Notes under the pieces: generated by a model
What the model was told of the DNA's origin: nothing
The model's database searches: none
What the model saw: only the letters and a program-made list of their open reading frames with translations
Assembly: GCA_949959185.1 (NCBI GenBank)
Contig: CATLIX010000013.1
Coordinates: forward strand, 1-59,903
DNA: 59,903 nucleotides
Direction of reading: 5' to 3'
Origin: an uncultured Eubacterium sp.
GTDB taxonomy: Bacteria > Bacillota > Clostridia > Lachnospirales > Lachnospiraceae
Made by a program: the position numbers and the translations under genes
In this document: piece after piece, positions 1-59,903 of the stretch
Layout: every line of letters begins with the position of its first letter
Position numbering within the stretch: position 1 is the first letter of the stretch

Positions 1-862
1 CCACCTTTTTCAGTTTTCCTCGCCATATTTCATAACGCTCTGCACTGCCGCTGCCGATATGCAGTTTTCTGTTATTCAGCTCATTCTTCTCATCCAGTAA
101 CAGGTTTTTTAAAAACAATTCCAGATATTCCCCGGTCTCGTGAATACCGTTTTTTAAATCATTATAATTGGCTCTGACCAGTGCATTGCGGAAATACCAG
201 GCATGTTCTGCAAAAATATCATTCGTCACATCAAATCCAAGGGTTTTCAGATACTTTATAAAAAACACTGCTGTCGTCCTTGTATTTCCTTCCGCAAATA
301 CATGAATCTGCCATAATCTCGATACAAAAAAAGCAAGGTGATGAATGATTTCATCCATGGACAGACCTTTATAGGAAAATTCCTGCTCCTGGGAAAAATC
401 GTATGCAAGAGTCGCCTGAAGTTCCGAAGCACTGCCATAAATCACAGACGCACCGCCGAGCACCCATTCCTTTTTTGTAATATTATAATCACGTATCCGG
501 CCGGCATGGGAATAAATTCCCTGAAATAATTTTCTGTGAATGGCCAGGTACTGATTCGGATTGAATGAAAAGGCATTTTCTGCCAGAAGTTCCGCAATTC
601 TTACCGAAACTTTGTCTGCTTCTTCTGTCCGGTCATTCGTATCATGTCCGGTACGTTCTTCATAATAACTGTCCAGGAGCTGCCGGGCCTGTGCCATGGT
701 AATTTCTCCTTCGATATTTTTCACGGCAGTTTTCTGAAGATAATCGGATGTTTCCAGATGGTCTACCGCCTGTAAACCCATGGCTGTAAACCATGCATAT
801 CCTTTTTCTTTTTTTCCCGGCTCCTGCTGTCGGATGTATTCTCTGAAAGGATCCTGCGTCAT
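1..862 (-). CDS. Fic family protein (C-terminus beyond left edge)
   Basis: The reading frame is open from ATG at 862 to the window edge, giving 287 visible residues. The ATG follows a GGAGG ribosome binding site. The Fic-type signature HVFAEGNTRTT lies near residues 186-196; it matches the family core HPFxxGNGR but with Thr where Gly is usual. Fic proteins transfer AMP (or another phosphoryl-containing group) to a hydroxyl side chain of a target protein. A KNIEGE stretch near residue 49 resembles the N-terminal inhibitory helix of class II Fic proteins, but the usual Ser/Thr four residues before Glu is Val. Target and partner are not visible. The fold assignment is firm; activity is inferred. 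Confidence 0.85.
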   Translation of the reverse strand, partial: MTQDPFREYIRQQEPGKKEKGYAWFTAMGLQAVDHLETSDYLQKTAVKNIEGEITMAQARQLLDSYYEERTGHDTNDRTEEADKVSVRIAELLAENAFSFNPNQYLAIHRKLFQGIYSHAGRIRDYNITKKEWVLGGASVIYGSASELQATLAYDFSQEQEFSYKGLSMDEIIHHLAFFVSRLWQIHVFAEGNTRTTAVFFIKYLKTLGFDVTNDIFAEHAWYFRNALVRANYNDLKNGIHETGEYLELFLKNLLLDEKNELNNRKLHIGSGSAERYEIWRGKLKKV

Positions 863-1241
863 GATGCCTGCCTCCTTATGGCTTCTGGTTTTCATTTACA
901 TTATACAGACTTATCAGATTTTTGCAATTCACTGTTTATACATTTTTAACCTGGGCGGCCGTTTGACGTGCCTGTTCCATACTGTCCGCACATTCTGCAA
1001 AACCCATTCCAAACAGGGTAATGGATTATCGGACAGGCAAATTCATGCCCTGCAAATTTTAACAAAAACAATGAAGCCATGAGTATAAAAGCTCCTCATG
1101 ACTTTATCAGGCTCGAAATAATATGTATATTTTCTTAATCATATCAGGAAAATACTTTTTATTTTAACACAACAATGCCTTTTCTGACAAAACACCCCCC
1201 GGATGATTTTCACATTCCGATACGAACTTTCTGCCGGCAGT
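863..1241. other. Intergenic region between fic and the DUF4190 gene
   Basis: About 380 bp without a convincing gene. It holds the fic promoter (900-927) and a weak stem CATGAG/CTCATG around 1079-1101. The only long frame here has no ribosome binding site and no recognisable product. Confidence 0.5.
900..927 (-). promoter_or_regulatory. Probable promoter of the fic gene
   Basis: On the minus strand TTGCAA (927-922) is followed 16 bp later by TATAAT (905-900), about 38 bp before the fic start codon. This matches a housekeeping sigma factor promoter with slightly short spacing. Confidence 0.6.
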
Positions 1242-1508
1242 CTAAACACCCGGAGAACTCATAAAGGACACACCGCTTATGATAACAATAGCTGCAGGAA
1301 TCAGAGAAACTACAGAGCATACAAGTCCGGCAATGGCCATCCCTCTCCCTTCTTTATTCCCTGACAGGCCAATACCTGCCAATATGATACCGATAATGGC
1401 ACAGGGAATGGAAATAAAATAAAAACAGCAGGACATTACCAGTGCAACAATCCCCAGAACCATCGAGGCTACCCCAAATCCAACTCCTCCATTTGTCTGT
1501 CCTTCCAT
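1242..1508 (-). CDS. Small membrane protein, DUF4190-like
   Basis: An 88-residue protein with two long hydrophobic segments (about residues 11-45 and 57-80) separated by a short polar loop with GNKEGRGMAIAG. This is the typical layout of DUF4190 proteins, whose function is unknown. It starts 26 bp after the ferritin stop codon, behind a GAAAGGAG ribosome binding site, so it is probably co-transcribed with ferritin. The first residues are polar (Gln, Thr, Asn) and no cleavage site is visible, so it should sit in the cytoplasmic membrane. Confidence 0.7.
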   Translation of the reverse strand: MEGQTNGGVGFGVASMVLGIVALVMSCCFYFISIPCAIIGIILAGIGLSGNKEGRGMAIAGLVCSVVSLIPAAIVIISGVSFMSSPGV

Positions 1509-1534
1509 AGATGCTCTCCTTTCAAAAAACTCTG

Positions 1535-2044
1535 TTACAGTACCAGAGACGGTGCCGAATAAGTACGTGCGGCCAGTTCACTGTTCAGCATATACAGGCT
1601 GCGTGCGTCATCTCCGAACAGTTCCATTTTGGTAATCTGATCCATGGAATTCTTCTCTTCCTCTCCCTGCTCTTTGATAAACCAGTCCAGAAACTGTGTG
1701 GTACGGAAATCTTTTGCTTCCTGCGCCGCCTCATAAATGGTATTAATCAGTGACGTCACATACCTCTCATGTTCAAGTCCGGCTTTCAGCGGGTCCATAA
1801 TTGTCTCGAATGTCTTATCCGGTCTGGCAATCGCCTCAAAGGTAACCTTTTCTCCGTTATTCTGTAAATACTGGTATATCAGCATTCCGTGATCCTGTTC
1901 TTCCCTGGCCTGAATCTCATACCAGTTTGCGAATCCGTCCAGCCCCTTCTGTGAATAGAAGTTGGCCATGTCAAGATACAGATAAGCAGAATAGAACTCC
2001 TTGTTAATCTGATCATTTAATAAAAAAGCAACTTTTTCGTTCAT
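1535..2044 (-). CDS. ftnA: Non-haem bacterial ferritin
   Basis: A 169-residue ferritin that oxidises Fe(II) and stores iron in a 24-subunit cytosolic shell. The ferroxidase centre residues are all visible: Glu16, Glu49 and His52 in REEQDHG, Glu91/Glu93, and Gln126 with Glu129 in KEQGEEE. The length is normal for the FtnA class. The start is supported by a GGGAGG ribosome binding site. The promoter lies at 2144-2172, and the transcribed leader carries a palindromic repeat element (2072-2138), which is unusual. A DUF4190 gene follows. Confidence 0.95.
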   Translation of the reverse strand: MNEKVAFLLNDQINKEFYSAYLYLDMANFYSQKGLDGFANWYEIQAREEQDHGMLIYQYLQNNGEKVTFEAIARPDKTFETIMDPLKAGLEHERYVTSLINTIYEAAQEAKDFRTTQFLDWFIKEQGEEEKNSMDQITKMELFGDDARSLYMLNSELAARTYSAPSLVL

Positions 2045-2071
2045 TGTCTTTCCTCCCTGTGAATGTACTGT

Positions 2072-2138
2072 CAGATAATTGCGAAACTATATAATTATCA
2101 AAATTTCATGTACAATTATTGAATTACGCAATTACCTG
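2072..2138 (-). mobile_element. Miniature palindromic element, copy A
   Basis: A 67-bp element with terminal inverted repeats: CAGATAATTGCG on the left, and on the right the complement of CAGGTAATTGCG. The interior holds TCAAAATTTCATGTACAATTA, which is shared with copies B (11308-11426) and C (19364-19412). No flanking direct duplication is visible, so this copy may be older. It starts at the predicted transcription start of ferritin and would be copied into the ferritin mRNA leader. Confidence 0.6.
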
Positions 2139-2143
2139 GATAT

Positions 2144-2172
2144 ATTATAATCTTTCTGTTCTTCCATATCAA
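2144..2172 (-). promoter_or_regulatory. Ferritin promoter
   Basis: The minus strand shows TTGATA (2172-2167), a 17-bp spacer and TATAAT (2149-2144). Transcription would begin at about 2137, giving a leader of about 93 nt that contains palindromic element A. Confidence 0.75.
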
Positions 2173-2223
2173 GTGAAAAGTAAAACGGTTTCCTCCCGGA
2201 CAATGAAATGTTCAGCGGAAAAA

Positions 2224-3018
2224 TCAGGTATCATCAGCCTGAGCATCTCCGGTTAACGCCATAATCGTCTCTGTCACTTCCTCCAGTGCCCGCTTAATCT
2301 CTATGCTGGTGCGGCCCATACCCTGCGCAAGTTTCTGAACTTCATCTGCGACTACAGAAAAACCTTTTCCTGTTTCTCCCGCCCTGGCCGCTTCTATGCT
2401 GGCATTCAGCGCAAGTATTTTCTGACGCTTACTGAAACCCTCAATCTGCTTTGTATTATCATTGGCAACTACAATCTGCTTTGCCGCTTTACTGATTCCT
2501 TCCCTCATTTCCAGAACAAGTTTCTGATTCTGCATGGTTGCATAGCTCGCTCTGACAAACATATTGATGACATCCCCCAGTAACTGTGCGGAAGCCTCAA
2601 TTTCTTTTTCTGTCTTAACATTTACCTCGCGAAGGGCCCTGATATACTCATCCTCATCAATACCCAAATCCCTGGCTGTCTGCCTGAACTTTTCCTCATC
2701 CGGATTTTCCGGCAATACCTGCCCGCCAATCACGCTCCCCAGCACGGTTCCATCTTCTAATGTAATGGGTATCCCGAAATCAACCAGCCCTGCATGGCAG
2801 GGATATACTCCCTTCCCCTCTCTGTCATTTTTCTCACACCTTTTTCGTCCTTCGTCGCTGCCTCTGGTCAGCTTAATGCAAAAATCCGTAAAATTATAAC
2901 AGTCGCTGATATACTCACCATCATCTCCTACTGCCACCGTTGCAAGACCGGTACTGCTCGCCCAGTTATTCATGATTTCTTCGAACTTTTCCATATCACA
3001 AAAATCCTGTAATTTCAT
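2224..3018 (-). CDS. PocR-domain chemosensory protein, soluble
   Basis: A 264-residue protein. The N-terminal 165 residues form a PocR sensor domain (conserved Cys/His segment [20 protein letters not shown] and the IGGQVL motif). The C-terminal part is a shortened methyl-accepting chemotaxis signalling hairpin with the tip [14 protein letters not shown]. No membrane segment is present, so it would sense a cytosolic ligand, probably a small organic compound, and pass the signal to CheA/CheW. The start at 3018 is chosen because of its AAGGAGG site; the frame extends upstream to 3246 without a ribosome binding site. The signalling helices are much shorter than in standard receptors. Confidence 0.8.
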
Positions 3019-3145
3019 AATAGCCTCCTTTTCCAGCATACTCCATACCATTACAATATTTGAAAACAGGCAATCAACCGCCGATACTGGAAATCTTTCG
3101 TTCTGGTAAATCACCATATGCCGGAGGACTGATCTTATAACTACC

Positions 3146-3174
3146 ATTCTAGAACAATATAAAGATAAAATCAA
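3146..3174 (-). promoter_or_regulatory. Promoter of the PocR chemosensor gene
   Basis: TTGATT (3174-3169), a 17-bp spacer and TAGAAT (3151-3146) on the minus strand, about 128 bp before the chosen start codon. This supports the downstream start at 3018. Confidence 0.6.
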
Positions 3175-3244
3175 TGTCACTTTACATTTTTTTGACAAAA
3201 TAACCGGAAAAAGTATTAAATCAGACAGATTACAATCGGTTTTC

Positions 3245-3263
3245 ATACGCCATTTTGGCGTAT
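3245..3263 (-). terminator. Stem-loop after carB
   Basis: ATACGCC and GGCGTAT form a 7-bp stem with a 5-nt loop, beginning 17 bp after the carB stop codon. No T-run follows, so it may be an mRNA 3' end or processing hairpin rather than a full terminator. Confidence 0.4.
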
Positions 3264-3279
3264 CCCCTGGTCGATGATT

Positions 3280-6200
3280 TTAAATATTCTTCACCTTCGC
3301 AATATCAATCAAATCCAGTTCTTCGCTGGCACAGGCATGTTCCAGACTTTCCGCCAGGGCATTGGCTGTGTCCATGGCGGTGATACAGTACACACCTGTC
3401 TCAATGGCATTCCGGCGGATTAAAAATCCGTCCCGGCTCTTATCCCGTCCCTGGGTTGGAGTATCAATGACAAGGTCTATTTTATGGCCCAGAATCAAAT
3501 CCATTACATTGGGAGACTCCTGGGAAATCTTATTGATACGTCTTGCGCTGACTCCATGATTCTGCAGGTATTTCGCAGTGCTTCTGGTGGCGTAAATCTT
3601 ATAGCCCAGCGCTTCAAACCGTTTCGCCACCTCCACGGATTCCGGCTTGTCCGCATCTTTTACCGTCATAATCATCTGTTTGTATTTCGGAAGCTGTACG
3701 CCCGCTCCCAGAAATGCCTTGTACAATGCCTCGTCAAAGGTTCTGGCAATTCCAAGGCATTCTCCGGTGGATTTCATTTCCGGCCCAAGGCTGATTTCCG
3801 CTCCACGGAGCTTCTCAAAGGAAAATACCGGCATTTTGATGGCCACATACTCTGCTTCCGGCGCAAGTCCCGTGGGATAGCCCATACCCTTTAAAGTATT
3901 GCCGATAATAACCCTTGTGGCCAGATCCACAATGGGAATTCCCGTTACTTTGCTGATATAGGGAACAGTCCGGGAAGAACGGGGATTTACCTCAATCACG
4001 TACACATCCTCATCCATGGCAATAAACTGGATATTGATTAAGCCCACCACATGAAGTGCCCTGGCCAGTCTCCTGGTGTATTCCACGATTTTCTCCTTTA
4101 CCTCCTGGCTGATGGTGGGGGCAGGATAAACGGAAATGCTGTCGCCGGAATGTACGCCTGTCCGCTCAATATGCTCCATAATGCCGGGAATCAGAATATC
4201 CGTGCCATCGCAGACCGCGTCCACCTCAATCTCTTTTCCCTGTAAATACTTGTCCACCAGAATAGGATGGTCCTGGGCAATCCGGTTGATGATTTCCATA
4301 AATTCTTCGATTTCCTCATCAGTATACGCAATCTGCATCCCCTGGCCGCCCAGCACATAGGAAGGACGTACCAGAACGGGATAGCCCAGGCGGTTGGCCA
4401 CTTCCCTGGCCTCCTCAGCAGTAAATACCGTGCCGCCTGCCGCCCGCGGGATTTCCGTCTCCTCCAGAATTTTATCGAATAATTCCCGATCTTCGGCTGC
4501 ATCCACATCTTCTGCCCTGGTGCCGAAAATTGGAACGCCCATCTTCATCAGGCTTTCCGTCAGTTTGATGGCCGTCTGGCCGCCGAACTGCACCACAGCC
4601 CCATCGGGTTTTTCCAGACGGACAATACTTTCCACATCCTCCGGAGTCAGGGGCTCAAAATACAGTTTATCCGCAATGTCAAAGTCTGTGGACACCGTTT
4701 CCGGATTATTATTTATAATAATGGTCTCATAGCCCTCTTTTGCAAAAGCCCAGGTACAGTGCACGGAGCAGTAATCAAACTCAATCCCCTGGCCGATACG
4801 GATTGGCCCGGAACCCAGCACCAGCACCTTTTTGCGCTTTTCGGAACCGGACGCTCCGGTTTTCCCGCCGGAACTTCCCTGCTCTCTGTCGGGAAAGGCT
4901 TCATTCTCACTGCCGAAGCAGGAATAGTAATAAGGAGTCTCCGCTGCAAATTCCGCCGCACAGGTATCCACCATTTTAAAAGCTGCGGTAATTCCATGTT
5001 CATAGCGCAGATTACGGATTTCCTGTTCCTGTTTTCCGGTAAGGGCGGCAATGACAGAATCCGGAAATTCCAGCCGCTTTGCCTCTTTCAGAAGCTCCGG
5101 CGTCAGTGTTTCCTGTTTCAGTTGTTCTTCCATTTCTACCAGAATGGAAATTTTATCAATAAACCAGAGGTCTATTCTGGTAATCTCGTGAATTTTTTCA
5201 TAGGAAATCCCCTGGCGCAGCGCCTCGGCAATCACCCAGATTCTCCGGTCGTCCACCTTTTTCAGGCGCTCCCTTAACTCCTCTCTGGAAAGGCCGCTGA
5301 AATCATAGCTCATCATGCTGTCCACATGCTGTTCCAGGGAACGGATGGCTTTCATCAGCGCCCCCTCGAAACTGGTGCAGATACTCATCACCTCTCCCGT
5401 AGCCTTCATCTGAGTAGTCAGACTCCGCTTTGCGGTAATAAATTTGTCAAAGGGCAGTCTTGGGATTTTTACCACGCAGTAATCCAGCATGGGTTCAAAG
5501 CTGGCGTATGTTTTACCGGTAATGGCATTTCTGATTTCATCCAGGGTATATCCCAGGGCAATTTTTGCCGCCACCTTCGCAATGGGATACCCCGTAGCCT
5601 TGCTCGCCAGCGCAGAGGAACGGCTCACACGGGGATTTACCTCAATCACACAGTATTCAAAGCTGGCGGGATGAAGTGCATACTGAACGTTACAGCCTCC
5701 GGTAATATTCAGCTCGGAAATAATATTCAGTGCGGAGGTGCGCAGCATCTGGTATTCCTTATCCCCCAGTGTCTGAGACGGAGCCACCACGATACTGTCT
5801 CCGGTATGAACGCCCACCGGGTCAATGTTCTCCATGTTGCAGACGGTAATACAGTTGCCGGCCCCGTCACGCATCACCTCATATTCAATTTCCTTCCAGC
5901 CTGCAATACAGCGTTCCACCAGCACTTCCCCTACCCGGCTGAGCCTCAGGCCGTTGGCAAGGATTTCCATTAATTCTGTTTCATTACGGGCAATTCCGCC
6001 TCCGCTTCCCCCCAGGGTATAAGCCGGACGCAGCACCACCGGGTAACCGATGGTATTGGTAAATGCAATTCCGTCTTCTATATTATTAACTACCATGGAA
6101 GGGGCGCAGGGTTCTCCTATTTTCTCCATGGTGTCTTTAAAGGCCTGCCGGTCTTCCGCTTTAAAAATTGTCTCCGCTGTGGTTCCTATCAGCTTTACTC

Positions 6201-6534
6201 CATGTTTTTCCAGAAACCCGGACTCTGCCAGCTCCATGCCCAGATTCAGCCCTGCCTGTCCTCCCAGGGTGGGAAGCACGCTGTCCGGCTGTTCTTTCAG
6301 AATAATCTGTTCCAGCACCTTTGCAGTCAGAGGTTCAATGTACACCTGATCTGCAATTTCCTTATCTGTCATAATGGTGGCCGGATTGGAATTGACCAGA
6401 ACCACCTCCACCCCCTCTTCTTTCAGAGAGCGGCACGCCTGAGTTCCTGCGTAATCAAATTCTGCGGCCTGCCCGATGACAATAGGGCCGGAACCAATCA
6501 CTAATACTTTTTTAATTTCAGAATTTTTTGGCAT
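3280..6534 (-). CDS. carB: Carbamoyl-phosphate synthase large subunit
   Basis: A 1084-residue protein that makes carbamoyl phosphate from bicarbonate, ammonia (supplied by CarA) and two ATP, for pyrimidine and arginine synthesis. Two homologous halves are visible. Each starts with a KVLVxGSGPIxIGQ nucleotide-binding segment (residues about 9 and 570) followed by an ATP-grasp domain. The C-terminal 120 residues are the MGS-like regulatory domain. A Gly/Ser/Lys-rich linker of about 20 residues between the halves (near residues 545-568) is longer than usual. The start codon overlaps the carA stop by one base (TAATG), indicating translational coupling. Confidence 0.98.
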   Translation of the reverse strand: MPKNSEIKKVLVIGSGPIVIGQAAEFDYAGTQACRSLKEEGVEVVLVNSNPATIMTDKEIADQVYIEPLTAKVLEQIILKEQPDSVLPTLGGQAGLNLGMELAESGFLEKHGVKLIGTTAETIFKAEDRQAFKDTMEKIGEPCAPSMVVNNIEDGIAFTNTIGYPVVLRPAYTLGGSGGGIARNETELMEILANGLRLSRVGEVLVERCIAGWKEIEYEVMRDGAGNCITVCNMENIDPVGVHTGDSIVVAPSQTLGDKEYQMLRTSALNIISELNITGGCNVQYALHPASFEYCVIEVNPRVSRSSALASKATGYPIAKVAAKIALGYTLDEIRNAITGKTYASFEPMLDYCVVKIPRLPFDKFITAKRSLTTQMKATGEVMSICTSFEGALMKAIRSLEQHVDSMMSYDFSGLSREELRERLKKVDDRRIWVIAEALRQGISYEKIHEITRIDLWFIDKISILVEMEEQLKQETLTPELLKEAKRLEFPDSVIAALTGKQEQEIRNLRYEHGITAAFKMVDTCAAEFAAETPYYYSCFGSENEAFPDREQGSSGGKTGASGSEKRKKVLVLGSGPIRIGQGIEFDYCSVHCTWAFAKEGYETIIINNNPETVSTDFDIADKLYFEPLTPEDVESIVRLEKPDGAVVQFGGQTAIKLTESLMKMGVPIFGTRAEDVDAAEDRELFDKILEETEIPRAAGGTVFTAEEAREVANRLGYPVLVRPSYVLGGQGMQIAYTDEEIEEFMEIINRIAQDHPILVDKYLQGKEIEVDAVCDGTDILIPGIMEHIERTGVHSGDSISVYPAPTISQEVKEKIVEYTRRLARALHVVGLINIQFIAMDEDVYVIEVNPRSSRTVPYISKVTGIPIVDLATRVIIGNTLKGMGYPTGLAPEAEYVAIKMPVFSFEKLRGAEISLGPEMKSTGECLGIARTFDEALYKAFLGAGVQLPKYKQMIMTVKDADKPESVEVAKRFEALGYKIYATRSTAKYLQNHGVSARRINKISQESPNVMDLILGHKIDLVIDTPTQGRDKSRDGFLIRRNAIETGVYCITAMDTANALAESLEHACASEELDLIDIAKVKNI

Positions 6535-7604
6535 TACCGGTCCCCTCCCATCATACTGATAAAACGGTCAAATAAGTAACTGCTGTCCTGAGGCCCCGGA
6601 CAGGCTTCCGGGTGAAACTGAACGGTAAACACAGGCTTCCGGATATATCTTAACCCTTCGTTTGTTCCGTCGTTTACATTGATAAAAGACGGAACCGCCA
6701 CAGAATCGTCCAGGTGTTCCGTATCCACCACATACCCATGGTTCTGGGAGGAAATATATACCCGCCCTGTTTCCAGATCTTTCACCGGATGATTGCCGCC
6801 CCGGTGGCCGTATTTCATTTTATGGGTATCAGCCCCGGCGGCCAGAGCCATAAGCTGATGGCCCAGGCAGATGGCAAACACCGGAATACCCGATTCGTAT
6901 AATTTCCGGATTTCTTCTATTATATCGTCGCATTCCTTTGGGTCTCCCGGCCCGTTGCTTAACATAATTCCGTCCGGATGGGAAGAAAGAATTTCTTCCC
7001 CTGAGGTATGGGCCGGATAAACCGTGACGCTGCAGCCTCTGTTCTGCAGAGATTTTGCAATATTTTTCTTGGCCCCCAAATCCAGAAGGGCTACTCTTTT
7101 CCCTTTTCCTTTTAACGTGGAAATCTCTTTGCATGTCACTTTATCCACCACGTTTCCGGTCCGGTACGCTTTCAGCCTGGGAATAATATCTTCCATCCGA
7201 TAATTTTCATCGGTGGTAATCATCCCGTTCATGGTTCCCTTTTCCCGGAGGATTTTCGTCAGGGCCCTGGTATCAATTCCTGCAATTCCCGGAATATCAT
7301 GTTCAGCCAGAAAATCCTGCACCGTGCCCTGACTGCGGAAATTACCGGGCATCCGGGACAGTTCCCGGACAATATACCCTTCCGCCCAGGGACGTTCCGA
7401 TTCCATATCCGGCGTAATCCCATAATTGCCAATCAGGGGATATGTCATGGCAACTGCCTGTCCGGCATAGGAGGGGTCTGTCAGAACTTCCAGATATCCC
7501 GTCATGGAAGTGTTAAAGACAATTTCACTGATTACTTCTCCGGCAGAGCCAATGCTGATGCCTTCAAACACCGTTTCATCCTCCAGTATTAGAAATGCTT
7601 TCAT
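6534..7604 (-). CDS. carA: Carbamoyl-phosphate synthase small subunit
   Basis: A 356-residue glutamine amidotransferase subunit that hydrolyses glutamine and channels ammonia to CarB. The N-terminal half is the CPSase small-chain domain. The C-terminal half is a class I amidotransferase domain with the nucleophile Cys near residue 245 in AICLGHQLMA and the His/Glu pair near residue 331 in FHPEACPGP. The ribosome binding site is AAAGGGCGG. It is first in a two-gene operon with carB. I saw no PyrR-type antiterminator in the short leader. Confidence 0.98.
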   Translation of the reverse strand: MKAFLILEDETVFEGISIGSAGEVISEIVFNTSMTGYLEVLTDPSYAGQAVAMTYPLIGNYGITPDMESERPWAEGYIVRELSRMPGNFRSQGTVQDFLAEHDIPGIAGIDTRALTKILREKGTMNGMITTDENYRMEDIIPRLKAYRTGNVVDKVTCKEISTLKGKGKRVALLDLGAKKNIAKSLQNRGCSVTVYPAHTSGEEILSSHPDGIMLSNGPGDPKECDDIIEEIRKLYESGIPVFAICLGHQLMALAAGADTHKMKYGHRGGNHPVKDLETGRVYISSQNHGYVVDTEHLDDSVAVPSFINVNDGTNEGLRYIRKPVFTVQFHPEACPGPQDSSYLFDRFISMMGGDR

Positions 7605-7717
7605 TTATTTACCGCCCTTTCTGTCTGATTTTTTGCAAAAAAAAAAGAGTTCATTGCACCATTGCAGTCTTTTTCCTGTTCTTTTACCCATTATTTATTT
7701 ATGCCTGAATTGTAAAG

Positions 7718-7746
7718 ATTTTAACACACTGCAGACCATTTTTCAA
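7718..7746 (-). promoter_or_regulatory. carAB promoter
   Basis: TTGAAA (7746-7741), a 17-bp spacer and TAAAAT (7723-7718) on the minus strand. The leader to carA is about 107 nt and contains an A-rich run but no obvious attenuator. Confidence 0.65.
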
Positions 7747-7803
7747 GATTTTTATTATAACAGTCAAAATCACAGGTGCAAAGCCTTTATCTGATTTTCC
7801 GTA

Positions 7804-7832
7804 TTGACACATTACTTATAACATGTTAATAT
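7804..7832 (+). promoter_or_regulatory. Strong promoter of the first sugar ABC transporter
   Basis: A perfect TTGACA (7804-7809), 17-bp spacer and TAATAT (7827-7832). Transcription would start at about 7839 and leave a leader of about 238 nt before the binding-protein gene. The interval 7605-8076 otherwise contains only the divergent carAB promoter and the palindrome at 7840-7851. Confidence 0.8.
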
Positions 7833-7839
7833 TAATTCA

Positions 7840-7851
7840 CCAAAATTTTGG
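7840..7851 (+). promoter_or_regulatory. Operator-like palindrome
   Basis: CCAAAATTTTGG is a perfect 12-bp dyad starting at the predicted transcription start of the transporter operon. The position suits a repressor site. No regulator gene lies next to it, so the protein that binds is unknown. Confidence 0.4.
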
Positions 7852-8076
7852 CAATTTGTACATATGTCGGAGTATATCTCATTCCTTATTTGTACTATTT
7901 GCAGTGATTTTTTCAGTATATGTGTAATTTCATTGTTATTTTGCATATATATTCCGGATTTTCCGTATTGCCCTGCCAGAAGGCGGACGCACCGCCGGAT
8001 TACCGGCTGCTTCAGGACAACAGACGAATCCCTGTATTCTGACCATTACATTGCCTTTCATAAAAGGAGGAAAACT

Positions 8077-9396
8077 ATGAAAAAGAAAAATCTGGCAAAA
8101 GTTCTCGCCCTCTCTCTGAGTATGGCAGCAGCATTATCCCTGGCGGCATGTGGCAGCACCCCCACATCCAACAATGATACTAAAAAAGATGAAACGGAGA
8201 CCACACAGGAGAACAGCGGCGAAGAAACAAAGAAAGACAGCAGCGGCAAAACAGAAATCAGCGTGATTGCAGCTCAGTACGGTCAGAACACAGCAGACTG
8301 GTGGAAAACCTTTGAAACTGATTTCGAAAAAGACAACGAAGGCATTGACCTGAACGTGGAAGTTATTTCCTGGAATGATATTTCCACCACAGTCAACACC
8401 CGTGTTGCCAACAATCAGGCTCCTGATATTCTGAACATTGACGTATTTGCAGATTACCAGGCGGACGACCTGCTTCTTCCTGCAAAAGATTATGTATCAG
8501 ATGAAACCTACAACAAAATGTATGAAGCGTTCCTGGAGCAGTCAAATGTTGACGGAACCATCTGGGCTATTCCGGACCTTGCTTCTGCACGTGCCATGTA
8601 CTACAACAAAGATATCCTGGAAGGCGCCGGCGTGGAAGCTCCTCCCACCACGTGGGATGAACTGACAGAAGCCTGCAAGAAGATTAAAGAAAAATATCCG
8701 GATGTTTACCCATGGGGTATTGATATGACAACTGACGAAGGTCAGGCAGCATTCGCATACTATATCTGGAACAACGGCGGAGACTTCACAGACGCTGACG
8801 GAAACTGGACACTGAACAGCGCAGAAAATGTGGAAGCTATCGAATACGCTGTGGGACTTATCAATGATGGTTATACCAACACAGATCCTGCCAATGAAAC
8901 ACGTTATGACCTGCAGGATATGTTCGGAACCGGTAAAGTTGCCATGATGATCGCACCTAACAGTCTTCCCACCTATGTAAAAGACGGCGGCAATGAAGTA
9001 AACTACGGCATGGCTCCTATCCCCAACAACAACGGCACTTCCGTATCTGCCGGTGTTATGGACCGTTTCATGTGCTTTGACAATGAATACACAGACGAAG
9101 AAATGGAAGCAATCAAAACTTTCTTTGACTATTTCTTTGAAGACGAACGTTACTCTGCATGGGTTGAAATGGAAGGTTTCCTGCCTGCTACCAAGACCGG
9201 CGGCGAAGCTCTTGCAGCAAAAGACGAATCCATGGCTGAATGGATTGACATCGTAGGAAGCTGTAAATTCTATCCTACCGCAAAAACTGAGTGGGCAGAC
9301 GTAAAACAGGGTGTTATCAGTGCAGAACAGAATGCACTGTTAGGCGGAAATGTTCAGGAACTGCTTGATAGCTTACAGGCAGAAATTGCTCCGTAA
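8077..9396 (+). CDS. Sugar ABC transporter substrate-binding lipoprotein
   Basis: A 439-residue extracellular binding protein of the family 1 type. A lipoprotein signal ends with LSLAAC (lipidated Cys25), followed by a Ser/Thr/Lys/Glu-rich tether. The mature part has the usual features of the family: a PDILNIDVFADYQ segment, a WAIPDLASARAMYYNKD segment and a C-terminal helical lobe. The start at 8077 has an AAAGGAGG site; the frame extends upstream without one. It delivers a sugar, not identifiable from sequence, to the permeases encoded next. A strong hairpin follows the gene, which would leave it expressed above the permeases. Confidence 0.9.
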   Translation: MKKKNLAKVLALSLSMAAALSLAACGSTPTSNNDTKKDETETTQENSGEETKKDSSGKTEISVIAAQYGQNTADWWKTFETDFEKDNEGIDLNVEVISWNDISTTVNTRVANNQAPDILNIDVFADYQADDLLLPAKDYVSDETYNKMYEAFLEQSNVDGTIWAIPDLASARAMYYNKDILEGAGVEAPPTTWDELTEACKKIKEKYPDVYPWGIDMTTDEGQAAFAYYIWNNGGDFTDADGNWTLNSAENVEAIEYAVGLINDGYTNTDPANETRYDLQDMFGTGKVAMMIAPNSLPTYVKDGGNEVNYGMAPIPNNNGTSVSAGVMDRFMCFDNEYTDEEMEAIKTFFDYFFEDERYSAWVEMEGFLPATKTGGEALAAKDESMAEWIDIVGSCKFYPTAKTEWADVKQGVISAEQNALLGGNVQELLDSLQAEIAP

Positions 9397-9456
9397 CATT
9401 TTGTATCACCTGCATCCCAGGATGTGAACACGCAAGCCCTGATTAAGGCGAAATAT

Positions 9457-9484
9457 GAGGCCGGGCTGTTACAGGCCCGGTCTC
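9457..9484 (+). terminator. Attenuating hairpin between binding protein and permeases
   Basis: GAG-G-CCGGGC pairs with GCCCGG-T-CTC around an 8-nt loop and is followed by ATTTTAT. It probably terminates part of the transcripts or stabilises the upstream mRNA, as is common after binding-protein genes. Confidence 0.65.
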
Positions 9485-9511
9485 ATTTTATAAGAATGAT
9501 GAGGTGAACCT

Positions 9512-10390
9512 GTGAAAAAAATAATTCGAAAAATAGAACCTTATATCTGGATTTTACCCAGTGTGCTGCTTATGCTTGTCTTTATTCTGGTTCCCATCGT
9601 ATTTGTATTCCGGATGGCATTAAGTAAAGTCAGCAGGGCCGGGTTGATTAAAGGCTTCACCGGATTAGCCAATTTTACAAAAATCCTGTCAACTCCTACT
9701 TTTTCCATGGTTTTAAAAAATACCCTGGTATGGACAGTGGCAGTGGTGGGCCTTTCCACTCTGCTTGGATTTATTCTGGCTCTCCTGTTAAACAATGCCT
9801 TTAAGGGCCGCAAAGTTGCCAGAGCCATCGTGGTATTCCCCTGGGCCACCACACTGGTGGTACAGGCAAGTATCTGGAAATTTATCATTGACACGGACTA
9901 TGGTACGCTGAATACACTGCTGATAAAGCTGGGAATTATCGACCACGCAGTAAACTGGACTCCTTCTGCCGGCGCCTGGTTCGCCTGGGAAATTGCCTGC
10001 GGTATTTTCGTAACCATACCTTTTGTTACCTTTACGGTTCTGTCCGGCCTGCAGTCCATCGACGGCAGCTACTACGAAGCCGCAACTGTTGACGGCGCCA
10101 GCTACTGGCAGAAACTGTTCAAAATCACAATTCCGCTGGTAAGTTCTTCTCTGACCGTCAGCACGGTATTAAATATCATTTATGTATTTAATTCATTTCC
10201 AATTATCTGGAATATGACAAAAGGAGATCCCGGCAACCGCACGGACACTCTGGTTACCTACCTGTACAAACTGGCCTTTTACAATGGCAAGCAGGGAGAA
10301 GCGGCAGCCGTATCCGTCATCGGATTTCTGATCCTGTTAGTATGTGCGACCGCCTACATGGTGGTAACTTTAAGGAAGGGAGATGAATAA
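9512..10390 (+). CDS. Sugar ABC transporter permease, MalF type
   Basis: A 292-residue inner membrane permease with about six hydrophobic segments. The EAA loop that docks with the ATPase is EAATVDGASYWQKLFKITIP near residues 188-207. It starts with GTG behind a GAGGTG site and overlaps the next permease gene by 8 bp. No ATPase gene is present in this operon, so a shared MsmX-like ATPase encoded elsewhere is presumably used (inference). Confidence 0.92.
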   Translation: MKKIIRKIEPYIWILPSVLLMLVFILVPIVFVFRMALSKVSRAGLIKGFTGLANFTKILSTPTFSMVLKNTLVWTVAVVGLSTLLGFILALLLNNAFKGRKVARAIVVFPWATTLVVQASIWKFIIDTDYGTLNTLLIKLGIIDHAVNWTPSAGAWFAWEIACGIFVTIPFVTFTVLSGLQSIDGSYYEAATVDGASYWQKLFKITIPLVSSSLTVSTVLNIIYVFNSFPIIWNMTKGDPGNRTDTLVTYLYKLAFYNGKQGEAAAVSVIGFLILLVCATAYMVVTLRKGDE

Positions 10391-11249
10391 TATGAATGAA
10401 AACGTAAAGAAGCCGGTAAACGGCAAAAAAATTGCATTGAAGATTCTCCTTTACCTGGTTGTATTCATTATATGTGTGCTGATTCTTTATCCGTATTTTG
10501 CCATGCTGTGCACAGCATTAAAGGACCGCTCCGAGATATTCTCGGCACAGGGCACAATTTTACCAAAGAAAGTCCTCTGGTCTAACTTTACGGATATCTG
10601 GGACAGAGCTCCCATGGCAAAATACATGCTGAATTCCATTCTGATTGCCGGAGGCTCCACGATTATCGCACTGCTCTGCGGAATTCCTGCGGCTTATGCA
10701 TTATCCCGCATGAAGTTCAAAGGCGATATCATATTCCTGGGTTTTGTAATTGTTTCCCAGATGTTCGCACCGGTGGTTCTTCTGATTGGTATTTACAAAG
10801 TCATGATGACTCTGAACCTGACAAACAGCATTCTCGGATTAATCTTTATCAATGCTGCTTTTAACCAGGCCTTTACCATCTGGCTGCTGCGGGGCACATT
10901 TATGAGTATTTCCTCTGAAATGGAGCAGGCAGCTAAAATCGACGGCTGCAACCGTCTGGAGGCTATGGTAAAAATTCTGCTTCCGGTAGCGGCGCCCGGT
11001 ATTGTAACCACTCTGATTTTCGTGTTTATCAATGCATGGAATGAATATACCGTTGCCCTGACACTGATTTCAGAAGATTTGAACAAACCTCTGACTGTTG
11101 GTATCAATATCTTTAACGGTTACAACATGATTGAATGGCAGTATCTGTTCTCCGCTTCTCTGTTTGCAATCGCTCCGGTGGTTATTCTCTTTGCAATTAT
11201 TGAAAAGAATCTGGTCAGCGGTCTTGCATCCGGCGGTGTAAAAGGCTAA
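10383..11249 (+). CDS. Sugar ABC transporter permease, MalG type
   Basis: A 288-residue permease with six predicted membrane helices and the EAA motif EQAAKIDGCNRLEAMVKILLP near residues 179-199. It forms the channel with the preceding MalF-type permease. Starts are possible at 10383 and 10392; the first overlaps the preceding gene and follows GGAAGGGAG. The operon ends here; a 119-bp palindromic element (11308-11426) lies in the gap before the CAP-domain gene. Confidence 0.92.
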   Translation: MNNMNENVKKPVNGKKIALKILLYLVVFIICVLILYPYFAMLCTALKDRSEIFSAQGTILPKKVLWSNFTDIWDRAPMAKYMLNSILIAGGSTIIALLCGIPAAYALSRMKFKGDIIFLGFVIVSQMFAPVVLLIGIYKVMMTLNLTNSILGLIFINAAFNQAFTIWLLRGTFMSISSEMEQAAKIDGCNRLEAMVKILLPVAAPGIVTTLIFVFINAWNEYTVALTLISEDLNKPLTVGINIFNGYNMIEWQYLFSASLFAIAPVVILFAIIEKNLVSGLASGGVKG

Positions 11250-11295
11250 ACCCTGATATAAAAACAACTGTGGCAGAGTATGGAACACCATACCC

Positions 11296-11307
11296 TGCCA
11301 TATTTTT
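11296..11307 (+). repeat. 12-bp direct repeat, left flank of element B
   Basis: TGCCATATTTTT directly precedes palindromic element B and is repeated exactly at 11427-11438 directly after it, as expected for a target-site duplication. Confidence 0.75.
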
Positions 11308-11426
11308 CAGGTAATTGCGAAACTCAATAATTATACCAATTTCATGTGCAATTCAAAAAATATTTCATAGAAAGTGCAGAAATTATACATGAAATTTTGA
11401 CAATTTAACAGTTTCGCAATTGCCTG
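11308..11426 (+). mobile_element. Miniature palindromic element, copy B (longest)
   Basis: A 119-bp element whose ends are 17-bp inverted repeats with one mismatch (CAGGTAATTGCGAAACT on the left; the right end is the complement of CAGGCAATTGCGAAACT). Each arm also contains a version of AAATTTCATGTRYAATT, so nearly the whole element could fold into one hairpin. It has no coding capacity. Exact 12-bp direct repeats (TGCCATATTTTT) flank it. This fits a miniature inverted-repeat transposable element moved by a transposase encoded elsewhere. Confidence 0.75.
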
Positions 11427-11438
11427 TGCCATATTTTT
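11427..11438 (+). repeat. 12-bp direct repeat, right flank of element B
   Basis: Second exact copy of TGCCATATTTTT, immediately after the right end of element B. Confidence 0.75.
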
Positions 11439-11456
11439 ATCGGAAAGGAGAATAAA

Positions 11457-12464
11457 ATGAGTAAATCACAAAGTACGTCTCGTTCTGCTTCGGCAGAAAG
11501 AAAACATTTCCCGGCAAAACTTATTTCCTTCTTATTAATTTTCACAGTTTCTCTGTTTCAGATGTCCGGCATCGTTCAGGCGGCATCCACCCGTCCCGCG
11601 GACAAAAACAAAGCCGGGAACGGCAACATCCTTGTGGGTGTTTCAGGCACCTTTGAACAGAAAGACAAATCTGCAATCCTGAGCAGAGTCAACGCCATCC
11701 GCAAAGAAGCCTGCGAAAAAGGCTATCCCAATCCTGCCAATGGACGCAAACTCACCATGGCAGATTATGTACCCATGAAATGGTCCTCTGATTTGGAATG
11801 GATTGCACAGCTCAGAGCTGCGGAAAGTACCGTAAATGAAAGCCATACCCGCCCAAATGGGCTGAGCTGTTTCAGTATCCGCCGAAATAACCAGCAAAGC
11901 TGGGCTGAGAATCTGGCATGGAATTATTCCGGACTGATGCAGGGAATGGAACAGTGGTACGGAGAAAAAAATGACTGGGTAAAACAGAATTCTCATGCTG
12001 TCACCGGACATTATACCAGCTTAATCAATCCAAAGTATCAATACATTGGCCTTGGTTCCTTTGTCCGCAGTTCCGGCGGCTGGTATGGCATCGCCGGTGA
12101 ATTCAGCAGCAGCAACACAGGGTCTGAAAAACAATCCAAAGTAAAAGGAAGCTATATGCAAACCCTGGAAGTTGGCAAAGCAAACATAACACAGATGTCT
12201 TTAAAGGCGCCTTCCACAATAAAGGTGAAAAAAACAAAAACCTTAACGGTATCCTGCAAGGTTGTATACCCTGGCATTATGGGCGGGAACAACAGCACGA
12301 ATGCAAACATTTTAAAAGGCATTACCTGGCGTTCCTCAAAGCCTTCCGTACTGACCATCAGTTCAAAGGGCAAAATCACCGCAAAGAAAGCCGGAAAAGC
12401 TACAATCACAGCAAAAATCAAGGGTAAAAAAACGTTGAAAAAGACTGTCACTGTCACAAAATAA
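11457..12464 (+). CDS. Secreted CAP-domain protein with C-terminal Ig-like domain
   Basis: A 335-residue exported protein. The signal peptide ends near residue 43 (VQAAS). Residues about 65-210 form a CAP/SCP-like domain with conserved HTRPNG, ENLAWN and GHY segments. The last 95 residues carry an Ig-like BIG_2 repeat with the typical WRSSKPSVLTIS and GKATITAKIKG strands. CAP proteins of this type are surface or secreted proteins of uncertain role. The start follows GGAAAGGAG. It lies downstream of element B, so it probably has its own promoter or reads through from the transporter operon. Confidence 0.85.
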   Translation: MSKSQSTSRSASAERKHFPAKLISFLLIFTVSLFQMSGIVQAASTRPADKNKAGNGNILVGVSGTFEQKDKSAILSRVNAIRKEACEKGYPNPANGRKLTMADYVPMKWSSDLEWIAQLRAAESTVNESHTRPNGLSCFSIRRNNQQSWAENLAWNYSGLMQGMEQWYGEKNDWVKQNSHAVTGHYTSLINPKYQYIGLGSFVRSSGGWYGIAGEFSSSNTGSEKQSKVKGSYMQTLEVGKANITQMSLKAPSTIKVKKTKTLTVSCKVVYPGIMGGNNSTNANILKGITWRSSKPSVLTISSKGKITAKKAGKATITAKIKGKKTLKKTVTVTK

Positions 12465-12522
12465 ATCAACACGGCTGCTTCAGCGAGCGTTTCACATATG
12501 CAGATATGATAAGAACTTTTTA

Positions 12523-12575
12523 TTCTACAGGAAGATACTTTCACATGTCAGCATAACAAGGTCTTTCCTGTAGAA
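12523..12575. terminator. Bidirectional stem-loop between convergent genes
   Basis: TTCTACAGGAA (12523-12533) pairs perfectly with TTCCTGTAGAA (12565-12575) across a 31-nt loop. It is flanked by T-rich sequence on the left and A-rich sequence on the right, so it can act for both converging transcripts. Confidence 0.55.
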
Positions 12576-12595
12576 CAAAAAGGAGGGCAGAAATT

Positions 12596-13033
12596 TTACG
12601 CTTTTTTGTTAAATACGGAAAACTCCTCATAATCTGCCATATTGAAAAATTTCTCAATATCATTGTGGGGAAACAGCATTTCCATGTAAAGGCTTCCCAA
12701 CAGTTCTTTCACCTGTTCCGAATCCACCTGTTCAACGGGAAGTTCTTTCAACTCCATCTGTTTCAGATTGGCCAGAACCGCTTCTATCTGCTGTTTGTCC
12801 GGCGGCGCCTTTTCAAAAACCGGCACAGGTTCCGGAACCTGCTTTTCTTCCCCCGGCTCCTGCTCCGGTTGCAGAATTTCCCTGGTTTCCGGCATCCGGT
12901 ACACAAGATTCCTGCATGTCTTTTCGAAACACTCCGGGTCATACTTTGCAAGATATTTCAAATCTTCCACCGTCAGGGTATGTTTGTTATGTATTTTAAT
13001 GTAAATATTCACAAGACGCGTATCTTTTTCCAT
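12596..13033 (-). CDS. Uncharacterised acidic protein
   Basis: A 145-residue protein with no signal peptide or membrane segment. An N-terminal basic/helical part (about residues 1-50, with TLTVEDLKYLAKYDPECF) is joined by a Pro/Glu-rich linker (about 52-80) to a helical C-terminal part. The start has a GGGAGG ribosome binding site. It lies after the truncated HEPN gene and overlaps that frame by 38 bp. I do not recognise the family and cannot assign a role. Transcription from the DUF262 promoter is likely. Confidence 0.65.
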   Translation of the reverse strand: MEKDTRLVNIYIKIHNKHTLTVEDLKYLAKYDPECFEKTCRNLVYRMPETREILQPEQEPGEEKQVPEPVPVFEKAPPDKQQIEAVLANLKQMELKELPVEQVDSEQVKELLGSLYMEMLFPHNDIEKFFNMADYEEFSVFNKKA

Positions 13034-13250
13034 GGCAGCCTCCCTTCTTGTTCCTGATATTCCTGGTTATCTGGCTACAGGCAATGATATAATGTACCAT
13101 ATGAGAATATAAAATTAATACCAGAGACTTACGATACCTGTTTTTATCATGTTCTGTAATGTAATTTAACTGATTTTTAAAAAATACAATTTCTTCCTGT
13201 CTCCATTTCAACTCATTTTCTAAATTTGCTCTGAATTCATCAGCTGTCAA
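12996..13250 (-). pseudogene. Truncated HEPN-type gene (MAE_28990/MAE_18760-like)
   Basis: From a TTG start at 13250 (GCAGGAG site, overlapping the DUF262 stop) the protein shows ENELKWRQEEI and then YRKSLVLILYSH. This resembles the start of HEPN-like nucleases often encoded next to DUF262, which continue with W-E-G-F after the LYAH/LYSH motif. Here the similarity stops after His, and about 30 unrelated codons (MVHYIIACSQ...) lead to a stop. Only about 52 of an expected 200 or more residues remain, so the catalytic part is lost. An ATG at 13274 is an alternative start without good spacing. Confidence 0.55.
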
Positions 13251-14328
13251 GTATCTCCTGCACTCCTTCCGCAAATATCTTTATCCTTGTTTTTACACCA
13301 TTCACACTTCCTGTATTATAAAATTTTAATTCCTCTCCAAATTTAATCTCGTTCAGTTTATCAACTAATTTTGACAAATCTTCACATGCTGATAATGAAT
13401 CAATCATTTTTGCAACGGAGACAAACATTCCGTCAAAATAATATAATACAAATTCTTTTTTGTATATTTCATTTTTCGTCTTTCCGGAAAAAGCATCTTT
13501 CCCAAATTTTTCAGCGAAAAATCTGGAAGTTTTACAGAATATATCCCATTCCTTATCACAGTTAAATTCCCGTTCACCAGTAGTAATGTCCTCCAGATAG
13601 TTTGTAAGATACTCTGTTACGGGATATTTATAACTGTCCAAATCATTTTTCATGGCAAGATAACGCAATACCAGTTCCTGCCTGTATTGCAATCGTTCCC
13701 TCTCATTTCCAATGCGAGATACAATTGTTCGAAAATCTTTATTTTCACTGCATTTTTCCAGAAAATCTATTCCTTTAGAGCCAAGTAATCTTACAGTACA
13801 ATTCCTGATTTCCTGTGCAGACAGCAATTCTCCTCCTGTATTCAACCGTTTGAACATATGATATTTAAGAGAAGGTTCACTTTCCTTCCGGATTACTTCC
13901 ATTCTCACAAAACTTCTCTTGATTTTTATCTGCAAGGCTCTGGGCATAAGCTCAAACGATAAATTATTTAACTCAGGCACTATATCGCACCCGCACAGAA
14001 TCAGGGGCTCCTGTTCATCATTTTCCAGTTTTTCTCCTCTGAAACGCAAATAACTGGATATCCTCTGCAAACCATCTATCAGCTCATACTCTCCGTCTTT
14101 TATTTCAATTACAAATATTGGCGGAACCGGCATCTCCAAAATTAATGATTCAATAAACCGGGATTGTTTTTCCGGTTCCCAGCGAAACATACGCTGATAA
14201 TCCGGAGATATAATCAGTTCTTTATTCTGATACATATCATACAATTCATTAAAAGACACATCCAGACTTCTGGTTCTGATATTAACAATCTGGCTGTCCA
14301 CATTTTCTATCAAATTCTCTATAGCCAT
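13240..14328 (-). CDS. DUF262 domain protein (GmrS-like/ParB-like)
   Basis: A 362-residue protein with the DUF262 fold. PDYQRMFRWEPEKQSRFIESL (residues about 39-59) and IDGLQRISSYLRF (about 83-95) correspond to the conserved nucleotide-binding/hydrolysis motifs, and NTGGELLSAQEIRN (about 162-175) is also typical. DUF262 proteins occur in anti-phage and restriction-like systems, often with a nuclease partner. Here the partner gene that follows is truncated. No DUF1524 nuclease domain is attached. The region is AT-richer than its neighbours, which suggests transfer (inference). Confidence 0.85.
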   Translation of the reverse strand: MAIENLIENVDSQIVNIRTRSLDVSFNELYDMYQNKELIISPDYQRMFRWEPEKQSRFIESLILEMPVPPIFVIEIKDGEYELIDGLQRISSYLRFRGEKLENDEQEPLILCGCDIVPELNNLSFELMPRALQIKIKRSFVRMEVIRKESEPSLKYHMFKRLNTGGELLSAQEIRNCTVRLLGSKGIDFLEKCSENKDFRTIVSRIGNERERLQYRQELVLRYLAMKNDLDSYKYPVTEYLTNYLEDITTGEREFNCDKEWDIFCKTSRFFAEKFGKDAFSGKTKNEIYKKEFVLYYFDGMFVSVAKMIDSLSACEDLSKLVDKLNEIKFGEELKFYNTGSVNGVKTRIKIFAEGVQEILDS

Positions 14329-14497
14329 ACCATTTATCCTTTCTTAAAATTATTTTATACATACCTCCATACTTTTTACATATTCGATATCATAATATTT
14401 ACTTTTCTTTTTATTATACACGAAAAGAACCGGCAGCACAACTTTCCCATACCTGACATTTTGCTCTGAAATCCTGTACTATTTTTTCGGAATAAAC

Positions 14498-14527
14498 TTT
14501 TCCTTTTGGGTTTATTTATGATATAAT
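14498..14527 (+). promoter_or_regulatory. Probable cheC promoter
   Basis: TTTTCC (14498-14503), an 18-bp spacer and a perfect TATAAT (14522-14527), 29 bp before the cheC start. The -35 box is weak. Confidence 0.5.
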
Positions 14528-14556
14528 GGAAAAAAATTATTTAAGGAGAGATTCTT

Positions 14557-15180
14557 ATGGGCGTAACAGATATTACCAAATTAGACGACATGCAGTTAAG
14601 CGTACTGACTGAAATCGGAAACATCGGTTCCGGCAATGCCGCAACGGCTCTGGCAACTTTACTGAACACCTTTGTAGATATAGAAATTCCCAATATCCAT
14701 CTGCTCAATTTTGAAGACGTTTCCCAGTATCTGGGCGGCCCGGACAATTATGCACTGGGACTGACCGTTATGCTGGACGGAGATATTCAGGGAATGATGC
14801 TGCAAATCATCCAGAAAGAATTTGCCGCAAAACTGATTAATACATTTTATGAAAAAGAGATTTCCTCACTGGATGATATCAGCGAAATGGACTTATCCGT
14901 TGTGCGGGAAATGGGCAATATTACCACTGCCGCATATGTAAATTCCATTGCCAAAATGACAAATATTTTTATCAATATCACTCCCCCTCAGGACCATATT
15001 GATACCGTGGGCAACATTCTGGCGATTCCCTCCCACAATTTCACCTCCCTTGGCAAAAAGGTGCTGTTCATTGACGAAAGCTTCTGTATCTCCGGCACAC
15101 AGATTAAGGGAAGTATGATTCTGATTCTGGAGTATGCTTCCATGAACGTTCTGTTCCAGAAACTGGGGCTTCCTGTCTGA
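14557..15180 (+). CDS. cheC: CheC-type chemotaxis phosphatase
   Basis: A 207-residue protein with the two pseudo-repeats of CheC. Active-site-like motifs are EIGNIGSGNAATAL (residues about 19-32) and EMGNITTAAYVNS (about 117-129), each with the Glu/Asn pair used to hydrolyse phospho-CheY. It would help adaptation of the chemotaxis response in the cytosol. It stands alone between an AT-rich locus and a dehydrogenase. Two receptors are in the window (2224-3018 and 36574-38259), but no cheA/W/Y. The ribosome binding site is AAGGAGAG. Confidence 0.9.
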   Translation: MGVTDITKLDDMQLSVLTEIGNIGSGNAATALATLLNTFVDIEIPNIHLLNFEDVSQYLGGPDNYALGLTVMLDGDIQGMMLQIIQKEFAAKLINTFYEKEISSLDDISEMDLSVVREMGNITTAAYVNSIAKMTNIFINITPPQDHIDTVGNILAIPSHNFTSLGKKVLFIDESFCISGTQIKGSMILILEYASMNVLFQKLGLPV

Positions 15181-15187
15181 TACGGCA

Positions 15188-15320
15188 AAATATCCATACC
15201 ATACAGAAGGCTGCCATGCCTGTAATCAAATACCCCGCTGCAATCAACAGGGTATCAAACTTGCAACGCTGCAGAGCAGCGGGGTATTTGACCCTCGCGG
15301 CATTCGTCAAATATCCATAC
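15188..15320. repeat. Structured intergenic element with 15-bp inverted repeat and 12-bp direct repeat borders
   Basis: CAAATACCCCGCTGC (15227-15241) pairs perfectly with GCAGCGGGGTATTTG (15276-15290) around a 34-nt loop. The segment is bordered by two exact copies of AAATATCCATAC (15188-15199 and 15309-15320). No T-run follows on either strand, so it is not a standard terminator. The function is unknown; it could be a mobile palindromic repeat. Confidence 0.55.
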
Positions 15321-15435
15321 AAGCATGGCTATTTTCCTCATTGCTCGCGGGAATAAAAATTCACGGGTACGGCAGCTTTCTGGCTAATAGTTTACGCGGG
15401 GCGCTTTGCAGGGCGCTTTTATCCGGAAATGCCTG

Positions 15436-16230
15436 TCACGTCTTCTGAGTGCCAGCACCTTTCCTGCCTCCAGACTTCTTCTTTTTCTGCTGATGAGCCG
15501 CAATCCGGATATAAAGTTCTTCCGGCAGAAATCTTCCCAGCGTCATGGCCAGACGCACGGAACATTTCGGAACAATTACCGTTTTTCCCCGTTTCATCTG
15601 TTCATAACCGCAGCGGGCACAGTAAGCGGCGCTGATTCCCTTTAAGGCAAATTCCACGTTTGCCACCTGATTGAATTCCGTATCAACCGGTCCCGGACAG
15701 AGACATCCAATGTAAACCGGACTTTTTTCGCTGCGCAGTTCCTCTGATGCCGCTCTTGTCAGACTTGTCACATAGGATTTGGACGCATAGTAGGCGGCCA
15801 TATAAGGTCCTGCCGGCATCAGACCTGCACAGGAAGCAACATTTAAAATATAACCTCTGTTCTGTTTCATCATTTTTCTCAGGGCCAGCTTGGTCAGAAT
15901 GTGAAGGGCTCTTACATTCACATCCAGCATATCCAGCTCTTTCTGCAGACTGCCGGCTGCAAAGGCGCCGAAATTTCCAAATCCCGCATTATTAATCCAG
16001 ATTTCCACCGGCCTGTCCTCCACTGTCTGAAACAGGCGATAACAGTCTTCTGTTTTTCTCAGGTCAACTGTGACAATCTCACATTCTGTCTTTAAATGCT
16101 TTTTCATCTTCTCCAGTCGTTCCTGCCTCCGGGCCGCCAGTATCAGGCTGTATCCTTCTCCCGCCAGAATCCCGGCGAATTCTGCTCCGATTCCGGAGCT
16201 TGCCCCTGTAATCACTGCATATTTTTTCAT
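15436..16230 (-). CDS. Short-chain dehydrogenase/reductase
   Basis: A 264-residue classical SDR. The cofactor-binding TGASSGIG motif is at residues 8-15, NNAG near 80-83, and the catalytic Ser (VASCAG) and YYASK follow in order. The C-terminus is basic and low in complexity (KKKKSGGRKGAG). The substrate cannot be told from sequence; an oxidation or reduction of a hydroxyl/keto group with NAD(P)H is expected. The start has an AAAGGA site. The exported protein gene upstream (16311-17573) is in the same direction, with 80 bp between. Confidence 0.88.
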   Translation of the reverse strand: MKKYAVITGASSGIGAEFAGILAGEGYSLILAARRQERLEKMKKHLKTECEIVTVDLRKTEDCYRLFQTVEDRPVEIWINNAGFGNFGAFAAGSLQKELDMLDVNVRALHILTKLALRKMMKQNRGYILNVASCAGLMPAGPYMAAYYASKSYVTSLTRAASEELRSEKSPVYIGCLCPGPVDTEFNQVANVEFALKGISAAYCARCGYEQMKRGKTVIVPKCSVRLAMTLGRFLPEELYIRIAAHQQKKKKSGGRKGAGTQKT

Positions 16231-16310
16231 TTATGATAAATTCCTTTCTTTGTTCCGATGAACCGTGCCGGCAGCCCCTGACAGTCTGAGCCGGATGCGG
16301 CAGCACATGT

Positions 16311-17573
16311 TCATATTCCTGTCTGCGCAATATACTGCTGCCAGTATTTTCGTTCCTGATAAGCCTTATCCCATGAAAACCGGACGTTCATTCGTTCTGC
16401 CCTCTCAACGGTTCTTCTTAAAATTCCCCTCTGATTCGTCCAGAATAATCTGCTGCTGGAAAAAGCACAGATTCTGTCCACGGGATATATACATTTCAGG
16501 TACGCGGGGGTACTGTAACAGGTGGCCGAAGATTCAAACAGCAGATATGTGGTCTCTCCGTCACATACCAGTTCTTCCGCCATGGGCGGAAAACTGCAGG
16601 TATTGTAACAGCAGTAAAGATTCTTTCCGGTAAAGCAGTCTTTCACCACCTGATAAAAATAAATATTGGAATGAAAATATCTGCCTCTGGAGGTTGAAAC
16701 TGCCATGCAGGTTACCCCGCCCTGCTCCGTAAAGGTAACTCCGTTGGCAAAGCCCGGAATTACGATTTCTTCCTGCTTTTTCAGCGTGAAACGTTCTCCC
16801 TCTTCTGTCATCTGCTTCTCCACAGTATAACTTCTCAGCATTCCCATGCCGCTGACCCGGTTTCCGTAAGTTCCCACCCACAGCCTGTTGTCGTGCCAGG
16901 TTACAAAAGAAGCCACCGCACCGCAGGAAACGTTCTGGTCATATTCCGGCAGTTTATAGCTGCTTTTTCCGGAACCGACCGCCTGTTGGATAGTATCATA
17001 GGAAATCACACTGCACTGCCGGTCCGTACTTTTGGCAATCCAGATATTAGTTCCGTCAAAGGCCACGCCTCCCACATGATTGATATCAGGAAGCACCACC
17101 GTGGTCAGAAGCTGCCTGTTCTCCGGATTCCTGTCAGACAATACATACAGCACGGAAGGGTTGACTTCACGCCTGTTTTCTGTTTTATTACCCGCAGGAG
17201 CTCCATTGTCATAGGCTGTCACCAGCATATAGTCTCCGGCCACACAGATTCCCTGGGGAACCATCCGATTGCAGCTCTCCCCCAGAATATCAGTAGATTC
17301 CAGTCCCGGCACCGCAGTAGAGTAGTCTGCCTGATACTGGGACTGGAAGAATCCGTAACGGTTTAAGGTATTCTGAAATTCTTTTTCATACCGGAACCTG
17401 GTACTGGTGGAGACTTCTGACGTCTGTTCTGTTTTCAATGTTTCCATATTTTTGAAAAAAGAAACGGCCGCATGGCGTCCTTCTCCTGCTGTCAGGAGAT
17501 ACCATGCAGCCGCTGTCAGACATAATAACACACTGTATTTTAAAATGAAAGTTCTTTTTATCTTTTTTCTCAT
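16311..17573 (-). CDS. Exported propeller-like protein of unknown function
   Basis: A 420-residue protein with an N-terminal basic stretch and one hydrophobic segment (about residues 12-30), so it is secreted or anchored. The rest shows repeated blade-like strands such as VPQGICVAGDYMLVTAYDN, VGGVAFDGTNIWIAKST and NRLWVGTYGNR, which suggest a beta-propeller of the NHL/YncE style. Several Cys residues are present in the second half. There is no catalytic signature. The start at 17573 follows AAAGGCGG. Ligand and function are unknown. Confidence 0.65.
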   Translation of the reverse strand: MRKKIKRTFILKYSVLLCLTAAAWYLLTAGEGRHAAVSFFKNMETLKTEQTSEVSTSTRFRYEKEFQNTLNRYGFFQSQYQADYSTAVPGLESTDILGESCNRMVPQGICVAGDYMLVTAYDNGAPAGNKTENRREVNPSVLYVLSDRNPENRQLLTTVVLPDINHVGGVAFDGTNIWIAKSTDRQCSVISYDTIQQAVGSGKSSYKLPEYDQNVSCGAVASFVTWHDNRLWVGTYGNRVSGMGMLRSYTVEKQMTEEGERFTLKKQEEIVIPGFANGVTFTEQGGVTCMAVSTSRGRYFHSNIYFYQVVKDCFTGKNLYCCYNTCSFPPMAEELVCDGETTYLLFESSATCYSTPAYLKCIYPVDRICAFSSSRLFWTNQRGILRRTVERAERMNVRFSWDKAYQERKYWQQYIAQTGI

Positions 17574-17690
17574 ACATTTTCCGCCTTTGTTGCAGTTTTA
17601 CAACATTTCTGTCTTTTTTATAGTATAACCAACAATTCTTTAGACAGCATTAACAAAAAATGTATATTCTGTAAACTTTTTTTGGCAAAA

Positions 17691-18902
17691 TTATCCAATA
17701 TCCGGAAGCATATGCCGGATTATATTCAGAATCTCGCCGGAAGCCTCCTCTTTGCTCATCCGCTCCAGACGGACAATATCTGTTCCGGTAATCAGGGTGA
17801 GCACATTGGTGTCCGTGCCAAATCCGGCTCCTTCCACTTTCAGATTATTGGCGGCAATCATGTCAAGATGTTTCCGCTCCAGCTTGGCTCTGGAATTCTC
17901 CTCCAAATCTCTGGTTTCCATGGAAAATCCGCACAGAATACTGTGGATTTCTCCCGCCTGTTTCATCCGGCCCAGCTCTGCCAGAATGTCTTTTGTCCGC
18001 TCCAGCCGAATGGATGATGCACCCTCTGATTTCTTAATCTTGTCTTCCGCCACTTCTGCGGGCCGGTAATCCGCCACTGCCGCAGCCTTGATAATCACGT
18101 CCATTTCCGGCGCCCGGCGGATAACTTCCTGATACATTTCTTCTGCAGATATTACATGTACCGTTTCCACAAACATGGGCGGATTCAGGGCTGTGGCTCC
18201 GGTTATCAGCGTAACTTCCGCTCCTCTTAACATGGCTGTTTTGGCCAGTGCATATCCCATTTTTCCCGTGGAGTGATTGGTAATATAGCGTACCGGGTCA
18301 ATGGCTTCCTGTGTGGCTCCGGCAGTGACCAGTACCTTCTGTCCGGCCAGGTCTTTGGGAAAGGCCAGTTCTTTCAGAACATAGTTCACCAGTACTTCTT
18401 CAGAAGGCAGTTTTCCTTCTCCTGTATCACCGTTGGCCAGCATTCCCGTATCGGGCGGAATGATTTCGTAACCGAATCGTTCCAGCTTACTCAGATTGTC
18501 CTGGACAATGGGGTTATGGTACATATTGTGGTTCATGGCCGGGGCCAGCAGGATTTTGCAGGTGCAGGCCATCACCGTTGTGGTCAGCATGTCGTCTGCA
18601 ATGCCGTTTGCAATTTTCCCGATGACATTTGCGGTAGCCGGGGCCAGCAGAACCAGATCCGCCTGTTTGGCCAGCGCCACATGCTCTACGGAAAATTCAA
18701 AATTCCGGTCGAAAGTATCAATCAGGCATTTATTCCCGGTGAGGGTTTCAAAGGTGGTGGCGGTGATAAAATTTGTGGCATTCTCCGTCATCAGCACATG
18801 AACGTTGCAGTGGAGCTTCTTCAGCATTCTGGCCACGTTGGGCATTTTGTACGCGGCAATACCTCCCGTCACCCCCAGCAATACGGTTTTTCCTTGTAAC
18901 AT
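17691..18902 (-). CDS. coaBC: Bifunctional phosphopantothenoylcysteine decarboxylase/phosphopantothenate-cysteine ligase
   Basis: A 403-residue fusion enzyme that joins cysteine to 4'-phosphopantothenate and decarboxylates the product to 4'-phosphopantetheine. The N-terminal flavoprotein domain (1-180) has the active-site His in VEHVALAK and the substrate clamp PAMNHNMYHNP. The C-terminal CoaB domain (about 190-403) has the ITNHSTGKMG segment. It lies 48 bp after panD in the same direction, linking pantothenate synthesis to coenzyme A in one transcription unit. Confidence 0.97.
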   Translation of the reverse strand: MLQGKTVLLGVTGGIAAYKMPNVARMLKKLHCNVHVLMTENATNFITATTFETLTGNKCLIDTFDRNFEFSVEHVALAKQADLVLLAPATANVIGKIANGIADDMLTTTVMACTCKILLAPAMNHNMYHNPIVQDNLSKLERFGYEIIPPDTGMLANGDTGEGKLPSEEVLVNYVLKELAFPKDLAGQKVLVTAGATQEAIDPVRYITNHSTGKMGYALAKTAMLRGAEVTLITGATALNPPMFVETVHVISAEEMYQEVIRRAPEMDVIIKAAAVADYRPAEVAEDKIKKSEGASSIRLERTKDILAELGRMKQAGEIHSILCGFSMETRDLEENSRAKLERKHLDMIAANNLKVEGAGFGTDTNVLTLITGTDIVRLERMSKEEASGEILNIIRHMLPDIG

Positions 18903-18950
18903 ATTCGGATATTCTTCCTTTCTGCAGATTCTGAATCCTTTCAGATTTTA

Positions 18951-19334
18951 TCAGGAAATCTCCCCGTGTTTTTCATAAGTGGTAATTCTGGAAATCCTGT
19001 TTTCCTCGTCCACAAACACCACCTGAGGCCGGAAGTCTTTCGCTTCCTCCGGGGTCATCTGGGCATAGGCCATAATAATAATATGGTCTCCGGTCTGTAC
19101 CTGTCTGGCTGCGGCTCCGTTCAGGCAGATCATGCCGCTGCCCGGCTCTCCCATAATGGTATAGGTCTCAAAGCGGTTTCCGTTCTCAATGTCCACAATC
19201 TGCACATTTTCATATTCCAGGATTCCGGCTGCTTCCAGAAGCTCCGGGTCTACCGTGATACTTCCCACGTAGTTCAGCTCTGCCTGTTTTACCACTGCCC
19301 GGTGGATTTTTCCTTTTAACATTTTAAAATACAT
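18951..19334 (-). CDS. panD: Aspartate 1-decarboxylase proenzyme
   Basis: A 127-residue pyruvoyl enzyme that makes beta-alanine from aspartate. Self-cleavage between Gly24 and Ser25 in NYVGSITVD creates the pyruvoyl group, matching the usual position. Lys9 and Tyr58-type residues are also in place (GKIHRA near the start; [13 protein letters not shown] around 54-67). The start at 19334 has an AAAGGAG site; Met5 is an alternative. A palindromic element (19364-19412) separates it from panC. Confidence 0.97.
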
Positions 19335-19351
19335 GGTTGTTCTCCTTTTGT

Positions 19352-19363
19352 GGTTACTGTTCC
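19352..19363 (+). repeat. 12-bp direct repeat, left flank of element C
   Basis: GGTTACTGTTCC is repeated exactly at 19413-19424. The pair brackets element C and looks like a target-site duplication. The second copy includes the panC stop codon. Confidence 0.65.
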
Positions 19364-19412
19364 CTGGTAATTGTACATGAAATTCTGATAACCGGCCTGT
19401 TTCGCAATTGCC
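19364..19412 (-). mobile_element. Miniature palindromic element, copy C (short form)
   Basis: A 49-bp element between panC and panD. On the minus strand it reads GGCAATTGCGAAAC, then TTATCAGAATTTCATGTACAATTACC, matching elements A and B. Exact 12-bp direct repeats flank it. The insertion duplicated the last bases of panC, so the reading frame is intact. As the flanking GG could belong to either repeat or element, the duplication may be 10 to 12 bp. Confidence 0.65.
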
Positions 19413-19424
19413 GGTTACTGTTCC
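19413..19424 (+). repeat. 12-bp direct repeat, right flank of element C
   Basis: Second exact copy of GGTTACTGTTCC. It overlaps the 3' end and stop codon of panC. Confidence 0.65.
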
Positions 19425-20266
19425 GGGTTATAGCTGAAGTTATCAATCAGCCTTGTTTTTCCGATATAAACTGCTGTGGCTGCCAGAATGGGGCCCTCAA
19501 TGGTCTCTGCCGGCTCCAGGGTCTCTCTGTCCACAATCTCCACATAGTCAATCCGTGCAAGAGGTTCTGTTTTCATATGCTTCACAATGGCATTTTTCAC
19601 TTTTACAGCGTCTTTCTCTCCGGCCCGTATCAGTTCCTCTCCCAGAGTCAGGGATTCGTGCAGTATCAGGGCTGCCTTCCGCTCCTTCGGATTCAGATAT
19701 GTGTTGCGGGAACTCATGGCAAGTCCGTCTTCTTCCCGGACAATGGGACATCCCACAATGGTAATGCCAAAATTCATATCCCGCACCATCCGGCGAATGA
19801 CTGCAAGCTGCTGAGCGTCTTTCTGGCCGAAATATGCCCGGTCCGGCGTTACGATATTAAAAAGTTTGGATACCACCGTACACACGCCCCGGAAATGGGT
19901 GGGCCTTGTTTTCCCGCAAAGGCCTTTGGTCAGGCGGTCCATATCCACAAATGTACAGTTATCGGGAAAATACATTTCTTCCGGCTCCGGATGAAAAATC
20001 ACATCTGCTCCCACTTCTTCACAGAGAGCGGCGTCGCGGTTTAAATCTCTCGGATAACTGGACAGGTCTTCGTTTACTCCGAACTGGGTGGGATTTACAA
20101 AATCACTGACTACCACCCTGTCATTTTCACTGACTGCTTTTACAATCAGGCTTTTATGGCCTTCATGGAGATAGCCCATGGTGGGCACCAGTCCCACGGA
20201 ATGGCCTTCTCCTCTCCACCATTTTACAATGGAGCGCAATTCTTCTATGTTCGTTACTATCTGCAT
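19415..20266 (-). CDS. panC: Pantoate-beta-alanine ligase
   Basis: A 283-residue cytosolic ligase that forms pantothenate from pantoate, beta-alanine and ATP. The HIGH-type motif is in [10 protein letters not shown] (about residues 31-40), and AMSSRNTYL (about 180-188) matches the KMSKS-like loop. The start at 20266 is chosen for its GGAGG site at good spacing; the frame also contains an ATG at 20287 overlapping the panB stop, without a ribosome binding site. It is followed by element C and panD. Confidence 0.97.
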
Positions 20267-20286
20267 GGTTTCCTCCATTTCATACA

Positions 20287-21114
20287 TTAGTACAGTTTTT
20301 CAATTACATCATCATCTATTTTAAAGGTATGTTCCGGTGCGGGGAAAGTCCCTGCCTTCACTTCTTCGCTGTAATTCCGGAAGGATTCTTTCATCAGTGC
20401 GCCTGCTTCTCCGAATCGTTTGACGAATTTCGGCTTAAAATCGCCGAACATGGCCAGCATATCCTGATACACCAGTACCTGTCCGTCGCAGTCTGCTCCG
20501 GCGCCGATTCCAATGGTGGGAATACGGAGCTTCTCTGTCACCAGTTTCGCCAGTTTTGCCGGCACGCACTCCAGTACCACTGCCACTGCTCCGGCCTCCT
20601 CCACAATCTGTGCGTCCTCCAGAAGTTTTCTGGCTGCCGCCTCTGACTTGCCCTGTACTTTGAATCCGCCGAATGCGTTTAAAGACTGGGGCGTTAATCC
20701 CAGATGGGCCACCACCGGAATGGAAGCATTGGCAATAGCCCGGATATGGTCTGCAAATTCCCGGCCTCCTTCCAGTTTTACCGCCTGGGCCCGTCCTTCC
20801 TTCATCAGCCTTCCCGCATTGCATACAGCGTCATATACAGAGGTCTGATAGGACATAAAGGGCATATCCGCCACAACCAGTGCATTTTTCGCGCCCCGCG
20901 CCACTGCTCTGGTATGATGTATCATATCCTCCATGGTCACGGACAGGGTATCTTCATATCCCAGCATGACCATGCCCAGGGAGTCTCCCACCAGAATCAT
21001 ATTGATATCTGCTTCGTCAATTAATTTTGCCATGGAATAATCGTAGGCAGTCAGCATGGTGACTTTTTCTCCCCGTTCTTTCGCTTCCCGTATGGTTACA
21101 ACTGTGTTTTTCAT
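20287..21114 (-). CDS. panB: 3-methyl-2-oxobutanoate hydroxymethyltransferase
   Basis: A 275-residue enzyme that adds a hydroxymethyl group from methylene-tetrahydrofolate to ketoisovalerate, giving ketopantoate. The metal- and substrate-binding segments [16 protein letters not shown] and [16 protein letters not shown] (about residues 20-55) and the ECVPAKLA block are present. It starts 11 bp after the DUF2520 reductase gene with a GAGGAAAG site, giving the pathway order reductase, PanB, PanC, PanD. Confidence 0.97.
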
Positions 21115-21124
21115 GGTTCTTTCC

Positions 21125-22024
21125 TCACTTGCTTTCCAATATCTGTTTCATGGTTTCATAACTGCGCTCCGGATGCTTTTTCTCTGCAAGCTCCGTGACC
21201 ACGGTTCCCACTGCCCGGTAAGCGGATTCCCACCGGGGCCTGTCCATATGCTCCAGATGTTTTCGGACAGTTTCGGTATCATTGCGCTCAATGGGCCCGG
21301 TCAGCGCCTGTGCACATCCGCGGTATCCTGCTTCCTGTCCGGTACAGCCTGTATCTTCTTCCTGCAGTTCTCTTTCAAAAACGGATTTCACATTGTTTTC
21401 CACCAGCGGCTTTAAAAGCTCATAGGCGGAGGTTTCGGAAATCCCGGCTTCCTTCATAAGCTCTACCGCCATGGAAATCAGTCCCACCACCTGATTACTG
21501 GCAATACTGGTGGCCGCATGGTATTTTACCTTTTCCGCAGTGGAAATTTCCACAATTCGGTTGGGCAAAAGCTGAAAAAGTTCCTGCATTTTAAGCAGTG
21601 CTGTCCGGCAGCCTTCTACTGCAAAAGCTGCACCTGTTAAATTCTGATAAGCTGTGAATTTGTTACTGAACGCGTAAATCGGATGGACAGAGCAGACGTA
21701 TGCGCCTGTCTCTTCCCAGTTTGAAAATATATCACTTGATAAAGAACCACTAAAGTGGCAGATGACTTTTCCTTTCACATTTTTCTCTGCAATGCAATCC
21801 CATACTCCGGAGATTTCTCCGTCTGTGGTGGTAATAAAAAGGGTATCGCTTACTTCCATCAGTGAATCCAGTGTTTTAAAATATTCTGTGCCTGTAAATT
21901 CCGCGGATTCCCGCCCGCTGGTTTCGGTTCTGCTGTAAAAGCCTGTGACACATGCACCGTGGTCTTTTACATATTTTCCCAGGGTGGTTCCTACTTTCCC
22001 GGCGCCTGCAATTCCTATCTGCAT
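21125..22024 (-). CDS. panG: Ketopantoate reductase of the PanG (DUF2520) type
   Basis: A 299-residue protein with an N-terminal Rossmann fold ([13 protein letters not shown], residues about 4-16) and a C-terminal DUF2520 helical domain starting near residue 140 ([23 protein letters not shown]). DUF2520 proteins were shown in Francisella and some Firmicutes to act as an alternative ketopantoate reductase, PanG, in place of PanE. Leading the pan operon makes that role likely here. The start at 22024 has a GGAGG site; the frame runs 10 codons further upstream. Confidence 0.85.
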
Positions 22025-22107
22025 ATCTGCCTCCATTTCCCGCCTGCCGGTCATTATGGCTTTTATCCAGGTGATACAGTTTCTTTTCTGAATACCGTTC
22101 GTTAATA

Positions 22108-22136
22108 AATTAACACAAACAGAGGATTTTTACAAT
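22108..22136 (-). promoter_or_regulatory. Promoter of the pan/coa operon
   Basis: TTGTAA (22136-22131), a 17-bp spacer and TAATTT (22113-22108) on the minus strand, upstream of panG. No riboswitch-like structure is seen in the leader of about 80 nt. Confidence 0.55.
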
Positions 22137-22180
22137 AGGAAACGGCAGATTCACATGTACAAAATCAAATACCTGTTGTT

Positions 22181-23023
22181 TCACTGAAACAGTTCCTGCA
22201 GGCTGCTGACTGAGGCCCACAGTTTCGCAAACTGCTCAATATCCTGGTCCGCTATGAAATCATCGGGCAATTCTATTTTCTCCGGGGCTCCGAATACAAA
22301 TCTGCCGGCGTAAACTGCCGCTGCCTGTTCTCCGGAATGGTCGGAAGCTGTTACCCTGACAGCAGGCTGCTCTTTCTCCTTGCCGGGTTCCAGAAGAATC
22401 CGGTAATTTTCCAACTCCATTTCAAACTGCCGCTGTCCGTCCGTTCCCTTTTTCCGCTTCATTCCCATAAAGGTACGAATTAACTCCGGAACGCTGCTCC
22501 CGTGATATTCCGCCAGTTCTTCTCCCTGAAACAAATCTTTCAAATCCACCTGGAAGATTTCTTCTGCCTGAGCGGTGGACAGAAAGGCGCCGTACCCCCA
22601 TTCCGGCAATGCCCTGCCCAGCAGGGGATGCTGCTTCAGCACATTGTCACGGATGGTATTGTACAGCATTTCCACGTTGACAAAGCCTTCTTCCTGATGA
22701 AAATATACTTCTGTTACAGGCTCCTTCCCGCCCTTACAGTAAATCTGTCCATAAACCATTCCGTCAGATACTCTTCCGTCCATTTCCCAGGACAGGGCGG
22801 CATCTTCTTCCCCGGTCAGTATCAGAGACAGAACATTCATAAGCTGTTTCTGCTGCGCTGTGAGATTTTTCTCCTCCAGCTCCAGGGACAGTTCATATTC
22901 AAATTCCGACACATCGCGCAGCAGAAAGGCCATCCGGACCAGAGGCGCAGCCCATACTGCCAGCAGCAGGAAGAACAGCAGAACTGCAGCCCCAATCCCC
23001 AATCCGATATACTTTTTCTTCAT
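22181..23023 (-). CDS. Membrane-anchored protein of unknown function, coupled to serS
   Basis: A 280-residue protein with one N-terminal hydrophobic segment (about residues 6-27) and a large predicted extracytoplasmic domain rich in Glu and beta-strand patterns. Its ATG overlaps the serS stop codon (ATGA), so translation is coupled. I recognise no family. The topology is like small sensor or scaffold proteins of Firmicutes, but no motif supports a function. Confidence 0.7.
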   Translation of the reverse strand: MKKKYIGLGIGAAVLLFFLLLAVWAAPLVRMAFLLRDVSEFEYELSLELEEKNLTAQQKQLMNVLSLILTGEEDAALSWEMDGRVSDGMVYGQIYCKGGKEPVTEVYFHQEEGFVNVEMLYNTIRDNVLKQHPLLGRALPEWGYGAFLSTAQAEEIFQVDLKDLFQGEELAEYHGSSVPELIRTFMGMKRKKGTDGQRQFEMELENYRILLEPGKEKEQPAVRVTASDHSGEQAAAVYAGRFVFGAPEKIELPDDFIADQDIEQFAKLWASVSSLQELFQ

Positions 23024-24312
23024 GAGTTTTCCGGCGGAACAATCTTATCCTGACCGCCCATATAGGGACGCAGCGCTTCCGGAATCCGCACGCTTCCGTC
23101 TTCACACAGATTATTTTCCAGAAATGCAATCAGCATACGGGGCGGAGCTACCACCGTATTATTCAATGTATGAGCAAAATATTTGCCTTCTTTGCCGTTT
23201 ACGCGGATTTTCAGTCTACGGGCCTGGGCGTCTCCCAGATTGGAACAGCTTCCCACTTCAAAATATTTCTGCTGTCTTGGAGACCAGGCTTCCACGTCCA
23301 CGGATTTTACCTTCAGGTCTGCCAGATCACCGGAACAGCATTCCAGCGTACGCACCGGAATATCCAGAGAACGGAACAAATCTACGGTATTCTGCCACAG
23401 TCTGTCAAACCACATGGGAGATTCTTCCGGTTTGCAGACCACAATCATCTCCTGCTTTTCAAACTGATGAATCCGGTACACACCCCGTTCTTCAATTCCA
23501 TGGGCTCCCTTTTCCTTGCGGAAGCAGGGGGAATAGCTGGTCAGTGTCTGAGGAAGCTGCTCCTCATTTAAAATAGTGTCAATGAATTTTCCAATCATGG
23601 AATGCTCGCTGGTTCCAATCAGGTACAGATCTTCCCCTTCGATTTTGTACATCATGGCGTCCATTTCCGCAAAACTCATAACACCGGTTACCACGTTGCT
23701 GCGAATCATAAAAGGAGGCACACAGTAGGTAAATCCCCGGCCAATCATAAAATCCCTCGCATAGGAAATCACTGCGGAATGAAGCCTTGCAATATCTCCC
23801 ATCAGATAGTAAAATCCGTTGCCGGCTACTTTTCTGGCGCTGTCCAGATCAAGGCCCTGAAAACGCTCCATAATCTCCGCATGATAGGGAATCTCAAAAT
23901 CCGGAGTTACGGGTTCTCCGTATTTTTCCACTTCCACATTCTCGCTGTCATCTTTGCCGATGGGCACGGAAGGATCTATGATATTCGGAATGGTCATCAT
24001 AATTTTCGTTACTTTTTCCTGCAGTTCCCCTTCCATTTTCTCCAGTTCGGCAAGACGCTCTGCCCCTGCGTTCACCTGGGCTTTCACTGCTTCCGCTTCT
24101 TCTTTCTTCCCCTGACCCATCAGGGCCCCAATCTGTTTTGAGAGCTTTTTGCGCTCTGCCCGGAGGGCGTCTGCCTCCTGCTGGGTCTTTCTGGCCTGTA
24201 CATCCAGCTCTATGACTTCATCCACCAACGGCAGTTTACTGTCCTGAAATTTGTTCCGGATATTCTGTTTCACCACTTCCGGATTTTCTCTTAAAAATTT
24301 TAAATCAATCAT
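23020..24312 (-). CDS. serS: Seryl-tRNA synthetase
   Basis: A 430-residue class II synthetase that charges tRNA-Ser (and tRNA-Sec where present). The N-terminal 110 residues form the long antiparallel coiled-coil arm (RKTQQEADALRAERKKL). Class II motif 2 is FRKEKGAHGIEERGVYRIHQ, and motif 3 is APPRMLIAFLEN near the C-terminus. The start at 24312 has a GGAGG site; the frame runs upstream without one. The leader is short, with no room for a T-box. Confidence 0.97.
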   Translation of the reverse strand: MIDLKFLRENPEVVKQNIRNKFQDSKLPLVDEVIELDVQARKTQQEADALRAERKKLSKQIGALMGQGKKEEAEAVKAQVNAGAERLAELEKMEGELQEKVTKIMMTIPNIIDPSVPIGKDDSENVEVEKYGEPVTPDFEIPYHAEIMERFQGLDLDSARKVAGNGFYYLMGDIARLHSAVISYARDFMIGRGFTYCVPPFMIRSNVVTGVMSFAEMDAMMYKIEGEDLYLIGTSEHSMIGKFIDTILNEEQLPQTLTSYSPCFRKEKGAHGIEERGVYRIHQFEKQEMIVVCKPEESPMWFDRLWQNTVDLFRSLDIPVRTLECCSGDLADLKVKSVDVEAWSPRQQKYFEVGSCSNLGDAQARRLKIRVNGKEGKYFAHTLNNTVVAPPRMLIAFLENNLCEDGSVRIPEALRPYMGGQDKIVPPENS

Positions 24313-24345
24313 GATTTCCTCCTTACATCTGCTTGCTTTCTCATT

Positions 24346-24374
24346 AGTATAGCGGATTTCCCATAAAATTACAA
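24346..24374 (-). promoter_or_regulatory. serS promoter
   Basis: TTGTAA (24374-24369), a 17-bp spacer and TATACT (24351-24346), 34 bp before the serS start. Confidence 0.65.
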
Positions 24375-24404
24375 CTTTTCCCCGCATAATTCTCAACAAT
24401 CAAT

Positions 24405-24433
24405 TGACAAATACGGGAATTTGGAACTAAAAT
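24405..24433 (+). promoter_or_regulatory. Promoter of the MATE transporter gene
   Basis: A perfect TTGACA (24405-24410), 17-bp spacer and TAAAAT (24428-24433), divergent from serS. The leader contains a small hairpin GGGTGC-ACC-GCACCC at 24476-24490. Confidence 0.7.
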
Positions 24434-24521
24434 CTAACAGGTGAAATTATTTCATAATAAATCAGGGTGTCAAAAGGGTGCACCGCACCCGAATCATAAT
24501 AAGAAAGAAGGTCAGATACAA

Positions 24522-25907
24522 ATGAAAGAAAATCCTCTTGGATACGAGAAAATACCTGTGTTACTGAGGCAGTTTGCCATTCCCTCCATCATTGCCATGG
24601 TGGTCAGCTCTCTTTACAACATCGTGGATCAGATTTTTATCGGCCAGGGTGTGGGATATCTTGGAAATGCCGCCACTAACGTGGCCTTTCCGATTACTAC
24701 TATCTGCCTGGCAGCCGCCCTTCTGGTAGGCGTGGGAGGCGCGGCAAAATTTTCTCTGGAGCTGGGCGCCGGAAACCAGAAAGAAGCCCGGCAGTGCGTG
24801 GGAAATATGTTCTGGATGGCGGCCGCTTTCGGCCTTGTCATCTGTCTGGCAGCGGAGATTTTTACCACTCCCCTGCTCTATGCTTTCGGCGCGACAGAAA
24901 CGGTTCTGCCCTATGCTTACAGCTATGTGAAGATTACCGGCATGGGTATCCCTTTCCTGCTGCTCACCAATGTGCTGAGCAATATTATCCGGGCAGACGG
25001 AAGCCCCAGATATTCCATGGTCTGCATGGTAGCCGGAGCAGTGGTAAATACCATTCTGGACCCCATTTTTATTTTCGGATTCCATATGGGCGTGGCGGGA
25101 GCAGCCTGGGCTACCACAATCTCTCAGGTTATTTCTTTCCTGATTGCCCTCAGATATTTATTTCATTTTCAGACCATTGCGCTGGGCATGGATTTCTTCC
25201 ATCTTTCTCCCCGGAACTGTGCGGCCATCGCTTCCCTGGGTATCAGCAACAGTCTGAACCAGCTTGCCATCACTCTGCTGCAGATTGTACTGAACAATTC
25301 CCTGACTTACTACGGCGCACAGTCTGTTTACGGTTCGGACATCCCCCTTTCCGGCGCCGGCATTGTCATGAAAGTCAACTCCATCGTAATCGGCGTGCTG
25401 GTGGGATTTGCCCAGGGCTCCCAGCCCATTCTGGGATTTAATTACGGTGCAAAACAGTATGACCGGGTAAAAGCCCTTTATAAACTGGAAATCAAATGCT
25501 CTTTTGTAATGTCGGTACTTTCCTTTATTGCTTTCCAGTTTTTCCCCCAGTACATTATTTCTCTGTTCGGCTCCGAGGAAGGGCTGTATATGGAATTTAC
25601 CGTACGCTTCATGCGCATCTTCCTGATGATGGTGATTATAAACAATGTGCAGATGTTATCCGCCAGCTTCTTTTCCGCCATTGGAAAACCCACAAAAGGC
25701 ATACTGCTGTCCCTGTCCCGGCAGGTGCTTCTGCTGATTCCGCTGATTCTGATTTTCCCCCTGTTCTGGGGACTGGACGGTATTTTATTTTCCGCCCCGG
25801 TTGCGGATACCGCCGCATTTTTCATCAGTATCCTGGTGGTGCGGAAAGAATTTTCCGATATGACCAGACTGGAAAGCATCCGAACTGCTGAAACAGAAAA
25901 GCAATAA
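24522..25907 (+). CDS. MATE family efflux transporter
   Basis: A 461-residue membrane protein with about 12 hydrophobic helices. The N-terminal part has the family pattern PLGYEKIPVLLRQFAIPSI and IVDQIFIGQGVG, and the second half repeats it. MATE proteins expel cationic drugs or metabolites using Na+ or H+ gradients; the substrate is unknown. The start at 24522 is chosen for a GAAGG site and conserved N-terminus; an upstream ATG in frame at 24441 lacks a site. It stands alone, divergent from serS and convergent with the ABC-2 genes. Confidence 0.9.
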   Translation: MKENPLGYEKIPVLLRQFAIPSIIAMVVSSLYNIVDQIFIGQGVGYLGNAATNVAFPITTICLAAALLVGVGGAAKFSLELGAGNQKEARQCVGNMFWMAAAFGLVICLAAEIFTTPLLYAFGATETVLPYAYSYVKITGMGIPFLLLTNVLSNIIRADGSPRYSMVCMVAGAVVNTILDPIFIFGFHMGVAGAAWATTISQVISFLIALRYLFHFQTIALGMDFFHLSPRNCAAIASLGISNSLNQLAITLLQIVLNNSLTYYGAQSVYGSDIPLSGAGIVMKVNSIVIGVLVGFAQGSQPILGFNYGAKQYDRVKALYKLEIKCSFVMSVLSFIAFQFFPQYIISLFGSEEGLYMEFTVRFMRIFLMMVIINNVQMLSASFFSAIGKPTKGILLSLSRQVLLLIPLILIFPLFWGLDGILFSAPVADTAAFFISILVVRKEFSDMTRLESIRTAETEKQ

Positions 25908-25978
25908 CAGCAGACGGATTGCCATATACCGGAAATCTGCCCCGGTTGCCGGAGATTTTCTGGCATCAGTGTTTCATC

Positions 25979-26779
25979 CTACAGGGAGATATCGCGCCTT
26001 GAGAACCATACTGCCCCCGCTGCAAACAGCGCCAGGGCAATTCCCAGAAGCGCCAGATTCTGAAGCGGAAATAAGCTGTTTTCCTTCAGAATTTCCTCTG
26101 TGGGAAGCAATGAATAGATAGTCATATATCTGAGTTTTTCCAGCTTTTCTCCCATATTGGAAATCATCTGCAACAGGAAAAATACCACCGGTATCCCGGC
26201 GCCTGCCAGATAATAAGATTTACTGCTGCTGACACAGCAGGCTGCCAGAAACACAATCCCGGTCACCGCAGTCTGCAAAAGCAGGGTACTGAAATTCAGC
26301 GCCAGATACCTGCCCACATCCAGCTCCCCCGGAAACATAATTTCGCAGCTTACCGCTCCGACTGCAGTTATCAGAACCAGCAGCGCAGCCATCCACAACA
26401 CCATGGAACAAATCTGGGTCAGGATGAGCTTTTTCCTGGAATTGGGCGTGGCCAGAAGATTGGCCAGCGTTTTGGATTCTATCTGGCCCAGCAGCAGTTT
26501 CTGTACCATAATCAGAATAAAAATCAGAGGAAACAGCAGCATGATAAAACCATACAGATAAATCTGTATCCAATCCAGTAAATCAGAAGCGATTCCCGTC
26601 ATGCCAACTGCCGCCATCATTTCCGGCAGCACCTGCTGATATCCGCTTAACATCTCGGAGAGTTCCGGGTTATACATATAGATAATCACTGTAGTGTACA
26701 TACAGAGTACTGCAAAAATCACCAGAAAAGGCATAAGGCAGACTCTGATATTTCTTTTTAACAGCGGCACCGATATCAT
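25979..26779 (-). CDS. ABC-2 type transporter permease
   Basis: A 266-residue membrane protein with six hydrophobic segments, typical of ABC-2 permeases. The start at 26779 overlaps the ATPase stop (ATGA); GTG at 26788 is an alternative. With the ATPase it forms an exporter of unknown substrate. It is last in the operon LytTR - DUF3021 - ATPase - permease, an order in which the regulator usually controls the exporter. Confidence 0.85.
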   Translation of the reverse strand: MISVPLLKRNIRVCLMPFLVIFAVLCMYTTVIIYMYNPELSEMLSGYQQVLPEMMAAVGMTGIASDLLDWIQIYLYGFIMLLFPLIFILIMVQKLLLGQIESKTLANLLATPNSRKKLILTQICSMVLWMAALLVLITAVGAVSCEIMFPGELDVGRYLALNFSTLLLQTAVTGIVFLAACCVSSSKSYYLAGAGIPVVFFLLQMISNMGEKLEKLRYMTIYSLLPTEEILKENSLFPLQNLALLGIALALFAAGAVWFSRRDISL

Positions 26780-27705
26780 GTTTCCCACCGTCCTTTCTTC
26801 TGAACATGTGTTCCCTCATAATACTGCAAAAACAGTTCTTCCAGGCTCTGGCTTCTGACCTCCAGGTCTTTTACTCCATAAGAGGCAATAGTTATCAGCG
26901 CATCCGGCAGGCTGCCGGACACGGTAAATTCCGCCTGATTGGGGAGCAGGGCTTCTCCGGATTCGGAAGGATTCCATCTCTGAATACCCGGTTCTTTCAG
27001 CAGCCTTTCCGCGTCTTCTTTCTGTTCCAGTGTGACCAGATAAATTTTCTTCCGCTTTCCCGTCAGGTCTTTCATATGCTCCACTGCCGCAATCCGTCCG
27101 GAACGGATAATGGCCGTCCGGTCGCAGGTTTTCTCGATTTCCTCAAAAATATGGGAAGACATCAATATGGTGGTTCCTTTCTTCTTTTCCTCCAGAATCA
27201 AATCCACAAATGCATTCTGCATAAGGGGGTCCAGTCCGCTGGTGGGCTCATCCAGAATTACAACCTCCGGATCATGCATAAATGTATTCACAATCCCCAC
27301 TTTCTGTTTCATTCCTCTGGACATCCTCTTTATCTTTCCATGGGGATTCAGTTCAAACCGTTCCATCAGGTCTTTCATACGGCTTACGTTCTTCATCCCT
27401 TTCATTTCCGCCATAAATTTCAGAAATCCCAGCCCGGTCATATCCTCCGGAAAAGCCAGTTCTCCTGCAAGATATCCTGTCTTTTTCTGAATTTCAAAGG
27501 CCTGTCTGAAACATTCCTTTCCTATCATCCGGCAGGAGCCTTTATCCGGCCGTATAAATCCCATCAACTGACGGATGGTTGTTGTTTTGCCCGCTCCGTT
27601 TGGCCCCAGGTATCCGAACACCTCTCCCTGGGGAACGGAAAAGGAAAGGTCAAACACCCCTTTTCCCTTCCCGTAATCTTTGGTCACATGTTGCAGTTCA
27701 ATCAC
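26776..27705 (-). CDS. ABC transporter ATP-binding protein
   Basis: A 309-residue ATPase of the ABC-2 exporter class. Walker A is GPNGAGKTT (about residues 34-42), the signature is MSRGMKQK (about 133-140), and Walker B is VVILDEPTSGLD (about 152-163). The C-terminal 90 residues form an extra regulatory region common to this class. It starts with GTG behind GGAGGG and overlaps DUF3021 by 8 bp and the permease by 4 bp, so all are translated together. Confidence 0.93.
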   Translation of the reverse strand: MIELQHVTKDYGKGKGVFDLSFSVPQGEVFGYLGPNGAGKTTTIRQLMGFIRPDKGSCRMIGKECFRQAFEIQKKTGYLAGELAFPEDMTGLGFLKFMAEMKGMKNVSRMKDLMERFELNPHGKIKRMSRGMKQKVGIVNTFMHDPEVVILDEPTSGLDPLMQNAFVDLILEEKKKGTTILMSSHIFEEIEKTCDRTAIIRSGRIAAVEHMKDLTGKRKKIYLVTLEQKEDAERLLKEPGIQRWNPSESGEALLPNQAEFTVSGSLPDALITIASYGVKDLEVRSQSLEELFLQYYEGTHVQKKGRWET

Positions 27706-28165
27706 TTTTTTCCCTCCAAATCTTTTTCTGCTTCCGCCGGTTCAGCAGCTCATTCATTTCCTCTGTCTCTTCCCGGTAAAATTTTTTCAGAAACAGCCAC
27801 AGCAGAATAAAATAGCAGAACATGATCCCGTAAAACCACAAAGATGTTTTACCCTCTGCCTCCGGAAACCAGTTTCCCAGGCCTCCCGCCGCTGCTGTCA
27901 GACATCCGGGCAGCAGACACCAGAGGATTTCCCGTATTCGGCAGGAACGCTCCGTGTAGGACTTTTCCTGTAAAAACAACACCTTCTGCACCCAGGAAAT
28001 CACATATCCCAGTATCATCTGTTCCAGAATAACCGGAAAGGAAACGGTGCTGTCATACATCAGCCACCGGAGGAACCCGTAGAGAAATATCATGGCTGTA
28101 ATGTGGGCGCAGGCAAATATCTCCACCTCCACTTCCGTTCTGATATATTTTCTCAGGTTATTCAT
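27698..28165 (-). CDS. DUF3021 membrane protein
   Basis: A 155-residue protein with four hydrophobic segments and a basic, Glu-rich C-terminal tail. DUF3021 proteins are almost always encoded directly after a LytTR regulator, as here (8-bp overlap), and are thought to modulate it at the membrane. No enzymatic motif is visible. Confidence 0.8.
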   Translation of the reverse strand: MNNLRKYIRTEVEVEIFACAHITAMIFLYGFLRWLMYDSTVSFPVILEQMILGYVISWVQKVLFLQEKSYTERSCRIREILWCLLPGCLTAAAGGLGNWFPEAEGKTSLWFYGIMFCYFILLWLFLKKFYREETEEMNELLNRRKQKKIWREKSD

Positions 28166-28613
28166 GCTCCAATCCCCCTTTCAGCAATTCCCGAAATTCC
28201 TTCACATACCTTCTGGAAATAATAATGTGCTCCTGATTGTCTAAAAGCGCGTCTATCCGGTTCCCCATCTGGCTCTGTACCGACACAATATGGTCAATAT
28301 TTACCACCATGGATTTGTTGCACCGGAAAAAACCATGGTCTTTCAGTTTTTCCTCCGCCTCTTTCAATGTAAGGGGAATCTGATATTCCTGTTCTTTCGT
28401 ACAGGCAAAACTTTTATCGTCCACTTTTTCCAGATAGTAAATCTGCTCCGGAATCAGCCTGCACCGGCCATGTTCATTTTTCCCGGTAAGCACCGGGGAC
28501 TCTCCTTTCAGAAATCTCAGGAGCCTGCAGAGCTCCGGCGTTACTTCCCGATAACGAATCAGAACTTCCTCCTGTCCGGCTTCCACCTGTTCCATGGTTA
28601 TTTTCATCATCAC
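28158..28613 (-). CDS. LytTR-domain transcriptional regulator
   Basis: A 151-residue regulator without a receiver domain. The LytTR DNA-binding domain spans about residues 50-148 (RLIPEQIYYLEKVDDKSF, HGFFRCNKSMVVNIDHI, ISRRYVKEFRELL). The N-terminal 45 residues are a small helical part. It is the first gene of a four-gene operon with DUF3021 and an ABC-2 exporter, and probably controls its own promoter. Confidence 0.9.
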   Translation of the reverse strand: MMMKITMEQVEAGQEEVLIRYREVTPELCRLLRFLKGESPVLTGKNEHGRCRLIPEQIYYLEKVDDKSFACTKEQEYQIPLTLKEAEEKLKDHGFFRCNKSMVVNIDHIVSVQSQMGNRIDALLDNQEHIIISRRYVKEFRELLKGGLEHE

Positions 28614-28639
28614 AATCCGCCTTTCCGAGATCTTCTATT

Positions 28640-28668
28640 ACTATACCTGCTTTCCTTATTGACCGCAA
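28640..28668 (-). promoter_or_regulatory. Promoter of the LytTR operon
   Basis: TTGCGG (28668-28663), a 17-bp spacer and TATAGT (28645-28640), 27 bp before the LytTR start codon. Confidence 0.65.
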
Positions 28669-28722
28669 CAGAAATCCCGGAAGCTGCATTTATTTCCCTG
28701 TAAAATACACAAAATACCGGTC

Positions 28723-28884
28723 TTGAAAATTTCCTTATCAAAGGAATATCTGGAAAGCAGGGAACAGGAGGTACCTGACATGATGATGGAATTATTTGAT
28801 GATCAGGAAGTGCTCAGGTCATATGTGCAGAGTGAAAAACATGATGCAGTGAAAGAGGCAGCAAAAGATTTGCGGGAGGCTGTC
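28723..28884 (+). pseudogene. Remnant of an Rpn/PD-(D/E)XK transposase-like nuclease gene
   Basis: The frame reads KEYLESREQEVPDMMMELFDDQEVL and then SEKHDAVKEAAKD, which resembles the C-terminal part of Rpn-family (PD-(D/E)XK nuclease family transposase) proteins. Only about 54 residues remain, and the frame runs into the long direct repeat at 28885, after which the family resemblance ends. The N-terminal nuclease domain is absent, so the gene is dead. Confidence 0.5.
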
Positions 28885-29084
28885 CACCCTGTAACACGAT
28901 TACTCCTGTACCGAATAATACTATATCCTGGCACTGATTACAAACACAACTTCCCGGCTCCCGACTTCCATTTTCTACAGTCCACCAGACATGGGCATAC
29001 AAAACAAACTGATTATATCCGTGCTCTATCTTCTATTTCACCTGGAAAATTCTTATAATACACACAACTCTGACCGGGGAAATA
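28885..29084 (-). repeat. 200-bp direct repeat, copy 1
   Basis: This segment matches 29617-29819 over its whole length with scattered substitutions. Read on the minus strand it contains TTGTAA-17 bp-TATTAT, the counterpart of the toxin promoter in copy 2, but here it points into the Rpn remnant. It may be the leftover of a second toxin locus. Confidence 0.85.
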
Positions 29085-29138
29085 ACACACAAACAACTTT
29101 CAGGAATCCTCTTAGGCAAATAAAATAATTGAATAGTA

Positions 29139-29147
29139 TGTTATAAT
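29139..29147 (+). promoter_or_regulatory. Extended -10 promoter
   Basis: TG-T-TATAAT gives an extended -10 element with no clear -35. A transcript would start at about 29154 and include the strong GGGGAGGAGG site ahead of the short frame at 29193. Confidence 0.4.
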
Positions 29148-29192
29148 TTATATGTTGCTCACCAATACCCGCAACGGGGAGGAGGTGTTTGC

Positions 29193-29231
29193 ATGGAAGT
29201 TGTGATTTCTTTTTGCCTGTTGGCATTATAG
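29193..29231 (+). pseudogene. Short frame, possibly a frameshifted small membrane peptide
   Basis: A 12-codon frame (MEVVISF, then CLLAL and stop) follows a very strong GGGGAGGAGG site. The start resembles small Lachnospiraceae peptides beginning MEVVISF with one membrane helix. After a frame change the sequence would continue VGIIAY, in line with such a peptide, so this could be a frameshifted copy. The assignment rests on memory of similar peptides and is weak. Confidence 0.3.
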
Positions 29232-29283
29232 CATATGCAAAAACTTTTTCAATCTGCTTTTTTCAATCAGAAATTTCATTTTA

Positions 29284-29333
29284 GGAATCATGTTACTGTT
29301 CACACCCTGCGGGTGTTACAGTAACGGAATCAT
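29284..29333. repeat. 34-bp palindrome with 8-bp direct repeats
   Basis: GTTACTGT-TC-ACACCC, TGC, GGGTGT-TA-CAGTAAC (29292-29325) forms a near-perfect hairpin. It is bracketed by two copies of GGAATCAT (29284-29291 and 29326-29333). This looks like a tiny palindromic insertion with a target duplication. Confidence 0.5.
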
Positions 29334-29353
29334 ACCATACCGGAACAAAATCC

Positions 29354-29382
29354 TTGCAATAAATCCACCTGTGTGCTATAGT
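29354..29382 (+). promoter_or_regulatory. Promoter of the antisense (antitoxin) RNA
   Basis: TTGCAA (29354-29359), 17-bp spacer and TATAGT (29377-29382), a strong consensus promoter with no protein-coding frame after it. It points toward the 3' end of the toxin gene. Confidence 0.65.
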
Positions 29383-29388
29383 AGAGAC

Positions 29389-29480
29389 ATCAAAAGGAGC
29401 AACCGCCCACAAGGGGTTGACCGATATTAAAAGCAGCAAAGCCACCCCGAACACCGACCAAAGTATCAGGGTAGTTTTTG
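29389..29480 (+). ncRNA. Probable antisense RNA antitoxin (RatA/SR4-like)
   Basis: A non-coding transcript of about 90 nt is predicted from the promoter at 29354-29382. Near its end, AGCAAA-G-CCACCC and GGGTAG-TTTTTGCT form a stem that includes a run of five T (29475-29479), as in a terminator. It runs convergent to the toxin mRNA and would pair with its 3' part, as in txpA/RatA and bsrG/SR4 of Bacillus. The exact ends are inferred. Confidence 0.5.
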
Positions 29481-29490
29481 CTATGTAAGG

Positions 29491-29580
29491 CTACTTACAA
29501 AATGTAAAAATAAATATAAGCAATGCCAGAAGGAAAAGACCAAAAGTCATTAAATCCTTAAAATCAAAATGATTTTTCAC
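29491..29580 (-). CDS. Type I toxin, holin-like small hydrophobic peptide
   Basis: A 29-residue peptide: a short polar start (MKNHFDFKD), then one hydrophobic helix (LMTFGLFLLALLIFIF) and a Lys end. This is the layout and wording (DLMTFGLF..LALL) of putative holin-like toxins of the TxpA/BsrG class, which damage the cell membrane. GTG at 29580 is chosen because GGGGGTG lies 6 nt upstream; ATG at 29586 or 29595 is possible. The promoter lies in the adjacent direct repeat, and an antisense RNA converges on the 3' end. Confidence 0.7.
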   Translation of the reverse strand: MKNHFDFKDLMTFGLFLLALLIFIFTFCK

Positions 29581-29616
29581 AGGCATCACCCCCATTCTTC
29601 CTGAATGAGGTCAACA

Positions 29617-29819
29617 CACCCTGTAACACGATTACTCCTGTACCGGATATACCATATCCTGGTACTGATTGCAAACACAACTTCCCGGTTCCCGACTTCC
29701 ATTTTCTACAGTCCACTAAACATGGGCATACAAAACAAACCGGTACATATATCTGTGCTCTACCCTCTATTTCACCTGGAAAATTCTTATAATACACATA
29801 ACTCTGACCGGGAAAATAG
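29617..29819 (-). repeat. 200-bp direct repeat, copy 2 (toxin promoter region)
   Basis: Matches 28885-29084, 732 bp away. The minus strand of this copy leads straight into the toxin gene and contains its promoter. Recombination between the copies would delete the toxin, antisense RNA and palindrome. The interval 29587-29921 holds nothing else except sequence upstream of the next gene. Confidence 0.85.
29646..29674 (-). promoter_or_regulatory. Promoter of the type I toxin
   Basis: TTGCAA (29674-29669), 17-bp spacer and TATATC (29651-29646), preceded by TG one base upstream (extended -10). Transcription would start at about 29639, 59 nt before the toxin start. Confidence 0.55.
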
Positions 29820-29921
29820 TTTTCTTCCCAAATGCACTGCGTATTGTCTTATAAAGTGCATTGCTTAATATTTTCGTTTTTTATAATACAATTAACTTAT
29901 AAAAAACAGGTGGTGTTACAT

Positions 29922-30107
29922 ATGTCCTTTCAGATAAAATCAGATAAAAAAGAAACAGAAAATAAAACCGTACGATTTCCATTGCCATTAATTATGGAAA
30001 TTGAAGACGCAATAAAAAACCACGGTGTGACTTTTTCCGGATTTGTAATTCAGGCATGTGAATATGCTCTGGAACATATAACTACAAAAGAAGAAACACT
30101 ACTGTAA
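29922..30107 (+). CDS. Small YlcI/YnfO-like (ribbon-helix-helix-like) protein
   Basis: A 61-residue protein: polar start (FQIKSDKKETENK), then TVRFPLPLIMEIEDAIKNHG and FSGFVIQACEYALEH. The pattern of a strand followed by two helices fits short ribbon-helix-helix-like proteins annotated as YlcI/YnfO family in Firmicutes. The start at 29922 is set by an AGGTGG site; the frame extends 30 codons upstream without one. It sits next to the toxin locus and repeats. A DNA-binding role is inferred only from fold resemblance. Confidence 0.65.
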   Translation: MSFQIKSDKKETENKTVRFPLPLIMEIEDAIKNHGVTFSGFVIQACEYALEHITTKEETLL

Positions 30108-30186
30108 AACGGAAACAGGCTGTCCTCTGATTTGAACAGAAAACAACCTGTTTTTGTTATATGTTTATCCGGAAGACAACCGGCTC

Positions 30187-31440
30187 TTATTCATGACGCA
30201 ATGCATCAATGGGATTCAGATTCGCCGCCTTGTAGGAAGGAAGCAGCCCGAAGATAATGCCGATAGCCATGGAAAATATCACAGCCAGGACAGAGGCCGG
30301 AACACTGATGGCCACCAGGGTACTGGTTATTCGTGAAATGACTTCTGCCAGAATGATTCCCACAATCACACCAATCAGTCCGCCAAGACTGGTAAGCACT
30401 GCCGCTTCTGTCAGAAACTGTCCCAGAATCTTGCCCTTTCTGGCGCCGATTGCCTTCTTCAGGCCGATTTCCTGGGTACGTTCTGTGACGGATACCAGCA
30501 TAATATTCATAACGCCGATACCGCCTACCAGCAGTGAAATTCCGGCAATCCAGATTAACATGGTGTTGGTGGACTGACTGAGCTTCTGAATATCTTCTGC
30601 CTGTTTCAGAAGGTCGTCGGCTTTGTATTTTAAGGTTTCATCAGTTACATTCAAACCGGTATTCAGAATATTGGAAGCGTCTTTTCCGGCCACAGTCATA
30701 TTATCCACGCTGTCCAGCTTCAGAATCACTGACTGGGGTTCGTCATACCCGTACAGTACAGGCCAGGAAGTTTCCGGAACATACACCGCACCGCTGCTGG
30801 ATTCCGCATAGGTATAGTATTCTTCAATGCTGTTAATAACCGGTTCAAATCTGGTAGCTTTTGCAATCACTCCGATGACCGTAAAAGGCTCTTTCTGAAT
30901 TTCCACTGTTTTCCCCACAGGGTCAGTTCCCTGGAATAAGGTCTCGGCAGAATTTTCATCCAGCAGCACCACTTTGCGGAATTTTTTATAATCAGATTCG
31001 CAAAATCCCCGGCCCTGTTTGATAATGTAATTGCAGGTGTCCAGATAATGCTGATCAATACCGCAGATTTTTCCTCCGGACATTGCGGTATTCTGGTAAT
31101 ACACTGCCTGGTAAGTCTCCCTTGAAGTATACAGAGCAACATCCTCCACATGGTCAAGCTCCAGCATTTTCTCCCGTGTTTCTTCTGTGATAACCGGCAC
31201 ACCGTCCGGTACCCCGTAATAATCTATTTCGTAACTGTTATCGCCCTGATAAAGCCGCACATTTACCGTGTTATCTCCGGATCCGATTAAGTTCTCTTTA
31301 ATCTGCTCATTGGTTCCCTTGATGGTTGACACAATGGCAATGATTGCCGCAATACCAATGATAATGCCCAGCATGGTAAGAAAGGAACGCATTTTATGCG
31401 ACCACAGTCCCTGAAAGGACAGTCTGATATTTTCTAACAT
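30187..31440 (-). CDS. MacB-type ABC transporter permease (FtsX fold)
   Basis: A 417-residue permease with one N-terminal helix (about residues 18-42), a large extracytoplasmic domain, and three C-terminal helices (GISLLVGGIGVMNIMLVSVTERT onward). The conserved TEAAVLTSLGG and PIDALRHE end are typical of MacB. MacB-type systems export peptides, lipids or antibiotics by a mechanical lever, not through a classical channel. It is the last gene of an operon with two adaptors and an ATPase. Confidence 0.9.
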   Translation of the reverse strand: MLENIRLSFQGLWSHKMRSFLTMLGIIIGIAAIIAIVSTIKGTNEQIKENLIGSGDNTVNVRLYQGDNSYEIDYYGVPDGVPVITEETREKMLELDHVEDVALYTSRETYQAVYYQNTAMSGGKICGIDQHYLDTCNYIIKQGRGFCESDYKKFRKVVLLDENSAETLFQGTDPVGKTVEIQKEPFTVIGVIAKATRFEPVINSIEEYYTYAESSSGAVYVPETSWPVLYGYDEPQSVILKLDSVDNMTVAGKDASNILNTGLNVTDETLKYKADDLLKQAEDIQKLSQSTNTMLIWIAGISLLVGGIGVMNIMLVSVTERTQEIGLKKAIGARKGKILGQFLTEAAVLTSLGGLIGVIVGIILAEVISRITSTLVAISVPASVLAVIFSMAIGIIFGLLPSYKAANLNPIDALRHE

Positions 31441-31473
31441 CTGTTTTTCTCCTTCATTCTATGTCCGCTCCGA

Positions 31474-33054
31474 CTATTCATTGCTTTCTACTTTGATGCC
31501 TTCCTTTGCAGTTTTTCCATATGGAAATGCAATTCTGTCACTTTTGGATAATCCGGACAGTATCTCCACAGACTGGCCCCAGATAGTCTTTCCGGTTTTT
31601 ACATACTGTTTCACCAGACGGTTATTCTCATCTGCTTTCAGCACATATTTCTTCCCGTCTTCTTCTCTCACAAATGCCTTATCCAGATAAATGCCATCCG
31701 TCTCCTGTGTATTCGTCATGGTCAAATCCACATATTCTCCGTTGCGCAGGCCTTCCGTGTCCTCAATGTAAGCAGTATAAGGGTAATAGGACACATTGGG
31801 ATTTCCTTCGCCATATGCATTGCTGTTTTCCTGAGGATAACTGGAAATCTCAGTAATCTTCGCTTCAAAATTCCTGCCGCTTTCCCAGGAATTGGCATAA
31901 ATTACCTGGCCCACCTTCACCTCTCCAAGCTGCAGCTCGCTGAGGGAACCGCTCACATACAGCCCCTCGGAACCTGCCACTGTGAGAAAAGGCTCGTCTT
32001 TGGGCGGATCGTCTTTATCTCCAAGGTCTTTGACAATGCCATTTACCGTAGCTTTTACCACACCGTCCCCGGAAACTTTCTTCATCTGCTCCAGTTCCAG
32101 TTCTTCTTTCCTTCTGCTCAAATCCAGATCCCGGATTTCTTCTTCCTTTTCCCGGATTTTTTCTGCCAGTTCTTCTGCCGTATATCCTTCCGGCTGTTCC
32201 GGTTCTTCCGGCTCTTCATAATTCTCCGGAATCTCCGGTTCTTCCGGTTCCTCCGGCAGTTCCAGGTCTTCATCGGTAATCTGGGACTTTGTCTTCACCG
32301 ACCATTTAGAGTCATCTGCCATCTGAGGAAATCCGCTTTCACCGCTGATTTCCCAGGAACTGATCAGTTTACCTGTCAATACATTTTTCTTATGTATTTC
32401 CAGGCTCACATAAACGGGATTATCCTCATCCTCGGACAGACTGTTGATAAATTCTCCCAGCACATAACAGTCCGGCATACAGAGATAAATATAGGGTTTT
32501 TCCTCTGTTCCCTTGCCCTTCGTGGGTTTGGAAGCACTGGTAATATAATTGTAGGCTTTCCCTGTTTTTTCAGGCGGCATGGCAGGCTCCGGGTCTGGTT
32601 CCGGTTCCGGCTCCACATCCGGAATTTCCGGCTCTTCCGGCCGGGGCGCCACCGGAGTGGTATTTTTCAGACGCTCCAGCTGCTTTTTCGCACCTTCCAG
32701 CCTGCTGTTAATGGTGGAAACATCCAGCTCCTTCATTTCCAGCTCCAGATTGGACATGGTCATATCATAGGAAATCAGCGGATCTCCCACGGAAACAGTC
32801 TGCCCTTCTTCCACATGTACTTCGGAAATGGTTTTCTCATCCAGTGCATAAACATCCTGAGACTGGTCGTTGGTTACCATTCCGGAACTGCTGGTTTCCT
32901 CTCCATAATAGTAGGCGCTTAAATCTGACACATACTGTACTTCTGCCGTAGTATTGCCATTCTGATAATTCTGATATGCTTTTATCCCGGCGAAAGCTCC
33001 AATTCCCACAACGCCAAGCACAATTACCGTAATAAGTATTCCTTTTTTATGCAT
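31474..33054 (-). CDS. HlyD/MacA-type adaptor with Pro/Glu-rich inserts (adaptor 2)
   Basis: A 526-residue protein with an N-terminal membrane anchor (about residues 5-24), a biotinyl-lipoyl-like half (VEEGQTVSVGDPLISYD), a coiled-coil pair, and a C-terminal beta-barrel/membrane-proximal part (YLDKAFVREEDGKKYVLK, QSVEILSGLSKSDRI). The hairpin is interrupted by about 150 residues with two Pro/Glu-rich stretches (PEEPEIPDVEPEPEP and EEPEEPEIPENYEEPEE) around a small globular segment. Such inserts are absent from standard MacA. It overlaps the ATPase gene by 8 bp. Confidence 0.8.
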   Translation of the reverse strand: MHKKGILITVIVLGVVGIGAFAGIKAYQNYQNGNTTAEVQYVSDLSAYYYGEETSSSGMVTNDQSQDVYALDEKTISEVHVEEGQTVSVGDPLISYDMTMSNLELEMKELDVSTINSRLEGAKKQLERLKNTTPVAPRPEEPEIPDVEPEPEPDPEPAMPPEKTGKAYNYITSASKPTKGKGTEEKPYIYLCMPDCYVLGEFINSLSEDEDNPVYVSLEIHKKNVLTGKLISSWEISGESGFPQMADDSKWSVKTKSQITDEDLELPEEPEEPEIPENYEEPEEPEQPEGYTAEELAEKIREKEEEIRDLDLSRRKEELELEQMKKVSGDGVVKATVNGIVKDLGDKDDPPKDEPFLTVAGSEGLYVSGSLSELQLGEVKVGQVIYANSWESGRNFEAKITEISSYPQENSNAYGEGNPNVSYYPYTAYIEDTEGLRNGEYVDLTMTNTQETDGIYLDKAFVREEDGKKYVLKADENNRLVKQYVKTGKTIWGQSVEILSGLSKSDRIAFPYGKTAKEGIKVESNE

Positions 33055-33739
33055 TCTCTCCCTCCCTGCTGTCTTCTTCCGTAATCATTCCGTCAATGAT
33101 ATGCACAATTCGTTTCGCTCTGGAGGCAATATTTCTGTCATGGGTAATCATAACAATGGTCACCCCTTCCTCATTCAGTTTCTCAAACAGCTCCATAATC
33201 TGTTCCCCTGATTTGGAGTCCAATGCTCCTGTAGGCTCGTCTGCCAGAAGAATTTTGGGATTGTTTACCATGGCTCTGGCAATGGCCACACGCTGTTTCT
33301 GTCCGCCGGATAACTGGGTGGGCTTAAAGGTCACACGATCTCCCAGCCCTACCCGCTCCAGAGCCCCGACTGCACGCTCCCTCCGTTCTTTCTTTCTGAT
33401 GCCTGCATAGCTCAGAGGCAGCGCCACATTGTCCAGAGCGCTCTGTCTGGAAAGAAGGTGAAAACTCTGAAATACAAATCCAATACTGCGCAGCCGTAAA
33501 TCTGACATTTCTTTGTCCTTACATTTCAGCACATCTTCTCCGGCAAGCTGATAGGTGCCTGAGGTAGGCCGGTCCAGACAGCCGATAATATTCATCAATG
33601 TGGTTTTTCCGGAACCGGAAGGACCCATAATCGCCACATATTCTCCTTCTTCCACCTGAAGGGATATGTCTTTCAGTACCGGAACCACCAGCTTATCCTG
33701 CTGATAATCTTTAAATATGTTCTGTAAATCCAATATCAT
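33047..33739 (-). CDS. MacB/LolD-type ABC transporter ATPase
   Basis: A 230-residue ATPase. Walker A is GPSGSGKTT (about residues 39-47), the signature is LSGGQKQR (about 142-149), Walker B is ILLADEPTGALD (about 162-173), and the switch His is in ITHDRN. This is the class that powers MacB/FtsX permeases. It lies between the two adaptor genes, an unusual order. Confidence 0.95.
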   Translation of the reverse strand: MILDLQNIFKDYQQDKLVVPVLKDISLQVEEGEYVAIMGPSGSGKTTLMNIIGCLDRPTSGTYQLAGEDVLKCKDKEMSDLRLRSIGFVFQSFHLLSRQSALDNVALPLSYAGIRKKERRERAVGALERVGLGDRVTFKPTQLSGGQKQRVAIARAMVNNPKILLADEPTGALDSKSGEQIMELFEKLNEEGVTIVMITHDRNIASRAKRIVHIIDGMITEEDSREGENA

Positions 33740-33763
33740 TCCTGTTCTTCCCTCCGGTTTCTG

Positions 33764-35239
33764 TTATTCCTCCTGCTCCCCGTCGCCTGAATCGCTGTCA
33801 GCTTCTCCTGAGTCACCATCGTTATCTCCGTCGTCTGAATCGCTGTCAGTATCTTCATTTTCGGTACCTTCGGCATCATCTCCGGAATCCTCCGGCAGTT
33901 CTCCGTCTTCTGACAGTTCTTCCGGAACTTCTCTGTCTTCTGACAGATTATCCATCATAGTTCCGTCTTCCAGCAGTTCTCCGTCTTCTGACATCTCTCC
34001 ATCCTCTGACATTTCCCCGTCTTCTCCTTCCGGGTTGTAAAGAGGTGACGTATAATCTACTTCTGCCGGGTCTGTAACGGTAGTTACCCCTTCATACAGC
34101 CCGTCCATGGGGAATGCAATGGCATCTTCCTGGATAAGTCCTGACACAATCTGATATTCTCCCAGGTTTTCATCGTATTCTCCCAGTTCCACTTCGCGTT
34201 TTTCCAGACGGTTTTTCCCGTTGTCCGCCCACACCCAGGCTTTCCCTTCTTCCTGCACAATATAACCTTCAAACAACCAGATACCCTCTTTCTGCTCTGC
34301 CTGCCCCTCATCAAGTTCAATAAACAGGTGCTGGCCCATCATAAGGCCTTCGGTAGACTCCAGTGATACATAAAAAGGATATTTGGTAGCTTTTTCCACC
34401 CCGCTGTCACTCCCCATCATATAATCCTGACTGTCATCCCCGTCTCCCGCTTCATTCTGAGTATCAATCTTGGTAATCTTTCCTGTCCAGGTCTGGTTCT
34501 CATCAATCCTGGAACGCAGAATTACCGGCTGTTCCTCGGAAAGGTTCTGGACATTGGTTTCACTGACTTTCCCTTTCACCCGATAGTCACCGGATGCAAG
34601 CACCGTCATATAAGCTGCGGATTCCCCCATGGCGTCCGTACCTGATTCATTGATGGACTTCACCACACCGGCAATTTTGCTGGTAATCACTGCTTTCTCT
34701 ATGGATTCTTTTTTCTTTTCAATTTCTGCTTTTTTACTCTGAATGTTGTATTCTGTCTGCTTGATACTGTTCTGTTTCTCCTGTATCTCAGCCGTATACT
34801 CGAATTTATCTTCTTCCGGCGCTGCGTTTTTCTCACGGGACAGCTGATTAATCTGGCTCTGCAGGTTGGTAATATCATTCTGCATTCCCTCCAGATCCAG
34901 CTCCGCCTGCTGAATTTCCCCTTCTGCTTCTTCCATATCATACTCAAACAGTGGACTGCCTTCTTCCACCATGTCGCCTTCTTTTACAAAAACTTCTTTT
35001 ACTTCCTTTTCTCCGTCTTTATTTACTTTCCAGGTCTCCTGTGCTTCCACCACGCCGGTATATCGATTCTGGCTCCCGGCCCCCACAGAAGTCAGGGATG
35101 CAACAGATTCCACATACACTTTATCTGCACTGTTTCCTGTACCGGCATTTCCTTTCAGAAAATACCAGGCTCCTCCCCCTGCGGCTGCCACGATTGCTAC
35201 AACTGCTGCAACAATAATACCCACTTTCTTTTTGTTCAT
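33764..35239 (-). CDS. HlyD/MacA-type adaptor with acidic C-terminal tail (adaptor 1)
   Basis: A 491-residue protein with a membrane anchor (about residues 6-26), lipoyl-like lobe (VFVKEGDMVEEGSPLFEYD), a long coiled coil (residues about 95-190), and a beta-barrel region. The last 88 residues are a tail of repeated Glu-Asp-Gly and Ser-Asp units (EDGEMSEDGEMSEDGEL, then DTDSDSDDGDNDGDSG). The tail would lie outside the cell and may bind cations or a cationic partner. The start at 35239 has an AGGAGG site; 14 more codons upstream lack one. Confidence 0.82.
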   Translation of the reverse strand: MNKKKVGIIVAAVVAIVAAAGGGAWYFLKGNAGTGNSADKVYVESVASLTSVGAGSQNRYTGVVEAQETWKVNKDGEKEVKEVFVKEGDMVEEGSPLFEYDMEEAEGEIQQAELDLEGMQNDITNLQSQINQLSREKNAAPEEDKFEYTAEIQEKQNSIKQTEYNIQSKKAEIEKKKESIEKAVITSKIAGVVKSINESGTDAMGESAAYMTVLASGDYRVKGKVSETNVQNLSEEQPVILRSRIDENQTWTGKITKIDTQNEAGDGDDSQDYMMGSDSGVEKATKYPFYVSLESTEGLMMGQHLFIELDEGQAEQKEGIWLFEGYIVQEEGKAWVWADNGKNRLEKREVELGEYDENLGEYQIVSGLIQEDAIAFPMDGLYEGVTTVTDPAEVDYTSPLYNPEGEDGEMSEDGEMSEDGELLEDGTMMDNLSEDREVPEELSEDGELPEDSGDDAEGTENEDTDSDSDDGDNDGDSGEADSDSGDGEQEE

Positions 35240-35567
35240 GTTTTTCCTCCTAAACTTAACCGGTAATGTCTGCCGAACCACAGGGGCCCGGTAATATATG
35301 TATCATTCCGCCTGTTGTCCAGTAAACATCTTATCATAAAATGGTGATAAATCCTAATAAAATTTATTAATATTTTCTTAAATAACTGTCTGAAATATCC
35401 CGGAGAATCAGAAAACTTATGTTTACAAACTCCGGATTATCAGTTATAATAAAACAGTCCTGAGAATGTTCAAAAATCTGAACCGTTACATAACAGAAAT
35501 ACTCCGCAGACTGTAATAGCCATTCCCCAGGAATATATAAAAATACGTAAAGGAAAAGGGTAAATTT
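35240..35567. other. Divergent intergenic region upstream of the export operon and the Ltp gene
   Basis: About 330 bp, AT-rich. It contains the plus-strand promoter at 35422-35450. On the minus strand I see TATGAT near 35332-35345 but no convincing -35 box, so the export operon promoter is not settled. Confidence 0.4.
35422..35450 (+). promoter_or_regulatory. Promoter of the Ltp-domain gene
   Basis: TTTACA (35422-35427), 17-bp spacer and TATAAT (35445-35450). The leader to the start codon at 35568 is about 110 nt. Confidence 0.65.
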
Positions 35568-36227
35568 ATGTCAAAAAAAGATGGAACCAAATTATGCAAA
35601 CATTGTAAATCAGAGATACCCGCAGGAGCGAAAGTATGCCCGGCCTGCCGAAAGAAACAGGGAGGGATTGTAAAATGGATTATTATTGCAGTTATTGTAC
35701 TCGCAATTGGCGCCGCTGCTGCCGGGGGCAGTAACAAATACAACAACGATTCCGCATCTTCAGACAAAGTCAAAGAAGCTGAAAATAAAAGTACGGACAA
35801 AGACAGTTCTGATAAGAAAACCGAGGACGCTAAGACAGATACAGATAATTCTGACGACGCAGATAATCCTGATGATGCAGATAATAATAGCAGCAATGAA
35901 GATGAAACAGACAATACATCCGACACAGACGATTCGCTGACTATGGGACAGAAAAATGCACTGGCGAAAGCCCAGACTTATCTGGCAATCTCCGGTTTTT
36001 CACACGATGGTCTGATTACCCAGTTGGAATTTGAGGGATTTTCCACTGAGGAAGCAACTTACGCAGCAGACAATTGCGGTGCCGACTGGAATGAACAGGC
36101 TGCTATCAAGGCAAAGGAATATCTGAAAATTTCATCTTTCTCCAAATCAGGATTGATTGAGCAGTTGAAATTTGAAGGCTTTACGGATGAACAGGCAGAA
36201 TACGCCGCAACAGAGGCAGGATATTAA
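35568..36227 (+). CDS. Zinc-ribbon membrane protein with two Ltp repeats
   Basis: A 219-residue protein. Residues 10-27 form a zinc ribbon (CKHC, then CPAC). One membrane helix follows (about 36-53), then an Asp/Asn/Ser/Lys-rich spacer (about 55-122), and finally two repeats of about 45 residues (AKAQTYLAISGFSHDGLITQL and AKEYLKISSFSKSGLIEQL). The repeats are of the Ltp/host cell surface-exposed lipoprotein type, known from the superinfection-exclusion protein of phage TP-J34. The topology puts the ribbon in the cytosol and the repeats outside. A cellular or prophage-derived role in blocking phage entry is possible but not shown. Confidence 0.8.
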   Translation: MSKKDGTKLCKHCKSEIPAGAKVCPACRKKQGGIVKWIIIAVIVLAIGAAAAGGSNKYNNDSASSDKVKEAENKSTDKDSSDKKTEDAKTDTDNSDDADNPDDADNNSSNEDETDNTSDTDDSLTMGQKNALAKAQTYLAISGFSHDGLITQLEFEGFSTEEATYAADNCGADWNEQAAIKAKEYLKISSFSKSGLIEQLKFEGFTDEQAEYAATEAGY

Positions 36228-36573
36228 AATTCATTTATTTCTTAAAATTAAATATGTTATCATATCGGCAGACAGATATAGCAGTATGTATTATATATGC
36301 GCACCATACAAAACCCGAAGCAGCAGCTTCGGGTTTTTCTATGGCAGCGCCGGAATTATGCATGCCGCAATTACACCATCCACAGGAAAACTGCTTACAT
36401 TTCCGGAATATATATCAAAGAATTCCAGTAATTTATGACTTGAAATTTCCTGTTGTTTTCTGTAAACTTATAGTATATTTATTATGATTTGAGTCTGTGA
36501 ACTGCTACAAATTTTTAATTATTTTTCAGATGAAGAAACAATCAGAGTTCATGCATCAGGAGGAACAATTACA
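36228..36573. other. Intergenic region between Ltp gene and chemoreceptor gene
   Basis: About 345 bp. It contains the strong terminator at 36311-36338 and an AT-rich stretch upstream of the receptor. No gene is supported. Confidence 0.5.
36311..36338 (+). terminator. Rho-independent terminator of the Ltp gene
   Basis: AAACCCGAAGC pairs with GCTTCGGGTTT around AGCA, with five T at the end. A textbook intrinsic terminator. Confidence 0.85.
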
Positions 36574-38259
36574 ATGAAAAAATCCATCAACCAATCCACT
36601 TTATCATTTATTTTAAACGGGATATCCATTCTGGCCCTTTTATTTCTGGTCTTTTCCCTGCTGTCTTACAGCAGTATCAGCGGAAAACTTGACCTGGCCA
36701 ATGAAAACCGTTTTGCACTGACTTACAATGCCAATCGTTTTATGAACGGTTCCGCCTATCTGACCAATGAGGTGCGCGCGTTCGCCTCCACCGGCCAGCA
36801 GGAACATTACGACAATTACTGGAATGAAGTAAATGTGCTGCAAAACCGCGACCGGGGCGTTGCAGCCATGCAGGAAATCGGCATCACTTCTGAGGAACAG
36901 AAAATGATTGACGATATGTCCGAACTTTCCAATACGCTGGTGCCTCTGGAAGACGAGGCCATGAAAAACGTACAGGCAGGCAATATGCAGGCTGCTCTGG
37001 ATTATGTCTACGGGGAAGAATACAGTGCGTCAATTGCTCAGATTAATGCTCTGAAGGAGCAGTTTCTGGAAGCTCTGGACGAAAGAACCAAAACACAGGT
37101 AGAGACTCTGGGCCGGGAATCTGATTTTATCCGTGCTACCATGATTGCCGCTCTGATTATTGTGGCAGTGATTCAGCTTCTCATTATGGTTATTACCAAA
37201 AGGCGTGTGCTCCGGCCTGTGATTGCAGTCCGTGATCAGATGAGCGAGATTTCTCAGGGTAATCTTTCTGCTGAATTTCTCCTGAAATCAAATACTTCCG
37301 AAATCGGCATGTTGGTGGAATCCATCCATGAGACGAAGCGGGAACTGAAAAAATACATACATGATATTGACTCAAAACTGTCCGAAATGGCACAGGGCAA
37401 CATGGATCTTGTAATTGGCGACGATTACCGGGGTGAATTTCTGCCCATTCAGGACGCCATGCGGCAGATTCTGGATTCCCTGAATAACGCTCTCTCCCGT
37501 ATCAATATCACTGCAGAACATGTACTGGAGGAATCCAGACGGATGGCTTCCGATGCCGAAGTTCTTTCCAGCGGCGCTGTGGCTCAGGCCTCCGCAGTTC
37601 AGGAACTGGCAGCCAGTATCCACGAACTTTCCACTCAGGTGGATCACACTTCTTCCGATGCGGATACTGCTCAGAAGTGTTCCACGGAAGCTGCCACACT
37701 CCTGCTGGCCAGCAATGAGAAAATGGGCGAACTTACTTCCGCTATGGAAGACATCTCCAATGCCTCTCAGGAAATCGGCGGTATTATCAAGACCATTGAA
37801 GATATCTCTTTCCAGACCAATATCCTGGCTCTGAATGCCGCAGTGGAAGCTGCACGGGCCGGAGAAGCCGGAAAGGGATTTGCCGTTGTGGCAGAAGAAG
37901 TACAGAGCCTTGCAAATAAGAGTTCTGCTTCCGCAAAAGATATTACGGAGCTGATTGAAAACTCCATACGGATGATAAAACACGGCACTTCACTGACTGC
38001 CGAAACCACCAGCGCTCTGGGCGATGTGGTAGTGGGAGCCAAACAGGCTACAGACCTGATTGAACAGATTGCAGGTTCCGCCACGCAGCAGTCACAGGCG
38101 CTTCACCAGTTAAAGGCCGGCATGGAACAGATTGCAGGGGTGGTTCAGACCAATGCCAGCACAGCGGAAAAATCTGCCGCTTCTGCCAAAGAACTCCAGA
38201 GCCAGTCGGAAGAACTGAAAGTTTCCGTACACAGATTCCGGCTGCGCAGACACAGATAA
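36574..38259 (+). CDS. Methyl-accepting chemotaxis protein
   Basis: A 561-residue receptor. Two membrane helices (about residues 13-32 and 187-208) bracket an extracellular helical sensor of about 150 residues. HAMP (about 209-262) follows, and the signalling domain has its hairpin tip [26 protein letters not shown] near residues 412-437. It passes an external signal to CheA/CheW. The start follows AGGAGG. No other chemotaxis gene adjoins it; cheC is 21 kb away. Confidence 0.93.
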
Positions 38260-38520
38260 AAAGAATCTGTAATGTAGAAAAAATAGCAGAACTCTGCTCT
38301 GCAAATGGCACATTACCTGTCTGGCAAATCAATTACAGGAATACAACGATTGCTTTTTACCGTTCTGTGACAGGCGCGCCTGCCTGCGTTGCATGTTTTG
38401 AAGAAATATGTCTTATGGTCTTACCAATGCAGAAAAATATATGGTACTCGCCTTCGAATGTGGACCTGCCCTGTAAAAAGCAGGTATCACGATGCCCGCC
38501 TCAAATCCGGTCTTCCTCAT

Positions 38521-38555
38521 ACAATAGAAAGTCCGCCTCGCAGACTTTCTATTGT
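38521..38555. repeat. 13-bp inverted repeat
   Basis: ACAATAGAAAGTC pairs perfectly with GACTTTCTATTGT around a 9-nt loop. There is no T-run after it on the plus strand, so it may not terminate transcription. Confidence 0.5.
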
Positions 38556-38597
38556 CATAAATAATTAGAGCCATTTTAGAGCCAACAGGCATAAATC

Positions 38598-38640
38598 AAT
38601 CCCGAAAACGCCCATTTTATCTGCGTTTTCGGGATTTTAT
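38598..38640 (+). terminator. Probable terminator
   Basis: AATCCCGAAAACGC pairs with GCGTTTTCGGGATT (14 bp, perfect), followed by TTAT. It could stop plus-strand transcripts from the chemoreceptor. Confidence 0.55.
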
Positions 38641-38738
38641 CCATCACTCAAACTCGGTGTGTTCTCCGCTGTTCCTGACTGTTTTTGTTTAAGTTCTATG
38701 CAGATACACATCTGTTTTTCCTTCAATTGCATCATTTA

Positions 38739-38954
38739 TTATGGCTTGCTGATTTTCAATTCTTCCATTGTCAGCCATCCATTCCCGTCTTTCACAACTT
38801 CCTCTGCCTCATGCAGTTTCTCCAGCAGCTTCTTTTCCGCTTTATCACGCTCGTAATCTTCTATATCCATTACCACAAATCTGCCCCTGCCATTTTTAGT
38901 CAGAAACACAGAATCAACGAAATATTTTACAGCATTTTGCTTATGTTTTTTCAT
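38739..38954 (-). pseudogene. Phd/YefM-type antitoxin remnant
   Basis: A 71-residue frame. SVFLTKNGRGRFVVMDIEDYERDKAEKK matches the second half of Phd/YefM antitoxin DNA-binding domains. The usual first 20-25 residues are replaced by an unrelated MKKHKQNAVKYFVD, and the nearest GGGGGG site is far from the ATG. No toxin gene is next to it. Probably a 5'-truncated remnant. Confidence 0.55.
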
Positions 38955-39076
38955 CAGTCAAATTTCATCCCCCTGCGTTGCTTTCACTATTGTCAAAAAA
39001 GCAATCGGCGTTTTCTTACATTTTGCCATCGGCGCTGACACTCCGCCGACCGGTTTCCTGACATGGAAAAAGGGAT

Positions 39077-39504
39077 GTGATGGAACTGCTGCGGCATATC
39101 CTTTATGAATATAAAATTCTTATGGAAGCAGAGGGCCTGACTCTTTCATGGCATCTGGAGGCGAAAAGCCATGCCGCCTGTATCAATACGCAGCAGATGG
39201 TACGGGTGTTTCAGAATCTGCTGGACAACGCGCGCAGATATGCCGCTCGTTCCGCTCCGGTAACCGTAACGGCACAGGACACGGGCCGGCTCCATATCTG
39301 TATCACGAACCAATTGACGGATGCTCACGCCATTGAGCCTGACCGAATCTTTGAGCGCTTCTACTGCGGAGACCAGGCCAGAAGCTCCGCCCAAAGCTCC
39401 GGGCTTGGGCTTGCCATTGTAAAACGCATCGTGGAACTCCACGGGGTGAGGTCGATGCATCGTTGCAGGGACAGGAACTGTCCGTTCATCTGTTTCTCAG
39501 ATAG
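39077..39504 (+). pseudogene. Histidine kinase remnant (ATPase domain), frameshifted
   Basis: The frame shows the C-terminal catalytic domain of a sensor kinase: NLLDNARRYAAR (N box), RIFERFYCGD (F box) and SGLGLAIVKRIVELHG (G2 box). There is no sensor, membrane or phospho-acceptor His region; an in-frame stop at 39059 precedes it. After ELHG one base is missing in a run of G (about 39440). The other frame then continues GEVDASLQGQ to a stop at 39504. It is both truncated and frameshifted. Confidence 0.75.
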
Positions 39505-39511
39505 AAGAAAT

Positions 39512-39556
39512 CTGCCATGCAATCGGATAAACCTTTTGCATGGCAGCTATTCTTTT
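39512..39556 (+). terminator. Stem-loop after the kinase remnant
   Basis: CTGCCATGC pairs with GCATGGCAG around a 17-nt loop, followed by CTATTCTTTTT. Confidence 0.5.
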
Positions 39557-39599
39557 TCCGTTTACCTGGCATTCGTCATAAGTTTTATCATTCTTCTGC

Positions 39600-40838
39600 T
39601 TATTCCAGAGGATATTTATCTGTCAGTTCTTTCACCATCCTGCGCACTTCTTCGGAAGCGGCTTCTCCCTCTTTCACCATTCTGGCAATACATTCCGCCA
39701 CTTTATCCATATCGGCTTCTGTAAATCCTCTGGATGTAACAGCCGGAGTTCCCAGACGGATACCGCTGGTTACAAAAGGAGATTTGGGGTCATTGGGAAT
39801 GGTATTCTTGTTGCTGGTAATATGAACGGAATCCAGCAATTTCTCCACTGCCTTTCCTGTCAGTTCATATGGTGTTAAATCCACCAGCATCAGATGGTTG
39901 TCCGTTCCGTCAGAAACCAGTTTTATCCCTCTGTCTTTCAGTCCCTTTGCCAGAGCCTGGGCATTTTTCACAATGTTCTGCTGGTATTCTTTAAAGCTGT
40001 CTTCCAGCGCTTCTTTGAAGCACACCGCTTTTGCGGCAATCACATGCATCAGCGGGCCTCCCTGGGTTCCTGGGAAAATCGCCTTGTTAAAGTTGAACCT
40101 GTCCGCCATTTCCTGGCTGGCCAGAATCATGCCTCCGCGGGGCCCCCGCAGTGTTTTGTGGGTGGTGGTGGTTACCACATGGGCATGGGGAATGGGGCTT
40201 GGATGGAGCCCTGCCGCCACAAGGCCTGCAATATGAGCCATATCCACCATCAGGTATGCGCCCGCCTCATCGGCAATTTCACGGAACCTCTTAAAATCAA
40301 TGGTTCTTGCATAGGCGCTGGCTCCTGCAATAATCAGCTTCGGTTTACACTCCAGCGCTGTTTCTCTTACTTTATCATAATCAATAAACCCTTCGTCATT
40401 GACGCCGTAAGGTACAATATGGAAATAAGTACCGGAAAAATTTACAGGACTGCCATGGGTCAGATGTCCGCCATGATCCAGATTCATGCCCATTACCGTG
40501 TCTCCCGGCTCTAACATGGCAAACTGCACTGCCATATTGGCCTGGGCGCCGGAGTGGGGCTGTACATTGGCATATTCGCAGCCAAACAGCTCTTTTGCAC
40601 GCTCAATGGCCAGATTTTCCACCACGTCCACACATTCACAGCCGCCGTAATAACGTTTTCCCGGATATCCTTCCGCATATTTATTGGTCATGGGGCTTCC
40701 CATGGCTGCCATCACTGCCTTGCTGACCCAGTTTTCTGAGGCAATCAGCTCAATGTGGCTGTTCTGCCGCTCCATTTCTTCTGTAATGGCCTGAGCCACC
40801 TGAGGATCTGCTTTCTTCACTTCATCAAATGAGTACAT
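39600..40838 (-). CDS. glyA: Serine hydroxymethyltransferase
   Basis: A 412-residue PLP enzyme that converts serine and tetrahydrofolate to glycine and methylene-tetrahydrofolate, which also feeds PanB. The PLP lysine is near residue 227 in [13 protein letters not shown]. The N-terminal [11 protein letters not shown] and [13 protein letters not shown] blocks are typical. The start follows AAAGGAAC. It has its own promoter at 40907-40935 and stands alone. Confidence 0.98.
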
Positions 40839-40906
40839 AGGTTCCTTTCCTTTCTCTTTTTATGTAACTTATGAAACTGTAACCTTCCATAACGATATGC
40901 TTTTCC

Positions 40907-40935
40907 ATAATATTACTTTATCTTTCAAAAGTCAA
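40907..40935 (-). promoter_or_regulatory. glyA promoter
   Basis: TTGACT (40935-40930), 17-bp spacer and TATTAT (40912-40907). It overlaps the 3' end of the DUF1294 gene. Confidence 0.65.
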
Positions 40936-41190
40936 CAGCCAGACTGCACCGGCTGCCTGCAGCACCAGAATCAGGGGCATTCCCACCACAAAATACCAGT
41001 GTCTGGTCTTATGGCGGAACACATACATGCCTGCCCAGGTTCCGATACTGCCTCCGGCAACAGCAGTTCCAAACAGCGCTTTTTCAGAAATCCGCCATTT
41101 CTTATGTTTTGCTTTCCATTTATCCAGCCCCATCAGGAAAAATCCTGTCAGATTGATACAGGCCAGATATAACAACGGTAAATATTCCAT
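40918..41190 (-). CDS. DUF1294 membrane protein
   Basis: A 90-residue protein with about three hydrophobic segments and the DUF1294 core FFLMGLDKWKAKHKKWRISE followed by GTWAGMYVFRHKTRH. Function unknown. The start at 41190 gives the usual family length; GTG at 41205 is an alternative. It follows the DUF368 gene by 91 bp. Confidence 0.8.
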   Translation of the reverse strand: MEYLPLLYLACINLTGFFLMGLDKWKAKHKKWRISEKALFGTAVAGGSIGTWAGMYVFRHKTRHWYFVVGMPLILVLQAAGAVWLLTFER

Positions 41191-41281
41191 TTCGGGTATC
41201 TGCACCCCGCTTTCTTCCTGTACATACTTCGTCCTCTGTTATGTTCCTGCCGCTGCCCGCGCCGCAGACTCCGGCAGCAGA

Positions 41282-42130
41282 TTATTCTTCCCCCAGTTTC
41301 AGAGCAATCACCACGCCTGCCGCCAGCGCCACAATTCCCGTTAAAACATTTACCGGAGTGATAGTTCCAAAACTGTTCATCAGCAAAATGGCAATGGGAG
41401 ACGCCACAATCAGGCCGATAATGGCCCAGTATGCGTGCTCCGGAAATTTTTCAAATATAATCTCTATTACTTTGGCAATGGCAAAAATGCCGATAACAAC
41501 GCCGATTCCGAAAGGCACCAGCACCAGACAACCATCCAGAAGCCCCGGTACATTAAAGTCCAGCAGGTTGTCGATAAAACGGTTTACCTCACTCAGCACC
41601 GGATTGTAATAGCCTATCAGCATCAGCATCATGGAACCGCTGACGCCGGGAATTACCATAGTGGCCGAAGCCAGAACGCCCACGAAAAACAGCTTTATCA
41701 CATTCAGCACACTGAAGCTCAAATCTGCCGCCGCGCCCTCCTGCTCGCCCAGAACCGCCATTCCCGCCACAATGACAAAAAATGCCAGAAAAGACAGAAT
41801 ATGGCCCAGCCGGATACTTTTCCCCTTTACTTTCCGGGTGACAGCCGGAAGGCCTCCCACAATCAGGCCGATAAACAACAGGTTGGTCTGAAGGGGAATT
41901 TTCTCAAACATGATTTCAATAATCCGGGCCAGCGCCACCACGCCGATGGCTGCTCCGATAATAATGGGAATCAGCACTTTCATGCTTTTCTTAAATTCCG
42001 AAAAAAGATGGGTGGCCGCATGAATCATCTTATCGTAAATACCCATGGAAACCGCCATGGTACCGCCGCTGACGCCGGGAATAATATTGGCAATCCCGAT
42101 GACAACGCCTTTCAAAATCATTCGAATCAT
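41282..42130 (-). CDS. DUF368 family protein (polyprenyl-phosphate transporter candidate)
   Basis: A 282-residue membrane protein with about eight helices and two GVSGG/GVSGS-type repeats (IIPGVSGGTMAVSMG near the N-terminus, MVIPGVSGSMMLMLIG in the middle). DUF368 proteins (PopT) were reported to return undecaprenyl phosphate across the membrane for cell wall synthesis. The start overlaps the hisC stop by 4 bp, so it is translated after hisC. Confidence 0.85.
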   Translation of the reverse strand: MIRMILKGVVIGIANIIPGVSGGTMAVSMGIYDKMIHAATHLFSEFKKSMKVLIPIIIGAAIGVVALARIIEIMFEKIPLQTNLLFIGLIVGGLPAVTRKVKGKSIRLGHILSFLAFFVIVAGMAVLGEQEGAAADLSFSVLNVIKLFFVGVLASATMVIPGVSGSMMLMLIGYYNPVLSEVNRFIDNLLDFNVPGLLDGCLVLVPFGIGVVIGIFAIAKVIEIIFEKFPEHAYWAIIGLIVASPIAILLMNSFGTITPVNVLTGIVALAAGVVIALKLGEE

Positions 42131-43191
42131 AAATGCTCTCCTAAATAGTGTTCCAGAAAACGAATCAGTTCATCCATCTGTTCCTCTGTTCCGATGGAAA
42201 TCCGCAGATAATTGTCGATACCCGGTTTCCGGAAATAGCGAACATAAATATCCGCCTGTTTCAGGGCTTCAAACAATTCTTCCGCCGGACAGCTCCGATG
42301 GGTGGCAAAAATAAAATTACTTCCGGAATCAGGAAAGGAAAATCCCAGTCGGTGCAATTCTTTTTTCGTCCGTTCTCTGGTATTAATTATTTTCTGCAGG
42401 GTCTCTCTGAAATATGTATCATCTCTGACGGCTTCCACACCTGCGACAAGAGCTGCGGCGCTCATGGTATAAGAATTGAAGGAATATTTCACATCATTCA
42501 GATATTTTATCAGCTTCTCATTTCCAATGGCATATCCGATTCTCATGCCCGCAAGGCTTCTGGACTTGGAAAAAGTCTGAACTACCAGCAGATTTTCATA
42601 CTTCGGGAGTAATGATAACGCAGAAGTCCCTCCAAAGTCAATATATGCTTCATCAATTATTACAATTACTCCCGGATTTTTCCGGATGATTTCTTCCAGT
42701 TCCTCCAGATTCTTTTCCAGTCCGGTGGGAGCGTTGGGATTTGGTATCACAATCCCGCCGCAGTCTCTGAGATAATCTTCCGTGCGAATCCGGAATTCCT
42801 CATCCAGAGGCGGGCATTCGTAAGGAATCCGGAATAAATCTGCCCACACGTCGTAAAAGGAATAGGTAATGTCCGGAAATAAAATGGGTTTGCCGCTGTT
42901 AAAAAAAGTCAGAAAACTCATAGCCAGCACATCATCGGAGCCCACCCCCACAAACACCTGCTCCTTCGATACACCGTAATAATCCGCCAGCGCCTGCACC
43001 AGCGTCTCTGCTCCGGGGTTCGGATATCTCCGCAGGCTGTCCCCATCCAGTTCCTTTAACACCTTCGTCACTCCCGGAGCCGGAGGGTACGGATTTTCAT
43101 TGGTATTTAATTTTATTATATTGGGGCGGTCAGGCTGCTCTCCCGGTGTATAGGGAATCACCCTGCGCACATTTTCTTCCCATGGCTTCAT
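42127..43191 (-). CDS. hisC: Histidinol-phosphate aminotransferase
   Basis: A 354-residue class II aminotransferase. The PLP lysine is in TFSKSRSLAGMRIGYAIG (about residues 216-233), and the NPNAPTG segment is near 150. It transfers an amino group to imidazole acetol phosphate in histidine synthesis. No other his gene adjoins it, so an aromatic or other substrate is possible. The start at 43191 gives proper spacing from AGGAGG; ATG at 43197 is an alternative. Confidence 0.88.
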   Translation of the reverse strand: MKPWEENVRRVIPYTPGEQPDRPNIIKLNTNENPYPPAPGVTKVLKELDGDSLRRYPNPGAETLVQALADYYGVSKEQVFVGVGSDDVLAMSFLTFFNSGKPILFPDITYSFYDVWADLFRIPYECPPLDEEFRIRTEDYLRDCGGIVIPNPNAPTGLEKNLEELEEIIRKNPGVIVIIDEAYIDFGGTSALSLLPKYENLLVVQTFSKSRSLAGMRIGYAIGNEKLIKYLNDVKYSFNSYTMSAAALVAGVEAVRDDTYFRETLQKIINTRERTKKELHRLGFSFPDSGSNFIFATHRSCPAEELFEALKQADIYVRYFRKPGIDNYLRISIGTEEQMDELIRFLEHYLGEHL

Positions 43192-43193
43192 GT

Positions 43194-44384
43194 TCATTTC
43201 CTCCTGTATACTTCCGCCAGCTTTTCAAAAGCAGGCAGGGAACGCTCCAGCATTTCATAAGAAACACAATAGGCAAGCCGCACATAACCAGGACAGGAAA
43301 AGGTGCTTCCTGCCACAAGCAGAATGTGATACTTTTTCGCCTCTTCCACAAACTTCTGTTCCTCCGGCTCCGGAGATTTCACAAACAGGTAAAAGGCTCC
43401 CTGGGGCTTTACACAGGTAAAGCCCAGTTCTGTCAGTTTTCCGTAAATCAGTTTCCGGTTCCTGTCATAGTAATCCACGTCTGTCCTGGCGTCCAGAGAA
43501 GGAATCAGCGCTTTCTGCATCAGAGACGGGGCATTCACAAAGCCCAGAATCCGGTTGGCCACTGACAGTCCCTGCAGGGCCTGTTCCCGGTCTGCCATCC
43601 GGGGGCTGACCGCAATATAACCAATCCGCTCCCCCGGAATGGACAGGGATTTGCTGAAAGAATACGTCACAAAGGTATTATCATAATATTTCGTCAGAAA
43701 AGGCACTTCCGTTCCGTCATAGACCAGTTCCCGATAGGGCTCGTCGGATACCATGTAAATCTCACGGCCATATTCCCGCTGCTTCTTTTCCAGAATAGAA
43801 GCTATGCGCCGGATGGTTTCCTCTGAATATACTACCCCGGTGGGATTTACCGGATTGTTGATAATCAGAGCTTTTGTTTTTTCTGAGATTTTGGCCTCCA
43901 AATCCTCCAAATCCGGCTGAAAGGTGGGAATATCCGGCCTTACCTCCCGCAAAATCCCCTGATGGTTAGCTGTATACCCCCGGTATTCTCCAAAATAAGG
44001 AGCCAGCGCCAGCACCTCGTCTCCGGGGTCCAGGAGAGTTTTCAGTACCACATTTAACGCACCCGCGGCACCCACCGTCATCACAATATGCTCCTTCTCA
44101 AACTCTGTGCCAAACCGCCTGTTCAGATTGTCAGCTACCGCCTGCCGCGTCTCCGGATAGCCCGCATTGTCCATATATCCATGGAGCTCCAGAGAACTTT
44201 CTGTCTGCACTGCCTCAATAATCGCCTGGTTATAACTGTCCGGTACGGGAGTCATGGGATTTCCGAGGCTGAAATCATAGACATGTTCCGGGCCCACCTG
44301 CCGGGCCAGCTCTTTTCCCTCCAGAAACATGGCGCGGATTGCGGAACTGCCTGCCACTTCCCGCTGCATCTGCTTTGAAATCAT
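43194..44384 (-). CDS. PLP-dependent aminotransferase (class I/II)
   Basis: A 396-residue aspartate-aminotransferase-fold enzyme. NNPVNPTGVVYS (about residues 171-182) and the PLP lysine in YSFSKSLSIPGERIGY (about 235-250) are clear. The substrate is not identifiable. The start at 44384 has an AAAAGGAG site; the frame continues 12 codons upstream. It lies between the M3 peptidase and hisC genes and is probably in one transcript with them. Confidence 0.9.
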   Translation of the reverse strand: MISKQMQREVAGSSAIRAMFLEGKELARQVGPEHVYDFSLGNPMTPVPDSYNQAIIEAVQTESSLELHGYMDNAGYPETRQAVADNLNRRFGTEFEKEHIVMTVGAAGALNVVLKTLLDPGDEVLALAPYFGEYRGYTANHQGILREVRPDIPTFQPDLEDLEAKISEKTKALIINNPVNPTGVVYSEETIRRIASILEKKQREYGREIYMVSDEPYRELVYDGTEVPFLTKYYDNTFVTYSFSKSLSIPGERIGYIAVSPRMADREQALQGLSVANRILGFVNAPSLMQKALIPSLDARTDVDYYDRNRKLIYGKLTELGFTCVKPQGAFYLFVKSPEPEEQKFVEEAKKYHILLVAGSTFSCPGYVRLAYCVSYEMLERSLPAFEKLAEVYRRK

Positions 44385-44400
44385 ATGGTCATCTCCTTTT

Positions 44401-46098
44401 TTATCTTTTCTCAGTCCCAAGGCGCTGTTTCAGCCCGGTCAGGGCACGGGCCACCGTTCCGTCCACATAAGCCGGAGACAGGCCGGACTGCTGCAGAATG
44501 GAAACATACTCCATGGAGCCGCCTGTTGCGCAGAACAGCTCATAATCTTTCCAGGCCTGTTCGGGATTTGCGTCCATCCGCTCCTTAAACTCCAGCGCGC
44601 ACATTTCAGACAGCACATAACTGATCAGATATTTCGGGTACATGTAAACGCCCATATTGCTAAACAGCATGGCCCCTGCAAGGATTTCCTCCCGAAATTC
44701 CCTGTTGTCCACGCCAGGATTATATTCCTGGAATAACTGCTCAAATTTCTCATACCGCTCCTGCATGGACGCCTGGGGATTCGTATACAGCCAGCCTTCG
44801 TACTCGTCTACCATGGTATAAAACGTCAGTTCACTGATAATTTCATACTGATGCATATACAGAAATTTCTCCGCATCCTTTCCGAAAAATGCTTCTGCAT
44901 ATGGATAAGCAAACAGCTCCATGGTTTTGGAGGGAATTTCCACAAGATCATTGGCCATCCAGTAATATTCCTGCAGGGGCTGCTTTTTCATACTGCAATA
45001 TGCCTGCCAGGCATGGCCCAGCTCATGGGTCAGCACCGACACATCCGACATGGTACCGTTGGAATTTGCAAATACAAAGGGAATTCCCGTCTTATCCAGA
45101 GTGGTGCAGAATCCGATTCCCGTAATTTTATTGGGCGACTGTGCAGCGTCAATCAGTTCATGTTCCAGCATTTCATCATAAAATGCCCCGATTTCCGGAG
45201 ACAGTTTATGATACATCTCTCCGGCCGCCTGGCAGAGTTCCTGAATTTCCCCGGCGGGCCTGGGATTCCCATCGGGGAAAATCAGATTGTAATCGTAAAT
45301 CGTCAGAGTTTCCAGGCCCAGCCGCTCTTTCTGCTGCTCATACAATGCTTTCATTACCGGAATGACTTCTTCTTTTATCTGTTTCCGGAAAGCGGTCAGT
45401 TCTTTCTCTCCGTACTCCCGTCTTCCCTTTTCCAGATTTTTGTAATCCAGATAACTGTCAAATCCGTTTGCTTTCGCAATTTTGATACGTGTTTTCACCA
45501 GTTCATCCAGTATCTCTTCAAATTCCTGCTTCCTGTCCAGATAGCCCCGGTACATGACTTTCAGGCACTCCTTTCGTACCTCCCGGTCCGGGTTCTCCCG
45601 AAACGGACGCAGTTCTCCTTCACTCAATGTCTTTCCCTGAAATTCAAACTTCATCGTTGCTTTCATCTTCTGATAACGGTTCATCAGCTCCTGCTCTTTG
45701 ACCTGTAAATCTTTGCCTTCTGAGAGAAGCCGGTTGTCCTTATCCAGAATCAGAAGGAATTCCCTGCCGAACTCCCGATTGATATCTTCCGCAAAAGGTG
45801 AAGATATTAATTCCTGATTTAATTTACTGCTGTCACGCATTGCCAGCGCTTTATCCTGCTCCATGGCTTCCTTTGCATAATATTCATCTGTGGAATCCTG
45901 ATACATCCGTATCATGGCCAGCGTATGGTTTTCATTCACTTCCTTCTGCAGTTCCTGGCTCCCCAGCAGTATCTTTTTTACTGTATCATAATCTCCGGCC
46001 TGGGTAATCTGCTCTGCAAATTCATCCAGTTTTCTCTGGATTTCCTGAAAATCCATTCGCTTATAAGGGATATCCTTTAATTTAAAATTTTTCTCCAT
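44401..46098 (-). CDS. M3 family oligoendopeptidase (PepF-like)
   Basis: A 565-residue cytosolic zinc metallopeptidase. The HELGH motif is near residues 358-362 (VLTHELGHAWQAY), with the third zinc ligand Glu in the following helix. It cleaves short peptides such as those imported as nutrients. There is no signal peptide. It starts the run M3 peptidase - aminotransferase - hisC - DUF368. Confidence 0.92.
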   Translation of the reverse strand: MEKNFKLKDIPYKRMDFQEIQRKLDEFAEQITQAGDYDTVKKILLGSQELQKEVNENHTLAMIRMYQDSTDEYYAKEAMEQDKALAMRDSSKLNQELISSPFAEDINREFGREFLLILDKDNRLLSEGKDLQVKEQELMNRYQKMKATMKFEFQGKTLSEGELRPFRENPDREVRKECLKVMYRGYLDRKQEFEEILDELVKTRIKIAKANGFDSYLDYKNLEKGRREYGEKELTAFRKQIKEEVIPVMKALYEQQKERLGLETLTIYDYNLIFPDGNPRPAGEIQELCQAAGEMYHKLSPEIGAFYDEMLEHELIDAAQSPNKITGIGFCTTLDKTGIPFVFANSNGTMSDVSVLTHELGHAWQAYCSMKKQPLQEYYWMANDLVEIPSKTMELFAYPYAEAFFGKDAEKFLYMHQYEIISELTFYTMVDEYEGWLYTNPQASMQERYEKFEQLFQEYNPGVDNREFREEILAGAMLFSNMGVYMYPKYLISYVLSEMCALEFKERMDANPEQAWKDYELFCATGGSMEYVSILQQSGLSPAYVDGTVARALTGLKQRLGTEKR

Positions 46099-46550
46099 GG
46101 TTTTCCTCCATTCCGTATGGTTGGTTCATACTGCGTTTTCAGTTTATTTTTCGTCTGGCGGGCAGTATATTCAATCAACGAGCAGACATAAAAAAATCAT
46201 CTCTTTCCTTTTCGGTCATATACAGGCTCACTCCCTTCAAATGTCAGACAATTCAGTGCTGATAATGTATGAAAACTAATCTGATGGGTGGGATATCTGA
46301 ATCATCTGATATAAATATATCATACACAATACCATGTGGCAAGATTCTCTCCCTGTCGGCAATGGCTAATCAAACCCTGGCTTATGCTTACCGGGAATTT
46401 GCAGGCCGTCACAAAGGGCTGCCGGAAGCCACGCAGTGGTACAAGCAGAAATCAGGGTATCAGAAGATCCATTTTCATTACAGACCTTCTGACACCCTGA
46501 CTCTTATAGAAGAAAATCTTCTGTTTTGATTCAGCTCCCGTTCCAGGAAG
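46099..46550. other. Intergenic region between M3 peptidase and GH53 genes
   Basis: About 450 bp. It contains the stem-loop at 46452-46500 that ends the galactan locus transcript. An 86-codon plus-strand frame crosses it but has no ribosome binding site or recognisable family. Upstream of the M3 gene TTTATG-17 bp-TATACT is only a weak promoter candidate. Confidence 0.45.
46452..46500 (-). terminator. Terminator of the galactan locus
   Basis: TCAGGGTATCAGAAG and CTTCTGACACCCTGA form a 15-bp stem with one mismatch and a 19-nt loop. On the minus strand it is followed by TTTCTGCTT, 51 bp after the GH53 stop codon. Confidence 0.6.
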
Positions 46551-47675
46551 TTACAGATTTTTAATCACATCCAGCGCCGGCAGAGGCCTGCCTTCATAGT
46601 CAAACAGCGCCTGATTGGCCCATTCATTGCCGCAGGGGCCTGGGTCTTTCATATAGCTCAGAGAAGCCTGGGTAGCCCAGCCGCTTCCCGGCACCGGAAG
46701 CCAGGCCGGCTCCCAGTAGAAAAATCCCCTTCCCAGACCTTTTGGAACATTGACCACGCGATTCATAAAATCTTTCATAAAATCCGCCTGGCCCTGTTTT
46801 GTCATGGGATAGTCAATATTTTTCACCAGTTCCGGTTTTGTGGCCATTCCTTTCCGTTCAGAAGGCTGCAGTTTCTCATAAGAAGCATAATCCTCCATGG
46901 TGTAGCCCATGGATACCTCCGCTACCACCAGTTCCTTGCCGTAGCGCAGCGCAATGTCATGCATATTGTGCTCCAAATCTGCCAGAGAACCGTGCCAGAA
47001 GGGATAATAGGACAGGCCGATGACATCAAAATCTTCTCCGTCACTGGCAAAGTAGCTGTCAAACCATTCCCGGTACAAAGCATTATTGCCTCCGTTATCC
47101 AGATGGAGCATAACCGGAATGTCCGGGTCAATATCACGTACCCCGTGAATTCCCGCATTCACCAGCATGGCAATGCTCTCGTAATCGGGCCGCTTCCCGT
47201 CCGGCCACAGCAGACCGTTGGACAGTTCGTTGCCTGTCTGTATCATATCAGGCAGAATGCCCTCCCGCTGGAATTCCCGCAATACCGCCACCGTATAATC
47301 ATATACAGCGGATTCCAGACGTTTTCCCGTATAGTCATACCAGGCCTTGGGCTTTATCTGCTTGCCGGGATCTGCCCAGAAATCACTGTAATGGAGATTC
47401 AGCAGCACATCCATGCCCCGCTCTTTCACCCGTTTTGCCAGCTCCATGGCAGTTTCCATATCATTGGTTCCCGCACCGTAGGGCTCTCCTTCTCTGGACC
47501 AGGGATTGTTCCAGAGGCGGATACGCACCGCATTGGTACCGTATTCCTGCAGAATGGCCAGAAGATTCCTCTCGTCCCCATCCTTATCGTAAAATTTAGC
47601 TCCAAGCTGTTCCAGCTCCGGCAGGGAAGATACGTCCATTCCCTTTATAAATTTTTTATCTGAAATAACTCCCAT
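46551..47675 (-). CDS. Arabinogalactan endo-beta-1,4-galactanase, GH53, intracellular
   Basis: A 374-residue glycoside hydrolase of family 53, which cuts beta-1,4-galactan. The core KGMDVSSLPELEQLGAKFYD, the acid/base Glu in TGNELSNG (near residue 150) and the nucleophile Glu in VVAEVSMGY (near residue 253) are present. Unlike most GH53 enzymes it has no signal peptide, so it would act on imported oligosaccharides. It is the last gene of the galactan locus, 12 bp after the zinc-ribbon gene. Confidence 0.92.
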   Translation of the reverse strand: MGVISDKKFIKGMDVSSLPELEQLGAKFYDKDGDERNLLAILQEYGTNAVRIRLWNNPWSREGEPYGAGTNDMETAMELAKRVKERGMDVLLNLHYSDFWADPGKQIKPKAWYDYTGKRLESAVYDYTVAVLREFQREGILPDMIQTGNELSNGLLWPDGKRPDYESIAMLVNAGIHGVRDIDPDIPVMLHLDNGGNNALYREWFDSYFASDGEDFDVIGLSYYPFWHGSLADLEHNMHDIALRYGKELVVAEVSMGYTMEDYASYEKLQPSERKGMATKPELVKNIDYPMTKQGQADFMKDFMNRVVNVPKGLGRGFFYWEPAWLPVPGSGWATQASLSYMKDPGPCGNEWANQALFDYEGRPLPALDVIKNL

Positions 47676-47687
47676 AAAAATTTCCTC

Positions 47688-47906
47688 TTAATCAAAGTCA
47701 AACTTTGTGATACGCTCCGCCATGGCACGGTAACGGAACCTTACCATCTCATTTTTTTCCAGCACGTCCTTTTCATTTCCGGTGTACTGGCAGCGAATGC
47801 AGTAATATTCATCCTTTTCCTTATCATAAAACATATCAATATCCAGATCCCGCATAAAACAGGAGGGACACCTGTAATTTAATCTGCCTTTTCCAGCCTG
47901 AGCCAT
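47688..47906 (-). CDS. Small zinc-ribbon protein, unknown
   Basis: A 72-residue protein with two Cys pairs, CPSC (about residues 13-16) and CIRC (about 36-39), so a zinc ribbon is likely. The rest is charged and helical. The start lies 28 bp inside the end of the 611-aa gene, with AAGGAGGTG placed inside that gene, so the two are translationally linked. Function unknown; it could be a partner of the 611-aa protein or a nucleic-acid-binding protein. Confidence 0.7.
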   Translation of the reverse strand: MAQAGKGRLNYRCPSCFMRDLDIDMFYDKEKDEYYCIRCQYTGNEKDVLEKNEMVRFRYRAMAERITKFDFD

Positions 47907-49714
47907 GTTGCAAACACCTCCTTATCCGATACTGTTTTGGTGTATCCTAATGTAAACATGGGAGAAAAGGCATAGCCCTCTTTCACATATCCCACTGCTT
48001 CTTTATCAGAGGGCGTCATGGAAACCTTCGTCTCAATGGCCGGAATCACCGCACTCACCGCGTCTGCTCCTGCAAGCTGCGCCTCTCTGCATCTGTACTC
48101 ATAGGAAATGGATTTCTCCTGGCTGCCCTCGCATTTCAGGGTAATGCCTGTCATATCCTCCGGATATTCTGTAGTTCCGTAACATGCCACCATGTACTCA
48201 TTCAGCTCCACCTTTGCGTCCGGATTGCTCATTTCCAGAATGGTACGCTCCATTTTAATACCGGAACTTCCTTCCTCAAAGTAAATTTTTGTCTGCAGCT
48301 TTACAGTCAGATCGTAAAATTCGATTTCCACCGGATCCAGTGTGAGAATTCTGGTATTTCCCTCCTGAGAAAAATGGGCTTTGGTGCGGCACAGGCACAA
48401 ATCCACTTCTTCTCCGTTATAAGAGAGTTTCGCACTTCTCACTGTCCCCTCTCCGGCATAGTGGGTAAAATAACCCGCCCGGTATTTTTCCTGAATCAGG
48501 AAAGGATAAGAAGCATCCTGTACGTGTTTCGTTCCGATTCCCACAGGCCATTCCAGTTTGGCCGCATAGGGACGCAAGTCCACAATGGCCCCGCCCTGGT
48601 CCATATTAACGCAGGCTCTCATGTATGGGTCGCAGTACCAGAACACCTGTTTATCCGAACCATAAAGAATATCACGCCACAGTGCGCATTCCGGCTCCGT
48701 ATAACTCTTTTTCTCCCGGTAATAATCTGCAAACTCCGACATGGTCATATCAATCAGTTTGCCTTCTTTTTTCAGTTTGCCGTAGTAGGCGCAGCCGTCA
48801 GAATAGGATTTTTCCAGCAGTTCATAGGGCGCTTCCCAGCGGCCCATTTTATTCATCCAGCCCGGCCCCACGAACATCATGTTATAGGCGTAACCATTGT
48901 TATATTTCTCCAGAGAACGGTACTGGTCAATCAGATTGTACATATAGGGATATTCCCAGGTCTGGCTGTCGTAAATCATACCCCGGAGCACATTCTGGGG
49001 ATGGGTGCCGAAATTGGAACCGTTTCCGTCATAACATGCCAGCAGGTCTCTGGAGAGATGAGGGATTGCCACAATCCCGCTGTCCTCCGCTTCATTTGCC
49101 GCCGGTGCATGGGTGTTCTGTTTTGAGGGAATCCAGGGGGCCCAGGGGCCTCCGTCAAACAGGGTATACCAGGAATTATTGCAGGTATGGTATGCCTTGG
49201 GGCCTTCTTCCCAGCAGGTTGCCACCGCACACTTGACGGATGGATATTTTTCTTTGATATAATTGGTTAAATCTGCATCCAGATAATAGGAACCGGTGGA
49301 TTCCGGATAAAATCCAAAGCTCTGACAGAATTTTTCAAAAACATCATCCACAATGGATTTCTTGTCTTCCATGGAAAACATCCAGATACAGAAATCTTTG
49401 GTATTGTATTTCTCACGGAACTCCTTACAGGGCAGCCCCAGCAGAGAAAGGGCAATCTCATCCCCGTATTTCTCATGATCTGCTTTTGCGAGAGCCACTG
49501 CTTCTTCATTAAATAAACTTGCATATGTCATCTGAATGGTGGTTTTCAGGCCGTTTTCATGGGCAAGCCTCTGCTGGGTTTTGAAAATGTCCAGCGATTC
49601 TGTCAGCAGCGCCTTTCTTCCGATATCCTCCGCTTTTCCATGGCCGGTTACTTTTTCTGCGTACTCCGGCACCATTTCCGGACGGTGGATAATATTTACC
49701 ACAAATTTGTCCAT
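47879..49714 (-). CDS. Unrecognised 611-aa protein of the galactan locus
   Basis: A 611-residue cytosolic protein without signal peptide. The first part (about residues 1-330) alternates strands and helices with segments such as YYLDADLTNYIKEKYPSVKCAVATCW, HTCNNSW and GGPWAPWIPS, reminiscent of (beta/alpha)-barrel carbohydrate enzymes such as polysaccharide deacetylase-like families. The last part (about 400-611) looks beta-rich, like an accessory sandwich domain. Position between GH2 and GH53 genes suggests action on the same glycan. I cannot name a family or catalytic residues. The start has an AAGGAGG site. Confidence 0.75.
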   Translation of the reverse strand: MDKFVVNIIHRPEMVPEYAEKVTGHGKAEDIGRKALLTESLDIFKTQQRLAHENGLKTTIQMTYASLFNEEAVALAKADHEKYGDEIALSLLGLPCKEFREKYNTKDFCIWMFSMEDKKSIVDDVFEKFCQSFGFYPESTGSYYLDADLTNYIKEKYPSVKCAVATCWEEGPKAYHTCNNSWYTLFDGGPWAPWIPSKQNTHAPAANEAEDSGIVAIPHLSRDLLACYDGNGSNFGTHPQNVLRGMIYDSQTWEYPYMYNLIDQYRSLEKYNNGYAYNMMFVGPGWMNKMGRWEAPYELLEKSYSDGCAYYGKLKKEGKLIDMTMSEFADYYREKKSYTEPECALWRDILYGSDKQVFWYCDPYMRACVNMDQGGAIVDLRPYAAKLEWPVGIGTKHVQDASYPFLIQEKYRAGYFTHYAGEGTVRSAKLSYNGEEVDLCLCRTKAHFSQEGNTRILTLDPVEIEFYDLTVKLQTKIYFEEGSSGIKMERTILEMSNPDAKVELNEYMVACYGTTEYPEDMTGITLKCEGSQEKSISYEYRCREAQLAGADAVSAVIPAIETKVSMTPSDKEAVGYVKEGYAFSPMFTLGYTKTVSDKEVFATWLRLEKAD

Positions 49715-49744
49715 TTTGTCCTCCTTAAATCATCAGGTTACTTA

Positions 49745-52700
49745 CTATAAACCTCTGAAACTGAATGTAAATCTCATGGGCTTATTTATGTCAATCAGGT
49801 ATTCCGGATGTACTTTTGCTCCCCAGCTATCGTCTCCGCCTACGCCCATCTGCTGTGCGGATACCCGTACTACCGTGTAGTGGATTTCCGGCAGTTCATA
49901 GGGATGCATGGCAGCTTCCATCTCATGGGGCGTATAGGGCAGTGCGGAAAAATTCATATGATTTCCGGTAAACAGCATTCCTCTGCCCCGGTTATCGGTG
50001 ATTTTCGCCCAGCGCACATCGGTTTTATTGCCGCATTCCTGGGGCACCAGGTATTTTGCCAGATTATCCGTTACTTTGTTGGAGTAAATCCCCAGCTTTG
50101 CTCCGTGTTTCCGGTCCGCATAAGTTTCTGCCGGCCCGTTCCCGTACCATTCCACATTCTCGTAATCTGCATTGAACTTGAACATCATACCAAATTCCGG
50201 CATATCGCCCAGTTCTTTTACCGGGTCATAAGAGAGAGTTACGGTAATGGTTCCATCTCCGAATACTTCATAGGAAAGGGTACATTTGCTCACAGGTACG
50301 GTGGCCATAATATAATGATATGTAATCACCGCGCTGTTCTCTTTTTCTTCCAGTGCGGGATTCGGATAATCCTCGTCCGGCTGCTGATACAGGCTGGCAA
50401 GTTTCCACTGGCCGTATTTTTCCATCATATTATAGCCCTGGTCATTGTCTGTGGGCGCCCGCCAGAAACTGGGCGTGGGAATCTGCTCAATCATTTCCCG
50501 GCCGCCGCAGCGGTAGGATACCAGTCCGCTCTTTAAGGTACTGAACATACATTCAAAGTTTCTGCCTCTCACACCAATATTTAATTTTCCTTTAATAACT
50601 GTAATTTTCCCTGTTTCTTCTGCCGGAAGGCTGACTTTCCCATTACAGGGAGACCAGGTTTTTCCTGTCTCTTCCACCTGGAAGACGCCCTGCCCGAAGG
50701 CCACTTCATGGCCTGCAGGCGCCCAGTCCTGCGCTTCTTTTAATCGGAAAGAAACAGTTACCGCGTATTCTCCCGGCTGTTCCGGTACTGCCAGCGGCAA
50801 ATCATAGGTCTCCTCGCTGAGGGGCGGTACGTCTGTCTCAAGGGCAGCCTGCTCTGTGAGTTTCCCTTCTCTTTCCAGAAGCACCACGCAGTCATAGCAG
50901 TTCGTATTCTGAAACAGGTTTTTATTCTTTATCAGCACTTTATCTCCGGAAACTTCTGCTGAAATATTCTGATAATTGAATTTTACTTCCTGCATTTTGG
51001 GAGACTCGTCCCGCTCTCCGCCGTATACAATACCGTTTCCGCTGAAATTGTAATCACAGGGCCGCTCTCCGAAATCTCCGCCGTAGGCCTGGAAGTTCTT
51101 TCCGTAACGGTCTTTTTTCTCAATGGACTGGTCGATATAATCCCATATAAATCCGCCCTGATACAGAGGCTCCGTATCAGTCAAATCCGTATATTTATGC
51201 ATGGCTCCGCAGGAATTGCCCATGGCATGAGTATATTCACAGCAGATAAAGGGCCTGCTCCTGTCTTTTGCCAGAAATTCCCGAATGGATTCCACCGAAG
51301 GATACATCTGGCTTTCCATATCGCTGGTATCATTATAACGCCGGTCATGGAACACACCCTCGTAATGTACCAGTCTGGTGTCGTCCAGTTTGCGGAACAA
51401 CTGCGACATTTCATAAATTACCGGCCCGCCGAAAGATTCATTTCCACAGGACCAGATGACAATGGCCGGATGATTCTTGTCCCGCTGATAGCAGGAATTT
51501 ACCCTGTCCAGCATCATGGGCTGCCATTCTTTCCGGTCTCCGGGAACAGCCGCCTCCAGCCCTGCCTGTCCTTTGATAATGGGGTCCCAGGAGCCATGGC
51601 TTTCCAGATTGTTTTCAGCAATCATATAAAGGCCGTATTTATCACAGAGAGCATAAATTCTGGAATCGTCCGGATAATGGCAGGTGCGGATTGCATTGAT
51701 ATTATTCCGTTTCATGGTCATAATATCCAGAAGAATTTCTTCATCTGACACAGCCCGGCCTGTTTTAGAGCTGAATTCATGGCGGTTCACGCCCTTAAAT
51801 ACAATTCGTTTTCCATTGATATGCATCATATGGTCAATCATTTCAAATTGACGGAATCCCACCATCTGGGAAATCACTTCTGCTGTCTCGCCTGTTTCAT
51901 TCCGTACTTCCAGCAGCAGCTCATAGAGGTTGGGCTCCTCCGCGCTCCAGAGGGCCGGATGTTTCACAGGAATTTTGATTTCCGCTTCCGGTTTCATCTC
52001 CGTCTGAGCCTGCACCACCGTATCCTGTCCGTTCCTCAGAGTCAGGAAAACCTGTCCCGAACCGGAGCCTTTCAGGGCGACTTCCAAATCTGCGTCCGTG
52101 TATGTGTCATCCAGCAGCGTTTTCACCCGGATATCCCGGATATGGGTTTCCGGCACGGTATACAGATATACACTTCGGTAAATGCCGGAAAACCGGAAGA
52201 AATCCTGGTCTTCGCACCAGCTTCCTGCTGTCCATTTAAAAACCTGAACGGCCAGCTTGTTCTCTCCTTCCGTCAGATAAGGCGTCAAATCAAATTCCGA
52301 AGGGGTAAAGCTGTCTTCGCTGTAGCCTGCATAGACTCCGTTCAGCCACAATGCCATGCCGCTCTCCACACCCTGAAAAGAAATATATACCGGCTTCCCT
52401 TTCATAAATTCCGGAACGGTGAAGTATTTCACATAACTTGCCACCGGATTGAAAAGGGAAGGGATTTCTCCCGGCTCAATCTGTTCACGGCCATCCCAGG
52501 GATACTGTACATTGGCATACTGAGGACTGTCATATCCTTCCATCTGGATATGTGCCGGCACCCGGATATCTTCCCAGGAATTACAGTCATATTCCGCTGA
52601 CTCAAAATTCGGAATAACCGAATTATAATTTCTGGCATACGCAAATTTCCAGAATCCATCCAGGGAATAGCGGAATCTGCTGTTTTTTGCCTCCATCTCC

Positions 52701-52798
52701 TCCATGGAGCCGTAACATATATGGTCCGAATGGGCTTCCAGCGTATTCTCTTTAAAGAACATGGGATCTTTTACTTTCTCATAATCAAACTGCGGCAT
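49745..52798 (-). CDS. lacZ: Beta-galactosidase, GH2
   Basis: A 1017-residue LacZ-type enzyme, the usual length. It has the jelly-roll sugar-binding domain, two Ig-like domains, a TIM barrel and the C-terminal small-chain domain. Acid/base Glu is near residue 454 (WSCGNESFGG) and nucleophile Glu near 521 (CCEYTHAMGN). With no signal peptide, it would release galactose from imported galacto-oligosaccharides or lactose. The start follows TTGGAGG. The gene lies 160 bp after the permease gene, past a stem-loop. Confidence 0.97.
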   Translation of the reverse strand: MPQFDYEKVKDPMFFKENTLEAHSDHICYGSMEEMEAKNSRFRYSLDGFWKFAYARNYNSVIPNFESAEYDCNSWEDIRVPAHIQMEGYDSPQYANVQYPWDGREQIEPGEIPSLFNPVASYVKYFTVPEFMKGKPVYISFQGVESGMALWLNGVYAGYSEDSFTPSEFDLTPYLTEGENKLAVQVFKWTAGSWCEDQDFFRFSGIYRSVYLYTVPETHIRDIRVKTLLDDTYTDADLEVALKGSGSGQVFLTLRNGQDTVVQAQTEMKPEAEIKIPVKHPALWSAEEPNLYELLLEVRNETGETAEVISQMVGFRQFEMIDHMMHINGKRIVFKGVNRHEFSSKTGRAVSDEEILLDIMTMKRNNINAIRTCHYPDDSRIYALCDKYGLYMIAENNLESHGSWDPIIKGQAGLEAAVPGDRKEWQPMMLDRVNSCYQRDKNHPAIVIWSCGNESFGGPVIYEMSQLFRKLDDTRLVHYEGVFHDRRYNDTSDMESQMYPSVESIREFLAKDRSRPFICCEYTHAMGNSCGAMHKYTDLTDTEPLYQGGFIWDYIDQSIEKKDRYGKNFQAYGGDFGERPCDYNFSGNGIVYGGERDESPKMQEVKFNYQNISAEVSGDKVLIKNKNLFQNTNCYDCVVLLEREGKLTEQAALETDVPPLSEETYDLPLAVPEQPGEYAVTVSFRLKEAQDWAPAGHEVAFGQGVFQVEETGKTWSPCNGKVSLPAEETGKITVIKGKLNIGVRGRNFECMFSTLKSGLVSYRCGGREMIEQIPTPSFWRAPTDNDQGYNMMEKYGQWKLASLYQQPDEDYPNPALEEKENSAVITYHYIMATVPVSKCTLSYEVFGDGTITVTLSYDPVKELGDMPEFGMMFKFNADYENVEWYGNGPAETYADRKHGAKLGIYSNKVTDNLAKYLVPQECGNKTDVRWAKITDNRGRGMLFTGNHMNFSALPYTPHEMEAAMHPYELPEIHYTVVRVSAQQMGVGGDDSWGAKVHPEYLIDINKPMRFTFSFRGL

Positions 52799-52826
52799 AT
52801 TTTACCTCCAACATAATTTTATAAGT

Positions 52827-52874
52827 TGGGGCTGCAGCATTAAGATACGTCTGACCTCCAATGCGACAGCCCCA
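52827..52874 (-). terminator. Stem-loop between permease and lacZ genes
   Basis: TGGGGCTGCAGCATT and AATGCGACAGCCCCA pair over 15 bp with two mismatches. There is no T-run on the minus strand, so partial attenuation or mRNA stabilisation is more likely than full termination. Confidence 0.45.
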
Positions 52875-52958
52875 TTCCGGTATGGCTGAGATTCCTTCTT
52901 CTGTCCTCTTTCCTTACCGGCATACTATTCACTGTATTTTAATTGCATTACTGCACTA

Positions 52959-53771
52959 TTACTTCACTGCGCCTGTAATACCTTCTGCAAAGCTCTTCTG
53001 CAACAGGAAGAACACAATAATTGTTGGCAGACTGCACAGCAGAACGGCTAACATCAGTACGCCATAATCCGTAACATAACCTTCTGTCAGGTTGGCAACC
53101 AGCATGGGCATGGTAATACTGGAATCATCCAGCATGATTACCTTCGGCCACAGATAATTGTTCCACGCATTCATAAATGTAATGGTCATGGCTGCTGCAT
53201 AGGTGGAACGCATGGTAGGAATGAACATCCGGAAAAATATCTGTATTTCATTCAGGCCGTCAATTCTTGCCGCTTCAATAATATCATGGGGAAAACTTCT
53301 GGCACTCTGCCGGAACATCATAATCAGGAAGGGCGTGGAAATAGTAGGCATAATAAATGCGACTGTGGTGTTCAGAAGCCCTGCTGCGGAAAACATCCGG
53401 AACAGCGGAATCATCGTTGCCACAAAGGGCACCATCATTCCCAGAAGCAGGATTGACATAACCGTGTCTTTTCCTTTGTCATGGTAGATTTCAAATCCAT
53501 AACCTGCCAGAGAACAGATAATCAGCGCGCAAATGGTAAGCACAATGGCATACTTAAAGGAATTCAGCATGGCTTCCTGTACCGGTGACTGGGCAAACAG
53601 TGCTTTCCAGTTGTCCAGGAAGGCCGTTCCCGGAATCAGTCTTCCTCTGGTTACGTCCACACTCTTATTTGTGGCTGCCATCAGCATCCAGTAAAGAGGG
53701 AATACTGATATCAGTGACACAATGATCAAAACAACATACATTAACGCATTTGCTCTTTTTGTTTTAGTCAC
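52959..53771 (-). CDS. Sugar ABC transporter permease, MalG type
   Basis: A 270-residue permease with six predicted helices and the EAA motif EAARIDGLNEIQIFFRMFIP (about residues 172-191). It pairs with the MalF-type permease, whose gene it overlaps by 8 bp from the chosen GTG start (53771, behind AGGTG); GTG at 53780 is an alternative. Together with the lipoprotein it should import galactan-derived oligosaccharides. No ATPase is encoded here. Confidence 0.9.
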   Translation of the reverse strand: MTKTKRANALMYVVLIIVSLISVFPLYWMLMAATNKSVDVTRGRLIPGTAFLDNWKALFAQSPVQEAMLNSFKYAIVLTICALIICSLAGYGFEIYHDKGKDTVMSILLLGMMVPFVATMIPLFRMFSAAGLLNTTVAFIMPTISTPFLIMMFRQSARSFPHDIIEAARIDGLNEIQIFFRMFIPTMRSTYAAAMTITFMNAWNNYLWPKVIMLDDSSITMPMLVANLTEGYVTDYGVLMLAVLLCSLPTIIVFFLLQKSFAEGITGAVK

Positions 53772-54669
53772 GCTTATCACCTACTTTCATCTGAATAAAC
53801 GCCAGAATTGCCACCAGGATAAAAATCAGGAAGGACATGGCTGCTGCGTAGCCAAAGTTCGGCACATATTTAAAGGATACATTGTATATGTAATGGGACA
53901 TGGTAATCGTAGCGTTGGAAGGTCCTCCCTTTGTCAGGTTAAAGGACTCGTCAAACAGCTGCAATGTTCCGTTTGTTGACATAATTGCTGTCAGCAGAAT
54001 CGTAGGTTTCAACAGCGGAACCGTAATCTTAAAAAATGTCTGCAGGGGATTTGCCCCGTCAATTTTTGCTGCTTCATATACAGAATATTCTATATTTTGT
54101 AATCCGGAAAGGTAAAATACCATATTATATCCGGTCCATCTCCATATCAACGCTATAATAATTACAGCTTTTGCACTCCCGGCATGACCCAGGAAATTAT
54201 ATCCCGTATTCAGGATTCCCAGTTTAATCAGAATTGAGTTGATAAATCCGTCTACGCCAAACAGGGAACGGAAAATAATTGCATAAGAAACCAGTGACGT
54301 CGCACATGGCAGGAAAATCGCGGTACGGAACAGACCTTTGCACCGCAGATTTTTGTTATTCAGCATCTGTGCCAGAACCAGTGCCAGAATCAGCATGATG
54401 GGCACCTGAATAAGCAGATAGAAAAATGTATTTCCAAGGGACGTCATAAAGACCTTGTCTTTAAACATCCTGACATAGTTATCAAGTCCGCCAAACCTTA
54501 AGTCGTTACTTTTACCTTTCTGAAAAGACAGGATAAAAGCCTGTATCATGGGCCAGAAACTCATTACTGCAATCATGAGCGTCGCCGGCGTTAAGAAGGC
54601 CCAGCCGGTCAGATTCTGTCTTTTGCTCAAAGACATTTTTTTCTTTTTGGGTTCGTTTGTCTGACTCAC
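53764..54669 (-). CDS. Sugar ABC transporter permease, MalF type
   Basis: A 301-residue permease with about six helices and the EAA motif EAAKIDGANPLQTFFKITVP (about residues 205-224). The start is GTG at 54669, preceded by AAAGGGGG; the frame runs 12 codons further without a site. It follows the binding-protein gene after a strong hairpin. Confidence 0.9.
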   Translation of the reverse strand: MSQTNEPKKKKMSLSKRQNLTGWAFLTPATLMIAVMSFWPMIQAFILSFQKGKSNDLRFGGLDNYVRMFKDKVFMTSLGNTFFYLLIQVPIMLILALVLAQMLNNKNLRCKGLFRTAIFLPCATSLVSYAIIFRSLFGVDGFINSILIKLGILNTGYNFLGHAGSAKAVIIIALIWRWTGYNMVFYLSGLQNIEYSVYEAAKIDGANPLQTFFKITVPLLKPTILLTAIMSTNGTLQLFDESFNLTKGGPSNATITMSHYIYNVSFKYVPNFGYAAAMSFLIFILVAILAFIQMKVGDKRD

Positions 54670-54690
54670 ATATTTACCCCCTTTAGTCTC

Positions 54691-54722
54691 AGTCGGGGGC
54701 AGCAACTGCTGACCCCCTGACT
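54691..54722 (-). terminator. Hairpin between binding protein and permease genes
   Basis: AGTC, five G and CAGCA pair with TGCTG, C-rich and GACT segments around a very short loop. It lies just upstream of the MalF-type start. There is no T-run, so it would stabilise or attenuate, again favouring higher binding-protein levels. Confidence 0.5.
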
Positions 54723-54826
54723 GCTTTTTATATGGCCCGCTTCACCGTATAAAACGGGCGTTTGAATCACTCTGCACCGAAGCAGAATGTCCATAATTCA
54801 CACTTATGTAATAAGTGCACGAACTC

Positions 54827-56206
54827 TTACTGCTCCATCAGTCCTTCTACGGTACCCTGTGCAATTTCAAGTTCAGAATCAATATCAGATCCGCCTACCA
54901 CATTCTGGATAGCTGTTGCGATAGCGTCACGTGCTTCATAGTAATATACACCTGTATTGTTGCTTGGGCATTTGCTTGCATACTCAGTAATTTTCTTAAA
55001 TACAGCATCTCCGCCGTAGAATTCAGAAGGCTCTGCGTATACTTCAGAATCACCTGCCGGCAGATAAGTAGCCAAAGCACCGGAACTCGGAAGAATGTTT
55101 TCATACAGTTCAACGCTTCCTGCAAAGGTGGATTTCAGGAAATCTTTTGCCAGATCCATATTTTTGCAGTTGCTTGTAATAGCCCAGGAAGAGCCACCGT
55201 TGTTGGAGTAGTTGGTTGCTCCTTCAACGCCAACCAGGCTTGGCATATTAGTCAGAGCCCATTTTCCGCTCTGGTCTTCTGCAGACTGAATGGAAGCCAT
55301 AATCCAGCATCCGTTGATGGTTCCTGCTACGGTACCTGTTGTAAGGGTCTGAACATATTCATCCCAGCTGTTTACCAGCTTGCAGACACCGGTTTCTACT
55401 AACTGCTGATATGTTTCCATAACTTTCTTCAGAGCCTCGTTGCCAACCATGTCGGGCTTTCCTTCATCGTCAAACAGGGAAGCGCCGCAGGACTGAAGCA
55501 TCATCATGATAACGTCAGATTCGGTGGACTGGCAGGAAAGTAACGGCTGTCCGGTCTTTTCCAGAACAACTTTGCCTTTCTCCAGATATTCATCCCATGT
55601 GATATCTGTGAAATCATCAACGGTAAATCCTGCTTCTTCCAGAACATCCGTACGATAACATGCCACAACGGCACCATTGTCAAAGGGAACGCCATAGTTC
55701 TTACCGTCAACTACGGAGTAAGCTGTTTTTGCTTCACCAAACTGGCTGAAATCAACGCCGCTGTCTGTCAAATCGGTAAATGCTTCCGGGAAAGAGATTA
55801 CATTCTTCTGGAATGCATTATCCTGTACCAGCATAATATCCGGCAGAGTATCAAGAGCGTCGCCCGTTGCCGCTGTGGTCAGCTTCTTCTGTACATCATC
55901 CCATGGAGTCTCCACTACGTTAATGTTGAAGTCCGGATGATCTGCCTGATAAATCTTGCCTGCTTCTTCCATTGCATAAATGTTGAATTTCGGATCCCAG
56001 CACCATACGGTCAGTGTATTCTCATCGCCTGCTGCTGCCGCATCATCACCTGCGTCCGCATCGTCGCCTGCATCCGCATTGTCTTCCTGCTGTTTGTCAT
56101 CCCCGGAAGTTCCGGAATTGCTGCTGCCGGAATTGTTGCCGCAGCCGGCCAGCATGCCTGCGGACATTGCTACACAGAGTAATGCTGCTAAAACTTTTTT
56201 CTTCAT
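54827..56206 (-). CDS. Sugar ABC transporter substrate-binding lipoprotein
   Basis: A 459-residue family 1 binding protein. The signal ends with GMLAGC (lipidated Cys22), followed by a Ser/Asn/Gly and then Asp/Ala-rich tether (DADAGDDADAGDD). The mature domain has PDIMLVQDN and YGVPFDNGAVVACYRTDVL segments. It is the first gene of the galactan locus, read from the promoter at 56281-56309 with a LacI-type operator just after the start site. The ribosome binding site is GGGAGG. Confidence 0.92.
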   Translation of the reverse strand: MKKKVLAALLCVAMSAGMLAGCGNNSGSSNSGTSGDDKQQEDNADAGDDADAGDDAAAAGDENTLTVWCWDPKFNIYAMEEAGKIYQADHPDFNINVVETPWDDVQKKLTTAATGDALDTLPDIMLVQDNAFQKNVISFPEAFTDLTDSGVDFSQFGEAKTAYSVVDGKNYGVPFDNGAVVACYRTDVLEEAGFTVDDFTDITWDEYLEKGKVVLEKTGQPLLSCQSTESDVIMMMLQSCGASLFDDEGKPDMVGNEALKKVMETYQQLVETGVCKLVNSWDEYVQTLTTGTVAGTINGCWIMASIQSAEDQSGKWALTNMPSLVGVEGATNYSNNGGSSWAITSNCKNMDLAKDFLKSTFAGSVELYENILPSSGALATYLPAGDSEVYAEPSEFYGGDAVFKKITEYASKCPSNNTGVYYYEARDAIATAIQNVVGGSDIDSELEIAQGTVEGLMEQ

Positions 56207-56252
56207 ATTGTTTTCCTCCCATTTTTTTGTTTAGAACAACAAAATGCTTTTG

Positions 56253-56270
56253 TTGCGCAATCGGTTGTTC
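56253..56270 (-). promoter_or_regulatory. LacI-type operator O1
   Basis: TTGCGCAATCGGTTGTTC contains the dyad CAA-n-CG-n-TTG centred on CG (56262/56263). It lies a few bases after the predicted transcription start of the binding-protein gene, a position that would block transcription. Confidence 0.65.
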
Positions 56271-56280
56271 TATGTTTTAT

Positions 56281-56309
56281 AGTTTAACAGAGGGACGGAT
56301 TGTTGTCAA
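56281..56309 (-). promoter_or_regulatory. Promoter of the galactan locus
   Basis: A perfect TTGACA (56309-56304), 17-bp spacer and TAAACT (56286-56281) on the minus strand. The leader of about 67 nt contains operator O1. Confidence 0.75.
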
Positions 56310-56391
56310 TGTCAACACTTTCTATATTTTCCCTGGTGTTTTTGTATATTTTGTCTAATCATTTTTCGTCAGTTTTACCATATTTTTTCGC

Positions 56392-56408
56392 TGCGCAACC
56401 GTTTGCTC
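56392..56408 (-). promoter_or_regulatory. LacI-type operator O2
   Basis: TGCGCAACCGTTTGCTC shares CAA-C-CG-T-TTG with O1 and is closer to the family consensus. Its centre (56400/56401) is 138 bp from that of O1, about 13 DNA turns, which suits looping by a LacI tetramer or dimer pair. Confidence 0.6.
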
Positions 56409-56515
56409 TCATGAGATTCCCTGTGTTTTGCACATATTTACTGTGCAACTTTTTTCCCGATAACGTTACCATCCCTGTAAAACCTGCCTTTTTTCTCTAT
56501 TTTATGTTTTTACTA

Positions 56516-56545
56516 AAAAGCACTGGTAAATTTACCAGTGCTTTT
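56516..56545. terminator. Bidirectional terminator after the LacI gene
   Basis: AAAAGCACTGGTAAA and TTTACCAGTGCTTTT form a perfect 15-bp palindrome with A and T runs at the outer ends. It insulates the LacI transcript from the transporter promoter region. The rest of 56207-56630 holds only the promoter and operators. Confidence 0.8.
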
Positions 56546-56630
56546 CATCTTGTTTTACTGCAATTTTACCTGTATTTTTACTAAATTTTCTGAAAAATCC
56601 ATGCAGAGCAAGACCGGCATATGTTTTGTT

Positions 56631-57644
56631 TTATTTTGTGGATTCTTTCAAAACCACCTCATAACCAAGCAAAGTACGGGAATCTGTCTGTTTCCCTTCC
56701 ACCGCTTCCAGTAATGTTTTGCACGCCACATTTCCAAGCTCCCGCGCGTCAAAGGCAAGGGAAGTCACGGAAGGCAGATTATTTTCCAGCACTGTGCTGT
56801 CATAAAAGGAAGCCACACGCATCTGCTCCGGCACCTGAATGTTTTCCCGGCGCAGCTTGTTCAGCACCTGAATACATACCGCATCGTCCAGGCAGGCGAT
56901 ACAGTCCACACCGTTGGCCAGCAGACGTTCCACCCCCTGTTCAATCAGAATGTCTTTTTCCACATTAATATATATGATATTTTTATCCAGGGGCAGCCCT
57001 GCCGTTTTATATGCCTCAATATAGCCCTGCAGGCGGCTCTGGGTTACCACATGGGACTGTATCCCTCCGATGAGGCCGATTTTCTTCATTCCCTTTAACA
57101 GCAGAATGGAAATCAGCTCCCGGCAGGCGCTTTTATGGTCGTTATCCACCTGAATTACCCCCTGGTAATTAGTACTTCCCACTGTCACAAACGGAATTTC
57201 CTGCGATTTCAGATATTCAATATGGACGTCTTTGGTAAAGGTGCGCATAAGTATCACCCCGTCTACTTTGTGGTTTTCTATCATCCGCACCAGCTGGGCA
57301 CAGTCATTTTCTTTTCCCATGGTGAGCAGCACGTCGTAATCCATGCTCACCGCTGTCTCCTGCACCCCAATCAGGCAGGTCTGGAAAAAGGGCAGATCCA
57401 CCACCGTATAGTCCTCCGGCAGCATAACGCCAATGTTGTAAGTTTTAAGCTGGGCCAGTCCCTTCGCCAGTACATTCGGCTTGTAATTGTGCTCCTGAAT
57501 ATAATCCAGCACCCGCTCTTTCGTCTCTTTTCCAATTCTTCCTTTTCCGGAAATCGCTCTGGAAACTGTGGTTTTGGACACCCCCAATGCCTCCGCCACA
57601 TCTGAGATGGTTAATTTTTTCTCATATTCTTTTGTATGTTCCAT
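56631..57644 (-). CDS. LacI family transcriptional regulator
   Basis: A 337-residue repressor. The HTH is LTISDVAEALGVSKTTVSRAI (about residues 11-31), followed by the hinge YKPNVLAKGL, and a periplasmic-binding-protein-like effector domain (about 60-337). It most likely senses a galactose-containing sugar and binds operators O1 and O2 upstream of the transporter. The start at 57644 has GGGGTGAGG close by; the frame runs five codons further. It follows the transpeptidase gene by 24 bp and may share its transcript. Confidence 0.92.
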   Translation of the reverse strand: MEHTKEYEKKLTISDVAEALGVSKTTVSRAISGKGRIGKETKERVLDYIQEHNYKPNVLAKGLAQLKTYNIGVMLPEDYTVVDLPFFQTCLIGVQETAVSMDYDVLLTMGKENDCAQLVRMIENHKVDGVILMRTFTKDVHIEYLKSQEIPFVTVGSTNYQGVIQVDNDHKSACRELISILLLKGMKKIGLIGGIQSHVVTQSRLQGYIEAYKTAGLPLDKNIIYINVEKDILIEQGVERLLANGVDCIACLDDAVCIQVLNKLRRENIQVPEQMRVASFYDSTVLENNLPSVTSLAFDARELGNVACKTLLEAVEGKQTDSRTLLGYEVVLKESTK

Positions 57645-57668
57645 AACCTCACCCCGCAAATTGCTCCA

Positions 57669-59510
57669 CTATTTCCTGTCTTTCTCCTTCTCCAGTTTTT
57701 CTATCTCTGCCTCAGCCTCCGTAAGAATATTGTAATTGGTTACTTTGCTGCGGGCGGCATCCGACAGTTTATTGTACTGTTTGCGGATATTTTTGACGGT
57801 GTCTTTCATATCCAGCGTAATTTTCTGCCCTGCAAGCTGGTTAATGGCGTCAATTACCGGCTGGGCTTCCGCCTGAGCCTGCTGGTCGGCAGCTGCTTCC
57901 GCCTCAAGTTGTCCAATTCTGGCTTCTGCTTCTTCCAGTACGTTGTAATTGCTCACATATCCTTTTGCTCCGTCGTCCAGCCCGTTATACTGATTTCTGG
58001 CATTTGCAACGGCCTCCCTGCTGTCCAGTGTAATTTCTCCCAGGGAAGCAATCAGCTCCGTCACCGCTGCCGCAGCGTCCTGCTGCCTGGCCTTGGCGCT
58101 TTCCGAGCCTGGAAGCTGGTACACCAGCACCGGACAGCCGGCTTCTATATTATCGTACAATGTCTTTGCCGCATTGTAGGGCATATTGATACAGCCATGG
58201 GAACCTCCTCTTTTATAATAGTTCCCGCCGAAATCCCGGCGCCAGTTGGCGTCATGGAATCCCACGCCGCCGTTAAAGGGCATCCAGAAGTCTACCGGCG
58301 TGGCATATCCTTCCCCGCGCAGCGTTTTATCCAGTTCCTTGTAATACAGGCCGAAAGCGCCCGGAGGGGTGCTCCAGCCTTTGGCGTCATTTCCGGATAC
58401 AAAATCTGTCTCCAGCACCAGAGAACCATTTTTGTAATAATGCAGATGCTGGGCAGTCAGGTTTACTTCCACATATGTATTGCCGTAATCGTTTCCTCCC
58501 CGGCTGTTGGCGCGCTGAGCATATTCCGGCTCTCTGGAAAGGGTTTCTCCTTTTTTGATATTTCCCCGCAATGCTTCTGCTTCTTTTTCCTGGTCTATTT
58601 TCCAGCCGTAATCACCGCCGCTTACGGTCACATTGGCTCCATAGGAAGAAGCCAGTGATTTGGATTTCCCGGCAGTATTGTAAGTATCTGCCAGGCCGGC
58701 CACATATTCTTCTATTTTCTTCCGGGAGAGTTTTGCCTTATATTCATCATTTACTGAAATCCACTGGCTGATGGTTTTCCCATTCAGAACCTCCTGGCTG
58801 TCCCCAAATTCATAAGTAATCTCAGCTCCCACATACCGGTTCATGGTTTCCGCCAGTTTTACCACTTCTTCTGACTCTTTTGTATATTCCGGTTTCACGT
58901 AGCAGTCTTCTTCTGCCAGAACCATACGCTCCTGCAGATTCAGAATGGCATTTTCCAGGGACTGAAAAAACTGTTTTTCTTCTATTACAGTACCTTCTTC
59001 CTCCGGAATAATATGATATCCGTCTTTTTCAGAATATTCTGAAATAATGGCATTTTCCGCTTTTATCATCTGAGCTTCATCCATCAGCTCCAGGTTCTGA
59101 ATGGATTTCTCCAGGGCTTCCTCATCATAGTCCACCATGGTCTTCAGCTCTATGCTGGATTCCCGAAACAGAAAGGACGGCCAGATAAATGCATTCTGGC
59201 TGAGCAATACTTCCAGCAGATTTCCGTCAAATACAGGCTTCAGCTTTATGGCTGAACCCTCGATTACTTCTTCTTTTCCTTCCCTGGGTTCCAGACAAAT
59301 CTCATACCCGTCAATCTCATCTTCAATCAACTGTTCCACGGTCTCTACGGTTCTTCCCGAAGCCTTCACACCGTTGATGGTGGTTCCAAACATAAAATGC
59401 GTACTGAAGAACGCTGCAAATCCCAGATATACTGCCAGAATCACGAACAAAATGATTCCGATTATAACAAATATCCGCTGTTTCCTGGTTAAATTCTTTA
59501 ATGTTTTCAT
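57669..59510 (-). CDS. L,D-transpeptidase with peptidoglycan-binding and C-terminal repeat domains
   Basis: A 613-residue exported protein with an N-terminal membrane anchor (about residues 12-35), two PG-binding-4-like domains (about 45-330), a YkuD catalytic domain (about 340-460) and two C-terminal repeats. The catalytic Cys is near residue 439 in GGSHGCINMPYN, with the supporting GFHDANWRRDFGG. It makes 3-3 cross-links or attaches proteins to peptidoglycan. The repeats (ITLDSREAVANARNQYNGL and ITLDMKDTVKNIRKQYNKL) are about 65 residues apart and could bind cell-surface material. Confidence 0.92.
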   Translation of the reverse strand: MKTLKNLTRKQRIFVIIGIILFVILAVYLGFAAFFSTHFMFGTTINGVKASGRTVETVEQLIEDEIDGYEICLEPREGKEEVIEGSAIKLKPVFDGNLLEVLLSQNAFIWPSFLFRESSIELKTMVDYDEEALEKSIQNLELMDEAQMIKAENAIISEYSEKDGYHIIPEEEGTVIEEKQFFQSLENAILNLQERMVLAEEDCYVKPEYTKESEEVVKLAETMNRYVGAEITYEFGDSQEVLNGKTISQWISVNDEYKAKLSRKKIEEYVAGLADTYNTAGKSKSLASSYGANVTVSGGDYGWKIDQEKEAEALRGNIKKGETLSREPEYAQRANSRGGNDYGNTYVEVNLTAQHLHYYKNGSLVLETDFVSGNDAKGWSTPPGAFGLYYKELDKTLRGEGYATPVDFWMPFNGGVGFHDANWRRDFGGNYYKRGGSHGCINMPYNAAKTLYDNIEAGCPVLVYQLPGSESAKARQQDAAAAVTELIASLGEITLDSREAVANARNQYNGLDDGAKGYVSNYNVLEEAEARIGQLEAEAAADQQAQAEAQPVIDAINQLAGQKITLDMKDTVKNIRKQYNKLSDAARSKVTNYNILTEAEAEIEKLEKEKDRK

Positions 59511-59620
59511 ATGTCCTGCCTCTCTTTAGTCTGTCGTATAACTGAAATGAATTATACTAATGTCTATTATAATTCTATTTCAGCTAAAGTCAAATAATTT
59601 CAATTTTCAATATTTAACAG

Positions 59621-59649
59621 TTGATTTTTATTTTTTTCTATGCTATAAT
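59621..59649 (+). promoter_or_regulatory. Promoter of the tRNA-Pro gene
   Basis: TTGATT (59621-59626), 17-bp spacer and TATAAT (59644-59649), 11 bp before the tRNA. Confidence 0.7.
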
Positions 59650-59660
59650 AGGAAAGCATT

Positions 59661-59735
59661 CGGGGTATGGCTCAGCTTGGCTAGAGCGCACGGCTGGGGG
59701 CCGTGAGGTCGCAGGTTCGAATCCTGTTACCCCGA
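59661..59735 (+). tRNA. tRNA-Pro (anticodon GGG)
   Basis: The acceptor arms CGGGGTA and TACCCCG pair, the anticodon stem CACGG/CCGTG encloses the loop CTGGGGG with GGG at 34-36, and the T arm has GGTTCGAATCC. The discriminator is A, and CCA is not encoded. It reads CCC and CCU proline codons. Confidence 0.93.
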
Positions 59736-59768
59736 TTCTTTTTATGTCATCGGAATGTTACAGCAGTA

Positions 59769-59800
59769 AAGTCATGGTGTTCAGCAGCCATGGCTTTTTT
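59769..59800 (+). terminator. Terminator after the tRNA
   Basis: AAGTCATGG pairs with CCATGGCTT (one G-T pair) around a 10-nt loop, followed by six T. Confidence 0.75.
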
Positions 59801-59811
59801 ATTTCCCGTAG

Positions 59812-59836
59812 AATAAAAAAGCGGACAGGTCCGCTT
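59812..59836 (-). terminator. Minus-strand terminator at the right edge
   Basis: AAGCGGAC and GTCCGCTT pair around a 2-nt loop, and the minus strand continues with TTTTATT. It probably ends a gene beyond the right edge of the window. Confidence 0.65.
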
Positions 59837-59903
59837 CAACTCCCTGAATCCCTCATTCTTGAGGGACCTGGGTGCTTTGCTGCGCGCGAGCGGATTGCCT
59901 GGC

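Follow-up and report, generated by a model that had tools for sequence, protein, structure and literature searches.

The window analysed here, a stretch of 59,903 nucleotides from an uncultured Eubacterium sp. of the Lachnospiraceae, contains three short palindromes with related ends. This raises the question of whether they are inserted mobile elements and, if so, how they arose and what moved them. An earlier note had described three palindromic sites with common ends and a common core, two of them flanked by exact 12-bp direct repeats. Direct reading confirmed the sites with small boundary corrections (Table 1), as well as the exact repeats at copies B and C, the latter also being readable as 10 bp.

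Table 1. Positions of the palindromic elements and their flanking duplications in the window
Feature	Position	Length	Strand	Comment
MITE copy A	2072-2138	67 bp	.	deletion form; CAGATAATTGCGAAACT...AATTACGCAATTACCTG
Copy B left target duplication	11296-11307		.	TGCCATATTTTT; single in the G004 empty site
MITE copy B	11308-11426	119 bp	.	deletion form
Copy B right target duplication	11427-11438		.	TGCCATATTTTT
Copy C left target duplication	19352-19363		.	GGTTACTGTTCC; alternative TTACTGTTCC at 19354-19363
MITE copy C	19364-19414	49 or 51 bp	.	deletion form
Copy C right target duplication	19413-19424		.	GGTTACTGTTCC; alternative 19415-19424

Insertion of the window palindromes

Each of the three window copies is flanked by codirectional genes. 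On either side of copy A are minus-strand genes, one of the ferritin-domain and the other of the PocR/MCP-domain type. The neighbours of copy B are plus-strand genes for an ABC-transporter permease and for a CAP-domain protein, and those of copy C are panC (pantoate ligase) and panD (aspartate decarboxylase), again on the minus strand. Copy C has two exact readings, one of 49 bp (to 19412) with the 12-bp repeat GGTTACTGTTCC and one of 51 bp (to 19414, with the terminus CCGG) with the 10-bp repeat TTACTGTTCC, and the panC stop codon (reading frame 19415-20287) falls inside its right duplication. Flank scoring found no convincing target duplication at copy A. Copy A has the complete internal AAATTTCATGTACAATT motif, copy B a varied form of it and copy C its right-hand version alone. 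At up to three mismatches, the 17-bp end has five matches in the window, a number reached by 0 of 100 dinucleotide shuffles. Shuffled sequences fold as well as the original in 0 of 200 cases for A and for B and in 32 of 200 for C, the sole window copy that folds no better than its own shuffles.

Beyond the window, the same end (at most three mismatches) occurs 108 times in the window genome, against 9 for the reversed pattern, and 134 times in G026, a genome of the same species, against 12, which answers the question of whether other genomic copies exist. The 40 G026 stretches and three window sites taken together yielded 35 end pairs, at least four of which (L217, the second of L228, L235 and L237) match the end poorly and may be something other than elements; no end pair came from ten of these 43 stretches, copy C being one of the ten. 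To be called a duplication, a direct repeat at the element edge had to span 9-13 bp, contain no more than one mismatch and score at least 8. Such duplications are present in 22 of the 35 end pairs and in 0 of 192 swapped-flank controls, which upholds the view that the direct repeats are evidence of insertion, and are absent from 13 pairs, copy A included. By the same score, duplications were found at 12 of 17 MITEs in six other genomes of the genus, one of them just 8 bp long.

The sister genome G004 provides the lone clean empty site. It has the junction of copy B without the element and with a single TGCCATATTTTT, and because only one copy of the repeat is present, the insertion of B is real. 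For copy A no clean empty site was found, the G004 match spanning one side only. Copy C, judged by eye, is absent from 26 of 26 other panC-panD gaps read, which are too diverged for a clean empty site. One panC-panD gap (L151) holds a short AATTTCAT-like stretch. Together, these data confirm that the window palindromes are real insertions and belong to a single MITE family found in this genus of Lachnospiraceae.

The full-length foldback and its conserved core

The full-length MITE is about 285 bp long, has the ends NAGGYAATTGCGAAACT and is self-complementary nearly throughout (a foldback), with an 88-nt hairpin at its centre. Among 36 complete copies from seven genomes (alignment A2, from which L233 had been removed from 37 beforehand), the longest closed reading frame is 86 aa, and there is no space for a transposase. 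As single-stranded DNA, a single copy folds at -67.9 kcal/mol against a shuffle mean of -27.9 (z -11). Across the 36 copies, two-sided changes with pairing kept occur at 40 of 85 predicted pairs, and compensated two-sided cells number 149, compared to 35.6 in shuffles.

The size variation of 49-119 bp had been attributed to internal deletion, and this is supported, A, B and C all being deletion products of the 285-bp foldback. The covariance model of the 88-nt core described below found no match in the window, all three copies having lost the core. Internal deletions of the ~285-bp element gave the 119-, 67- and ~50-bp forms. The internal junction of B is identical to those of L218 and L222, and that of A to those of L201 and L209; such junctions, common to separate sites, point to renewed movement of the 119- and 67-bp forms once shortened, or to a deletion that happened more than once. 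At its left end copy C keeps at most about 10 bp (CTGGTAATTG), which resemble both the full-length left end CAGGTAATTG and the right-arm stretch TGGTAATTG, so the simplest origin of C would be a deletion between these two matches.

The middle part of the MITE is also present without the ends. A first search with one full-length copy against 397 genomes of the family, scoring the best two candidates per genome, found it in at least four genomes of other genera. A covariance model of the 88-nt core, for which 15 MITE copies and six loci of other genera were used, has matches at E <=1e-4 in at least 21 of 397 genomes and at least 17 of 334 genera (best 11 candidates per genome; E-values rough). 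In the fetched stretches there are 91 core matches, with two places counted twice; leaving out two partial or extra matches and the two doubly fetched places gives 87 core copies. The model matched 24 times in 32 G026 MITE stretches. In related bacteria the core is often the tip of other palindromes, and the aligned outer stem of the 87 copies has a median of 37 bp. The outer stems of five G135 copies match at 86/86, 92/92, 95/103, 143/151 and 100/100 positions, and no convincing outer stem was found in L416, L423, L428 and one L467 copy. For true partners the outer-stem score has a median of 24.5 and never falls below 8.0. For swapped partners, a control that is partly same-family and incompletely separated from the true partners, it averages 8.9 and reaches 25.5 at most. 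G419, of another genus, has ends of the window type, and four of its nine copies are flanked by repeats of 9-11 bp. A scan of viral contigs for the core loop gave 0 matches.

The arms around the core were compared within and between copies. Median arm likeness within and between copies is 0.94 and 0.61 in G135, 0.81 and 0.52 in G259, 0.79 and 0.56 in G124, and 0.71 and 0.51 in G218, while shuffled 40-nt arms have a median of 0.41 (at slightly different gap costs). In G420, G225, G110 and G419 between-copy likeness is equal or higher, as expected of amplified families. Comparing 12 G425 cores with 15 of the sister genome G259 gave ten flank matches and five clear orthologous sites, with four matches to L526 (~100-150 bp aligned) and L527/L416 (one arm lost) left out. 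These five sites have 23 positions altered in both arms, 3 altered in a single arm and 123 unaltered; L521/L413, which may be a replaced element, alone supplies 16 of the 23 joint changes, and without it the count is 7 versus 3. In an empty-site test for the origin of the arms of one core around G259, the relatives read either differ past the upstream gene or lack the element and are uninformative on the arms. At one common site, a 145-bp segment of core and arms in G040 is inverted relative to the sister genome G364, the two being 94% identical over 3 kb.

The pairing data bear on what the core is. Of the cells in the core alignment, 98.1% pair, and two-sided changes number 457 versus 108 in shuffles; this alignment was fitted to the covariance model and is biased towards its pairing. 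We consider it possible, and propose tentatively, that the core is the conserved tip of undescribed Lachnospiraceae palindromic DNA elements, whose arms, almost perfectly complementary within a copy and drifting apart between copies until unrelated, would be rewritten jointly by DNA-level copying of one arm from the other that opens or primes at the core. Such elements could flip in place and, in some lineages, would have come to lie between IS-type ends and so formed the MITE family whose shrunken copies are in the window. A more doubtful alternative is that the core is a transcribed structured RNA carried by the MITE. Strong covariation and conserved loops agree with an RNA, as does the slight excess of G-U over A-C in full-length MITEs (71 versus 49, p 0.055, in the symmetric alignment; 88 versus 30 with the RNAalifold structure, which is G-U-biased). 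However, the core has just 24 G-U and 15 A-C pairs against 1985 Watson-Crick pairs, and in the outer stems A-C exceeds G-U (101 versus 71, p 0.027). In addition, the window, L050 and L203 have no Rfam match at gathering scores, and when matches with E values as high as 5 are admitted, the cores of seven loci are overlapped by nothing but microRNA matches far below threshold. Covariation almost confined to Watson-Crick pairs suits folded DNA, copying between arms or a function on both strands better than a single RNA strand, without favouring one of these three.

The partner IS

A PF01609 search of the window's contig gave no transposase match. An IS with matching terminal repeats, which the earlier note had suggested looking for, was found elsewhere in the species, with a length of 1.76 kb and near-identical ends. 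In the draft genome of the window, contigs break at copies of a sequence beginning TAGGTAATTGCGAAAC and the IS is present only as contig-edge pieces; G026 and G005 have it intact, at 1739-1759 bp and with GTTTCGCAAAYGCCTA as its other end. Exact duplications of 10-13 bp flank 14 of 17 IS copies with both ends. The transposase of ~485 aa matches DUF772 above the cut-off (45.4 bits) and DDE_Tnp_1 below it (16.6 bits, cut-off 23), and its residues Y420, R423, E427 and K434 do not vary among four relatives, consistent with the Y-R-E-K signature. Among 80 loci of IS relatives, drawn from named records mostly labelled Lachnospiraceae or other Clostridia, 43 have both ends within thresholds and 25 of these 43 have exact duplications of 9-13 bp, most commonly 11 bp.

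The duplications had at first been linked to IS4/IS231-type transposases. Their length of ~10-13 bp agrees with this, but no IS4 model in NCBIfam matched the transposase at E <=0.1 and the top match is IS1182 (NF033551), so IS4/IS231 was rejected as the partner type. Three other PF01609 transposase loci of the genome, IS4-like and IS1182-like, were rejected as partners, having no end-like sequence (at most three mismatches) in the fetched stretches. On its domain matches, the partner IS is of the DUF772/DDE type and distantly like IS1182. With the IS1182 family it has in common DUF772, a DDE_Tnp_1 match below the cut-off and the top NCBIfam match, the last at 67.4 bits against a cut-off of 270. 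According to PMC5678879, IS1272 is assigned to the IS1182 family and takes the place of a stem-loop, leaving no duplication, a mode not valid for all of this mixed family. Unlike IS1272, the partner IS leaves 9-13 bp duplications.

The MITE is not a plain internal deletion of this IS, because bases 2-16 of the end are common to both and no clear similarity continues past base 16. In G026, 17 of 19 full-length MITEs start with CAG, the first base being mostly C as opposed to T in the IS. In six other genomes of the genus, 17 of 17 MITEs start with T and finish with A, as the IS does. A pattern scan of the contig collection for CAGG-type MITE ends gave 0 matches, in a collection where other species are of the TAGG type and near records may be missing.

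The near-identical ends indicate that the resident 1.76-kb IS probably moves the MITEs. Its transposase would act in trans on the MITE ends, and staggered cuts by a DUF772/DDE transposase would give rise to the 9-13 bp duplications. We also weighed a different mover, in which the MITE family is the same but the responsible transposase, lost or unsampled, belonged to an element with the inner sequence of the MITE, the IS merely having related ends. The dissimilarity past base 16 and the C at the first base in the window's species would agree with this, as would MITE-bearing genomes of the genus that lack a transposase match (G010, with 54 MITE matches, G011, G019 and G020) or, in G014 with 46 MITE matches, hold the transposase as broken pieces only. 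Against it, the MITE ends and duplication length agree with those of the IS, and no other element with such ends was found in the contigs read, the three PF01609 loci being end-free in the fetched stretches. We regard a different mover as unlikely; the window elements are most likely deletion derivatives of the MITE family moved in trans by the 1.76-kb IS.

Comparison with known palindromic elements

Bacterial MITEs mobilised by full-length IS are a recognised general class. Like members of this class, the elements described here are short and multicopy, lack a transposase, end in inverted repeats, are associated with target duplications and have a counterpart IS whose ends are almost the same. 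They differ in that the full-length form is a foldback throughout and has a conserved core also found without these ends. ERIC and similar sequences are dispersed imperfect intergenic palindromes, and in this respect, compared by description, they are alike; in contrast to them, one core here lies within many unrelated arms.

According to PMC3116915, REPINs are multicopy miniature hairpins of DNA with compensatory changes, and the core palindromes share these features. A REPIN-like origin, in which folded single-stranded DNA is moved by an HUH transposase, would also suit the Watson-Crick covariation. We nevertheless find it improbable, since the layout is reversed (REPINs have conserved outer repeats around a variable spacer, whereas here the tip, an 88-nt core, is conserved and the arms are variable) and the MITEs of the window genus have DDE-type ends and duplications. 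Least probable is that the palindromes are no insertions but hairpins inherited in place, with a regulatory or terminator role: their hairpin structure with compensatory changes, the codirectional genes around all three window copies and the closeness of other-genera cores to gene ends in many of 25 loci would suit this, but exact duplications, an empty site and the absence of copy C, by eye, from the 26 other panC-panD gaps oppose it. A paired A-run/T-run terminator signature occurs in 36 of 87 core copies, with the mirror pattern in 18, and in full-length MITEs the mirror pattern is as common as the signature (28 versus 32 of 36), so these counts do not establish terminators.

In the literature searched, where most subscription journals are absent, we found no paper on this MITE family or its core. 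The window elements are MITEs, ordinary in kind and, as far as searched, new as a family, and are probably served by an IS1182-like IS. Through them, MITEs of Lachnospiraceae in the gut are linked to a type of partner IS. If the joint rewriting of arms is true, the core would be of wider importance than these elements, and the scarcity of G-U pairs in the covariation together with arms that change jointly would make the maintenance of palindromes in bacteria a question that can be tested in sister species.

Orientation and length of core palindromes

In the sister genomes G040 and G364, a palindrome around the core, the conserved 88-nt central hairpin of the full-length MITE, lies in the same place in opposite orientation (L388 and L389, respectively), with 94% identity between the two loci. 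A possible second in-place inversion is seen between L400 and L396 of another pair of sister genomes (G064 and G380, respectively), where identity is only 71% and the self-similarity of the palindrome could instead account for the apparent inversion. At five loci of G135 (L399 and L463-L466), the palindromes around the core are very long, at 86-151 bp per arm, and nearly or fully perfect, and they differ from copy to copy. In addition, L526, L531 and L533 of the sister genomes G425 and G259 each hold two oppositely oriented cores, spaced approximately 250-360 bp apart.

Sequences adjoining the core copies

In G259, several core copies (L385, L404, L411, L415 and others) carry a CACAACCT-like sequence directly beyond the right arm, as do the copies at L393 and L468. 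This recurring sequence is a possible element boundary. At L371, a TwoAYGGAY RNA is located approximately 85 bases away from a core copy.

RNA features located in the window and in a fetched core locus
Feature	Location	Coordinates	Strand	Score
TwoAYGGAY RNA (Rfam RF01731)	L371	1252-1417		109 bits
tRNA gene	window	59661-59735	plus	

Copies of the probable partner insertion sequence

In the window's own draft assembly (G000), the search for a full copy of the 1.76-kb probable partner insertion sequence (IS) covered the contigs other than the five smallest (C110-C114), which read N only. At L069 and L075 of the same-species genome G026, two IS copies are arranged head-to-tail, and the 10-13 bp between them repeat the outer target duplication. 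The arrangement looks as if the IS had undergone tandem duplication.
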